DNA from: Lichenostomus cassidix
Taxonomy: Eukaryota; Chordata; Aves; Passeriformes; Meliphagidae
Direction: 5' to 3'
Length of the DNA: 64,000 nucleotides
Assembly (NCBI GenBank): GCA_008360975.2
Contig: CM039211.1
Span: forward strand, 638,038-702,037
Positions 1 to 64,000 of this stretch are shown piece by piece. The notes under the pieces were generated by a model. It made no database searches, was not told the origin of the DNA, and saw only the letters and a list, made by a program, of their open reading frames with translations. Numbering within the stretch: the stretch's first letter is position 1; the number at the start of each line of letters is the position of its first letter. The position numbers were made by a program, and so were the translations under genes.

Positions 1-293
1 GCCCCGCAGCCCTGCAAGAGCCCAAAGGCAGCTGGTGGCCCTTGCCTGGGGCTTCGGGGCCTCGGGGCTGTGACTTGGCAGCCTGCAGCCCCTGCAGGGG
101 ATGAAGAGCCCCATCACAGCTCTTTTGCTCCAAGCCCGTGCTAGGGCCACGTGTCCCCTGCGCAGATTGTCCCCTCCCTCCCGCAGAAGGGAGAAGAGCA
201 GGCCTCTGGGGTGGCTTCGGGGCTGGGGGGACAGCTGTTAGCACCGGGAGGTGTCCCTGGGTCGGGTACGAGCCCAGAGCCTGTCTCCTGCAG

Positions 294-1781
294 GCTCACC
301 TCCTGCCGACGGTGGACGGCAAGGACCCGAGCCTCAAGTACATCTCCCCTGCCACGGTAAGGGGGCTGCAGCCCCTCCCCAGCCCCTCCGAGGGGCTCCC
401 TGCCTGCTGTCCCCCTGCCTGCCCCACTGTGTCCCCTCCCTCGGTGACAAGCTCTCCCCGCAGCTGGCAGCGGTGCTGACGGGGCGCTTCAGCAGCTCCA
501 TCGAGAGAAGCATCGTCGTGGACTGCCGCTACCCCTACGAGTACGAGGGGGGCCACGTCAAGGTCAGAACCCCGCTGGGGCCGGCAGGCAGGAGGGTGTC
601 CGGAGCCCAGCCACCCTCAGAGGTGCTGAGCCCACCACCAGGGGCTGAGAGCACAGGGATTCAGGATCCCCCCGGGTTTGTTCAGTACCCGCTGAGAGAT
701 TCAGCAGCCCCTCCAAATATACTGAGCCACCACCACAGATATGACAAACAGCCCCCCGGAGGTACTCTGAGCCCCCAGAGGGGTTGAGCGGCTCCCCATG
801 AAGGGTGCTGAGCCGCCCAGGGGGATGGAGGAGCCCCGTGAGAAGCGCCAAGGCACACCTCCCGGGTAAAGCTAGGTCCCCAGCCGAGAAGAGGAGGCTG
901 ATGATGGCTCACTAGTCTGGGAGATGGTGCTGCTGGGGGAGGCAGTGGGACAGCGTGCTTGGGTCCCTGCAGCAAATGCAGTGGGAGGCAGAGGGCAAAC
1001 AGGAGCGTGCTGTGTCTCGGCAGGGTGCTGTGAACCTGCCGCTGCAGCACGAAGTGGAGGCATTCCTGCTGGAGCAGCCCGTGGTGGCCCCGGCCAGCGG
1101 CAAGAGGGTGATCATCATCTTCCACTGCGAGTTCTCTCTCGAGCGGGGGCCCAAAATGTGAGTGAGGGAGGGATGGCACGGGGGGCACACGGGGCTGTGC
1201 CAGCCGCCCAGGCACGGCCGGATGGCGGCACGGGGCTGATGCCGTGGCCTTTGCCCGTGGCCTTTGCCAGGTGCAAGTTCGTGCGGGAGAAGGATCGCTC
1301 CTGCCACGAGTACCCGCAGCTGCAGCAGCCCGAGCTGTACGTGTTGAAGGGCGGCTACCGGGAGTTCTTCTTCCAGTTCCCGGTGAGTCCCCGGCCCGCG
1401 TCCCCTCGGGGCCAGGGGGTCCGTGCCGGGAGGGCAAGGAGCGGCGGGGCCCGGGGCGGTGGCGAGGGGCAGCTGTGGCTCTGAGCATCCTCACAGCTGC
1501 CGTGGCAGGGAGGGAGGGAGGCAGGGAGTGGATCTGCGGGGCTCTCGGGGGCTGCGCCGATCGGGAGGTTGTTCCGGGGGCGCTGCGTTTGTCCCGGGCT
1601 GGGGGCTGCTCTGTGCTGCGGGGGCTGACGGGGCCGTGGCTTGCAGGGCCACTGCGAGCCCCGGGGCTATCGGCCCATGCACCACCCGGCGTTCAAGGAG
1701 GAGCTGCGCAAGTTCCGCGGGCGCTGCTGGCTCGGCGAGCGCGGCCGGCGGGAGCTCTTCAGCCGCGGGAGGCACCTGTGA
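294..1781 (+). CDS. CDC25A-like: CDC25-like phosphatase, unit 1, exons 8-12 only (5' part outside window)
   Basis: Coding exons 294-356, 464-562, 1024-1157, 1271-1382 and 1647-1781 match exons 8-12 of the complete copies. All have GT-AG borders and the stop TGA is at 1779-1781. They encode the whole catalytic domain: the rhodanese-type segment with DCRYPYEYEGGH (exon 9), the HCEFSLERGP loop (exon 10) and the conserved C-terminal helices (exons 11-12). One difference from the other copies is Ser for Gly at the residue equivalent to 351 (codon AGC in exon 10), just before the GKR that leads into the core strand. The window opens inside intron 7, so exons 1-7 are not seen and the integrity of this copy cannot be judged. 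Confidence 0.88.
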
Positions 1782-2110
1782 GCGCTCGGGGGTCCCGCAG
1801 CCCCGCCGGGGGAACGCTGCAGCTGCGAGCGGGTGAAGGCTTCTCTCGGCGGCATCGGATGCGCCTCGGCTCGCTCTGCTTTGTTAGGATAGTTTTGGGG
1901 TGGTGTTAACTTTAATGTAGTGTTAAGACCTGTTTTACGCTTTTTTCTTGTTATATATATTGTTGTGTTGGTTTATGGTAAGAAATACTGTTGTGCTTGT
2001 TCATGGTTATAAATATTTTTGTGTTTGTTCATTGTTATAAATATTTCTGTGTTTGTTTATTGTTACGATTGCTAGTTACTCTTTCTATCAATAAACTCCT
2101 ATTGAAGGAG
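1782..2110 (+). promoter_or_regulatory. 3' UTR of unit 1: AT-rich 28-bp repeats and poly(A) signal
   Basis: After the stop, GC-rich sequence gives way to an AT-rich stretch (about 1944-2066) of imperfect 28-bp repeats built around TTCATGGTTATAAATA. AATAAA follows at 2090-2095. The order is the same after every copy. Confidence 0.7.
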
Positions 2111-2474
2111 AACAAATGCTGCTCCTGAGCTCTCACTGCCCACCGCAGGGCTCTGCAGGGATGGGTACCCCTGATCCCGGGCTGGGGGCACGGGCAGGCT
2201 GGGCTGGAGGCGTCTGTGGGCTTGGGGACAGCGAGAGATGGGGCGATGGCTTCCCTGTGGGACGTGGTGGCTTCCCCAGGAACAGGGTGGCTTAGGTAGC
2301 AAGCGTTGGCCCCTTGGCTGCTATTCCTGCACGGTGGGGTGGCAGTGCAGGATGGTCCTGGACACCCCCTGGCAAGGGACCTCCTTTCCAGGGCATGCTG
2401 GGCTTGGCAGGACTCCTGGGACACTTGGGGTGGGGACTTTCTGCCTCCTTCCCTGGGACCCCCATAGCCATTGG
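2111..2474. other. Unit 1 gene-distal flank, no gene recognised
   Basis: This is the conserved flank after the poly(A) signal, matching about 14870-15230 of unit 2. Homology to the other units stops near 2465-2475, where an LTR-like block begins. Open frames here are short and not conserved in sense. Confidence 0.6.
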
Positions 2475-3431
2475 TGTGAGAGTCTGAAATAGCTCACATT
2501 TAACAATAGTTCAAGCCTATTCCTTGATCATGAAAACAACGTTTTCATGCCTGAAATGGTGATATATAATTTTGGTCATCATAAGAAAGACTGTATAAAA
2601 CATCTGCAATTAAAGAAGCCTCCCTGAACATACCTGACTGAGCCTTTGGACTAAAAGTCAGACTGCTGGGATTAGATTAAGGAAATCTATTGTTCTGTCA
2701 TCGCAGTCTGAGTGAAAGGTGTGCATCCACAATGGCCCAACCTACCAGTTGCTCTGAGAATCATCCCTGGGTAAATTTGGGGTGAGGGAAAGCAGAGCTC
2801 ACTGAAGCCAGGTTTACACAGACTTTCCCCCCAGCCAAGGGGGGAGGAGGTGGTTTTGGTGCATGGCATAACCTCTGGTCAGAGGCAATAAACACCCATC
2901 CATCCTCTGTTACACAAACTGGTTCCAGCTGTGGAACCCCCAAGCCCACTGCCCACATCCACGGGGCTTTCAGGTGAGAGGCAGCTGAGGGGGAGTCATA
3001 ATCCATAAAAGAAATCCCACAGTGCTAGGCCTTGCACCACAGGACTGCAAGCAGAGTCTGCTACAAGAGGCTGCCCCTTCCCCCCAGGGGGACATGCCTG
3101 GACATTGTCACCTGGCCTGAGTGTACATTAACCCATGGGATTCTGTGCTTCTCAGGGGAGAGCATCACCACCAAGAAGACCAGCTGGAGAGGAACAATGC
3201 AACATTGTTGGGATCCATGGATGGTGATATTTTCTTTATTCTGACTCTGTCACCCTATTTCTGTCCCTCCATCCTCTTTTCCTGCTTCTCCTTTTCTCTC
3301 TTTTCTTCTCTCTCTCTATCTCTCATATTTACCACCAAATAAAATCCATGCTATTGACTCACATATGGTGTCATATGCACCTTAATTGGGGCAGAGGTCT
3401 TTCTAAGAATCTTAATAATTGGATCTTAACA
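2475..3431 (-). mobile_element. LTR-like block private to unit 1 (957 bp)
   Basis: On the minus strand this block begins TGTTAAGATCC and ends CTCTCACA, giving TG...CA ends with short inverted termini (TGT/ACA). No protein of note is encoded. It sits where units 2-5 have about 1.5 kb of other sequence (distal flank, a GGGGAA repeat, the old ERV's 3' LTR and its integrase end). No target-site duplication is seen: the left flank ends ...ccattgg and the right flank starts gcccctg. A solo LTR left after a deletion is the simplest reading. Coding function is unlikely. Confidence 0.5.
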
Positions 3432-6400
3432 GCCCCTGAGCAAAGACAACTCCACGCAAGAGTTTGTCTTTACTCGATGCAGAATTAATCCAGACAGTTT
3501 TTCCTAAAAGTCCCCTGACATGCACTGCTGGCACCTTGTCTCCATCTGCTCTATGCAGGGGGTTGGATTGGGCAGGGCTTGCTTGGCTGGTGGAGCCTTG
3601 GGTATTAACTCACCATGTGGCCTTAGCTAAGTGCATCTCCCACTTTTTGAAAGTTCCTCCAAGTTCAAAGTTCCCCACCCAGTGCCTTCAAGGTGGTTTT
3701 GAGAAGGCCATTGCACCGTTCCACTTTCCCTGCCGCTGGTGCACGATAAGGGATATGGTGCAGCCATTCCATACCATGTTCCCCAGCCCAGGTGTTTCTC
3801 AGGCTGTTCTTGAAATGAGTCCCACTGTCAGACCCCATCCTCTCTGGGGTACCATGCCTCCAAAGGAACTGCTTTCCAAGGCCCAGGATGGTGTTACGGG
3901 CAGTGGCATGAGGCACAGGGTAGGTCTCCAGTCACCCAGTGGTGGCCTCTGCCATTGTGAGCACGTAGCACTTGCAGTAGCAGGTTTGAGGCAGTGGGAT
4001 GTAACAGATCTGCCAGGCCTCCCCATACTTGCATTTGGATCGCTGCCCACCATACCACAGGGGCTTCACCCCCTTGGCCTGTTTGATTGCAGCACATGTC
4101 TCACAGTCATGGATCACCTGGGAGATACAGTCCATGGTTAGATCCACCCCTTGGTCTCGTGCCCACTTATAGGTGGCATCTGTGCCTTGATGGCCTGAGG
4201 CATCATGGGCCCATTAAGCTTGGAACAACTCTCCCTTGTGCTGCTAATCCAGATCAATCTCTGACACCTCTATCTTCACAGCCTCATCCACCTGTGTGTT
4301 GTTTTGATGTTCCTCATTAGCTTGGCTCCTGGGGACATGGGCATCTACTTGATGGACTTTCACGGGTAGCTTGTCTACCTGAGTGCCAATGTCTTTCTAC
4401 TCCTCAGCAGCACAGATTGGTTTTCCCTTATGCTGCCAATTGGCCTTTTTTCCACCTCTCCAGACACCCCCACAGGGCATTGGCTACCATCCATGTATTT
4501 GTATAAAGGTAACAATTTGGCCACTTCTCTCTTTCAGCAATGTCTTGGGCCAACTGGATGGCTTTGAGTTCAGTGAGTTGGCTCGATCCACCTTCTCCTT
4601 CTGTAGATTCTTGACGTGTCCTGTGGTGTAGCAGTGGCTCTTGCCCACATGGGTTTGAGCGACCAGCTGCACGGGGCAGTGGCCCCAGAAGAGGAGTCCT
4701 GGCTGTGAGGTGAGGTTTCAGTCAGAGTGACAGAGTAGTGCACACCCAGGGCACCTTGTGGCTGGCACCATCAATATGCAACAGGCAAGCAGCCCATTGG
4801 CCCTGCACATCTCCCCTCCCCTACCCCTTATCTGGTCTATGTTCTAGAACCTTTGCCTTTGTTCTCCCCAGCCGGGTTCCCCCATTGCATTTTCAATGTT
4901 TGTACCCTCCCCTGAAGCGCCCTCATTGTTCTGTACCCCTGTCTATCCCAGTCCCAACGCACTCCTATCGGACCTTCATAGTAAACCTCTCCCCTTCACC
5001 CGACCCTCTTAAACCCTTGCCACCGTGTGCTCGCAGCCCTTGAGCCTCAGATCCAGCCATTTCTCCAACCTCCTCATTCCGCTCCTCCTTCACGCCCTTC
5101 CTCATCTGCCCGCTATCCTCAATAAATCCCTGGATTCCAGCCTCAGCCGCCTATGTTTCCTTCTTCTTCACCATGGTTCCTGCCTGCCTCCATCCCCTGG
5201 GACTCCTCACACTAACCTGCGAGCTCCACTGCCGTGGCCAGTCCAGCGTGGACTCGGCACAGCTCGGCTCTGCAGCCCACCTCTTGGCTGCGGCTCTGGG
5301 GCACGCTGCCGTACCAGAGAGGGAAGCTGCAATGTGGGGCTCCATACAGCTGCTTCCCACTTCCAGTTCATTCCTATGATGTGACAGGAACTGTCAGTAA
5401 AAAGAGCGCAGTGTGTTTCTTCTGCTGGCAGTTGGTTGTATGGTGGAGCTTCCTCAGCATGCCTCATTTGTTCTTGTTCTTCTTCATCAGTGAGACCAGA
5501 GCTTTCACCTTCAGGCCAATTTGTAATTATTTCCAAGATCCCAGAGCAATTCGGTTTCCACTGTGGGCGTGTTGTGTGATGAGGGCAATCCATTCAATCC
5601 ATGTGGCATTGGAGGCATGATGGGTAGAGAGAAACTTTCCCTTCAACATCCACCTGAGCACTGGTAGTCGGGGTGCCAGGAGGAATTGTTCTTCAGTGCC
5701 AATGGCCTCTGAGGCAGCTTGGATCCCTTCATAAGCTGACAGAATTTCCTTCTCTGTTGGGCTGTAGTTGTGCACAGTCCCTCTGTAACTTTGGCTCCAG
5801 AATCCAAGTGGTCAAACCCAAGTCTCCCCAGGAACCTTCTGCCAAAGGCTCCAGGACAGTCCATTGTTCCCAGCTGCAGAGGAGAGCATGTATTTCTCCT
5901 CTGCTCCTGTCCTGACTGGGCCAAGGGCTACTGCATAAGCTATCTCCTGCTTGATCTGGGTGAAGGCTTGCTGCTGTTCAGGGCCCCAGTGGAAATCGTT
6001 CTTCTTACGGGTAACCAGATAGAGAGGGCTCACTATTTGACTGTACTCAGGAATATATATTATCCAAAAGCCTATGGTGCCTAGTAAAGCTTGTGTTTCC
6101 TTCTAGTTGGTTGGTGGAGACATAGCAGTGATCTTATTGATGACCTCAGTGGGCATCTGATGTTGTCCATCTTGCCACTTCATCCCCAGGAATTAGATCT
6201 CTTTGGCAGTTCCCTTGACTTTGTTCTTTTTGATGGCAAAGCCAGCTTCCAGGAGAATCTGGATGATCTTCTCTCCCAAATACCTCCAATGCCATGTTCA
6301 CCCACACAATGATGTCATTGATGTACTGGAGTACTGGAGATGTTCTGGAGCCTCACCCTTTTCCAGCTCAGCCTGAATCAGCCCATGGCAGATGGTGGGA

Positions 6401-7658
6401 CTGTGCTTCCACCCCTGGCCCAGTCGGTTCCAGGACTACTGCACGCCCCTCCAGGTGAAAGCAAACTGAGGCCTGCACTCTGCTGCCAGAGGAATGGAGA
6501 AAAATGCATTTGCAATGTCAATAGTGGCACCACTTTGCTGCCCTGGTCTCCAGCTCATACTGGAGCTCCAGCATGTCCGGCAGGGCAGCGCTCAGCAGTG
6601 GAGTCACCTCACTGAAGCCACGACAGTCCACTGTCAATCGTCATTCCCCTTCAGACTTGCACACAGCCCAAATGGGGCTGTTGAAGGGTGAGTGGGTCTT
6701 GCTGACCATCCCTTGACTCTCCAGCTTATGGATCAGTGGGAGGATGGGAACCACAGAATCTTTATTTGTCTGGTACTGCTGGTGATGCACTGTCAAGGTG
6801 GCAATGGGCACTCGCTGCTCTTCTCCCTTCAGAAGCCAAACTGCAGAAGGACTCTCAGACAGCCCAGGCAATGTGCCTAATGCCCTCTGCCTCCACAGCA
6901 GCTATTCCAAAGGCTCACCTGAGTCCCCTTGGGTCTTTGAAATACCTGCTCCAGAGGAAGTCTCTGCCCAGAATACACTGGGCCTCTGGGCCAGTAACAA
7001 TAGGATGTGTCTTCCACTCTTTTCCAGTTAGGCTCCCCTTGGCTTCCAGCAGGGTCAACTGCTGTGATCCCCCCATCACTGCAGAAATAGAAACCAGTTC
7101 TGCCCCCACGTGTCTCTCAATGGGATCAAGGAGCACTGCATGCTCATGTCAACCAAGGCTTTGTATTTTTGTGGTTGTGATGTTCCAGGCCATCAGACCT
7201 ACACTGTCCAAAAAACACGATTTTCCCTCGCCTCTGCCTCGCTAGAGGCAGGGCCTCTCTAATTCTGGTTATCAATTGAAATTCAAGCTACTTCGCTTCT
7301 GGTGGAACTCCCTCTCTGAGCATTACCATGTTTCACCATGCTGCAAGAACAGAAGTTGATTTTCCCTCCCACCTCCTCATGTCTTCCCCATGGTCACACA
7401 GGAAAAACCATACTTCTGCTCTTGGGATGTACCCTCTGTCCCTAGCTGCAGGACATCTGCTTCTGGAAACAGGGCCTCTGGTCTGTACTGATGTCACTTG
7501 GAGAAGGCCCTCCTGCAGCTCCTTCCTGAGTTTCTGATGAGTCTTCTCCATCCTATCTTCTATTTTCTGGATGGCCTCTGACAGACTCGTTTCCACAGCT
7601 GCAATCCTTTCTTGTGTTGGGTCCTGCACAGTGTCTGCATACGCCCAGAGCCTCCTCA
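3432..7658 (-). mobile_element. Degraded ERVL-like provirus, unit 1, pol-pro-gag part before the gap
   Basis: Read on the minus strand, frames interrupted by stops and shifts recall a retroviral pol and gag. They include integrase with the DSGTHFKNS segment (about 3665-3916), the HHCC zinc region (3932-4147), RNase H (about 4400-5560, broken by a 654-bp insertion), RT with a YIDD region (about 6300-6340), protease remnants (about 6915-7136) and a Gag coiled coil (7333-7658). The protein pieces resemble the intact frames of the young provirus at 54892-60762, so the two are one family. Many stops and frame changes show it is dead. The 3' LTR and integrase C-terminus are missing, cut off at 3432 by the LTR-like block. 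Confidence 0.82.
4671..5324 (+). mobile_element. 654-bp LTR-like insertion within RNase H of the old ERV, unit 1
   Basis: A 654-bp stretch absent from the young provirus interrupts RNase H. It is bordered by AGCTGC at 4665-4670 and 5325-5330, a likely 6-bp target duplication. Its core, 4704-5211 (508 bp), runs TGTGAGG...CCTCACA, a perfect 7-bp inverted terminal pair typical of an LTR. It holds AATAAA near 5120, which suggests plus-strand orientation. About 33 bp precede and 113 bp follow the core inside the direct repeats, so it may be more than a simple solo LTR. Confidence 0.55.
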
Positions 7659-8158
7659 NNNNNNNNNNNNNNNNNNNNNNNNNNNNNNNNNNNNNNNNNN
7701 NNNNNNNNNNNNNNNNNNNNNNNNNNNNNNNNNNNNNNNNNNNNNNNNNNNNNNNNNNNNNNNNNNNNNNNNNNNNNNNNNNNNNNNNNNNNNNNNNNNN
7801 NNNNNNNNNNNNNNNNNNNNNNNNNNNNNNNNNNNNNNNNNNNNNNNNNNNNNNNNNNNNNNNNNNNNNNNNNNNNNNNNNNNNNNNNNNNNNNNNNNNN
7901 NNNNNNNNNNNNNNNNNNNNNNNNNNNNNNNNNNNNNNNNNNNNNNNNNNNNNNNNNNNNNNNNNNNNNNNNNNNNNNNNNNNNNNNNNNNNNNNNNNNN
8001 NNNNNNNNNNNNNNNNNNNNNNNNNNNNNNNNNNNNNNNNNNNNNNNNNNNNNNNNNNNNNNNNNNNNNNNNNNNNNNNNNNNNNNNNNNNNNNNNNNNN
8101 NNNNNNNNNNNNNNNNNNNNNNNNNNNNNNNNNNNNNNNNNNNNNNNNNNNNNNNNNN
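7659..8158. other. Assembly gap (500 N) at the ERVL integration site of unit 1
   Basis: Exactly 500 N, so a placeholder of unknown true size. The left edge ends cctcctca and the right edge starts ggtactcac. In the uninterrupted unit 2 these are separated only by ccat (20954-20957), so no sequence need be missing unless something is inserted here. Confidence 0.97.
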
Positions 8159-9380
8159 GGTACTCACTGTTTCTTCCATGTAATTCCACGTCATCCTTGC
8201 TAAGGCAGGGTGTGCTCTGGTGGTGCATGTCGTGCCAGTTTCAGTCACATCATTGGGGTACATTTTACCATGTCAGGGCTCCTAATTGTTTGGTCATGGG
8301 AGAATATGATCTCTACCACTGCCAGTTCTCTCAGGCATTGAATCACTTGCTCCATGGCCTTCCAGAGGTTTAGCTGCAGCTGGAGATGTTCTCAGCACAG
8401 CCATCTTTCCTTCATGCTGCTTAAAAGCTGTGTCCACAGGCTGAGAGCTTCAGGGCCCTTGTCATCCCTTGGTCAATACTTAAATCAAGGGACAGGTACC
8501 CCAAATGTCTTGCTTCAGTGCCATCCAGAATTGTGCCATTACCTGCAGCATCCCAGATTCGGACCATACAATTTAATAGAGTTTCATCAGGCTGTAGGGT
8601 GAAATCTTTAGTCAAGGTATGAAGGCTTTCTATGGACAGGACAGGAATCTATTGTATTCCAATGATTTCTGGCTCAGATTCCTGCGCTAGCTGTGAAGAT
8701 CCTGGCTGCCCATCACCACCCACTGGGTGAATAGATTTAGTTTTATACTTCCTTTTCTGAACAGGGGCAATTGTTACTGGTTTCAGCTCGCCACCTGTTT
8801 TAGCTCCAGCTGCAGTGATTGGGGTGTCTGCTGACTTATTCTCTTGCCCCTCTGGCTGTATCTTCTGCCCTACAGTATCTAGCAGTGAATGGTGAATGTT
8901 GGCCTGGGCCCAGCACATTGCAACGAGCTTCTTTCCATTTGAGTTGTTACTGCAATTTTTCTTCAGACACTTCCCCACTTTGGCTAGATTCTGAATTTCT
9001 TCAGTAGGGAAGTTCCAAGCTACTGGGTCAGAAAATTGATTCAGGGTCTTGCCTAGGTCGCCTCATACTCCATACCACTTAGAATTTTCCACAACTGGGG
9101 CAGGTATCTGGGCAATCCCTCTGGAAATCTCAGCTCTTATTTTAGACAAGCTGGTCACTGCATAGAGGAGCCCTGCTTGATAACATAACTAGAAGTTGTT
9201 TTCTTTGACATCCGGGGGAAACTAAACATTTGGAAAAGCTGATGTGCCAGATCTGAAGGGGAAGAAGGAGATGAAGGGCTGGGAATTATCATGCCCTGCA
9301 TTTCCCCGAACTGGGGGTAATTGCTAATACATCCTGTGTTTTTACCCTAACTGGGCGTAATTGTTATTACATCCCAAAAG
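8159..9380 (-). mobile_element. Degraded ERVL-like provirus, unit 1, gag part after the gap
   Basis: Minus-strand remnants of Gag include a capsid-like segment (8421-8615; IWDAAGNGTILDG compares with the young Gag) and a basic or N-terminal segment (8649-8978). Upstream sequence lacks a recognisable primer-binding site or 5' LTR, so the 5' end is undefined. It is almost identical to 20958-22180 of unit 2. Confidence 0.75.
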
Positions 9381-10079
9381 AAAACTACCAAGGCCAGAAT
9401 GCCAATTACCACTCACAAGAGCAAAACAAAGGACAGCACAAAATGGAAAAACTGAAGACCTTTGTCAGAAATCACCCGCAATTTTATTCTCGGTCAAATT
9501 CCCATTTCGGCCCTTCAAATGTTTTAAGGCAGCAGTCAGCAATACTTGAATAGTGTAAAATGTCAGAGGCATGAGTGATGCACAGCTTTGTCAGAATTCC
9601 TGGCTGACACAGAAGCATCTCTACACATAACAAACAGATGGATATTACCGTGAGCAGGAGGAAGTGGTGCTTTCTGCGGGGTCTTGTCAGAGCTGCTGGC
9701 GCTCGGCAGAGGAACGGGGCGCCTTCCCTTCCCAACCCTGTGAAATGCCTTTGGAGTCCTTGGGGTGCTGTGATCTCCAGCCACAGGGAGCAAAGAGAGA
9801 CACAGCAAACACTCCATTCTGATTTTCCCCCACACTCTTCACCTCTGGTAAAATTCCATCTGTTTTAACACATTCGTGAGGAAACCGAGGCAGGCTGGAG
9901 CCACGGAGGAAATAAACACCAGGGATTCCAAGATTTCAGCCTCGCTCTCCTCACACGGGATGCAGCACTCAGCGGCACGGCTGGGCTGGCAAGGCGCTGT
10001 CAGGCCATCAGTCGGTCCCCCGCCGCTGGGACAGGAGGGCCACCAGCGCTGCCCGAGTGTCGCTGCAGGGAGGAGCTCC
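9381..10079. other. Promoter-distal upstream region of unit 2 gene, no gene recognised
   Basis: Unique-looking sequence between the old gag remnant and the GC-box cluster. It recurs upstream of every copy (22180-22878, 30620-31179, 43251-43977, 61970-62698). Short open frames on both strands match nothing I recognise. Confidence 0.5.
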
Positions 10080-10576
10080 CGCCCTGAGGGGCCGTGAGGG
10101 GACCGGCCTGGCCCCGCCCCTTCCCCTGGCCCCGCCCATCCAGCCTGGCCCCGCCCCTTCTCGCCTGGCCCCGCCCCTTCTCGCCGTGCCACCCAAACCG
10201 CCCCGAGGCTGCGGCTCCGCCCCCGAGCGCCGCCGACACCTCTCATTGGCTGCCGGCGTCCCCTCGCGCCCAACGCCACCTCCCCTTGCCTCGAGCCGTC
10301 GCCTCGTGCCCAACGCGCTCTCTCTCCCATTGGCTGCACCTGCCGCTGTTGTTGTTATTGCTGTTAGAGTAAACAGCAGCGGGCGGCTGGCGCCTGTCAC
10401 CTGTCGCGTCGGTCACCTCTGCCAGCCTCTGCCAGCCTCTGCCAGCCTCTGCCAGACTCTGCGAGCCCTTCTTTTCTCCTCCTACCCCTTGCCACCTCTT
10501 GCCACCTGTCCCCTGTCCCCTGTCTCCGGACACTTGCCGGAGCTCGATCGTCGCTCGCTCGGTCCCTGCCCGGACC
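10080..10576 (+). promoter_or_regulatory. CpG-rich promoter of unit 2 CDC25 gene
   Basis: About four spaced GGCCCCGCCC(C) boxes lie from 10110 to 10180 (Sp1-type), and a further GC box follows near 10210. Two inverted CCAAT boxes (ATTGG) are at 10245-10249 and 10329-10333. A forkhead-type GTAAACA is at 10369-10375. A 10-bp tandem repeat (CTCTGCCAGC, five copies) fills 10417-10466, then short CCCCTGT repeats precede the ATG. CCAAT plus forkhead elements suit a cell-cycle gene, but no start site or CHR element could be fixed by eye. Confidence 0.65.
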
Positions 10577-13500
10577 ATGTCACTGTGCGGCGGCCGCGGG
10601 CTGCCCGCGCTGCTGGCCATCTCGCCGCTGCCCTCGCCAGGCACGGCCCCGCTGACGCCGCTGGCGCTGGACAGGTGAGGGGGTGGCCGGGGGCCGGAGG
10701 GCTGCGGGAGCTTTGGCCACCCGCCCCACGCGGGACTCGCCCCACGGGACACGGCTGCCCCTTTGCGCGGCTCGGGGCTCGGCGCTGGGGCTCGGACGTG
10801 CCTTTGCAAAGGGGGCTCGGACGCTTTTGGGATGCCCTCCTTCGGCTCGTGCCCCCCGCCCCAGGGCCAGGGGAACGAGGGGCCAGGGACAGCCGGGCCA
10901 CTGACACATGCCCGTCCCGACCGCCCGCAGGCACAGCCCCAAGAGGCGCTACAGGGGGCTGCCCATCCCGCTGCTGTGGGACACGCCGTCCCCGGAGCCG
11001 GTGGCCTCGCACTGTCGCCGGGACTCCATCTCCTCGCAGCCCACGCGTGCAGGTGAGGGATGGCGCTGCTCCGCCCCACAACCGTCGCCAACCGCCCCTT
11101 GGCGGGCCTGGCGTCGTGCAGGGAGTGCCGGACAGCGGGCAGGGATGTGGCGGGGGGCTTGGCCGAGGGGCTGGCGAGGGGCTGGAGGTGGGGGAGCCTG
11201 TGCGGGAGCGATGGGCGGGAGCCCAAAACCGCACTCGCCGGGGCTCAGCCAGGAGCCGCTCCGGCGGGGACCCTGCTCGGCGTGACACGCGACATTCCAT
11301 GGGGACCGGTGCTGCCAGCGGCGGCGCCACCCTCCTGCTGGGGGACAGGAGCCCATCCTGCCCAGGGCCCTGCCAGGAGCCCGATCCCCACCCCGGCCTA
11401 GCGCTGCCCCTTGTTCCCGCAGGGTCGCGGCCGGACTGCCCTGTCCTGAAGGGCATCTCGCAGCTCCAGCTGCGCAGCGGCACAGGGCGGCGACGCCCCA
11501 GGGAGCCCGAGGGTGATGATGATGATGAGGTGAGTGGGGCAGCGCGACCTCGAGGGGCAGGGCGGGGGCAGAGCGGTGCTGACGCCGTGTCCTCCCCCGC
11601 TGCAGGAGGGCTTTGTCCCCAGGAAGCTGCAGCGGCTGGGCCAGCGGAGCCCACTGCCCGCCGGCCACGGAGCTGCCGAGAGGGACCCCCTTGCCGAGAG
11701 CCCCCGGCGCACATCAGAGCTGCTGGTGAGAGAGGCTGCAGGGCTCGGGAGGGCACCGGGGATGGCTGATGCTGGGGCTGCACACACGGCAGCTGCCGCT
11801 GCAGCCTTGCCGGCTGTGCCTGTGGGACATGGATGGGCTTGGGGCTCACGGGGACAGCCCGTCTCCAAAGCTGGGAGGCACTGGGACGTGGATGGAGCTT
11901 GGCTATGGGATCCACCTGTGCCTGGGGTGGCAAGGAGGTGGCAGGACTTGTCCCCTTCACAATCTGCTCTGCCTCTCCCCCAAGTGCCCCCAGCTGCCGC
12001 CCCGACAGAGTGATGCCGCTGTGGCCCAGCGGACGGAGGAGCTGGTGAGCACGCCAGTGACGAGCAAGGAGGAGGCAAAGCTGGTACGTGGCAGCCTTTG
12101 GCGGTGGCCCACAGAGCCCCACAATGGGAAGTCTGAGGCCGGAGCTCTCTGGGCTGGGGGCTGGTTGATGAGCAAGAGCAGCCCAGGGGCCGTGGGCTTG
12201 TCTCGGGCCAGGGCAGGGAGAGCCTTGCCCGCGGCCCTGCTGGTGCTGGGGACTCGCCAGAGGCGCAGCCAGCAGCACGGGCTCTCCCCACAGCGTCCGG
12301 GGAAGCGCAGCCGCTGCCGGCAGCTCTTCCGCTCGCCCTCGGTGGCTGGCAGCGGCCCCAGGCCCGTCCTGAAGCGGCGACAGCCCTCGCACAGGGACAG
12401 CCCCGGCAAGGCCAAGCGGCAGAGGACGGCGGGCGGCAGCCCTGGCCAGGAGACGTCAGCGGAGCCGGTGGGTGACGGGCAAGGCGAGGGCCGAGAGCCA
12501 GCCTGGCTGCGCCAGCACTGCGCCGCGCCCCGGCTCTGCCAGCAAGCCTGCTGACGTCGGGGGCTGTCTGTGCTTGGTGCCTCGGCAGGGAGCGTGGCTG
12601 GAGCCTCGCAGCTGTGCCCAGCCCGAGGAGATGGAGAAGCTGCCGGCCAGCGATGAGCGGGAGCTCACTGGGGACTTCTCCAAGGTAGGGCCACGAGGAT
12701 GGGGCAGCTCTGGGGGTGCCGCCCCCGTTATTGTGAAACAGGGACCGTGGTCAGAGCCCCGCAGCCCTGCCAGAGCCCAAAGGCAGCTGGTGGCCCTTGC
12801 CTGGGGCTTCGGGGCCTCGGGGCTGCGACTTGGCAGCCTGCAGCCCCTGCAGGGGATGAAGAGCCCCATCACAGCTCTTTTGCTCCAAGCCCGTGCTAGG
12901 GCCACGTGTCCCCTGCGCAGATTGTCCCCTCCCTCCCGCAGAAAGGTGAAGAGCAGGCCTCTGGGGTGGCTTCGGGGCTGGGGGGACAGGTGTTAGCCCC
13001 GGCAGGTGTCCCTGGGTCGGGTACGAGCCCAGAGCCTGTCTCCTGCAGGCTCACCTCCTGCCGACGGTGGACGGCAAGGACCCGAGCCTCAAGTACATCT
13101 CCCCTGCCACGGTAAGGGGGCTGCAGCCCCTCCCCAGCCCCACCGAGGGGCTCCCTGCCTGCTGTCCCCCTGCCTGTCCCCCTGTGTCCCCTCCCTCGGT
13201 GACAAGCTCTCCCGGCAGCTGGCAGCGGTGCTGACGGGGCGCTTCAGCAGCTCCATCGAGAGAAGCATCGTCGTGGACTGCCGCTACCCCTACGAGTACG
13301 AGGGGGGCCACGTCAAGGTCAGAACCCCGCTGGGGCCGGCAGGCAGGAGGGTGTTCGGAGCCCAGCCACCCTCAGAGGTGCTGAGCCCACCACGAGGGGC
13401 TGAGAGCACAGGGATTCAGGATCCCCCCGGGTTTGTTCAGTAGCCGCTGAGAGATTCAGCAGCCCCTCCAAACATACTGAGCCACCACCACAGATGTGAC

Positions 13501-14547
13501 AAACAGCCCCCCAGAGGTACTCTGAGCCCCCAGAGGGGTTGAGCGGCTCCCCACGAAGGGTGCTGAGCCGCCCAGGGGGATGGAGGAGCCCCGTGAGAAG
13601 CGCCAAGGCACACCTCCCGGGTAAAGCTAGGTCCCCAGCCGAGAAGAGGAGGCTGATGATGGCTCGCTAGTCTGGGAGATGGTGCTGCTGGAGGAGGCAG
13701 TGGGACAGCGTGCTTGGGTCCCTGCAGCAAATGCAGTGGGAGGCAGAGGGCAAACAGGAGCGTGCTGTGCCTCGGCAGGGTGCTGTGAACCTGCCGCTGC
13801 AGCACGAAGTGGAGGCATTCCTGCTGGAGCAGCCCGTGGTGGCCCCGGCCGGCGGCAAGAGGGTGATCATCATCTTCCACTGCGAGTTCTCTCTCGAGCG
13901 GGGGCCCAAAATGTGAGTGAGTGAGGGATGGCACGGGGGGCACACTGGGCTGTGCCAGCCGCCCAGGCACGGCCGGATGGCGGCACGGGGCTGATGCCGT
14001 GGCCTTTGCCCGTGGCCTTTGCCAGGTGCAAGTTCGTGCGGGAGAAGGATCGCTCCTGCCACGAGTACCCGCAGCTGCAGCAGCCCGAGCTGTACGTGTT
14101 GAAGGGCGGCTACCGGGAGTTCTTCTTCCAGTTCCCGGTGAGTCCCCGGCCCGCGTCCCCTCGGGGCCAGGGGGTCCGTGCCGGGAGGGCAAGGAGCGGC
14201 GGGGCCCGGGGCGGTGGCGAGGGGCAGCTGTGGCTCTGAGCATCCTCACAGCTGCCGTGGCAGGGAGGGAGGGAGGCAGGGAGGGGATCTGCGGGGCTCT
14301 CGGGGGCTGCGCCGATCGGGAGGTTGTTCCGGGGGCGCTGCGTTTGTCCCGGGCTGGGGGCGGGCCGGGGGCTGCTCTGTGCTGCGGGGGCTGACGGGGC
14401 CGTGGCTTGCAGGGCCACTGCGAGCCCCGGGGCTATCGGCCCATGCACCACCCGGCGTTCAAGGAGGAGCTGCGCAAGTTCCGCGGGCGCTGCTGGCTCG
14501 GCGAGCGCGGCCGGCGGGAGCTCTTCAGCCGCGGGAGGCACCTGTGA
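10577..14547 (+). CDS. CDC25A-like: CDC25-like dual-specificity phosphatase, unit 2, complete, 12 exons
   Basis: Exons: 10577-10674, 10931-11052, 11423-11529, 11606-11725, 11985-12083, 12294-12467, 12589-12684, 13049-13111, 13219-13317, 13779-13912, 14026-14137, 14413-14547. All introns are GT-AG; the 1,359-nt frame gives 452 residues. CDC25 enzymes remove inhibitory phosphates from CDK Thr14/Tyr15. The regulatory N-terminus has an acidic run then EGFV (105-113), RSPS at 195-198 (14-3-3-type Ser context) and a basic KRR...KAKRQR NLS-like stretch (209-226). The catalytic domain begins at GDFSK (268-272), has DCRYPYEYEGGH (313-324) and catalytic Cys361/Arg367 in HCEFSLERGPKM. Leu replaces the usual second Ser of the loop. 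VLKR, GKRV and PMHH resemble CDC25A more than B or C. The first ATG after the promoter is the start. Exon 5 borders are ambiguous: an in-phase acceptor lies 9 nt downstream and an in-phase donor 39 nt upstream. Confidence 0.9.
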
Positions 14548-14880
14548 GCGCTCGGGGGTCCCGCAGCCCCGCCGGGGGAACGCTGCAGCTGCGAGCGGGT
14601 GAAGGCTTCTCTCGGCGGCATCGGATGCGCCTCGGCTCGCTCTGCTTTGTTAGGATAGTTTTGGGGTGGTGTTAAATTTAATTTAGTGTTAAGACCGGTT
14701 TTACACTTTTTCCTTGTTATATATATAGTTGTGTTGGTTCATGGTTAGAAATACTGTTGTGCTTGTTCATGGTTATAAATATTTTTGTGTTTGTTCATTG
14801 TTATAAATATTTTGGTGTTTGTTTATTGTTAGGATTGCTAGTTCCACATTCTGCCAATAAACTCCTATTGAAGGAGAACA
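14548..14880 (+). promoter_or_regulatory. 3' UTR of unit 2: 28-bp repeats and poly(A) signal
   Basis: Imperfect 28-bp AT-rich repeats run from about 14710 to 14834 (for example TTCATGGTTATAAATATTTT starting near 14766). AATAAA lies at 14856-14861. Confidence 0.7.
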
Positions 14881-15918
14881 AACGCTGCTCCTGAGCTCTC
14901 ACTGCCCACCGCAGGGCTCTGCAGGGATGGGTGCCCCTGATCCCGGGCTGGGGGCACGGGCAGGCTTGGCTGGAGGCGTCTGGGGGCTTGGGGACAGCGA
15001 GAGATGGGGCGATGGCTTCCCTGTGGGACGTGGTGGCTTCCCCAGGAACAGGGTGGCTTAGGTAGCAAGCGTTGGCCCCTTGGCTGCTGTTCCTGCACGG
15101 TGGGGTGGCAGTGCAGGATGGTCCTGGACACCCCCTGGCAAGGGACCTCCTTTCCAGGGCATGCTGGGCTTGGCAGGACTCCTGGGACACTTGGGTTAGG
15201 GACTTTCTTCCCCTTTCCCTGGGACTCCTACAGGCATGTTATCCCTCATTTTAGGGGGCACTTCTGGCCTTTGCAGGACCCCAGGGTAGTGAGAATCCTA
15301 TTTTGGGTGACTGGGCTCAGTGGGACCCTGAAGGGATGGCTGTTCTTAACACGAGGGTGCCCCAATCTCTCCCTGGCCAGTGGCCTCCCAGTGCCTTCTG
15401 CTTCAGTCACTCCTTGGTCGCCTGTCCTCCCTCTCCATTTCCCCAGATTCCTGAGGCGCTCATGTCACTCCAGGGCTCCCCAGGGGGCTTTTCCATGTGA
15501 TCCCCAGAGACCCTTTCCCCGGCTGGCTGACCTTGGCCTGCTTCTTGCTGTTGGGCATTCCTTGTCTTTGCTTTGGTTTGAGCCCCACAGGAGAATCCAT
15601 CCATGGCCAAAATCCTCCTGACTCCCCTTCTGCATCTCCTCAGCCCCCACCCATGTCCTGCTCTAGCCCAAGCTGCTGCCAACAGGTTCCATAATATCTC
15701 AGTTTTTGAGACAAAATTTCATGAGTAAACGCTCTGGAATGAGTGCTTCCTCCTACAGGAAGGGGCTTCCCCCTTTCTTGCCAGTGAGAGAAATTAACAA
15801 AAGAAGGTGAAGGTGGGAAAGTACCAAACTATTTTTTAACGCAGAACAGAACTGGGAAAACAAAGAACACTGGAGAAAGGATGCCCACATGGAACCCAGA
15901 ACTCATATCTCTAATCTT
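14881..15918. other. Unit 2 3'-flank, no gene recognised
   Basis: About 1 kb shared with units 3-5 and containing only short open frames that do not look like protein. It lies between the poly(A) signal and the GGGGAA repeat. Confidence 0.5.
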
Positions 15919-16005
15919 GGGGAAGGGAAAGGAGAAGGGGACGGGGAAGGGGAAGGGGAAGGGGAAGGGGAAGGGGAAGGGGAAGGGGAAGGGGAAGGGG
16001 AAGGA
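15919..16005. repeat. (GGGGAA)n microsatellite, long form, unit 2
   Basis: About 85 bp of mostly perfect GGGGAA hexamers, interrupted near its start (gagaagggga). Units 4 and 5 keep only about 30 bp at the same place. Confidence 0.9.
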
Positions 16006-16486
16006 GTGTACACAGCAGCCTGGGGAGGGGCAGATGGAGAAAATACCTGTTGACTCTTGGACGCCAGTCCTCCTCCTCACAGGAGGTGAAACTAGTGGAT
16101 TCCTGTGTACCTTCGCACCTTCACTCACTGGTGTGGCCTTCCTTGGGGTTCAAACTGGCCAGGGCCACCCTGCAGGCTTCCTGGGCTGGAGAGAAGGGAA
16201 GAAAGTTAGGGAGGCTAGGGGGAGGAAAGAAAAGGAAAACATAACCTTTTTCTAAGCTAGCAGGAACAAGAAATAAAAGCACCAAGACAGCAGTGCAATG
16301 TTGCTGGTGCACTCCCTCCTGAAGCCCAGCGGAGAGCCCTCTGCAGCCAGGGCTGTTGGACTGAGCTGCACCTGGGGTCCCATGGCTCCAGCCTTGACCC
16401 CCGGGTCCATCTTATAGATACAGAAGGCATGGGCATTAAGCAGACAGTTAAGGAGTAAAGCAGCTTCATAACGTCACCCCAGGACA
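16006..16486 (-). mobile_element. Probable 3' LTR of the old ERV, unit 2 (distal end uncertain)
   Basis: On the minus strand sequence starts TGTCCTGGGG at 16486, directly after a purine tract AATAAGGGGT. The young provirus has TGTCCTAGG after AATAAGGGGT at the same relation to pol, which identifies the LTR border. A CTATAAGA TATA-like box lies within. The distal end is unsure; a TG...CA reading would end near 16009. Confidence 0.6.
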
Positions 16487-16550
16487 TTCTACCCCTTATT
16501 CTGTGCCATCAGCTTCATTGCCAATTTAATACATTTTAAATCTAAACAAA

Positions 16551-16602
16551 ACATATATACATATATAGATATATATATATGGATATATATATATACACAT
16601 AG
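16551..16602. repeat. AT dinucleotide-type microsatellite, unit 2
   Basis: An imperfect (AT)n tract with GAT and ACAT interruptions, between the old integrase stop and the purine tract. It recurs at 29350-29401, 37660-37711 and 50482-50533 with near-identical form. Confidence 0.85.
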
Positions 16603-17968
16603 TTATGTGGAAACAGTGGCAGCCACATTTAACAAACATATATTGGCATTCAAACTTTCAAACATTATAAGCAGTTCTCACCAAATCTCCTTGTGCTACA
16701 CAATGTGTTTCTCCATCCTTTTGCATTATCCACCAGGTGCAGCCTGGGTCCTGAGCAAAGATAACCCCACACATGGGTTTGTCTTTACTCAATGCAGAAT
16801 TAATCCAGACAGTTTTTCCCAAAAGTCCCCTGACATGCACTGCTGGCACCTTGTCTCCATCTGCTTTATGCAGGGGGTCAGATTGAGCAGGGCTTGCTCG
16901 GCTGGTGGAGGCTTGGGTATTAACTCACCATGTGGCCTTAGCTAAGTGCATCTCCCACTTTTTGAAAGTTCCCCACCCAGTGCCTTCAAGGTGGTTTTGA
17001 GAAGGCCATTGCACCGTTCCACTTTCCCTGCCGCTGGTGCACGATAAGGGATATGGTGCAGCCATTCCATACCATGTTCCCCAGCCCAGGTGTTTATCAG
17101 GCTGTTCTTGAAATGAGTCCCACTGTCAGACCCCATCCTCTCTGGGGTACCATGCCTCCAAAGGACCTGCTTTCCAAGGCCCAGGATGGTGTTACGGGCA
17201 GTGGCATGAGGCACAGGGTAGGTCTCCTGTCACCCAGTGGTGGCCTCTGGCATTGTGAGAACGTAGCACTTGCAATAGCAGGTTTGAGACAGTGTGATGT
17301 AATAGATCTGCCAGGCCTCCCCATACTTGCATTTGGATCACTGCCCACCATACCACAGGGGCTTCACCCCCTTGGCCTGTTTGATTGCAGCACATGTCTC
17401 ACAGTCATGGATCACCTGGGAGATACAGTCCATGGTTAGATCCACCCCTTGGTCTTGTTCTCACTTATAGGTGGCATCTGTGCCTTGATGGCCTGAGCCA
17501 TCATGGGCCCATTAAGCTTGGAACAGCTCTCCCTTGTGAAGCCAATCCAGTTCTATCTCTGACACCTCTATCTTCACAGCCTCATCTACCTGTGTGTTGT
17601 TTTGATGTTCCTCATTAGCTTGGCTCTTGGGGACATGGGCATCTACTTGATGGACTTTCACGGGTAGCTTGTCTACCTGAGTGCCAATGTCTTTCTACTC
17701 CTCAGCAGCCCAGATTGGTTTTCCCTTATGCTGCCAATTGGCCTTTTTTCCTCCTCTCCAGCCACCCCCACAGGGCATTGGCTACCATCCATGTATTTGT
17801 ATAAAGGTACCAATTTGGCCACTTCTCTCTTTCAGCAATGTCTTGGGCCAACTGGATGGCTTTGAGTTCAGCGAGTTGGCTCGATCCACCTTCTCCTTCT
17901 GTAGACTCTTGATGTGTCATGTGGTATAGCAGTGGCTCTTGCCCACATGGGTTTGAGCAACCAGCTGC

Positions 17969-18622
17969 ATGGGGCAGCGGCCCCAGAAGAGGAGTCCTGG
18001 GTGTGAGGTGAGGTTTCAGTCAGGGTGACAGAGTAGTGCACACCCAGGGCACCTTGCGGCTGGTGCCATCAATATGCAACAGGCAAGCAGCCCATTGGCC
18101 CTGCACATCTCCCCTCCCCTACCCCTCATTTGGTCTATGTTCTAGAACCTTCGCCTTTGTTCTCCCCAGCCGGGTTCCCCCATTGGATTTTCAATCTTTG
18201 TACCCTCCCCTGAAGCGCCCTCATTGTTCTGTACCCCTGTCTATCCCAGTCCCAACACGCTCCTGTTGGACCTTCATAGTAAACCTCTCCCCTTCACCCG
18301 ACCCTCTTAAACCCTTGCCACCGTGTGCTCGCAGCTCTTAAGCCTCGGATCCAGCCCCTTATCCAACCTCCTCATTCCGCTCCTCCTTCACGCCCCTCCT
18401 CCTCTGCCCGCTATCCTCAATAAATCCCTGGATTCCAGCCTCAGCTGCCTACGTTTCCTTCTTCTTCGCCATGGTTCCTGCCTGCCTCCATCCCCTGGGA
18501 CTCCTCACACTAACCTGTGAGCTCCACTGCCGTGGCCAGTCCAGCGTGGACTCGGCACAGCTCGGCTCTGCAGCCCACCTCTTGGCTGTGGCTCTGGGGC
18601 GCGCTGCCGTACCAGAGAGGGA
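17969..18622 (+). mobile_element. 654-bp LTR-like insertion in old RNase H, unit 2
   Basis: Same insertion as in unit 1. AGCTGC flanks are at 17963-17968 and 18623-18628. The TGTGAGG...CCTCACA core is at 18002-18509 (508 bp). Shared placement across units shows it predates the array. Confidence 0.55.
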
Positions 18623-21600
18623 AGCTGCAATGTGGGGCTCCATACAGCTGCTTCCCACTTCCAGTTCATTCCTATGATGCGACAGGAACTGTCAGTAAAA
18701 AGAGTGCAGTGTGTTTCTTCTGCTGGCAGTTGGTTGTATGGTGCAGCTTCCTCAGCATGCCTCATTTGTTCTTGTTCTTCTTCATCAGTGAGACCAGAGA
18801 TTTACCTTCAGGCCAATTTGTAATTATTTCCAAGATCCCAGAGCAATTCAGTTTCCACAGTGGGCGTGTTGTGTGATGAGGGCAATCCATTCAATCCATG
18901 TGGCATTGGAGGCATGATGGGTAGAGGGAAACTTTCCCTTGAACATCCACCTGAGCACTGGTAGTCGGGGTGCCAGGAGGAATTGTTCTTCAGTGCCAAT
19001 GGCCTCTGAGGAAGCTTGGATCCCTTCATAAGCTGACAGAATTTCCTTCTCTGTTGGGCTGTAGTTGTGCACAGACCCTCTGTAACTTTGGCTCCAGAAT
19101 CCCAGTGGTCAAACCCAAGTCTCCCCAGGCACCTTCTGCCAAAGGCTCCAGGACAGTCCATTGTTCCCAGCTGCAGAGTAGAGCATGTATTTCATATCTG
19201 CTCCTGTCCTGACTGGGCCAAGGGCTACTGCATGAGCTATCTCCTGCTTGATCTGGGTGAAGGCTTGCTGCTGTTCAGAGCCCCAGTGGAAATCGTTCTT
19301 CTTACGGGTAACCAGATAGAGAGGGCTCACTATTTGACTGTACTCAGGAATATGTGTTATCCAAAAGCCTATGGTGCCTAGTAAAGCTTGTGTTTCCTTC
19401 TAATTGGTTGGTGGAGACATAGCAGTGATCTTATTGATGACCTCAGTGGGCATCTGATGTTGTCCGTCTTGGAAATTCACCCCCAGGACTTGGATATCTT
19501 TGGCAGTTCCCTTGACTTTGTCTTTTTTTGATGGCAAAGCAGGCTTCCAGGAGAATCTGGATGATCTTCTCTCCCAAATACCTCCAATACCATGTTCACC
19601 CACACAATGATGTCATCGATGTACTGGAGTACTAGAGATGTTCTGGAGCCTCACCCTTTTCCAGCTCAGCCTGGATCAGCCCATGGCAGACGGTGGGACT
19701 GTGTTTCCACCCCTGGCCCAGTCGGTTCCAGGTATACTGCACGCCCCTCCAGGTGAAAGCAAACTGAGGCCTGCACTCTGCTGCCAGAGGAATGGAGAAA
19801 AATGCATTTGCAATGTCATAGTGGCACCACTTTGCTGCCCTGGTCTCCAGCTCATACTGGAGCTCCAGCACATCTGGCACTGCAGTGCTCAGCAGTGGAG
19901 TCACCTCACTGAAGCCACGACAGTCCACTGTCAATCTTCATTCCCCTTCAGACTTGCACACAGGCCAGATGGGGCTGTTGAAGGGTGAGTGGGTCTTGCT
20001 GACCATCCCTTGACTCTCCAGCTTATGGATCAGTGGGAGGATGGGAACCACAGAATCTTTATTTGTCTGGTACTGCTGGTGATGCACTGTCAAGGTGGCA
20101 ATGGGCACTCGCTGCTCTTCTCCCTTCAGAAGCCAAACTGCAGAAGGACTCTCAGACAGCCCAGGCAATGTGCCTAATGCCCTCTGCCTCCACAGCAGCT
20201 ATTCCAAAGGCTCACCTGATTCCCCTTGGGTCTTTGAAATACGTGCTCCAGAGGAAGTTTCTGCCCAGAATACACTGGGCCTCTGGGCCAGTAACAATAG
20301 GATGTGTCTTCCACTCTTTTCCAGTTAGGCTCCCCTTGGCTTCCAGCAGGGTCAACTGCTGTGATCCCCCCGTCACTGCAGAAATAGAAACCAGTTCTGC
20401 CCCCACGTGTCTCAATGGGATCAAGGAGCACTGCATGCTCTTGTCAACCAAGGCTTTGTATTTTTGTGGTTGCGATGTTCCAGGCCATCAGACCCACCCT
20501 GTCCAAAAGACACAATTTTCCCTCACGTCTGCCTCGCTAGAGGCAGGGCCTCTCTAATTCTGGTTATCAATTGAAATTCAAGCTACTTCCATTCTGGTGG
20601 AACTCCCTCTCTGAGCATTACCATGTTTCACTGTGCTGCAAGGACAGAAGTTGATTTTCCCTCCCACCTCCTCATGTCTTCCCCATGGTCACACAGGAAA
20701 AACCATACTTCTGCTCTTGGGATGTACCCTCTGTCCCTAGCTGCAGGACATCTGCTTCTGGAAACAGGGCCTCTGGTCTGTACTGATGTCACTTGGAGAA
20801 GGCCCTCCTGCAGCTCCTTCCTGAGTTTCTGACGAGTCTTCTCCATCCTATCTTCTATTTTCTGGATGGCCTCTGACAGATTCTTTTCCACAGCTGCGAT
20901 CCTTTCTTGTGTTGGGTCCTGCACAGTGTCTGCATCTGCCCAGAGCCTCCTCACCATGGTACTCACTGTTTCTTCCATGTAATTCCACGTCATCCTTGCT
21001 AAGGCAGGGTGTGCTCTGGTGGTGCATGTCGTGCCAGTTTCAGTCACATCATTGGGGTACATTTTACCATGTCAGGGCTCCTAATTGTTTGGTCATGGGA
21101 GAATATGATCTCTACCACTGCCAGTTCTCTCAGGCATTGAATCACTTGCTCCATGGCCTTCCAGAGGTTTAGCTGCAGCTGGAGATGTTCTCAGCACAGC
21201 CATCTTTCCTTCATGCTGCTTAAAAGCTGTGTCCACAGGCTGAGAGCTTCAGGGCCCTTGTCATCCCTTGGTCAATACTTAAATCAAGGGACAGGTACCC
21301 CAAATGTCTTGCTTCAGTGCCATCCAGAATTGTGCCATTACCTGCAGCATCCCAGATTCGGACCATACAATTTAATAGAGTTTCATCAGGCTGTAGGGTG
21401 AAATCTTTAGTCAAGGTATGAAGGCTTTCTATGGACAGGACAGGAATCTATTGTATTCCAATGATTTCTGGCTCAGATTCCTGCGCTAGCTGTGAAGATC
21501 CTGGCTGCCCATCACCACCCACTGGGTGAATAGATTTAGTTTTATACTTCCTTTTCTGAACAGGGGCAATTGTTACTGGTTTCAGCTCGCCACCTGTTTT

Positions 21601-22180
21601 AGCTCCAGCTGCAGTGATTGGGGTGTCTGCTGACTTATTCTCTTGCCCCTCTGGCTGTATCTTCTGCCCTACAGTATCTAGCAGTGAATGGTGAATGTTG
21701 GCCTGGGCCCAGCACATTGCAACGAGCTTCTTTCCATTTGAGTTGTTACTGCAATTTTTCTTCAGACACTTCCCCACTTTGGCTAGATTCTGAATTTCTT
21801 CAGTAGGGAAGTTCCAAGCTACTGGGTCAGAAAATTGATTCAGGGTCTTGCCTAGGTCGCCTCATACTCCATACCACTTAGAATTTTCCACAACTGGGGC
21901 AGGTATCTGGGCAATCCCTCTGGAAATCTCAGCTCTTATTTTAGACAAGCTGGTCACTGCATAGAGGAGCCCTGCTTGATAACATAACTAGAAGTTGTTT
22001 TCTTTGACATCCGGGGGAAACTAAACATTTGGAAAAGCTGATGTGCCAGATCTGAAGGGGAAGAAGGAGATGAAGGGCTGGGAATTATCATGCCCTGCAT
22101 TTCCCCGAACTGGGGGTAATTGCTAATACATCCTGTGTTTTTACCCTAACTGGGCGTAATTGTTATTACATCCCAAAAGA

Positions 22181-22878
22181 AAACTACCAAGGCCAGAATG
22201 CCAATTACCACTCACAAGAGCAAAACAAAGGACAGCACAAAATGGAAAAACTGAAGACCTTTGTCAGAAATCACCCGCAATTTTATTCTCGGTCAAATTC
22301 CCATTTCGGCCCTTCAAATGTTTTAAGGCAGCAGTCAGCAATACTTGAATAGTGTAAAATGTCAGAGGCATGAGTGATGCACAGCTTTGTCAGAATTCCT
22401 GGCTGACACAGAAGCATCTCTACACATAACAAACAGATGGATATTACCGTGAGCAGGAGGAAGTGGTGCTTTCTGCGGGGTCTTGTCAGAGCTGCTGGCG
22501 CTCGGCAGAGGAACGGGGCGCCTTCCCTTCCCAACCCTGTGAAATGCCTTTGGAGTCCTTGGGGTGCTGTGATCTCCAGCCACAGGGAGCAAAGAGAGAC
22601 ACAGCAAACACTCCATTCTGATTTTCCCCCACACTCTTCACCTCTGGTAAAATTCCATCTGTTTTAACACATTCGTGAGGAAACCGAGGCAGGCTGGAGC
22701 CACGGAGGAAATAAACACCAGGGATTCCAAGATTTCAGCCTCGCTCTCCTCACACGGGATGCAGCACTCAGCGGCACGGCTGGGCTGGCAAGGCGCTGTC
22801 AGGCCATCAGTCGGTCCCCCGCCGCTGGGACAGGAGGGCCACCAGCGCTGCCCGAGTGTCGCTGCAGGGAGGAGCTCC
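22181..22878. other. Upstream region of unit 3 gene, no gene recognised
   Basis: Copy of 9382-10079 with hardly any differences seen. Confidence 0.5.
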
Positions 22879-23375
22879 CGCCCTGAGGGGCCGTGAGGGG
22901 ACCGGCCTGGCCCCGCCCCTTCCCCTGGCCCCGCCCATCCAGCCTGGCCCCGCCCCTTCTCGCCTGGCCCCGCCCCTTCTCGCCGTGCCACCCAAACCGC
23001 CCCGAGGCTGCGGCTCCGCCCCCGAGCGCCGCCGACACCTCTCATTGGCTGCCGGCGTCCCCTCGCGCCCAACGCCACCTCCCCTTGCCTCGAGCCGTCG
23101 CCTCGTGCCCAACGCGCTCTCTCTCCCAGTGGCTGCACCTGCCGCTGTTGTTGTTATTGCTGTTAGAGTAAACAGCAGCGGGCGGCTGGCGCCTGTCACC
23201 TGTCGCGTCGGTCACCTCTGCCAGCCTCTGCCAGCCTCTGCCAGCCTCTGCCAGACTCTGCGAGCCCTTCTTTTCTCCTCCTACCCCTTGCCACCTCTTG
23301 CCACCTGTCCCCTGTCCCCTGTCTCCGGACACTTGCCGGAGCTCGATCGTCGCTCGCTCGGTCCCTGCCCGGACC
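22879..23375 (+). promoter_or_regulatory. Promoter of unit 3 CDC25 gene, proximal CCAAT box altered
   Basis: Same architecture as unit 2: four GC boxes, ATTGG at 23044-23048, GTAAACA at 23168-23174 and five 10-bp repeats at 23216-23265. The second inverted CCAAT box reads AGTGG at 23128-23132 instead of ATTGG, so it is probably lost. Confidence 0.65.
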
Positions 23376-26300
23376 ATGTCACTGTGCGGCGGCCGCGGGC
23401 TGCCCGCGCTGCTGGCCATCTCGCCGCTGCCCTCGCCAGGCACGGCCCCGCTGACGCCGCTGGCGCTGGACAGGTGAGGGGGTGGCCGGGGGCCGGAGGG
23501 CTGCGGGAGCTTTGGCCACCCGCCCCACGCGGGACTCGCCCCACGGGACACGGCTGCCCCTTTGCGCGGCTCGGGGCTCGGCGCTGGGGCTCGGACGTGC
23601 CTTTGCAAAGGGGGCTCGGACGCTTTTGGGATGCCCTCCTTCGGCTCGTGCCCCCCGCCCCAGGGCCAGGGGAACGAGGGGCCAGGGACAGCCGGGCCAC
23701 TGACACATGCCCGTCCCGACCGCCCGCAGGCACAGCCCCAAGAGGCGCTACAGGGGGCTGCCCATCCCGCTGCTGTGGGACACGCCGTCCCCGGAGCCGG
23801 TGGCCTCGCACTGTCGCCGGGACTCCATCTCCTCGCAGCCCACGCGTGCAGGTGAGGGATGGCGCTGCTCCGCCCCACAACCGTCGCCAACCGCCCCTTG
23901 GCGGGCCTGGCGTCGTGCAGGGAGTGCCGGACAGCGGGCAGGGATGTGGCGGGGGGCTTGGCCGAGGGGCTGGCGAGGGGCTGGAGGTGGGCGAGCTTGT
24001 GCGGGAGCGATGGGCGGGAGCCCAAAACCGCACTCGCCGGGGCTCAGCCAGGAGCCGCTCCGGCGGGGACCCTGCTCGGCGTGACACGCGACATTCCATG
24101 GGGACCGGTGCTGCCAGCGGCGGCGCCACCCTCCTGCTGGGGGACAGGAGCCCATCCTGCCCAGGGCCCTGCCAGGAGCCCGATCCCCACCCCGGCCTAG
24201 CGCTGCCCCTTGTTCCCGCAGGGTCGCGGCCGGACTGCCCTGTCCTGAAGGGCATCTCGCAGCTCCAGCTGCGCAGCGGCACAGGGCGGCGACGCCACAG
24301 GGAGCCCGAGGGTGATGATGATGATGAGGTGAGTGGGGCAGCGCGACCTCGAGGGGCAGGGCGGGGGCAGAGCGGTGCTGACGCCGTGTCCTCCCCCGCC
24401 GCAGGAGGGCTTTGTCCCCAGGAAGCTGCAGCGGCTGGGCCAGCGGAGCCCACTGCCCGCCGGCCACGGGGCTGCCGAGAGGAACCCCCTTGCCGAGAGC
24501 CCCCGGCGCACATCAGAGCTGCTGGTGAGAGAGGCTGCAGGGCTCGGGAGGGCACCGGGGATGGCTGATGCTGGGGCTGCACACACGGCAGCTGCCGCTG
24601 CAGCCTTGCCGGCTGTGCCTGTGGGACATGGATGGGCTTGGGGCTCACGGGGACAGCCCGTCTCCAAAGCTGGGAGGCACTGGGACGTGGATGGAGCTTG
24701 GCTATGGGATCCACCTGTGCCTGGGGTGGCAAGGAGGTGGCAGGACTTGTCCCCTTCACAATCTGCTCTGCCTCTCCCCCAAGTGCCCCCAGCTGCCGCC
24801 CCGACAGAGTGATGCCGCTGTGGCCCAGCGGACGGAGGAGCTGGTGAGCACGCCAGTGACGAGCAAGGAGGAGGCAAAGCTGGTACGTGGCAGCCTTTGG
24901 CGGTGGCCCACAGAGCCCCACAATGGGAAGTGTGAGGCCGGAGCTCTCTGGGCTGGGGGCTGGTTGGTGAGCAAGAGCAGCCCAGGGGCCGTGGGCTTGT
25001 CTCGGGCCAGGGCAGGGAGAGCCTTGCCCGCGGCCCTGCTGGTGCTGGGGACTCGGCAGAGGCGCAGCCAGCAGCACGGGCTCTCCCCACAGCGTCCGGG
25101 GAAGCGCAGCCGCTGCCGGCAGCTCTTCCGCTCGCCCTCGGTGGCCGGCAGCGGCCCCAGGCCCGTCCTGAAGCGGCGACAGCCCTCGCACAGGGACAGC
25201 CCCGGCAAGGCCAAGCGGCAGAGGACGGCGGGCGGCAGCCCTGGCCAGGAGACGTCAGCGGAGCCGGTGGGTGACGGGCAAGGCGAGGGCCGAGAGCCAG
25301 CCTGGCTGCGGTGGCACTGCGCCGCGCCCCGGCTCTGCCAGCAAGCCTGCTGACGTCGGGGGCTGTCTGTGCTTGGTGCCTCGGCAGGGAGCGTGGCTGG
25401 AGCCTCGCAGCTGTGCCCAGCCCGAGGAGATGGAGAAGCTGCCGGCCAGCGATGAGCGGGAGCTCACTGGGGACTTCTCCAAGGTAGGGCCACGAGGATG
25501 GGGCAGCTCTGGGGGTGCCGCCCCCGTTATTGTGAAACAGGGACCGTGGTCAGAGCCCCGCAGCCCTGCCAGAGCCCAAAGGCAGCTGGTGGCCCTTGCC
25601 TGGGGCTTCGGGGCCTCGGGGCTGCGACTTGGCAGCCTGCAGCCCCTGCAGGGGATGAAGAGCCCCATCACAGCTCTTTTGCTCCAAGCCCGTGCTAGGG
25701 CCACGTGTCCCCTGCGCAGATTGTCCCCTCCCTCCCGCAGAAAGGTGAAGAGCAGGCCTCTGGGGTGGCTTCGGGGCTGGGGGGACAGGTGTTAGCCCCG
25801 GCAGGTGTCCCTGGGTCGGGTACGAGCCCAGAGCCTGTCTCCTGCAGGCTCACCTCCTGCCGACGGTGGACGGCAAGGACCCGAGCCTCAAGTACATCTC
25901 CCCTGCCACGGTAAGGGGGCTGCAGCCCCTCCCCAGCCCCACCGAGGGGCTCCCTGCCTGCTGTCCCCCTGCCTGTCCCCCTGTGTCCCCTCCCTCGGTG
26001 ACAAGCTCTCCCGGCAGCTGGCAGCGGTGCTGACGGGGCGCTTCAGCAGCTCCATCGAGAGAAGCATCGTCGTGGACTGCCGCTACCCCTACGAGTACGA
26101 GGGGGGCCACGTCAAGGTCAGAACCCCGCTGGGGCCGGCAGGCAGGAGGGTGTTCGGAGCCCAGCCACCCTCAGAGGTGCTGAGCCCACCACGAGGGGCT
26201 GAGAGCACAGGGATTCAGGATCCCCCCGGGTTTGTTCAGTAGCCGCTGAGAGATTCAGCAGCCCCTCCAAACATACTGAGCCACCACCACAGATGTGACA

Positions 26301-27346
26301 AACAGCCCCCCAGAGGTACTCTGAGCCCCCAGAGGGGTTGAGCGGCTCCCCACGAAGGGTGCTGAGCCGCCCAGGGGGATGGAGGAGCCCCGTGAGAAGC
26401 GCCAAGGCACACCTCCCGGGTAAAGCTAGGTCCCCAGCCGAGAAGAGGAGGCTGATGATGGCTCGCTAGTCTGGGAGATGGTGCTGCTGGAGGAGGCAGT
26501 GGGACAGCGTGCTTGGGTCCCTGCAGCAAATGCAGTGGGAGGCAGAGGGCAAACAGGAGCGTGCTGTGCCTCGGCAGGGTGCTGTGAACCTGCCGCTGCA
26601 GCACGAAGTGGAGGCATTCCTGCTGGAGCAGCCCGTGGTGGCCCCGGCCGGCGGCAAGAGGGTGATCATCATCTTCCACTGCGAGTTCTCTCTCGAGCGG
26701 GGGCCCAAAATGTGAGTGAGTGAGGGATGGCACGGGGGGCACACTGGGCTGTGCCAGCCGCCCAGGCACGGCCGGATGGCGGCACGGGGCTGATGCCGTG
26801 GCCTTTGCCCGTGGCCTTTGCCAGGTGCAAGTTCGTGCGGGAGAAGGATCGCTCCTGCCACGAGTACCCGCAGCTGCAGCAGCCCGAGCTGTACGTGTTG
26901 AAGGGCGGCTACCGGGAGTTCTTCTTCCAGTTCCCGGTGAGTCCCCGGCCCGCGTCCCCTCGGGGCCAGGGGGTCCGTGCCGGGAGGGCAAGGAGCGGCG
27001 GGGCCCGGGGCGGTGGCGAGGGGCAGCTGTGGCTCTGAGCATCCTCACAGCTGCCGTGGCAGGGAGGGAGGGAGGCAGGGAGGGGATCTGCGGGGCTCTC
27101 GGGGGCTGCGCCGATCGGGAGTTTGTTCCGGGGGCGCTGCGTTTGTCCCGGGCTGGGGGCGGGCCGGGGGCTGCTCTGTGCTGCGGGGGCTGACGGGGCC
27201 GTGGCTTGCAGGGCCACTGCGAGCCCCGGGGCTATCGGCCCATGCACCACCCGGCGTTCAAGGAGGAGCTGCGCAAGTTCCACGGGCGCTGCTGGCTCGG
27301 CGAGCGCGGCCGGCGGGAGCTCTTCAGCCGCGGGAGGCACCTGTGA
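23376..27346 (+). CDS. CDC25A-like: CDC25-like phosphatase, unit 3, complete, 12 exons
   Basis: Exons: 23376-23473, 23730-23851, 24222-24328, 24405-24524, 24784-24882, 25093-25266, 25388-25483, 25848-25910, 26018-26116, 26578-26711, 26825-26936, 27212-27346, each exactly 12,799 bases after its unit 2 counterpart. The 452-codon frame is open. Against unit 2 it has His99 for Pro, Asn136 for Asp and His432 for Arg in the C-terminal helix (FHGRCW). Ala11 is shared with unit 2 and separates both from units 4-6. Cys361 and Arg367 are kept. High identity with unit 2 means a very recent duplication, gene conversion or an assembly effect. Confidence 0.9.
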
Positions 27347-27679
27347 GCGCTCGGGGGTCCCGCAGCCCCGCCGGGGGAACGCTGCAGCTGCGAGCGGGTG
27401 AAGGCTTCTCTCGGCGGCATCGGATGCGCCTCGGCTCGCTCTGCTTTGTTAGGATAGTTTTGGGGTGGTGTTAAATTTAATTTAGTGTTAAGACCGGTTT
27501 TACACTTTTTCCTTGTTATATATATAGTTGTGTTGGTTCATGGTTAGAAATACTGTTGTGCTTGTTCATGGTTATAAATATTTTTGTGTTTGTTCATTGT
27601 TATAAATATTTTGGTGTTTGTTTATTGTTAGGATTGCTAGTTCCACATTCTGCCAATAAACTCCTATTGAAGGAGAACA
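27347..27679 (+). promoter_or_regulatory. 3' UTR of unit 3: 28-bp repeats and poly(A) signal
   Basis: Repeats lie at about 27509-27633 and AATAAA at 27655-27660, identical in layout to unit 2. Confidence 0.7.
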
Positions 27680-28717
27680 AACGCTGCTCCTGAGCTCTCA
27701 CTGCCCACCGCAGGGCTCTGCAGGGATGGGTGCCCCTGATCCCGGGCTGGGGGCACGGGCAGGCTTGGCTGGAGGCGTCTGGGGGCTTGGGGACAGCGAG
27801 AGATGGGGCGATGGCTTCCCTGTGGGACGTGGTGGCTTCCCCAGGAACAGGGTGGCTTAGGTAGCAAGCGTTGGCCCCTTGGCTGCTGTTCCTGCACGGT
27901 GGGGTGGCAGTGCAGGATGGTCCTGGACACCCCCTGGCAAGGGACCTCCTTTCCAGGGCATGCTGGGCTTGGCAGGACTCCTGGGACACTTGGGTTAGGG
28001 ACTTTCTTCCCCTTTCCCTGGGACTCCTACAGGCATGTTATCCCTCATTTTAGGGGGCACTTCTGGCCTTTGCAGGACCCCAGGGTAGTGAGAATCCTAT
28101 TTTGGGTGACTGGGCTCAGTGGGACCCTGAAGGGATGGCTGTTCTTAACACGAGGGTGCCCCAATCTCTCCCTGGCCAGTGGCCTCCCAGTGCCTTCTGC
28201 TTCAGTCACTCCTTGGTCGCCTGTCCTCCCTCTCCATTTCCCCAGATTCCTGAGGCGCTCATGTCACTCCAGGGCTCCCCAGGGGGCTTTTCCATGTGAT
28301 CCCCAGAGACCCTTTCCCCGGCTGGCTGACCTTGGCCTGCTTCTTGCTGTTGGGCATTCCTTGTCTTTGCTTTGGTTTGAGCCCCACAGGAGAATCCATC
28401 CATGGCCAAAATCCTCCTGACTCCCCTTCTGCATCTCCTCAGCCCCCACCCATGTCCTGCTCTAGCCCAAGCTGCTGCCAACAGGTTCCATAATATCTCA
28501 GTTTTTGAGACAAAATTTCATGAGTAAACGCTCTGGAATGAGTGCTTCCTCCTACAGGAAGGGGCTTCCCCCTTTCTTGCCAGTGAGAGAAATTAACAAA
28601 AGAAGGTGAAGGTGGGAAAGTACCAAACTATTTTTTAACGCAGAACAGAACTGGGAAAACAAAGAACACTGGAGAAAGGATGCCCACATGGAACCCAGAA
28701 CTCATATCTCTAATCTT
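27680..28717. other. Unit 3 3'-flank, no gene recognised
   Basis: Copy of the unit 2 flank; no convincing coding sequence. Confidence 0.5.
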
Positions 28718-28804
28718 GGGGAAGGGAAAGGAGAAGGGGACGGGGAAGGGGAAGGGGAAGGGGAAGGGGAAGGGGAAGGGGAAGGGGAAGGGGAAGGGGA
28801 AGGA
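28718..28804. repeat. (GGGGAA)n microsatellite, long form, unit 3
   Basis: Same length and interruptions as in unit 2. For such an unstable repeat this points to very recent copying or identical source reads. Confidence 0.9.
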
Positions 28805-30119
28805 GTGTACACAGCAGCCTGGGGAGGGGCAGATGGAGAAAATACCTGTTGACTCTTGGACGCCAGTCCTCCTCCTCACAGGAGGTGAAACTAGTGGATT
28901 CCTGTGTACCTTCGCACCTTCACTCACTGGTGTGGCCTTCCTTGGGGTTCAAACTGGCCAGGGCCACCCTGCAGGCTTCCTGGGCTGGAGAGAAGGGAAG
29001 AAAGTTAGGGAGGCTAGGGGGAGGAAAGAAAAGGAAAACATAACCTTTTTCTAAGCTAGCAGGAACAAGAAATAAAAGCACCAAGACAGCAGTGCAGTGT
29101 TACTAGTGCACTCCCTCCTGAAGCCCAGCGGAGAGCCCTCTGCAGCCAGGGCTGTTGGACTGAGCTGCACCTGGGGTCCCATGGCTCCAGCCTTGACCCC
29201 CGGGTCCATCTTATAGATACAGAAGGCATGGGCATTAAGCAGACAGTTAAGGAGTAAAGCAGCTTCATAACGTCACCCCAGGACATTCTACCCCTTATTC
29301 TGTGCCATCAGCTTCATTGCCAATTTAATACATTTTAAATCTAAACAAAACATATATACATATATAGATATATATATATGGATATATATATATACACATA
29401 GTTATGTGGAAACAGTGGCAGCCACATTTAACAAACATATATTGGCATTCAAACTTTCAAACATTATAAGCAGTTCTCACCAAATCTCCTTGTGCTACAC
29501 AATGTGTTTCTCCATCCTTTTGCATTATCCACCAGGTGCAGCCTGGGTCCTGAGCAAAGATAACCCCACACATGGGTTTGTCTTTACTCAATGCAGAATT
29601 AATCCAGACAGTTTTTCCCAAAAGTCCCCTGACATGCACTGCTGGCACCTTGTCTCCATCTGCTTTATGCAGGGGGTCAGATTGAGCAGGGCTTGCTCGG
29701 CTGGTGGAGGCTTGGGTATTAACTCACCATGTGGCCTTAGCTAAGTGCATCTCCCACTTTTTGAAAGTTCCCCACCCAGTGCCTTCAAGGTGGTTTTGAG
29801 AAGGCCATTGCACCGTTCCACTTTCCCTGCCGCTGGTGCACGATAAGGGATATGGTGCAGCCATTCCATACCATGTTCCCCAGCCCAGGTGTTTATCAGG
29901 CTGTTCTTGAAATGAGTCCCACTGTCAGACCCCATCCTCTCTGGGGTACCATGCCTCCAAAGGACCTGCTTTCCAAGGCCCAGGATGGTGTTACGGGCAG
30001 TGGCATGAGGCACAGGGTAGGTCTCCTGTCACCCAGTGGTGGCCTCTGCCATTGTGAGCACGTAGCACTTGCAATAGCAGGTTTGAGGCAGTGGGATGTA
30101 ATAGATCTGCCAGGCCTCC
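28805..30119 (-). mobile_element. Degraded ERVL-like provirus, unit 3, truncated by a gap
   Basis: Probable 3' LTR with its border at 29285, AT tract 29350-29401, integrase C-terminus 29457-29648 and integrase core 29741-30013 on the minus strand. It stops at the N run inside the integrase region. The RNase H, RT, protease and Gag parts are not assembled here. Confidence 0.78.
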
Positions 30120-30619
30120 NNNNNNNNNNNNNNNNNNNNNNNNNNNNNNNNNNNNNNNNNNNNNNNNNNNNNNNNNNNNNNNNNNNNNNNNNNNNNNNNN
30201 NNNNNNNNNNNNNNNNNNNNNNNNNNNNNNNNNNNNNNNNNNNNNNNNNNNNNNNNNNNNNNNNNNNNNNNNNNNNNNNNNNNNNNNNNNNNNNNNNNNN
30301 NNNNNNNNNNNNNNNNNNNNNNNNNNNNNNNNNNNNNNNNNNNNNNNNNNNNNNNNNNNNNNNNNNNNNNNNNNNNNNNNNNNNNNNNNNNNNNNNNNNN
30401 NNNNNNNNNNNNNNNNNNNNNNNNNNNNNNNNNNNNNNNNNNNNNNNNNNNNNNNNNNNNNNNNNNNNNNNNNNNNNNNNNNNNNNNNNNNNNNNNNNNN
30501 NNNNNNNNNNNNNNNNNNNNNNNNNNNNNNNNNNNNNNNNNNNNNNNNNNNNNNNNNNNNNNNNNNNNNNNNNNNNNNNNNNNNNNNNNNNNNNNNNNNN
30601 NNNNNNNNNNNNNNNNNNN
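30120..30619. other. Assembly gap (500 N) replacing most of unit 3's ERV
   Basis: The left edge corresponds to unit 2 position 17320 and the right edge to about 22318, so around 5.0 kb would be expected between them. The fixed 500-N size is a placeholder. Confidence 0.97.
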
Positions 30620-31179
30620 ATGTTTTAAGGCAGCAGTCAGCAATACTTGAATAGTGTAAAATGTCAGATGCATGAGTGATGCACAGCTTTCTCAGCATTC
30701 CTGGCTGACATAGAAGTATCTGTACACATAACAAACAGATGGATATTACCGTGAGCAGGAGGAAGTGGTGCTTTCTGCGGGGTCTTGTCAGAGCTGCTGG
30801 CGCTCGGCAGAGGAACGGGGCGCCTTCCCTTCCCAACCCTGTGAAATGCCTTTGGAGTCCTTGGGGTGCTGTGATCTCCAGGCACAGGGAGAAAAGAGAG
30901 ACACAGCAAACACTCCATTCTGATTTTTCCCCACACTCTTCACCTCCGGTAAAATTCCATTTGCTTTAACACATTCGTGAGGAAACCGAGGCAGGCTGGA
31001 GCCACGGAGAAAATAAACACCAGGGATTCCAAGATTTCAGCCTCGCTCTCCTCACACGGGATGCAGCACTCAGCGGCACGGCCGGGCAGGCAAGGCGCTG
31101 TCAGGCCATCAGTCGGTCCCCCGCCGCTGGGACAGGAGGGCCACCAGCGCTGCCCGAGTGTCGCTGCAGGGAGGAGCTC
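30620..31179. other. Upstream region of unit 4 gene, no gene recognised
   Basis: Same region as before the other copies. It carries units 4-6 type differences (for example ggcacagggagaaaagag near 30880). Confidence 0.5.
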
Positions 31180-31750
31180 CCGCCCTGAGGGGCCGTGAGG
31201 GGCCCGGCCTGGCCCCGCCCCTTTCCACCTGGCCCCGCCCCTTCTCATCTGGCCCCGCCCCTACTCGCCTGGCCCCGCCCCTTCTCGCCTGGCCCCGCCC
31301 CTTCTCGCCGTGGCACCCAAACCGCCCCGAGGCTGCGGCTCCGCCCCCGAGCGCCGCCGACACCTCTCATTGGCTGCCGGCGTCCCCTCGCGCCCAACGC
31401 CACCTCCCCTTGCCTCGAGCCGTCGCCTCGTGCCCAACGCGCTCTCTCTCCCATTGGCTGCACCTGCCGCTGTTGTTGTTATTGCTGTTAGAGTAAACAG
31501 CAGCGGGCGGCTGGCGCCTGTCACCTGTCGCGTCGGTCACCTCTGCCAGCCTCTGCCAGCCTCTGCCAGCCTCTGCGAGCCTCTGCCAGACTCTGCCAGC
31601 CTCTGCCAGCCTCTGCCAGACTCTGCCAGACTCTGCGAGCCCTTCTTTTCTCCTCCTACCCCTTGTCACCTCTTGCCACCTGTCCCCTGTCCCCTGTCCC
31701 CGGACACTTGCCGGAGCTCGATCGTCGCTCGCTCGGTCCCTGCCCGGACC
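31180..31750 (+). promoter_or_regulatory. Promoter of unit 4 CDC25 gene
   Basis: Five GGCCCCGCCCC boxes lie from about 31210 to 31310. Inverted CCAAT boxes are at 31369-31373 and 31453-31457, GTAAACA at 31493-31499, and ten copies of the 10-bp CTCTGCCAGC-type repeat at 31541-31640 (five in units 2 and 3). Confidence 0.65.
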
Positions 31751-34700
31751 ATGTCACTGTGCGGCGGCCGCGGGCTGCCCGGGCTGCTGGCCATCTCGCC
31801 TCTGCCCTCGCCGGGCACGGCCCCGCTCACGCCGCTGGCGCTGGACAGGTGAGGGGTGGCCGGGGGCCGGAGGGCTGCGGGAGCTTTGGCCACCCGCCCC
31901 ACGCGGGACTCGCCCCACGGGACACGGCTGCCCCTTTGCGCGGCTCGGGGCTCGGGGCTGGGGCTCGGACGTGCCTTTGCAAAGGGGGCTCGGACGCTTT
32001 TGGGATGCCCTCCTTCGGCTCGTGCCCCCGCCCCAGGGCCAGGGGAACGAGGGGCCAGGGACAGCCGGGCCACTGACACATGCCCGTCCCGACCGCCCGC
32101 AGGCACAGCCCCAAGAGGCGCTACAGGGGGCTGCCCATCCCGCTGCTGTGGGACACGCCGTCCCCGGAGCCGGTGGCCTCGCACTGTCGCCGGGACTCCA
32201 TCTCCTCGCAGCCCACGCGAGCAGGTGAGGGATGGCGCTGCTCTGCCCCACAACCGTCGCCAACCGCCCCTTGGCGGGCCTGGCGTCGTGCAGGGAGTGC
32301 CGGACAGCGGGCAGGGATGTGGCGGGGGGCTTGGCCGAGGGGCTGGCGAGGGGCTGGAGGTGGGGGAGCCTGTGCGGGAGCGATGGGCGGGAGCCCAAAA
32401 CCGCACTCGCCGGGGCTCAGCCAGGAGCCGCTCCGGCGGGGACCGTGCTCGGCGTGACACGCGACATTCCATGGGGACCGGTGCTGCCAGCGGCGGCGCC
32501 ACCCTCCTGCTGGGGGACAGGAGCCCATCCTGCCCAGGGCCCTGCCAGGAGCCCGATCCCCACCCCGGCCTAGCGCTGCCCCTTGTTCCCGCAGGGTCGC
32601 GGCCGGACTGCCCTGTCCTGAAGGGCATCTCGCAGCTCCAGCTGCGCAGCGGCACAGGGCGGCGACGCCACAGGGAGCCCGAGGGTGATGATGATGATGA
32701 GGTGAGTGGGGCAGCGCGACCTCGAGGGGCAGGGCGGGGGCAGAGCGGTGCTGACGCCGTGTCCTCCCCCGCCGCAGGAGGGCTTTGTCCCCAGGAAGCT
32801 GCAGCGGCTGGGCCAGCGGAGCCCACTGCCCGCCGGCCACGGGGCTGCCGAGAGGAACCCCCTTGCCGAGAGCCCCCGGCGCGCATCAGAGCTGCTGGTG
32901 AGAGAGGCTGCAGGGCTCGGGAGGGCACCGGGGATGGCTGATGCTGGGGCTGCACGCACGGCAGCTGCCGCTGCAGCCTTGCCGGCTGTGCCTGTGGGAC
33001 ATGGATGGGCTTGGGGCTCACGGGGACAGCCCGTCTCCAAAGCTGGGAGGCACTGGGACGTGGATGGAGCTTGGCTATGGGATCCACCTGTGCCTGGGGT
33101 GGCAAGGAGGTGGCAGGACTTGTCCCCTTCACAATCTGCTCTGCCTCTCCCCCAAGTGCCCCCAGCTGCCGCCCCGACAGAGTGATGCCGCTGTGGCCCA
33201 GCGGACGGAGGAGCTGGTGAGCACGCCAGTGACGAGCAAGGAGGAGGCAAAGCTGGTACGTGGCAGCCTTTGGCGGTGGCCCACAGAGCCCCACAATGGG
33301 AAGTGTGAGGCCGGAGCTCTCTGGGCTGGGGGCTGGTTGGTGAGCAAGAGCAGCCCAGGGGCCGTGGGCTTGTCTCGGGCCAGGGCAGGGAGAGCCTTGC
33401 CCGCGGCTCTGCTGGTGCTGGGGACTCGGCAGAGGCGCAGCCAGCAGCACGGGCTCTCCCCACAGCGTCCGGGGAAGCGCAGCCGCTGCCGGCAGCTCTT
33501 CCGCTCGCCCTCGGTGGCCGGCAGCGGCCCCAGGCCCGTCCTGAAGCGGCGACAGCCCTCGCACAGGGACAGCCCCGGCAAGGCCAAGCGGCAGAGGACG
33601 GCGGGCGGCAGCCCTGGCCAGGAGACGTCAGCGGAGCCGGTGGGTGACGGGCAAGGCGAGGGCCGAGAGCCAGCCTGGCTGCGGTGGCACTGCGCCGCGC
33701 CCCGGCTCTGCCAGCAAGCCTGCTGACGTCGGGGGCTGTCTGTGCTTGGTGCCTCGGCAGGGAGCGTGGCTGGAGCCTCGCAGCTGTGCCCAGCCCGAGG
33801 AGATGGAGAAGCTGCCGGCCAGCGATGAGCGGGAGCTCACTGGGGACTTCTCCAAGGTAGGGCCACGAGGATGGGGCAGCTCTGGGGGTGCCGCCCCCGT
33901 TATTGTGAAACAGGGACCGTGGTCAGAGCCCCGCAGCCCTGCAAGAGCCCAAAGGCAGCTGGTGGCCCTTGCCTGGGGCTTCGGGGCCTCGGGGCTGTGA
34001 CTTGGCAGCCTGCAGCCCCTGCAGTGCATGAAGAGCCCCATCACAGCTCTTTTGCTCCAAGCCCGTGCTAGGGCCACGTGTCCCCTGCGCAGATTGTCCC
34101 CTCCCTCCCGCAGAAGGGAGAAGAGCAGGCCTCTGGGGTGGCTTCGGGGCTGGGGGGACAGGTGTTAGCCCCGGCAGGTGTCCCTGGGTCGGGTACGAGC
34201 CCAGAGCCTGTCTCCTGCAGGCTCACCTCCTGCCGACGGTGGACGGCAAGGACCCGAGCCTCAAGTACATCTCCCCTGCCACGGTAAGGGGGCTGTAGCC
34301 CTTCCCCAGCCCCACCGAGGGGCTCCCTGCCTGCTGTCCCCCTGCCTGTCCCCCCTGTGTCCCCTCCCTCGGTGACAAGCTCTCCCCGCAGCTGGCAGCG
34401 GTGCTGACGGGGCGCTTCAGCAGCTCCATCGAGAGAAGCATCGTCGTGGACTGCCGCTACCCCTACGAGTACGAGGGGGGCCACGTCAAGGTCAGAACCC
34501 CGCTGGGGCCGGCAGGCAGGAGGGTGTTCGGAGCCCAGCCACCCTCAGAGGTGCTGAGCCCACCACGAGGGGCTGAGAGCACAGGGATTCAGGATCCCCC
34601 CGGGTTTGTTCAGTACCCTCGGAGAGATTTAGCAGCTCCTCCAAACATACTGAGCCCCCACCACAGATGTGACAAACAGCCACCCGGAGGTACTCTGAGC

Positions 34701-35718
34701 CCCCAGAGGGATTCAGCGGCTCCCCATGAAGGGTGCTGAGCCGCCCGGGGGATGGAGGAGCCCCGTGAGAAGCGCCAAGGCACACCTCCCGGGTAAAGCT
34801 AGGTCCCCAGCCGAGAAGAGGAGGCTGATGATGGCTCGCTAGTCTGGGAGATGGTGCTGCTGGGGGAGGCAGTGGGACAGCGTGCTTGGGTCCCTGCAGC
34901 AAATGCAGTGGGAGGCAGAGGGCAAACAGGAGCGTGCTGTGTCTCGGCAGGGTGCTGTGAACCTGCCGCTGCAGCACGAAGTGGAGGCATTCCTGCTGGA
35001 GCAGCCCGTGGTGGCCCCGGCCGGCGGCAAGAGGGTGATCATCATCTTCCACTGCGAGTTCTCTCTCGAGCGGGGGCCCAAAATGTGAGTGAGGGAGGGA
35101 TGGCACGGGGGGCACACTGGGCTGTGCCAGCCGCCCAGGCACGACCGGATGGCGGCACGGGGCTGATGCCGTGGCCTTTGCCCGTGGCCTTTGCCAGGTG
35201 CAAGTTCGTGCGGGAGAAGGATCGCTCCTGCCACGAGTACCCGCAGCTGCAGCAGCCCGAGCTGTACGTGTTGAAGGGCGGCTACCGGGAGTTCTTCTTC
35301 CAGTTCCCGGTGAGTCCCCGGCCCGCGTCCCCTCGGGGCCAGGGGGTCCGTGCCGGGAGGGCAAGGAGCGGCGGGGCCCGGGGCGGTGGCGAGGGGCAGC
35401 TGTGGCTCTGAGCATCCTCACAGCTGCCGTGGCAGGGAGGGAGGGAGGCAGGGAGGGGATCTGCGGGGCTCTCGGGGGCTGCGCCGATCGGGAGTTTGTT
35501 CCGGGGCGCTGCGTTTGTCCCGGGCTGGGGGCGGGCCGGGGGCTGCCCTGTGCTGCGGGGGCTGACGGGGCCGTGGCTTGCAGGGCCACTGCGAGCCCCG
35601 GGGCTATCGGCCCATGCACCACCCGGCGTTCAAGGAGGAGCTGCGCAAGTTCCGCGGGCGCTGCTGGCTCGGCGAGCGCGGCCGGCGGGAGCTCTTCAGC
35701 CGCGGGAGGCACCTGTGA
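31751..35718 (+). CDS. CDC25A-like: CDC25-like phosphatase, unit 4, complete, 12 exons
   Basis: Exons: 31751-31848, 32103-32224, 32595-32701, 32778-32897, 33157-33255, 33466-33639, 33761-33856, 34221-34283, 34392-34490, 34951-35084, 35198-35309, 35584-35718. The frame is open for 452 residues with the same splice phases as unit 2. It has Gly11 (units 4-6 type), His99, Asn136 and a private Ala145 for Thr in exon 4. Intron 1 is slightly shorter. The P-loop, RSPS and basic stretch are all kept. Confidence 0.9.
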
Positions 35719-36050
35719 GCGCTCGGGGGTCCCGCAGCCCCGCCGGGGGAACGCTGGAGCTGCGAGCGGGTGAAGGCTTCTCTCGGCGGCATCGGATGCG
35801 CCTCGGCTCGCTCTGCTTTGTTAGGATAGTTTTGGGGTGGTGTTAAATTTAATTTAGTGTTAAGACCGGTTTTACGCTTTTTTCTTGTTATATATATTGT
35901 TGTGTTGGTTCATGGTTAGAAATACTGTTGTGCTTGTTCATGGTTATAAATATTTTTGTGTTTGTTCATTGTTATAAATATTTTGGTGTTTGTTCATTGT
36001 TAGGATTGTTAGTTCCAGTTTCTATCAATAAACTCTTATTGAAGGAGAAC
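35719..36050 (+). promoter_or_regulatory. 3' UTR of unit 4: 28-bp repeats and poly(A) signal
   Basis: Repeats lie at about 35882-36006 and AATAAA at 36027-36032. Confidence 0.7.
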
Positions 36051-37087
36051 AAATGCTGCTCCTGAGCTCTCACTGCCCACCGCAGGGCTCTGCAGGGATG
36101 GGTGCCCCTGATCCCGGGCTGGGGGCACGGGCAGGCTGGGCTGGAGGCGTCTGGGGGCTTGGGGACAGCGAGAGATGGGGCGATGGCTTCCCTGTGGGAC
36201 GTGGTGGCTTCCCCAGGAACAGGGTGGCTTAGGTAGCAAGCGTTGGCCCCTTGGCTGCTGTTCCTGCACGGTGGGGTGGCAGTGCAGGATGGTCCTGGAC
36301 ACCCCCCGGCAAGGGACCTCATTTCCAGGGCATGCTGGGCTTGGCAGGACTCCTGGGACACTTGTTAGGAACTTTCTTCCCCTTTCCCTGGGACTCCTAC
36401 AGGCATGTTATCCCTCCTTTTAAGGGGCACTTCTGGCCTTTGCAGGACCCCAGGGTAGTGAGAATCCTATTTTGGGTGACTGGGCTCAGTGGGACCCTGA
36501 AGGGGTGGCTGTTCTTAACACGAGGGTGCCCCAATCTCTCCCTGGCCAGTGGCCTCCCAGTGCCTTCTGCTTCAGTCACTCCTTGGTCGCCTGTCCCCCC
36601 TCTCCATTTCCCCAGATTCCTGAGGCGCTCATGTCACTCCAGAATTCCCCAAGGGGCTTTTCCATGTGATCCCCAGAGACCCTTTCCCTGGCTGGCTGAC
36701 CTTGGCCTGCTTCTTGGTGTTGGGCCTTCCTTGCCCTTGCTTTGCTTTGGTTTGGGCCCCACAGGAGAATCCATCCATGGCCAAAATCCCCCTGGCTCCC
36801 CTTCTGCATCTCCTCAGCCCCCACCCATGTCCTGCTCCAGCCCAAGCTGCTGCCAACAGGTTCCATAATATCTCAGTTTTTGAGACAAAATTTCATGAGT
36901 AAACGCTCTGGAATGAGTGCTTCCTCCTACAGGAAGGAGCTTCCCCCTTTCTTGCCAGTGAGAGAAATTAACAAAAGAAGGTGAAGGTGGGAAAGTACCA
37001 AACTATTTTTTAACACAGAACTGGGAAAACAAAGAGCACTGGAGAAAGGATGCCCACATGGAACCCAGAACTCATATCTGTAATCCT
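36051..37087. other. Unit 4 3'-flank, no gene recognised
   Basis: Homologous to 14881-15918 with scattered substitutions; no supported gene. Confidence 0.5.
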
Positions 37088-37117
37088 GGGGAAGGGGAAG
37101 GAGAAGGGGAAGGGGAG
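37088..37117. repeat. (GGGGAA)n microsatellite, short form, unit 4
   Basis: About 30 bp of GGGGAA-type repeat, against about 85 bp in units 2 and 3. Confidence 0.8.
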
Positions 37118-40100
37118 TACACAGCAGCCTGGAGAGGGGCAGATGGAGAAAATACCTGTTGACTCTTGGACGCCAGTCCTCCTCCTCACAGGAGGTGAAA
37201 CTAGTGGATTCCTGTGTACCTTTGCACCTTCACTCACTGGTGTGGCCTTCCTTGGGGTTCAAACTGGCCAGGGCCACCCTGCAGGCTCCCTGGGCTGGAG
37301 AGAAGGGAAGAAAGTTAGGGAGGCTAGGGGGAGGAAAGAAAAGGAAAACATAACCTTTTTCTAAGCTAGCAGGAACAAGAAATAAAAGCACCAAGACAGC
37401 AGTGCAATGTTGCTGGTGCACTCCCTCCTGAAGCCCAGCGGAGAGCCCTCTGCAGCCAGGGCTGTTGGACTGAGCTGCACCTGGGGTCCCATGGCTCCAG
37501 CCTTGACCCCCGGGTCTATCTCATAGATACAGAAGGCATGGGCATTAAGCAGACAGTTAAGGAGTAAAGCAGCTTCATAATGTCACCCCAGGACATTCTA
37601 CCCCTTATTCTGTGCCAACAGCTTCATTGCCAATTTAATACATTTTAAATCTAAACAAAACATATATACATATATAGATATATATATATGGATATATATA
37701 TATACACATAGTTATGTGGAAACAGTGGCAGCCACATTTAACAAACATATATTGGCATTCAAACATTCAAACATTATAAGCAGTTCTCACCAAATCTCCT
37801 TGTGCTACACAATGTGTTTCTCCATCCTTTTGCATTATCCACCAGGTGCAACCTGGGTCCTGAGCAAAGATAACCCCACACATGGGTTTGTCTTTACTCA
37901 ATGCAGAATTAATCCAGACAGTTTTTCCCAAAAGTCCCCTGACATGGACTGCTGGCACCTTGTCTCCATCTGCTTTATGCAGGGGGTCAGATTGAGCAGG
38001 GCTTGCTCGGCTGGTGGAGCCTTGGGTTTTAACTCACCATGTGGCCTTAGCTAAGTGCATCTCCCACTTTTTGAAAGTTCCCCCACCCAGTGCCTTCAAG
38101 GTGGTTTTGAGAAGGCCATTGCACCGTTCCACTTTCCCTGCCGCTGGTGCACGATAAGGGATATGGTGCAGCCATTCCATACCATGTTCCCCAGCCCAGG
38201 TGTTTATCAGGCTGTTCTTGAAATGAGTCCCACTGTCAGACTCCATCCTCTCTGGGGTACCATGCCTCCAAAGGACCTGCTTTCCAAGGCCCAGGATGGT
38301 GTTATGGGCAGTGGCATGAGGCACAGGGTAGGTCTTCAGTCACCCAGTGGTGGCCTCTGCCATTGTGAGCACGTAGCACTTGCAATAGCAGGTTTGAGGC
38401 AGTGGGATGTAATAGATCTGCCAGGCCTCCCCATACTTGCATTTGGATCACTGCCCACCATACCACAGGGGCTTCACCCCCTTGGCCTGTTTGATTGCAG
38501 CACACGTCTCACAGTCATGGATCACCTGGGAGATACAGTCCATGGTTAGATCCACCCCTTGGTCTCGTGCCCACTTATAGGTGGCATCCGTGCCTTGATG
38601 GCCTGAGGCATCATGGGCCCATAAAGCTAAGAACAGCTCTCCCTTGTGAAGCCAATCCAGATCTACCTCTGACACCTCTATCTTCACAGCCTCATCTACC
38701 TGTGTGTTGTTTTGATGTTCCTCATTAGCTTGGCTCTTGGGGACATGGGCATCTACTTGATGGACTTTCACGGGTAGCTTGTCTACCTGAGTGCCAATGT
38801 CTTTCTACTCCTCAGCAGCCCAGATTGGTTTTCCCTTATGCTGCCAATTGGCCTTTTTTCCACCTCTCCAGACACCCCCACAGGGCATTGGCTACCATCC
38901 ATGTATTTGTATAAAGGTAACAATTTGGCCACTTCTCTCTTTCAGCAATGTCTTGGGCCAACTAGATGGCTTTGAGTTCAGTGAGTTGGCTCGATCCACC
39001 TTCTCCTTCTGTAGATTCTTGTTGTGTCATGTGGTGTAGCAGTGGCGCTTGTCCACATGGGTTTGAGTGACCAGCTGCATGGGGCAGCGGCCCCAGAAGA
39101 GGAGTCCTGGGTGTCAGGTGAGGTTTCAGTCAGGGTGACAGAGTAGTGCACACCTTGTGGCTGGCGCCATCAATATGCAACAGGCAAGCAGCCCATTGGC
39201 CCTGCACATCTCCCCTCCCCTACCCCTTATCTGGTCTATGTTCTAGAACCTTCGCCTTTGTTCTCCCCAGCCGGGTTCCCCCATTGGATTTTCAGTGTTT
39301 GTACCCTCCCCTGAAGCGCCTTCATTGTTCTGTACCCCTGTCTATCCCAGTCCCAACACGCTCCTGTTGGACCTTCATAGTAAACCCCTTCCCTTCACCC
39401 GACCCTCTTAAACCCTTGCCACCGTGTGCTCGCAGCTCTTGAGCCTCGGATCCAGCCCCTTATCCAACCTCCTCATTCCGCTCCTCCTTCACTCCCCTCC
39501 TCCTCTGCCCACTGTCCTCAATAAATCCCTGGATTCCAGCCTCAGCTGCCTATGTTTCCTTCTTTGTCGCCATGGTTCCTGCCTGCCTCCATCCCCTGGG
39601 ACTCCTCACACTAACCTGCGAGCTCCACTGCCGTGGCCAGTCCAGCGTGGACTCGGCACAGCTCGGCTCTGCAGCCCACCTCTTGGCTGCGGCTCTGGGG
39701 CACGCTGCCGTACCAGAGAGGGAAGCTGCAATGTGGGGCTCCATACAGCTGCTTCCCACTTCCAGTTCATTCCTATGATGCGACAGGAACTGTCAGTAAA
39801 AAGAGCACAGTGTGTTTCTTCTGCTGGCAGTTGGTTGTATGGTGGAGCTTCCTCAGCATGCCTCATTTGTTCTTGTTCTTCTTCATCAGTGTGACCAGAG
39901 CTTTCACCTTCAGGCCAATTTGTAATTATTTCCAAGATCCCAGAGCAATTCAGTTTCCACTGTGGGCGTGTTGTGTGATGAGGGCAATCCATTCAATCCA
40001 TGTGGCATTGGAGGCATGATGGGTAGAGGGAAACTTTCCCTTCAACATCCACCTGAGCACTGGTAGTCGGGGTGCCAGGAGGAATTGTTCTTCAGTGCCA

Positions 40101-43100
40101 ATGGCCTGTGAGGCAGCTTGGATCCCTTCATAAGCTGACAGAATTTCCTTTTCTGTTGGGCTGTTGCACAGTCCCTCTGTAACTTTGGCTCCAGAATCCC
40201 AGTGGTCAAAACCAAGTCTCCCCAGGAACCTTCTGCCAAAGGCTCCAGGACAGTCCATTGTTCCCAGCTGCAGAGTAGAGCATGTATTTCTCCTCTGCTC
40301 CTGTCCTGACTGGGCCAAGGGCTACTGCATGAGCTATCTCCTGCTTGATCTGGGTGAAGGCTTGCTGCTGTTCAGGGCCCCAGTGGAAATCGTTCTTCTT
40401 ACGGGTAACCAGATAGAGAGGGCTCACTATTTGACTGTACTCAGGAATATATATTATCCAAAAGCCCATGGTGCCTAGTAAACCTTATGTTTCCTTCTAG
40501 TTGGTTGGTGGAGACATAGCAGTGATCTTATTGATGACCTCAGTGGGCATCTCATGTTGTCCGTCTTGAAAATTCACCCCCAGGAATTAGATCTCTTTGG
40601 CAGTTCCCTTGACTTTGTTCTTTTTGATGGCAAAGCCAGCTTCCAGGAGAATCTGGATGATCTTCTCTCCCAAATACCTCCAATACCATGTTCACCCACA
40701 CAATGATGTCATCGATGTACTGGAGTACTAGAGATGTTCTGGAGCCTCACCCTTTTCCAGCTCAGCCTGGATCAGCCCATGGCAGATGGTGGCAGACTGT
40801 GCTTCCACCCCTGGGCCAGTCGGTTCCAGGACTACTGCACGCCCCTCCAGGTGAAAGCAAACTGAGGCCTGCACTCTGCTGCCAGAGGAATGGAGAAAAA
40901 TGCATTTGCAATGTCAATAGTGGCACCACTTTGCTGCCTTGGTCTCCAGCTCATACTGGAGCTCCAGCACATCTGGCACTGCAGTGCTCAGCAGTGGAGT
41001 CACCTCACTGAAGCCACGACAGTCCACTGTCAATCTTCATTCCCCTTCAGACTTGCACACAGCCCAAATGGGGCTGTTGAAGGGTGAGTGGGTCTTGCTG
41101 ACCATCCCTTGACTCTCCAGCTTATGGATCAGTGGGAGGATGGGAACCACAGAATCTTTATTTGTCTGGTACTGCTGGGGATGCACTGTCAAGGTGGCAA
41201 TGGGCACTCGCTGCTCTTCTCCCTTCAGAAGCCAAACTGCAGAAGGACCCTCAGACAGCCCAGGCAATGTGCCTAATGCCCTCTGTCTCCACAGCAGCTA
41301 TTCCAAAGGCTCACCTGAGTCCCCTTGGGTCTTTGAAATACCTGCTCCGGAGGAAGTCTCTGCCCAGAATACACCAGGCCTCTGGGCCAGTAACAATAGG
41401 ATGTGTCTTCCACTCTTTTCCAGTTAGGCTCTCCGTGGCTTCCAGCAGGGTCAACTGCTGTGATCCCCCGTCACTGCAGAAACAGAAACCAGTTCTGCCC
41501 CCACGTGTCTCAATGGGATCAAGGAGCACTGCATGCTCTTGTCAACCAAGGCTTTGTATTTTTGTGGTTGTGATGTTCCAGGCCATCAGACCCACCCTGT
41601 CCAAAAGACACGATTTTCCCTCGCCTCTACCTCGCTAGAGGCAGGGCCTCTCTAATTCTGGTTATCAACTGAAATTCAAGCTACTTCCATTCTGGTGGAA
41701 CTCCCTCTCTGAGCATTACCATGTTTCACCATGCTGCAAGAACAGAAGTTGATTTTCTCTCCCACCTCTTCATGTCTTCCCCATGGTCACACAGGAAAAA
41801 CCATACTTCTGCTCTTGGGATGTACCCTCTGTCCCTAGCTGCAGGACATCTTCTTCTGGAAGCAGGGCCTCTGGTCTGTACTGATGTGACTTGAAGAAGG
41901 ATCTCCTGCAGCTCCTTCCTGAGTTTCTGACGAGTCTTCTCCATCCTATCTTCTATTTTCTGGATGGCCTCTGACAGATTCTTTTCCACAGCTGCAATCC
42001 TTTCTTGTGTTGGGTCCTGCACAGTGTCTGCATACACCCAGAGCCTCCTCACCATGGTACTCACTGTTTCTTCCATGTAATTCCACGTCATCATTGCTAA
42101 AGCAGGGTGTGCTCTGGTGGTGCATGTCGTGCCAGTTTCAGTCACATCATTGGGGTACATTTTACCATGTCAGGGCTCCTAATTGTTTGGTCATCTGAAA
42201 ATATGATCTCTATCACTGCCGGTTCTCTCAGGCATTGAATCCCTTGCTCCATGGTCTTCCAGAGGTTTAGCTGCAGCTGGAGATCTTCTCAGCACAGCTA
42301 TCTTTCCTTCACGCTGCTTAAAAGCTGTGTCCAGAGGCTGAGAGCTTCAGGCCCCCTTGTCATCCCTTGGTCAATACTTAAATCAAGGGACAGGTACCCC
42401 AAATGTCTCGCTTCAGTGCCATCCAGAATTGTGCCATCACCTGCAGCATCCCAGATTCAGACCATATAATTTAATAGAGTTTCATCAGGCTGTAGGGTGA
42501 AATGTTTAGTCAAGGTATGAAGGCTTTCTATGGACAGGACAGGAATCTATTGTATTCCAATGATTTCTGGCTCAGATTCCTGCGCCAGCTGTGCAGGTCC
42601 TGGCTGCCCATCATCACCCACTGGGTGAATGGATTTGGTTTTATGTTTCCTTCTCTGAACAGGGGCAGTTATTATTAGTTTCAGCTCCCCACCTGTTTTA
42701 GCTCCAGCTGCAGTGATTGGGGTGTCTGCTGACTTATTCTCTTGCCCCTCTAGCTGTATCTTCTGCCCTACAGTATCTAGCAGTGAATGGTGAATGTTGG
42801 CCTGGGCCCAGCACATTGCAATGAGCTTCTTTCCATTAAAGTTGTTACTGCAATTTTTCTTCAGACACTTCCCCACTTTGGCTAGATTCTGAATTTCTTC
42901 AGTATGGAGGTTCCAAGCTACTGGGTCAGAAAATTGATTCAGGGTCTGGCCTATGTCATCTCATACTCCACACCAGTTAGAATTTTCCACAACTGGGGCA
43001 GGTATCTGGGCAATCCCTCTGGAAATCTCAGCTCTTATTTTAGACAAGCTGGTCACTGCATAGAGGAGCCCTGCTTGATAACATAACTAGAAGTTGTTAT

Positions 43101-43250
43101 CTTTGACATCCGGGGGAAACTGAACATTTGGAAAAGTTGCTGTGCCAGATCTGAAGGGGAAGAAGGAGATGAAGGGCTGGGAATTATCATGCCCTGCATT
43201 TCCCCGAACTGGGGGTAGTTGCTAATACATCCTGTGTTTTTACCCTAACT
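37118..43250 (-). mobile_element. Degraded ERVL-like provirus, unit 4
   Basis: Minus strand: probable 3' LTR border at 37595, AT tract 37660-37711, integrase C-terminus 37767-37958, core 38034-38324, zinc region 38448-38771, RNase H broken by the 39079-39723 insertion, RT about 39900-41130, protease about 41300-41640, Gag 41726-42876. The 5-bp site that carries the young provirus in unit 5 (CCATG) is uninterrupted here near 42051-42055, giving an empty-site reference. Frames are broken throughout. Confidence 0.82.
39079..39723 (+). mobile_element. LTR-like insertion in old RNase H, unit 4 (9-bp shorter)
   Basis: AGCTGC flanks are at 39073-39078 and 39724-39729. The core is 39112-39610 (499 bp), with one terminus changed to TGTCAGG and a 9-bp deletion near 39153. 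Confidence 0.55.
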
Positions 43251-43977
43251 GGGTGTAATTGTTATTACATCCCAAAAGAAAACTACCAAGGCCAGAATGC
43301 CAATTACCACTCACAAGAGCAAAACAAAGGACAGCACAAAATGGAAAAACTGAAGACCTTTGTCGGAAATCACCCGCAATTTTATTCTGGGTCAAATTCC
43401 CATTTCGGCCCTTAAAATGTTTTAAGGCAGCAGTCAGCAATACTTGAATAGTGTAAAATGTCAGAGGCATGAGTGACGCACAGCTTTCTCAGAATTCCTG
43501 GCTGACACAGAAGTATCTGTACACATAACAAACAGATGGATATTACCGTGAGCAGGAGGAAGTGGTGCTTTCTGCGGGGTCTTGTCAGAGCTGCTGGCGC
43601 TCGGCAGAGGAACGGGGCGCCTTCCCTTCCCAACCCTGTGAAATGCCTTTGGAGTCCTTGGGGTGCTGTGATCTCCAGGCACAGGGAGAAAAGAGAGACA
43701 CAGCAACCACTCCATTCTGATTTTTCCCCACACTCTTCACCTCCGGTAAAATTCCATTTGCTTTAACACATTCGTGAGGAAACCGAGGCAGGCTGGAGCC
43801 ACGGAGGAAATAAACACCAGGGATTCCAAGATTTCAGCCTCGCTCTCCTCACACGGGATGCAGCACTCAGCGGCACGGCCGGGCCGGCAAGGCGCTGTCA
43901 GGCCATCAGTCGGTCCCCCGCCGCTGGGACAGGAGGGCCACCAGCGCTGCCCGAGTGTCGCTGCAGGGAGGAGCTCC
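43251..43977. other. Upstream region of unit 5 gene, no gene recognised
   Basis: Same conserved upstream block; nothing coding supported. Confidence 0.5.
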
Positions 43978-44568
43978 CGCCCTGAGGGGCCGTGAGGGGC
44001 CCGGCCTGGCCCCGCCCCTTCCCTTGGCCCCGCCCCTTCCTGCCTGCCCCGCCCCTTCCTGCCTGGCCCCGCCCCTTCTCGCCCCGGCACCCAAACCGCC
44101 CCGAGGCTGAGGCTCCGCCCCCGAGCGCCGCCGACACCTCTCATTGGCTGCCGGCGTCCCCTCGCGCCCAACGCCACCTCCCCTTGCCTCGAGCCGTCGC
44201 CTCGTGCCCAACGCGCTCTCTCTCCCATTGGCTGCACCTGCCGCTGTTGTTGTTATTGCTGTTAGAGTAAACAGCAGCGGGCGGCTGGCGCCTGTCACCT
44301 GTCGCGTCGGTCACCTCTGCCAGCCTCTGCCAGCCTCTGCCAGCCTCTGCCAGCCTCTGCCAGACTCTGCCAGCCTCTGCCACCTCTGCCAGACCTCTGC
44401 CAGCCTCTGCCAGACTCTGCCAGACTCTGCCAGACTCTGCGAGCCCTTCTTTTCTCCTCCTACCCCTTGTCACCTCTTGCCACCTGTCCCCTGTCCCCTG
44501 TCCCCTGTCCCCTGTCCCCGGACACTTGCCGGAGCTCGATCGTCGCTCGCTCGGTCCCTGCCCGGACC
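43978..44568 (+). promoter_or_regulatory. Promoter of unit 5 CDC25 gene
   Basis: Four GC boxes lie from about 44008 to 44080. Inverted CCAAT boxes are at 44143-44147 and 44227-44231 and GTAAACA at 44267-44273. The 10-bp repeat array is 130 bp (44315-44444, about 13 copies, some 9- or 11-mers). Confidence 0.65.
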
Positions 44569-47500
44569 ATGTCACTGTGCGGCGGCCGCGGGCTGCCCGG
44601 GCTGCTGGCCATCTCGCCGCTGCCCTCGCCGGGCACGGCCCCGCTCACGCCGCTGGCGCTGGACAGGTGAGGGGGTGGCCGGGGGCCGGAGGGCTGCGGG
44701 AGCTTTGGCCACCCGCCCCACGCGGGACTCGCCCCACGGGACACGGCTGCCCCTTTGCGCGGCTCGGGGCTCGGCGCTGGGGCTCGGACGTGCCTTTGCA
44801 AAGGGGGCTCGGACGCTTTTGGGATGCCCTCGTTCGGCTCGTGCCCCCGCCCCAGGGCCAGGGGAACGAGGGGCCAGGGACAGCCGGGCCACTGACACAT
44901 GCCCGTCCCGACCACCCGCAGGCACAGCCCCAAGAGGCGCTACAGGGGGCTGCCCATCCCGCTGCTGTGGGACACGCCGTCCCCGGAGCCGGTGGCCTCG
45001 CACTGTCGCCGGGACTCCATCTCCTCGCAGCCCACGCGAGCAGGTGAGGGATGGCGCTGCTCTGCCCCACAACCGTCGCCAACCGCCCCTTGGCGGGCCT
45101 GGCGTCGTGCAGGGAGTGCCGGACAGCGGGCAGGGATGTGGCGGGGGGCTTGGCCGAGGGGCTGGAGGTGGGGGAGCCTGTGCGGGAGCGATGGGCGGGA
45201 GCCCAAAACCGCACTCGCCGGGGCTCAGCCAGGAGCCGCTCCGGCGGGGACCGTGCTCGGCGTGACACGCGACATTCCATGGGGACCGGTGCTGCCAGCG
45301 GCGGCGCCACCCTCCTGCTGGGGGACAGGAGCCCATCCTGCCCAGGGCCCTGCCAGGAGCCCGATCCCCACCCCGGCCTAGCGCTGCCCCTTGTTCCCGC
45401 AGGGTCGCGGCCGGACTGCCCTGTCCTGAAGGGCATCTCGCAGCTCCAGCTGCGCAGCGGCACAGGGCGGCGACGCCACAGGGAGCCCGAGGGTGATGAT
45501 GATGATGAGGTGAGTGGGGCAGCGCGACCTCGAGGGGCAGGGCGGGGGCAGAGCGGTGCTGACGCCGTGTCCTCCCCCGCCGCAGGAGGGCTTTGTCCCC
45601 AGGAAGCTGCAGCGGCTGGGCCAGCGGAGCCCACTGCCCGCCGGCCACGGGGCTGCCGAGAGGAACCCCCTTGCCGAGAGCTCCCGGCGCACATCAGAGC
45701 TGCTGGTGAGAGAGGCTGCAGGGCTCGGGAGGGCACCGGGGATGGCTGATGCTGGGGCTGCACACACGGCAGCTGCCGCTGCAGCCTTGCCGGCTGTGCC
45801 TGTGGGACATGGATGGGCTTGGGGCTCACGGGGACAGCCCGTCTCCAAAGCTGGGAGGCACTGGGAGGTGGATGGAGCTTGGCTATGGGATCCACCTGTG
45901 CCTGGGGTGGCAAGGAGGTGGCAGGACTTGTCCCCTTCACAATCTGCTCTGCCTCTCCCCCAAGTGTCCCCAGCTGCCGCCCCGACAGAGTGATGCCGCT
46001 GTGGCCCAGCGGACGGAGGAGCTGGTGAGCACGCCAGTGACGAGCAAGGAGGAGGCAAAGCTGGTACGTGGCAGCCTTTGGCGGTGGCCCACAGAGCCCC
46101 ACAATGGGAAGCCTGAGGCCGGAGCTCTCTGGGCTGGGGGCTGGTTGATGAGCAAGAGCAGCCCAGGGGCCGTGGGCTTGTCTCGGGCCAGGGCAGGGAG
46201 AGCCTTGCCCGCGGCCCTGCTGGTGCTGGGGACTCGGCAGAGGCGCAGCCAGCAGCACGGGCTCTCCCCACAGCGTCCGGGGAAGCGCAGCCGCTGCCGG
46301 CAGCTCTTCCGCTCGCCCTCGGTGGCCGGCAGCGGCCCCAGGCCCGTCCTGAAGCGGCGACAGCCCTCGCACAGGGACAGCCCCGGCAAGGCCAAGCGGC
46401 AGAGGACGGCGGGCGGCAGCCCTGGCCAGGAGACGTCAGCGGAGCCGGTGGGTGACGGGCAAGGCGAGGGCCGAGAGCCAGCCTGGCTGCGGTGGCACTG
46501 CGCCGCGCCCCGGCTCTGCCAGCAAGCCTGCTGACGTCGGGGGCTGTCTGTGCTTGGTGCCTCGGCAGGGAGCGTGGCTGGAGCCTCGCAGCTGTGCCCA
46601 GCCCGAGGAGATGGAGAAGCTGCCGGCCAGCGATGAGCGGGAGCTCACTGGGGACTTCTCCAAGGTAGGGCCACGAGGATGGGGCAGCTCTGGGGGTGCC
46701 GCCCCCGTTATTGTGAAACAGGGACCGTGGTCAGAGCCCCGCAGCCCTGCAAGAGCCCAAAGGCAGCTGGTGGCCCTTGCCTGGGGCCTCGGGGCCTCGG
46801 GGCTGTGACTTGGCAGCCTGCAGCCCCTGCAGTGCATGAAGAGCCCCATCACAGCTCTTTTGCTCCAAGCCCGTGCTAGGGCCACGTGTCCCCTGCGCAG
46901 ATTGTCCCCTCCCTCCCGCAGAAGGGAGAAGAGCAGGCCTCTGGGGTGGCTTCGGGGCTGGGGGGACAGGTGTTAGCCCCGGGAGGTGTCCCTGGGTCGG
47001 GTACGAGCCCAGAGCCTGTCTCCTGCAGGCTCACCTCCTGCCGACGGTGGACGGCAAGGACCCGAGCCTCAAGTACATCTCCCCTGCCACGGTAAGGGGG
47101 CTGCAGCCCCTCCCCAGCCCCACCGAGGGGCTCCCTGCCTGCTGTCCCCCTGCCTGTCCCCCCTGTGTCCCCTCCCTCGGTGACAAGCTCTCCCCGCAGC
47201 TGGCAGCGGTGCTGACGGGGCGCTTCAGCAGCTCCATCGAGAGAAGCATCGTCGTGGACTGCCGCTACCCCTACGAGTACGAGGGGGGCCACGTCAAGGT
47301 CAGAACCCCGCTGGGGCCGGCAGGCAGGAGGGTGTCCGGAGCCCAGCCACCCTCAGAGGTGCTGAGCCCACCACGAGGGGCTGAGAGCACAGGGATTCAG
47401 GATCCCCCCGGGTTTGTTCAGTACCCGCTGAGAGATTTAGCAGCCCCTCCAAACATACTGAGCCCCCACCACAGATGTGACAAACAGCCACCCGGAGGTA

Positions 47501-48528
47501 CTCTGAGCCCCCAGAGGGGTTGAGCGGCTCCCCATGAAGGGTGCTGAGCCGCCCAGGGGGATGGAGGAGCCCCGTGAGAAGCGCCAAGGCACACCTCCCG
47601 GGTAAAGCTAGGTCCCCAGCCGAGAAGAGGAGGCTGATGATGGCTCGCTAGTCTGGGAGATGGTGCTGCTGGGGGAGGCAGTGGGACAGCGCGCTTGGGT
47701 CCCTGCAGCAAATGCAGTGGGAGGCAGAGGGCAAACAGGAGCGTGCTGTGCCTCGGCAGGGTGCTGTGAACCTGCCGCTGCAGCACGAAGTGGAGGCATT
47801 CCTGCTGGAGCAGCCCGTGGTGGCCCCGGCCGGCGGCAAGAGGGTGATCATCATCTTCCACTGCGAGTTCTCTCTCGAGCGGGGGCCCAAAATGTGAGTG
47901 AGTGAGGGATGGCACGGGGGGCACACTGGGCTGTGCCAGCCGCCCAGGCACGGCCGGATGGCGGCACGGGGCTGATGCCGTGGCCTTTGCCCGTGGCCTT
48001 TGCCAGGTGCAAGTTCGTGCGGGAGAAGGATCGCTCCTGCCACGAGTACCCGCAGCTGCAGCAGCCCGAGCTGTACGTGTTGAAGGGCGGCTACCGGGAG
48101 TTCTTCTTCCAGTTCCCGGTGAGTCCCCGGCCCGCGTCCCCTCGGGGCCAGGGGGTCCGTGCCGGGAGGGCAAGGAGCGGCGGGGCCCGGGGCGGTGGCG
48201 AGGGGCAGCTGTGGCTCTGAGCATCCTCACAGCTGCCGTGGCAGGGAGGGAGGGAGGCAGGGAGGGGATCTGCGGGGCTCTCGGGGGCTGCGCCGATCGG
48301 GAGGTTGTTCCGGGGGCGCTGCGTTTGTCCCGGGCTGGGGGCGGGCCGGGGGCTGCTCTGTGCTGCGGGGGCTGACGGGGCCGTGGCTTGCAGGGCCACT
48401 GCGAGCCCCGGGGCTATCGGCCCATGCACCACCCGGCGTTCAAGGAGGAGCTGCGCAAGTTCCGCGGGCGCTGCTGGCTCGGCGAGCGCGGCCGGCGGGA
48501 GCTCTTCAGCCGCGGGAGGCACCTGTGA
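44569..48528 (+). CDS. CDC25A-like: CDC25-like phosphatase, unit 5, complete, 12 exons
   Basis: Exons: 44569-44666, 44922-45043, 45403-45509, 45586-45705, 45965-46063, 46274-46447, 46569-46664, 47029-47091, 47200-47298, 47760-47893, 48007-48118, 48394-48528. The 452-codon frame is open. It has Gly11, His99, Asn136, Thr145 and a private Ser142 for Pro (SSRR) in exon 4, which removes a possible Ser-Pro site. Intron 2 lacks about 11 bp (a gggctggcgag duplicate) present in units 2-4, near 45160; unit 6 also lacks it. Catalytic residues are intact. Confidence 0.9.
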
Positions 48529-48860
48529 GCGCTCGGGGGTCCCGCAGCCCCGCTGGGGGAACGCTGGAGCTGCGAGCGGGTGAAGGCTTCTCTCGGCGGC
48601 ATCGGATGCGCCTCGGCTCGCTCTGCTTTGTTAGGATAATTTTGGGGTGGTGTTAAGTTTAATTTAGTGTTAAGACCGGTTTAATGCTTTTTTGTTGTTA
48701 TATATATTGTTGTGTTGGTTCATGGTTAGAAATATTGTTGTGCTTGTTCATGGTTATAAATATTTTGGTGTTTGTTCATTGTTATAAATATTTTGGTGTT
48801 TGTTCATTGTTAGGATTGTTAGTTCCAGTTTCTATCAATAAACTCCTATTGAAGGAGAAC
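48529..48860 (+). promoter_or_regulatory. 3' UTR of unit 5: 28-bp repeats and poly(A) signal
   Basis: Repeats lie at about 48691-48816 and AATAAA at 48837-48842. Confidence 0.7.
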
Positions 48861-49908
48861 AAATGCTGCTCCTGAGCTCTCACTGCCCACCGCAGGGCTC
48901 TGCAGGGATGGGTGCCCCTGATCCCGGGCTGGGGGCACGGGCAGGCTGGGCTGGAGGCGTCTGGGGGCTTGGGGACAGCGAGAGATGGGCCGATGGCTTC
49001 CCTGTGGGACGTGGTGGCTTCCCCAGGAACAGGGTGGCTTAGGTAGCAAGCGTTGGCCCCTTGGCTGCTGTTCCTGCACGGTGGGGTGGCAGTGCAGGAT
49101 GGCCCTGGACACCTCCTGGCAAGGGACCTCCTTTCCAGGGCATGCTGGGCTTGGCAGGACTCCTGGGACACTTGGGTTGGGGACTTTCTGCCCCTTTCCC
49201 TGGGACTCCTACAGGCATGTTATCCCTCCTTTTAGGGGGAACTTCTGGCCTTTGCAGGACCCCAGGGTAGTGAGAATCCTATTCTGGGTGACTGGGCTCA
49301 GTGGGACCCTGAAGGGGTGGCTGTTCTTAACACGAGGGTGCCCCAATCTCTCCTTGGCTTGCCAGTGGCCTCCCAGTGCCAACTGCTTCAGTCACTCCTT
49401 GGTCGCCTGTCCTCCCTCTCCATTTCCCCTGATTCCTGAGGCGCTCATGTCACTCCAGGACTCCCCAGGGGGCTTTTCCATGTGATCCCCAGAGATCCTT
49501 TCCCCGGCTGGCTGACCTTGGCCTGCTTCTTGGTGTTGGGCCTTCCTTGCCCTTGCTTTGCTTTGCTTTGGGCCCCACAGGAGAATCCATCCATGGCCAA
49601 AATCCCCCTGGCTCCCCTTCTGCATCTCCTCAGCCCCCACCCATGTCCTGCTCTAGCCCAAGCTGCTGCCAACAGGTTCCATAATATTTCAGTTTTTGAG
49701 ACAAAATTTCATGAGTAAATGCTCTGGAATGAGTGCTTCCTCCTACAGGAAGGGGCTTCCCCCTTTCTTGCCAGTGAGAGAAATTAACAAAAGAAGGTGA
49801 AGGTGGGAAAGTACCAAACTATTTTTTAACGCAGAACAGAACTGGGAAAACAAAGAACACTGGAGAAAGGATGCCCACATGGAACCCAGAACTCATACCT
49901 GTAATCTT
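48861..49908. other. Unit 5 3'-flank, no gene recognised
   Basis: Homologous to the other 3' flanks; no coding evidence. Confidence 0.5.
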
Positions 49909-49938
49909 GGGGAAGGGGAAGGAGAAGGGGAAGGGGAG
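49909..49938. repeat. (GGGGAA)n microsatellite, short form, unit 5
   Basis: About 30 bp, as in unit 4. Confidence 0.8.
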
Positions 49939-51899
49939 TACACAGCAGCCTGGAGAGGGGCAGATGGAGAAAATACCTGTTGACTCTTGGACGCCAGTCC
50001 TCCTCCTCACAGGAGGTGAAACTAGTGGATTCCTGTGTACCTTTGCACCTTCACTCACTGGTGTGGCCTTCCTTGGGGTTCAAACTGGCCAGGGCCACCC
50101 TGCAGGCTCCCTGGGCTGGAGAGAAGGGAAGAAAGTTAGGGAGGCTAGGGGGAGGAAAGAAAAGGAAAACATAACCTTTTTCTAAGCTAGCAGGAACAAG
50201 AAATAAAAGCACCAAGACAGCAGTGCAGCGTTGCTAGTGTACTCCCTCCTGAAGCCCAGCGGAGAGCCCTCTGCAGCCAGGGCTGTTGGACTGAGCTGCA
50301 CCTGGGATCCCATGGCTCCAGCCTTGACCCCCGGGTCCATCTCATGGATACAGAAGGCATGGGCATTAAGCAGACAGTTAAGGAGTGAAGCAGCTTCATA
50401 ACGTCACCCCAGGACATTCTACCCCTTATTCTGTGCCATCAGCTTCATTCCCAATTTAATACACTTTAAATCTAAACACAAACATATATACATATATAGA
50501 TATATATATATGGATATATATATATACACATAGTTATGTGGGAACAGTGGCAGCCACATTTAACAAACATATATTGGCATTCAAACATTCAAACATTATA
50601 AGTGGTTCTCACCAAATCTCCTTGTGCTACACAATGTGTTTCTCCATCCTTTTGCATTATCCACCAGGTGCAGCCTGGGTCCTGAGCAAAGATAACCCCA
50701 CACATGGGTTTGTCTTTACTCAATGCAGAATTAATCCAGACAGTTTTTCCCAAAAGTCCCCTGACATGCACTGCTGGCACCTTGTCTCCATCTGCTCTAG
50801 GCAGGGGGTCAGATTGAGCAGGGCTTGCTCGGCTGGTGGAGCCTTGGGTTTTAACTCACCATGTGGCCTTAGCTAAGTGCATCTCCCACTTTTTGAAAGT
50901 TCCCCACCCAGTGCCTTCAAGGTGGTTTTGAGAAGGCCATTGCACCGTTCCACTTTCCCTGCCGCTGGTGCACGATAAGGGATATGGTGCAGCCATTCCA
51001 TACCATGTTCCCCAGTCCAGGTGTTAATCAGGCTGTTCTTGAAATGAGTCCCACTGTCAGACTCCATCCTCTCTGGGGTACCATGCCTCCAAAGGACCTG
51101 CTTTCCAAGGCCCAGGATGGTGTTATGGGCAGTGGCATGAGGCACAGGGTAGGTCTCCAGTCACCCAGTGGTGGCCTCTGCCATTGTGAGCACGTAGCAC
51201 TTGCAATAGCAGGTTTGAGGCAGTGGGATGTAATAGATCTGCCAGGCCTCCCCATACTTGCATTTGGATCACTGCCCACCATACCACAGGGGCTTCACCT
51301 GCTTGGCCTGTTTGATTACAGCACATGTCTCACAGTCATGGATCACCTGGGAGATACAGTCCATGGTTAGATCCACCCCTTGGTCTTGTTCTCACTTATA
51401 GGTGGCATCTGTGCCTTGATGGCCTGAGGCATCATGGGCCCATTAAGCTTGGAACAACTCTCCCTTGTGCTGCTAATCCAGATCAATCTCTGACACCTCT
51501 ATCTTCACAGCCTCATCTACCTGTGTGTTGTTTTGATGTTCCTCATTAGCTTGGCTCTTGGGGACATGGGCATCTACTTGATGGACTTTCACGGGTAGCT
51601 TGTCTACCTGAGCGCCAATGTCTTTCTTCTCCTCAGCAGCCCAGATTGGTTTTCCCTTATGCTGCCAATTGGCCTTTTTTCCACCTCTCCAGACACCCCC
51701 ATAGGGCATTGGCTACCATCCATGTATTTGTATAAAGGTAACAATTTGGCCACTTCTCTCTTTCAGCAATGTCTTGGGCCAACTGGATGGCTTTGAGTTC
51801 AGTGAGTTGGCTCGATCCACCTTCTCCTTCTGTAGATTCTTGATGTGTCATGTGGTGTAGCAGTGGCTCTTGTCCAGATGGGTTTGAGTGACCAGCCGC

Positions 51900-52553
51900 A
51901 TGGGGCAGCGGCCCCAGAAGAGGAGTCCTGGGTGTGAGGTGAGGTTTCAGTCAGGGTGACAGAGTAGTGCACACCCAGGGCACCTTGTGGCTGGCGCCAT
52001 CAATATGCAACAGGCAAGCAGCCCATTGGCCCTGCACATCTCCCCTCCCCTACCCCTTATCTGGTCTATGTTCTAGAACCTTCGCCTTTGTTCTCCCCAG
52101 CCGGGTTCCCCCATTGGATTTTCAGTGTTTGTACCCTCCCTTGAAGTGCTCTCATTGTTCTGTACCCCTGTCTATCCCAGTCCCAACACGCTCCTATTGG
52201 ACCTACATAGTAAACCTCTCCCCTTCACCCGACCCTCTTAAACCCTTGCCACTGTGTGCTCGCAGCTCTTGAGCCTCAGATCCAGGCCTTTCTCCAACCT
52301 CCTCATTCCGCTCCTCCTTCACGCCCCTCCTCCTCTGCCCTCTATCCTCAATAAATCCCTGGATTCCAGCCTCAGCCGCCTATGTTTCCTTCTTCTTCGC
52401 CATGGCTCCTGCCTGCCTCCATCCCCTGGGACTCCTCACACTAACCTGTGAGCTCCACTGCCGTGGCCAGTCCAGCGTGGACTCGGCACAGCTCGGCTCT
52501 GCAGCCCACCTCTTGGCTGCGGCTCCGGGGCGCGCTGCCGTACCAGAGAGGGA
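51900..52553 (+). mobile_element. 654-bp LTR-like insertion in old RNase H, unit 5
   Basis: Core at 51933-52440 (508 bp, TGTGAGG...CCTCACA). The left direct repeat has mutated to AGCCGC (51894-51899); the right is AGCTGC (52554-52559). Confidence 0.55.
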
Positions 52554-54886
52554 AGCTGCAATGTGGGGCTCCATACAGCTGCTTCCCACTTCCAGTTCAT
52601 TCCTATGATGCGACAGGAACTGTCAGTAAAAAGAGCGCAGTGTGTTTCTTCTGCTGGCAGTTGGTTGTATGCTGGAGCTTCCTCAGCATGCCTCATTTGT
52701 TCTTGTTCTTCTTCATCAGTGTGACCAGAGCTTTCACCTTCAGACCAATTTGTAATTATTTCCAAGATCCCAGAGTAACTCAGTTTCCACAGTGGGCGTG
52801 TTGTGTGATGAGGGCAATCCATTTAATCCATGTGGCATTGGAGGCATGATGGGTAGAGGGAAACTTTCCCTTCAACATCCACCTGAGCACTGGTAGTTGG
52901 GGTACTAGGAGGAATTGTTCTTCAGTGCCAATGGCCTCTGAGGCAGCTTGGATCCATTCATAAGCTGCCAGAATTTCCTTTTCTGTTGGGCTGTAGTTGT
53001 GCACAGACTCTCTGTAACTTTGGCTCCAGAATCCCAGTGGTCAAACCCAAGTCTCCCCAGGAACCTTCTGCCAAAGGCTCCAGGACAGTCCATTGCTCCC
53101 AGCTGCAGAGTAGAGCATGTATTTCTCCTCTGCTCCTGTCCTGACTGGGCCAAGGGCTACTGCATGAGCTATCTCCTGCTTGATCTGGGTGAAGGCTTGC
53201 TGCTGTTCAGGGCCCCAGTGGAAATCGTTCTTCTTACGGGTAACTAGATAGAGAGGGCTCACTATTTGACTGTACTCAGGAATATGTATTATCCAAAAGC
53301 CTATGGTGCCTAGTAAAGCTTGTGTTTCCTTCTAGTTGGTTGGTGGAGACATAGCAGTGATCTTATTGATGACCTCAGTGGGCATCTGATGTTGTCCATC
53401 TTGCCACTTCACCCCCAGGAATTGGATCTCTTTTGCAGTTCCCTTGACTTTGTTCTTTTTGGTGGCAAAGCCAGCTTCCAGGAGAATCTGGATGATCTTC
53501 TCTCCCAAATACCTCCAATGCCATGTTCACCCACACAATGATGTCATCGATGTACTGGAGTACTAGAGATGTTCTGGAGCCTCACCCTTTTCCAGCTCAG
53601 CCTGGATCAGCCCATGGCAGATGGTGGCAGACTGTGCTTCCACCCCTGGGGCAGTCGGTTCCAGGTATACTGCACGCCCCTCCAGGTGAAAGCAAACTGA
53701 GGCCTGCACTCTGCTGCCAGAGGAATGGAGAAAAATGCATTTGCAATGTCATAGTGGCACCACTTTGCTGCCCTGGTCTCCAGCTCATACTGGAGCTCCA
53801 GCACATCTGGCACTGCAGCGCTCAGCAGTGGAGTCACCTCACTGAAGCCACGACAGTCCACTGTCAATCTTCATTCCCCTTCAGACTTGCACACAGGCCA
53901 GATGGGGCTGTTGAAGGGTGAGTGGGTCTTGCTGACCATCCCTTGACTCTCCAGCTTATGGATCAGTGGGAGGATGGGAACCACAGAATCTTTATTTGTC
54001 TGGTACTGCTGGTGATGCACTGTCAAGGTGGCAATGGGCACTCGCTGCTCTTCTCCCTTCAGAAGCCAAACTGCAGAAGGACTCTCAGACAGCCCAGGCA
54101 ATGTGCCTAATGCCCTCTGCCTCCACAGCAGCTATTCCAAAGGCTCACCTGAGTCCCCTTGGGTCTTTGAAACACCTGCTCCAGAGGAAGTCTATGCCCA
54201 GAATACACTGGGCCTCTGGGCCAGTAACAATAGGATGTGTCTTCCACTCTTTTCCAGTTAGGCTCTCCGTGGCTTCCAGCAGGGTCAACTGCTTTGATCC
54301 CCCCGTCACTGCAGAAATAGAAACCAGTTCTGCCCCCACGTGTCCCAATGGGATCAAGGAGCACTGCATGCTCTTGTCAACCAAGGCTTTGTATTTTTGT
54401 GGTTGTGATGTTCCAGGCCATCAGACCCACCCTGTCCAAAAGACACGATTTTCCCTCGCCTCTGCCTTGCTAGAGGCAGGGCCTGTCTAATTCTGGTTAT
54501 CAATTGAAATTCAAGCTGCTTCCCTTCTGGTGGAACTCCCTCTCTGAGCATTACCATGTTTCACCATGCTGCAAGGACAGAAGTTGATTTTCTGTCCCAC
54601 CTCCTCATGTCTTCCCCATGGTCACACAGGAAAAAACATACTTCTGCTCTTGGGATGTACCCTCTGTCCCTTGCTGCAGGACATCTGCTTCTGGAAGCAA
54701 GGCCTCTGGTCTGTACTGATGTCACTTGGAGAAGGCCCTCCTGCAGCTCCTTCCTGAGTTTCTGACGAGTCTTCTCCATCCTATCTTCTATTTTCTGGAT
54801 GGCCTCTGACAGACTCGTTTCCACAGCTGCAATCCTTTCTTGTGTTGGGTCCTGCACAGTGTCTGCATACGCCCAGAGCCTCCTCA

Positions 54887-54891
54887 CCATG
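54887..54891. other. 5-bp target-site duplication, left (CCATG)
   Basis: CCATG precedes the 5' LTR and recurs at 60763-60767 after the 3' LTR. Units 2 and 4 have this site once, uninterrupted (tcaccatggtactc). Confidence 0.9.
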
Positions 54892-55403
54892 TGTCCTAGG
54901 TTGCAATATTGATGTAGTTAAGTATTCTATTACCACCAGCTGTGGGCCATTAGCTGCTATCACCCACTCCGGATGACAGGCAATGGGCCATCCTTAGCTA
55001 TTATCACTTGCTAATGGCCCACCCCGCATGACAGGCAATGGGCCATCAGGGACCCACCGTGTGACTCGTGGACTTATCTCATCCCATTGTGAGATGCTCT
55101 GCCAAGGAGGGAGGAGCCAGGTGTTCCCACCTGGATATAACCTGGCCTTGGAACTGCCTGAGCTAGCCCTGTCTACTGGGTTCCCAGAGGACCAGAGCTA
55201 CTACTGGATCTTCAGCTGGAGGCTAGACCTTCACAGGATCACCGCTTCAACTGGACTACTTCAGTTGGACTGCTACTACCACCCTAACAGGGTGTTAGGT
55301 TGTATCTGACTTTGTCAGTGCTTTTTCTTGTATTATTTCACTTTTTTTTTTAATTTCAGTCTTGACTTGTGATCTCTCACTGGTTTGTTTCCAAACCAAC
55401 ACA
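54892..55403 (+). repeat. 5' LTR (512 bp, TG...CA)
   Basis: Begins TGTCCTAGG and ends CAACACA. A 20-bp motif ending GGGCCATC is repeated at 54973-54992 and 55028-55047, like a U3 enhancer duplication. A TATA-like ATATAA lies at 55135-55140. A long pyrimidine run followed by TTTCAG (55341-55359) resembles a splice acceptor. No AATAAA was found. The 93-codon open frame at 55028 is in LTR sequence and is not thought to be a gene. Confidence 0.92.
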
Positions 55404-55408
55404 TATTT

Positions 55409-55426
55409 TGGCGCCCAACGTGGGGC
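55409..55426 (+). other. Primer-binding site, tRNA-Lys type
   Basis: TGGCGCCCAACGTGGGGC, five bases after the LTR, matches the 18-nt site I know for tRNA-Lys(1,2)-primed retroviruses. ERVL elements were named for a tRNA-Leu primer, so this is a departure. Confidence 0.8.
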
Positions 55427-55458
55427 ACGACCTGGGGAAACGCAGAAATCCTATCACC

Positions 55459-57033
55459 ATGATGCTCAGCTTATCTATATGGGTGCTTTATCTCGCTCTC
55501 TATATCTTTCCTCAACTGGGAAGCTATCTGCCCGTCGTATTGCTCTTGTTACGATCAGGGCATAGCATGAAAATTGCTCTATTGGTTTATTATGCCTATT
55601 GCATAGTAACCTGTGAGGCGATGAACACCATTCGGTATATTTACTCGACTTTGTCTGCCTGGCCTAACCTGAGCTGCTCCATCTGGGACCTCCTCAGCAA
55701 TCGCACCCACCCTCTGGGGCTAGGAAGAGAGAGCGGTTTCTTCCAACATTTCAGGTCAGGCACAGCCGTCCTTGACAATATTGAGTTCTCTCTGGATGCT
55801 AGGGATGGCATAATGTTTTTGTCAGTTCTGTTCTCTTTGACCAGCACCGTGTACCTCATGCTGAAGATCAGAACATTATTTTGTCTTCTTGAGGAGAAAC
55901 AAAGCAAATCAGAACAGCCGAAGCCTGTAGCAGTTGCCCCCGTCCAGAAAAAGAAATCAAAAAGCAAATCAGTCCGCATAGCGACTGATGGGGATGCGGC
56001 AGGACCATCTCACCAAGCAGAAGAGACAGAGCCGGAGATTATCACTCGCTCTCTATCCCTGGGGGAGCTGCGTGACCTACGGAGGGAATTCACCCGGCAG
56101 GCGAATGAGTCCATCTTAACCTGGCTGCTCCGCATCTGGGATGCCGCCGCTAATGACACCATTCTGGACGGAAGTGAGGCCAGGCAACTGGGATCCCTGT
56201 CCCAGGATGTGGTCATTGACCAGGGAATTGGGAAAACCCAGGAAACTCTCAGCCTCTGGCGGCGATTGCTGGCGAGTGTACGGGACAGATACCTGTGCAA
56301 AGAAGACCTCCAGATGCACCAAAGAAAATGGAACACAATAGAACAAGGTATCCGATGCCTGAGGGAATTGGCCGTGCTAGAGATCATTTTCTCAGACAAT
56401 GAGAGATTCCCCAAGAGCCCAGATAACGTCCAGTGCACTTCACAAATGTGGCTAAGATTCGCGCGGCTCGGACCAGAGATATACTCTCGTTACCTGGCAA
56501 CACTGCAGTGGAGGGAAGGCGAAGACCAGGTGGGCGTGTTAGCAAACAAACTGAGAATTTATGAGGACACTGTCACCGCCCCACTACGCACCCAGGTCTC
56601 ATCAGTGGAAACAAACCTGGCCGAGCAAGTCCGGAGCTTGATTGAAGAGAATCAGAAACTAAGGAAAGAGCTCAAAGAAGGATTTTTCCATGCCACACCG
56701 AAACCAACCCGAGTCTCTGCCATCAGGAGCAGACATCCCCCAGCCAAGGAAAGAAGACAAACTCCACGACGTGACCTCTGGTTTTTCCTTCAAGAGCATG
56801 GGGAAGACATGAGGAAGTGGGATAGGAAACCCACCTCCACCTTAGCAGCCCGGGTACGTGAATTGAAAAAGGAAACATCCACTTCAGGAGGCTCATCTAG
56901 GTACAACACTGCCCCAGTCTCTTGTGGACAGAACTCCAGACAGAATGGAAGTGATAATATGACTGATCCGCTTGAAGGGACCTCAGGAACACATTTACAG
57001 GAGAAGAACATCGTGCACCAAAAACAGGATTAG
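55459..57033 (+). CDS. gag: Gag-like polyprotein with N-terminal hydrophobic module
   Basis: 524 codons from the first ATG after the primer site (cacc before it favours initiation) to TAG at 57031. The frame is also open upstream, but only from a GTG inside the LTR. Residues 3-31, about 38-52 and about 117-136 are strongly hydrophobic. Between the second and third lie two N-glycosylation sequons (NLS at 70, NRT at 81) and cysteines. From about 155 it aligns by eye with the old Gag copies: a basic region, a capsid-like part (IWDAAANDTILDG) and a coiled coil near 380-415. No CX2CX4HX4C zinc knuckle is seen. The N-terminal part is not found in the old copies here. Topology is inferred from composition only. 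Confidence 0.8.
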   Translation: MMLSLSIWVLYLALYIFPQLGSYLPVVLLLLRSGHSMKIALLVYYAYCIVTCEAMNTIRYIYSTLSAWPNLSCSIWDLLSNRTHPLGLGRESGFFQHFRSGTAVLDNIEFSLDARDGIMFLSVLFSLTSTVYLMLKIRTLFCLLEEKQSKSEQPKPVAVAPVQKKKSKSKSVRIATDGDAAGPSHQAEETEPEIITRSLSLGELRDLRREFTRQANESILTWLLRIWDAAANDTILDGSEARQLGSLSQDVVIDQGIGKTQETLSLWRRLLASVRDRYLCKEDLQMHQRKWNTIEQGIRCLRELAVLEIIFSDNERFPKSPDNVQCTSQMWLRFARLGPEIYSRYLATLQWREGEDQVGVLANKLRIYEDTVTAPLRTQVSSVETNLAEQVRSLIEENQKLRKELKEGFFHATPKPTRVSAIRSRHPPAKERRQTPRRDLWFFLQEHGEDMRKWDRKPTSTLAARVRELKKETSTSGGSSRYNTAPVSCGQNSRQNGSDNMTDPLEGTSGTHLQEKNIVHQKQD

Positions 57034-57564
57034 AGGAGCCCTGCCTCTAGCCAGGTAGAGGAAAGGGACAATCGGATCTATTGGACTGTGTGGATCCGAT
57101 GGCCTGGCACGTCTGACCCACAAAGATACACGGCTTTGGTTGATACCGGCGCTCAGTGCACCCTGATGCCATCCAGGTATGTGGGGACCAAATCCATTTC
57201 TATTTCTGGGGTGACAGGAGGATCCCAGCAGCTGACTGTACTGGAAGCTGAAGTGAGTTTAACTGGGAATGAGTGGCAGAAACACCCCATTGTGACTGGT
57301 CCAGACGCACCATGCATCCTCGGCATAGATTATCTCAGGAGTGGATATTTCAAGGACCCAAAGGGACATCGCTGGGCTTTTGGGATAGCAGCCGTAGAGA
57401 CAGAAGACATAAGACAACTGAATACCCTGCCTGGTCTCTCAGATAACCCGTCTGCTGTAGGACTACTGAGAATTGAAGAACAGCGGGTACCAATTGCTAC
57501 AGCAACAGTGCATCGCCGGCAATACCGCACTGACAGAGACTCTGTGGCCCCATCCATAAGATGA
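57034..57564 (+). CDS. pro: Retroviral aspartic protease, in frame after gag UAG
   Basis: The frame continues from gag through a single TAG (57031-57033) with no other stop until TGA at 57562-57564. The active-site motif LVDTGAQ has its DTG at 57142-57150; a later ILGIDYL segment fits the second half of a retropepsin fold. No good ATG heads the frame, so readthrough of the UAG is the likely route of expression, as in gammaretroviruses. The end is abnormal: compared with old copies it lacks about 13 nt near 57550, which throws the following RT out of frame. Confidence 0.78.
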   Translation, partial: RSPASSQVEERDNRIYWTVWIRWPGTSDPQRYTALVDTGAQCTLMPSRYVGTKSISISGVTGGSQQLTVLEAEVSLTGNEWQKHPIVTGPDAPCILGIDYLRSGYFKDPKGHRWAFGIAAVETEDIRQLNTLPGLSDNPSAVGLLRIEEQRVPIATATVHRRQYRTDRDSVAPSIR

Positions 57565-58922
57565 TTCGGGATCTGGAGAGCCAAGGGGTGGTCAGCAAGG
57601 CTCACTCACCCTTTAACAGCCCTATATGGCCAGTGCGTAAGTCCAGTGAAGAATGGAGACTGACGGTGGATTACCGTGGCCTGAATGAAGTCACACCACC
57701 ACTGAGTGCTGCTGTACCGGACATGTTGGAACTTCAGTATGAGCTGGAATCCAAGGAAGCAAAGTGGTATGCGACCATTGATATTGCCAATGCCTTTTTC
57801 TCCATTCCTCTGGCAGCAGAGTGCAGGCCTCAGTTTGCTTTCACCTGGAGGGGTGTGCAGTACACATGGAACCGACTGCCCCAGGGGTGGAAGCACAGTC
57901 CCACCATCTGCCATGGACTGATCCAGGCTGCACTGGAAAAGGGTGAGGCTCCAGAACATCTGCAGTATATTGATGACATCATTGTGTGGGGGGACACAGC
58001 AATGGAAGTATTTGGGAAAGGAGAGAAAATCATCAGAATTCTCCTGGAAGCCGGTTTCGCCATCAAGAAGAGCAAAGTCAAGGGACCTGCCCGAGAGATC
58101 CAGTTCCTGGGAGTAAAGTGGCAAGACGGACGGCGTCAGATTCCTTCTGAGGTCATCAATAAGATCATCACGATGTCTCCACCAACCAACAAAAAGGAGA
58201 CACAAGCCTTCCTAGGCGCCATAGGCTTTTGGAGAATGCACATCCCTGAGTACAGCCAGATTGTGAGTCCTCTCTACCTCATCACCCGCAAGAAGAACGA
58301 TTTCCACTGGGGCCCTGAACAGCAGCAAGCCTTCACCCAGATCAAACAGGAGATCGCTCATGCGGTAGCCCTGGGACCAGTCAGGACAGGACCAGAGGTA
58401 AAGAATGTGCTTTACTCTGCATCCGGGAGCCATGGTCTGTCCTGGAGCCTTTGGCAGAAGGTGCCTGGTGAGACCCGAGGTCGACCACTGGGATTCTGGA
58501 GTCGAAGTTACAGAGGGTCTGAAGTCAACTACACTCCCACCGAGAAAGAAATCTTGGCAGCTTACGAAGGAGTTCAAGCCGCCTCAGAGGTGATCGGCAC
58601 AGAAACACAACTTCTCCTTGCACCCCGACTGCCAGTGCTGGGGTGGATGTTCAAGGGAAGGGTTCCCTCTACCCACCATGCCACTGATGCCACATGGAGC
58701 AAATGGATTGCTCTCATCACACAGCGCGCCCGTATTGGAAACCCGAATCGCCCTGGGATTCTGGAAATCATAACAAACTGGCCTGAAGGTGAGACTTTTA
58801 AATTATCTTCAGAAGAAGCAGAGGAGCAAGTAGCACGTGCTGAGGAAGCACCCCGTATAACGAGCTGCCGGAGAGTGAAAGACGCTATGCCCTCTTCACC
58901 GATGGGTCCTGCCGAATTGTAG
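57561..58922 (+). pseudogene. pol: Reverse transcriptase and start of RNase H (pol part 1, frame-shifted)
   Basis: An open frame of 453 codons, in the -1 frame relative to pro. It contains the RT palm with the first Asp in the DIANAFFSIP segment, LPQGWKHSP, and the catalytic YIDD at 57966-57977, then the thumb and connection. The apparent ATG at 57561 overlaps the pro stop and is probably incidental. Near 58851-58856 (a run of C) the sense of the RNase H N-terminus moves to another frame, so the last ~20 codons before the stop at 58920 are out-of-frame tail. A single-base loss is the simplest cause. Confidence 0.82.
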
Positions 58923-60250
58923 GCGCAGATCGGAGATGGAAAGCTGCAGTATGGAGCCCCACACGACAAGCTGTACAGGCTACCGAGGGACAAGGTGGAT
59001 CGAGTCAGGTCGCAGAGCTTAAAGCCATCCAACTGGCTTTGGATATTGCCGAACGAGAGAAATGGCCAAGGCTTTATCTCTACACCGACTCTTGGATGGT
59101 AGCCCATGCACTGTGGGGATGGTTAGATCGCTGGAGAAAGGCTAACTGGCAGCGCAGAGGAAAACCCATCTGGGCCGCTGAGATTTGGCAGGACATCGCC
59201 GCCCGGGCAGAAAAGCTGACCGTGAAAGTTCGACACGTGGATGCACATGTACCTCAGAGTCGGGCTAATGAAGAGCATCGTAACAACGAGCAGGTGGACC
59301 GAGCTGCCAAGGTGGAAGTGTCACAGGTGGATCTGGACTGGCAGCACAAAGGAGCATTATTTCTAGCTCGTTGGGCCCATGATGCCTCTGGTCATCAAGG
59401 GAGAGATGCGACATACAGGTGGGCTCGTGACCGAGGGGTGGACTTGACCATGGACAGCATCTCACAGGTCATCCACAGCTGTGAGACTTGCGCTGCAATC
59501 AAACAGGCCAAGCGGGTGAAGCCTCTGTGGTATGGTGGACGATGGTCGAAGTACAGGTATGGGGAAGTATGGCAAGTTGACTACATCACACTTCCCCAAA
59601 CGCGCCAAGGAAAGCGCTACGTGTTGACCATGGTGGAAGCAACCACAGGATGGTTAGAGACCTACCCTGTGCCTCATGCTACTGCCCGGAACACCATCTT
59701 GGGTCTGGAAAAGCAAGTCCTGTGGAGACATGGTACCCCTGAGAGAATCGAGTCTGACAATGGAACCCATTTCAAGAATGGCCTCATTAGCACCTGGGCT
59801 AGAGAACACGGAATTGAATGGATATACCACATCCCCTATCATGCACCAGCTGCTGGGAAAGTTGAACGGTGCAACGGAATACTTAAGACAACTTTGAAGG
59901 CACTTGGCGGGGGAACCTTCAAAAATTGGGAACTGAACTTAGCAAAGGCCACCTGGATGGTTAACACAAGGGGTTCTATCAATCGAGCCGGTCCTGCTGA
60001 GTCCGAACCTTTGCACACAGTGGATGGAGATAAAGTCCCTGTGGTACACGTAAGAGGTTTTTTAGGAAAGACTGTTTGGATTAGTCCCACCTCAGGCAAA
60101 GGCAAACCCATCCGTGGAGTGGTTTTTGCCCAAGGACCTGGTTATACTTGGTGGGTGATGAAGGCAGATGGGGAAACCTGTTGTGTACCACAAGGGGACC
60201 TTATCTTGAGTGAGAACTGTGTAGATGGTAATAGAATAAGGGGTGGATAA
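58856..60250 (+). pseudogene. pol: RNase H and integrase (pol part 2, separate frame)
   Basis: Open from about 58856 to TAA at 60248-60250, the last bases before the 3' LTR. The RNase H catalytic Asp is in FTDGSC at 58901 and another is in YTDSW at 59087. The integrase zinc finger has His codons at 59378 and 59393 and Cys codons at 59480 and 59489. The catalytic core has Asp at 59579, Asp at 59756 and Glu at 59864; the last two are 35 residues apart (D,DX35E). All key residues are present. It needs pol part 1 for expression but is cut from it by the frame break; no env frame follows. Confidence 0.85.
60231..60248 (+). promoter_or_regulatory. Short polypurine tract before the 3' LTR
   Basis: Purine-rich AGAATAAGGGGTGGAT overlaps the end of integrase. 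The old copies have AATAAGGGGTAGAA at the same place, which supports plus-strand priming here. Confidence 0.6.
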
Positions 60251-60762
60251 TGTCCTAGGTTGCAATATTGATGTAGTTAAGTATTCTATTACCACCAGCT
60301 GTGGGCCATTAGCTGCTATCACCCACTCCGGATGACAGGCAATGGGCCATCCTTAGCTATTATCACTTGCTAATGGCCCACCCCGCATGACAGGCAATGG
60401 GCCATCAGGGACCCACCGTGTGACTCGTGGACTTATCTCATCCCATTGTGAGATGCTCTGCCAAGGAGGGAGGAGCCAGGTGTTCCCACCTGGATATAAC
60501 CTGGCCTTGGAACTGCCTGAGCTAGCCCTGTCTACTGGGTTCCCAGAGGACCAGAGCTACTACTGGATCTTCAGCTGGAGGCTAGACCTTCACAGGATCA
60601 CCGCTTCAACTGGACTACTTCAGTTGGACTGCTACTACCACCCTAACAGGGTGTTAGGTTGTATCTGACTTTGTCAGTGCTTTTTCTTGTATTATTTCAC
60701 TTTTTTTTTTAATTTCAGTCTTGACTTGTGATCTCTCACTGGTTTGTTTCCAAACCAACACA
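60251..60762 (+). repeat. 3' LTR (512 bp)
   Basis: Same length and, as far as I can read, same sequence as the 5' LTR (constant offset 5,359, no indels). It is followed by the CCATG duplication at 60763-60767. Confidence 0.92.
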
Positions 60763-60767
60763 CCATG

Positions 60768-61969
60768 GTACTCACTGTTTCTTCCATGTAATTCCACATC
60801 ATCATCACTAAAGCAGGGTGTGCTCTGGTGGTGCATGTCGTGTCAGTTTCAGTCACATCATTGGGGTACATTTTACCATGTCAGGGCTCCTAATTGTTTG
60901 GTCATGGGAGAATATGATCTCTATCACTCAGTTCTCTCAGTTCCCTCAGGCATTGAATCCTTTTGTCCATGGTCTTCCAGAGGTTTAGCTGCAGCTGGAG
61001 ATCTTCTCAGCACAGCTATCTTTCCTTCACGCTTCTTAAAAGCCATGTCCACAGGCTGAGATCTTCAGGCCCCCTTGTCATCCCTTGGTCAATACTTAAA
61101 TCAAGGGACAGGTACCCCAAATGTCTCGCTTCAGTGCCATCCAGAATTGTGCCATCACCTGCAGCATCCCAGATTCGGAACATACAATTTAATAGAGTTT
61201 CATCAGGCTGTAGGGTGAAATCTTTAGTCAAGGTATGAAGGCTTTCTATGGACAGGACAGGAATCTATTGTATTCCAATGATTTCTGGCTCAGATAGCTG
61301 CGCTAGCTGTGAAGGTCCTGGCTGCCCATCATCACCCACTGAGTGAATGGATTTGGTTTTATGTTTCCTTCTCTGAACAGGGGCAGTTATTATTAGTTTC
61401 AGCTCCCCACCTGTTTTAGCTCCACCTGCAGTGATTGGGGTGTCTGCTGACTTATTCTCTTGCCCCTCTGGCTGTATCTTCTGCCCTACAGTATCTAGCA
61501 GCATAAGGTAAGCGTTAGCCAGGGCCCAGCACATTGCAATGAGCTTCTTTCCATTAGAGTTGTTAATGCAGTTTTTCTTCAGACACTTCCCCACTTTGGC
61601 TAGATTCTGAATTTCTTCAGTATGGAGGTTCCAAGCTACTGGGTCAGAAAATTGATTCAGGGTCTTGCCTAGGTCGCCTCATACTCCACACCACTTAGAA
61701 TTTTCCACAACTGGGGCAGGTATCTGGGCAATCCCTCTGGAAATCTCAGCTCTTATTTTAGACAAGCTGGTCCCTGCATAGAGGAGCCCTGCTTGATAAC
61801 ATAACTAGAAGTTGTTATCTTTGATATCCAGGGGAAACTGAACATTTGGAAAGGTTCATGTGCCAGATCTGAAGGGGAAGAAGGAGATGAAGGGCTGGGA
61901 ATTATCATGCCCTGCATTTCCCCGAACTGGGGGTAATTGCTAATACATCCTATGTTTTTACCCTAACTG
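60768..61969 (-). mobile_element. Degraded ERVL-like provirus, unit 5, right part (gag)
   Basis: Resumes the old Gag where it was split: capsid-like segment 61016-61231 and N-terminal segment 61265-61594 on the minus strand, with stops and substitutions. The N-terminal segment (VGKCLKKNC type) differs from that of the young Gag. Confidence 0.78.
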
Positions 61970-62698
61970 GGTGTAATTGTTATTACATCCCAAAACAAAA
62001 CTACCAAGGCCAGAATGCCAATTACCACTCACAAGAGCAAAACAAAGGACAGCACAAAATGGGAAAACTGAAGACCTTTGTCTGAAATCACCCGCAATTT
62101 TATTCTCGGTCAAATTCCCATTTCGGCCCTTCAAATGTTTCAAGGCAGCAGTCAGCAACACTGGAATAGTGTAAAATGTCAGAGGCATGAGTGATGCACA
62201 GCTTTCTCAGAATTCCTGGCTGACATAGAAGTATCTGTACACATAACAAACAGATGGAAATTAGCCGTGAGCAGGAGGAAGTGGTGCTTTCTGCGGGGTC
62301 TTGTCAGAGCTGCTGGCGCTCGGCAGAGGAACGGGGCGCCTTCCCTTCCCAACCCTGTGAAATGGCTTTGGAGTCCTTGGGGTGCTGTGATCTCCAGCCA
62401 CAGGGAGAAAAGAGAGACACAGCAAACACTCCATTCTGATTTTTCCCCCACACTTTTCACCTCCGGTAAAATTCCATTTGCTTTAACACATTCGTGAGGA
62501 AACCGAGGCAGGCTGGAGCCACGGAGGAAATGAACACCAGGGATTCCAAGATTTCAGCCTCGCTCTCCTCACACGGGATGCAGCACTCAGCGACACGGCC
62601 GGGCTGGCAAGGCGCTGTCAGGCCATCAGTCGGTCCCCCGCCGCTGGGACAGGAGGGCCACCAGCGCTGCCCGAGTGTCGCTGCAGGGAGGAGCTCCC
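61970..62698. other. Upstream region of unit 6 gene, no gene recognised
   Basis: Same conserved upstream block as in the other units, with small private differences (for example ggaaattagccg near 62257). Confidence 0.5.
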
Positions 62699-63308
62699 GC
62701 CCTGAGGGGCCGTGAGGGGCCTGGCCTGGCCCCGCCCCTTCTCGCCTGGCCCCGCCTCTCTGCTGTGGCCCCGCCCCTTCCCTTGGCACCGCCCCTTCCC
62801 GCCTGGCCCCGCCCCTTCTCGCCGTGGCACCCAAACCGCCCCGAAGCTGCGGCTCCGCCCCCGAGCGCCGCCGACACCTCTCATTGGCTGCCGGCGTCCC
62901 CTCGCGCCCAACGCCACCTCCCCTTGCCTCGAGCCGTCGCCTCGTGCCCAACGCGCTCTCTCTCCCATTGGCTGCACCTGCCGCTGTTGTTGTTATTGCT
63001 GTTAGAGTAAACAGCAGCGGGCGGCTGGCGCCTGTCACCTGTCGCGTCGGTCACCTCTGCCAGCCTCTGCCAGCCTCTGCCAGCCTCTGCGAGCCTCTGC
63101 CAGACTCTGCCAGCCTCTGCCAGCCTCTGCCAGACTCTGCCAGCCTCTGCCAGACTCTGCCAGACTCTGCCAGACTCTGCGAGCCCTTCTTTTCTCCTCC
63201 TACCCCTTGTCACCTCTTGCCACCTGTCCCCTGTCCCCTGTCCCCTGTCCCCTGTCCCCGGACACTTGCCGGAGCTCGATCGTCGCTCGCTCGGTCCCTG
63301 CCCGGACC
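62699..63308 (+). promoter_or_regulatory. Promoter of unit 6 CDC25 gene
   Basis: About five GC boxes lie from 62728 to 62815, two of them degraded (ccgcctct, caccgcccc). Inverted CCAAT boxes are at 62883-62887 and 62967-62971 and GTAAACA at 63007-63013. About thirteen 10-bp repeats fill 63055-63184. Confidence 0.65.
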
Positions 63309-64000
63309 ATGTCACTGTGCGGCGGCCGCGGGCTGCCCGGGCTGCTGGCCATCTCGCCGCTGCCCTCGCCGGGCACGGCCCCGCTCACGCCGCTGGCGCT
63401 GGACAGGTGAGGGGGTGGCCGGGGGCCGGAGGGCTGCGGGAGCTTTGGCCACCCGCCCCACGCGGGACTCGCCCCACGGGACACGGCTGCCCCTTTGCGC
63501 GGCTCGGGGCTCGGCGCTGGGGCTCGGACGTGCCTTTGCAAAGGGGGCTCGGACGCTTTTGGGATGCCCTCCTTCGGCTCGTGCCCCCGCCCCAGGGCCA
63601 GGGGAGCGAGGGGCCAGGGACAGCCGGGCCACTGACACATGCCCGTCCCGACCGCCCGCAGGCACAGCCCCAAGAGGCGCTACAGGGGGCTGCCCATCCC
63701 GCTGCTGTGGGACACGCCGTCCCCGGAGCCGGTGGCCTCGCACTGTCGCCGGGACTCCATCTCCTCGCAGCCCACGCGTGCAGGTGAGGGATGGCGCTGC
63801 TCCGCCCCACAACCGTCGCCAACCGCCCCTTGGCGGGCCTGGCGTCGTGCAGGGAGTGCCGGACAGCGGGCAGGGATGTGGCGGGGGGCTTGGCCGAGGG
63901 GCTGGAGGTGGGGGAGCCTGTGCGGGAGCGATGGGCGGGAGCCCAAAACCGCACTCGCCGGGGCTCAGCCAGGAGCCGCTCCGGCGGGGACCGTGCTCGG
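63309..64000 (+). CDS. CDC25A-like: CDC25-like phosphatase, unit 6, exons 1-2 (cut by window end)
   Basis: Exons 63309-63406 and 63662-63783 match exons 1 and 2 of the other copies with the same GT-AG borders; the rest is intron 2 to the window edge. Gly11 places it with units 4 and 5. It shares with unit 5 the intron 2 version lacking one gggctggcgag duplicate (near 63898). The rest of the gene is outside the window. Confidence 0.85.

Follow-up and report, generated by a model that had tools for sequence, protein, structure and literature searches.

The phosphatase CDC25B starts mitosis in a dose-sensitive way and, to judge by the title of Lincoln et al. 2002, is said to start oocyte meiosis in mice as well. 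Tandem ampliconic gene arrays that are homogenised by gene conversion are a known general kind of locus. A passage of PMC9606124 places the beta-TrCP degron DDGFVD and a separate KEN motif for APC/C in human CDC25B, and part of PMC6270710 names R488, R492 and Y497 as hot spots of CDC25B.

Here we compare these systems and the closest described avian genes with a window—the whole stretch of 64,000 nt that was analysed—from Lichenostomus cassidix. With the CDC25B of the crane Grus americana (P0032), the window gene shares the catalytic domain, CX5R loop, RSPS site, pre-catalytic basic stretch and exon order; however, the crane protein has 541 amino acids (aa) and the window protein 449, and the degron exon, an IHSLP-type segment and the KSRTWAGERSKREL tail of the crane are absent from the window gene. 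The closest database proteins are those of passerines annotated as ‘M-phase inducer phosphatase 2-like’ (Cyanocitta, Sturnus, Cinclus and Origma), which share with it a fast-changing clade, the absence of the degron exon and a loop of the form HCEF(S)xER with V, I, A or L. Cyanocitta and Sturnus have an N-terminal segment (EDFQKT..RALKDRK..) that the window gene is without. The non-passerine Leptosomus discolor has many annotated copies, like the window, whereas its proteins are canonical, with degron and tail, and form a separate clade. Ampliconic arrays have head-to-tail units and gene bodies that are more alike than the flanks, as does the window at the level of sequence. Among the matches listed from the open-licence PubMed Central literature (a scope outside which subscription journals and preprints fall), no report on CDC25 copies in birds was found.

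Layout of the CDC25B array

Self-alignment of the window gave a period of about 12.80 kb with head-to-tail units (8159 to 20958 and 30620 to 43417), of which there are at least six, all with the gene on the forward strand. Four units hold a complete gene, with coding starts at 10577, 23376, 31751 and 44569 and all 12 exons free of gaps in each (exon blastn), and two are clipped by the window ends. Self-alignment and exon mapping thus agree with the original prediction of four complete and two partial copies, except that ‘partial’ applies to the view and not to the gene: the window ends cut the two incomplete copies, and their visible exons are intact. Unit-to-unit likeness is far above chance (99.75% over 9162 bp for units 2 and 3; 97.1% over 11.5 kb for another pair). 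Two gaps of exactly 500 N each divide the array into three contigs, 1-7658, 8159-30119 and 30620-64000, with about 0.6, 1.7 and 2.1 units, respectively. The features are as follows.

1..7658, forward: unit 1 on the first contig, clipped by the window start (exon blastn and splice sites)
294-356, 464-562, 1024-1157, 1271-1382, 1647-1781, forward: exons 8-12 of gene copy 1 (exon blastn and splice sites)
7659..8158, no strand: assembly gap, 500 N
8159..20957, forward: unit 2, complete, with the 12 exons of gene copy 2 (coding 10577-14547)
20958..30119, forward: unit 3, clipped by a gap, with complete gene copy 3 (coding 23376-27346)
30120..30619, no strand: assembly gap, 500 N (alignment coordinates on either side)
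30620..42055, forward: unit 4, start clipped by the gap, with complete gene copy 4 (coding 31751-35718)
42056..54891, forward: unit 5, complete, with gene copy 5, the reference model
42118..42681, reverse: further part of the old LTR element, ORF1-like, 50% (tblastn), at the start of unit 5 and continued from the end of unit 4
43569..44568, forward: 1 kb upstream of copy 5 (consensus matches only)
44569..48528, forward: CDC25B coding region of copy 5, 449 aa (read from unit 5, checked by exon mapping)
44569-44666, 44922-45043, 45403-45509, 45586-45705, 45974-46063, 46274-46447, 46569-46664, 47029-47091, 47200-47298, 47760-47893, 48007-48118, 48394-48528, forward: exons of copy 5
47760..47893, forward: exon 10 of copy 5, with the catalytic loop HCEFSLER (exon mapping; alignment to 1cwr)
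50610..54891, reverse: old antisense LTR element in unit 5, with pol, protease and part of ORF1 (tblastn with the frames of the young element, 45-80% identity; blastn, about 77%)
54892..60762, forward: young LTR element inside the old one (LTR and target-site comparison, Pfam)
60763..64000, forward: unit 6, clipped by the window end
63309-63406, 63662-63783, forward: exons 1-2 of gene copy 6

On the contig 30620-64000, full units in the same orientation run unbroken for about 2.1 periods and differ by 1.7-4.4% outside the gene, the arrangement of a tandem gene array. These observations support tandem amplification of an intact CDC25 gene. The unit phase jumps across the gap at 30120..30619, which puts the missing part of a unit there at about 5 kb or more. 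The 64-kb window contains no neighbouring gene, and an Rfam search of it gave no match. In unit 1, a 963-bp stretch (2472-3434) is without a match elsewhere in the window, and a divergence figure of 27% for the region downstream in that unit is a misalignment due to this stretch.

Each of the four complete copies has 1350 nt in 12 exons, 449 codons with the terminal stop as the sole stop, and GT-AG borders in 11 of 11 introns; the splice model is a prediction from sequence. The loop HCEFSLER is identical in all four, and copy 1 differs from copy 5 at 1 of 543 exon bases. The claims of open frames and intact CX5R loops therefore hold. By its rhodanese-type catalytic domain (PF00581, E 6e-9), CX5R loop and PF06617 match (E 2.4e-10 for residues 154-235, covering only profile positions 168-252 of 274), the window protein is a CDC25 family member and a predicted phosphatase. 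The best match in the Protein Data Bank (PDB) is human CDC25B (1cwr, E 3.4e-83, 283.7 bits), ahead of CDC25A (8roz, 257.8 bits) and CDC25C (3op3, 216.5 bits); the subtype call rests on this ranking, as our tree holds CDC25B sequences and no CDC25A or CDC25C clades. Database, Pfam and PDB matches accordingly confirm the CDC25 identity given earlier and name it more exactly as CDC25B. Identity is 64% to the full-length protein of Cyanocitta and 81% to a 247-aa fragment of Origma. In the alignment to 1cwr, the residues that correspond to the hot spots R488, R492 and Y497, as listed in part of PMC6270710, are retained.

The 1 kb upstream of copy 5 is CpG-rich and, by consensus matches only, has CCAAT/ATTGG and GC boxes and no TATAWA. 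The 10-bp repeat CCTCTGCCAG stands at 44314-44445 in 13.2 copies, and its copy number ranges from 5.2 to 13.2 across units. Conserved promoters had been proposed; what stands is limited to three features of the upstream 1 kb: a divergence that ranges from 0.1% for units 2 and 3 up to 2.6%, a high GC and CpG content close to the start codon, and a repeat of variable number.

Every unit seen also contains the old antisense LTR element, that of unit 5 continuing into the next unit. The young element inserted in it has two LTRs of 512 bp that are identical at 512 of 512 positions, a CCATG target duplication, and frames with RVP, RVT_1, RNase H and integrase domains; its ORF1 has no Pfam match. The first contig ends directly before the 5-bp CCATG target site of the insertion seen at 54892, and the second begins at the last base of that site. 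Because the contig ends coincide with this target site, the break in the assembly at 7659..8158 was probably caused by that insertion or by a polymorphism for it.

Divergence between copies and origin of the array

Divergence between complete copies is 0.22-0.74% in exons and 0.38-1.46% in introns. In the flanks and the old LTR element it is 1.2-4.0% between complete-gene units other than the pair of units 2 and 3, and it rises to as much as 5.2% with unit 6 included; the old element itself reaches 3.2% between complete-copy units. The two exons of copy 6 are more divergent (up to 3 of 220 bases). Divergence in introns is about a third of that in the LTR element, both for units 4 and 5 (26/2607 versus 124/4194; Fisher p 2e-8) and for units 2 and 5 (30/2609 versus 134/4206; p 3e-8), and the direction is unchanged without CpG sites. 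Exons differ from introns in divergence for units 4 and 5 (p 0.005) and not significantly for units 2 and 5 (p 0.17). The simplest reading of the low intron divergence would be gene conversion over the gene body, along with protein constraint; alternatively, the cause may be constraint itself or a lower rate of mutation.

Units 2 and 3 are a much younger pair than the rest: they show 23 differences over 9162 bp, and one 1.5-kb gene stretch accounts for 13 of these. The suggestion of a very recent amplification fits this pair (99.75%), but not most other comparisons outside the gene (1.2-5.2%). Pairs of complete copies differ by 2-4 nonsynonymous and 1-6 synonymous changes, which gives dN of 0.002-0.004 and dS of 0.003-0.018 (NG86), with dN below dS in six of six pairs. 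Codons 11, 99, 136, 142, 145 and 429 are among those that tell the copies apart. Of the selection once proposed, selection on the protein is suggested by these values, which are based on few changes.

We consider it likely that this tandem array, built from the CDC25B form of passerines, was shaped by unequal exchange and gene conversion and consists of expressed copies. A unit of gene and antisense LTR element would have been multiplied by unequal exchange between repeats, and gene conversion would then have kept the gene bodies alike while the flanks drifted. Expressed copies could provide a higher or less destructible dose of active CDC25B, which would strip inhibitory phosphates from CDK–cyclin and push cells into division. 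The LTR element is a long homology available for such exchange; no breakpoint that proves LTR-mediated unequal exchange was seen in the window.

The same exchange could have carried the gene as a passenger, with no benefit from extra copies that are silent or decaying. Exchange alone can create tandem arrays, the old LTR element is a large share of each unit and a fresh one landed in one unit; however, the four complete copies and the visible exons of the other two are intact, and the excess of dS over dN, few as the changes are, extends to all pairs, which makes this account somewhat unlikely.

A fast-changing passerine form of CDC25B

Motifs were counted in database records of at least 380 aa, with isoforms and several records per species included; 8 unnamed records were left out. 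None of the 45 passerine records has the DDGF motif of the beta-TrCP degron, compared with 108 of the 112 others; for a C-terminal KSRTW-like motif the counts are 0 of 45 and 111 of 112, and for KEN 8 of 45 (located elsewhere in the protein) and 108 of 112. In the loop, HCEFSSER in other vertebrates, the second S is replaced by V, A, I, L, F or E, or by AH, in nearly all passerine records, and SSER is kept in 1 of 87 matched passerine loops. A DDGxxD degron is absent from the window gene model and from unit 5, in which the degron exon of the crane has no match (best E 2.3). The N-terminal segment of the jay and starling proteins has no above-chance match in unit 5 either (best E 0.014). EEGFVP, which does occur in the window protein, is an unrelated stretch.

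A quick tree was built from 53 chosen rows of the catalytic part (245 columns), and 16 of its 47 inner branches stayed open; one Cyanocitta protein (Cyanocitta b, P0012) was omitted owing to retained intron sequence. Passerine CDC25B forms one clade in it (SH-aLRT 100) on a stem of 0.26, and the mean root-to-tip distance is 0.59 (0.46-0.73) for passerines versus 0.09 (0.02-0.37, the budgerigar being highest) for other birds. The four window copies group together (SH-aLRT 99) next to Origma solitaria, of the Acanthizidae (97). The placement of Malurus is odd.

A degron-less, fast-changing CDC25B common to the sampled passerines is, in our view, a more interesting fact than the array. This pattern was not part of the original prediction. 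If it is true for all perching birds, with multiplication of the gene in some lineages, it would offer a natural test of rebuilt cell-cycle dose control, and it might also flag conflict in the germline or over the sex chromosomes.

No passerine was seen to carry a canonical CDC25B alongside the derived gene, which is therefore most likely the true CDC25B orthologue after rapid change on the passerine stem. We regard it as improbable that the array is instead a passerine-specific paralogue with canonical CDC25B persisting elsewhere. The long stem branch would suit a paralogue; a canonical passerine protein, however, would be expected near the top for a crane CDC25B query, which returned no passerine among the 112 named proteins of its best 120 matches (8 are unnamed), and all passerine records in the alignments examined are of the derived kind.

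Copies in other birds and sex linkage

The original prediction held CDC25 genes to be normally single-copy per paralogue, which is doubtful for CDC25B in several birds, with copy counts taken from third-party gene predictions that may include assembly duplicates. Cinclus cinclus has four clusters (32 records) of slightly different CDC25B-like proteins on one contig, and Cyanocitta cristata and Aphelocoma coerulescens each have two such clusters on one contig, in all three species without isoform names; Leptosomus discolor has CDC25B-like genes of canonical sequence on contigs of at least seven different lengths. We do not count Passer, Onychostruthus and Zonotrichia as multi-locus cases, as differing names may denote isoforms of one gene. 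The copies of each species cluster by species in the tree, as expected under separate amplification or concerted evolution. Gene annotations show extra copies in some relatives too, so the Lichenostomus cassidix array seems to belong to a broader trend.

For the window, an assembly effect, in which one or two real copies look like more because haplotypes or repeated reads were strung together, would suit the two gaps, the near-identity of units 2 and 3 and the contig end at an LTR insertion site, but is very improbable given the unbroken, divergent units on the contig 30620-64000, which carry 10.2 and 13.2 copies of the 10-bp repeat and of which one has a 5.9-kb LTR insertion. Alleles or misjoins, which had been named as what would undo the array, are likewise unlikely for its approximately 2.1 distinct units; for the near-identical units 2 and 3 and across the gaps, they may apply.

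A broader scenario is tentative, and we doubt it: loss of the beta-TrCP degron and the C-terminal control motif on the passerine stem, with fast change, would have been followed by a recurrent, copy-number-variable and perhaps Z-linked family that drives germline or early-embryo divisions, here as a conversion-homogenised array. No paper that links CDC25 with the germline-restricted chromosome was found in the open-licence PubMed Central literature, and a passage search of the main text of PMC10387091 found no cdc25; a location on that chromosome was set aside for want of support. Remodelling of CDC25B across passerines would be a second passerine-wide trait, of another sort.

Sex linkage has only hints in its favour, and the CDC25B-like records of other birds, which lie on contigs of 18.9 to 169 Mb, count against it, as does the lack of a neighbouring gene in the window. 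One hint is an annotated zebra finch protein (P0207), on a contig of 82.2 Mb, that joins a CDC25B-like part to domains of the type of FSD1L, a Z-linked gene in chicken; no paper among the literature matches listed mentions FSD1L. The other is a magpie blood transcriptome in which, according to a passage of PMC6547487, Cdc25B is higher in males.

A young LTR element and the assembly gap

The young LTR element at the end of unit 5 has identical long terminal repeats and is flanked by a target-site duplication.

54892-60762, young LTR element; LTRs identical at 512/512 positions, target duplication CCATG

Its first frame, of 555 amino acids, had no match in a Pfam search, and the interval that separates the integrase frame from the 3′ LTR is too short for an envelope gene. 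Both edges of the assembly gap between units 1 and 2 (7659-8158) coincide with the target site of this insertion; the gap looks as if it contained a further copy of the same element.

Within unit 1, a stretch of 963 bp (2472-3434) is unmatched in the other units of the window.

A short repeat upstream of the start codons

A 10-bp repeat lies directly upstream of each CDC25B start codon, with a copy number that ranges from 5.2 to 13.2 across the five sites.

Positions 10416, 23215, 31540, 44314 and 63054, 10-bp repeat CCTCTGCCAG

Fused gene models in other birds

In zebra finch, an annotated protein (database record P0207; 82.2-Mb contig) joins a CDC25B-like part to FSD1L-type domains, a fusion that hints at a neighbour gene of the zebra finch CDC25B-like gene. 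Two Leptosomus gene models (P0173 and P0177), on other contigs, join CDC25B-like parts with a PF00786 (CRIB) domain.
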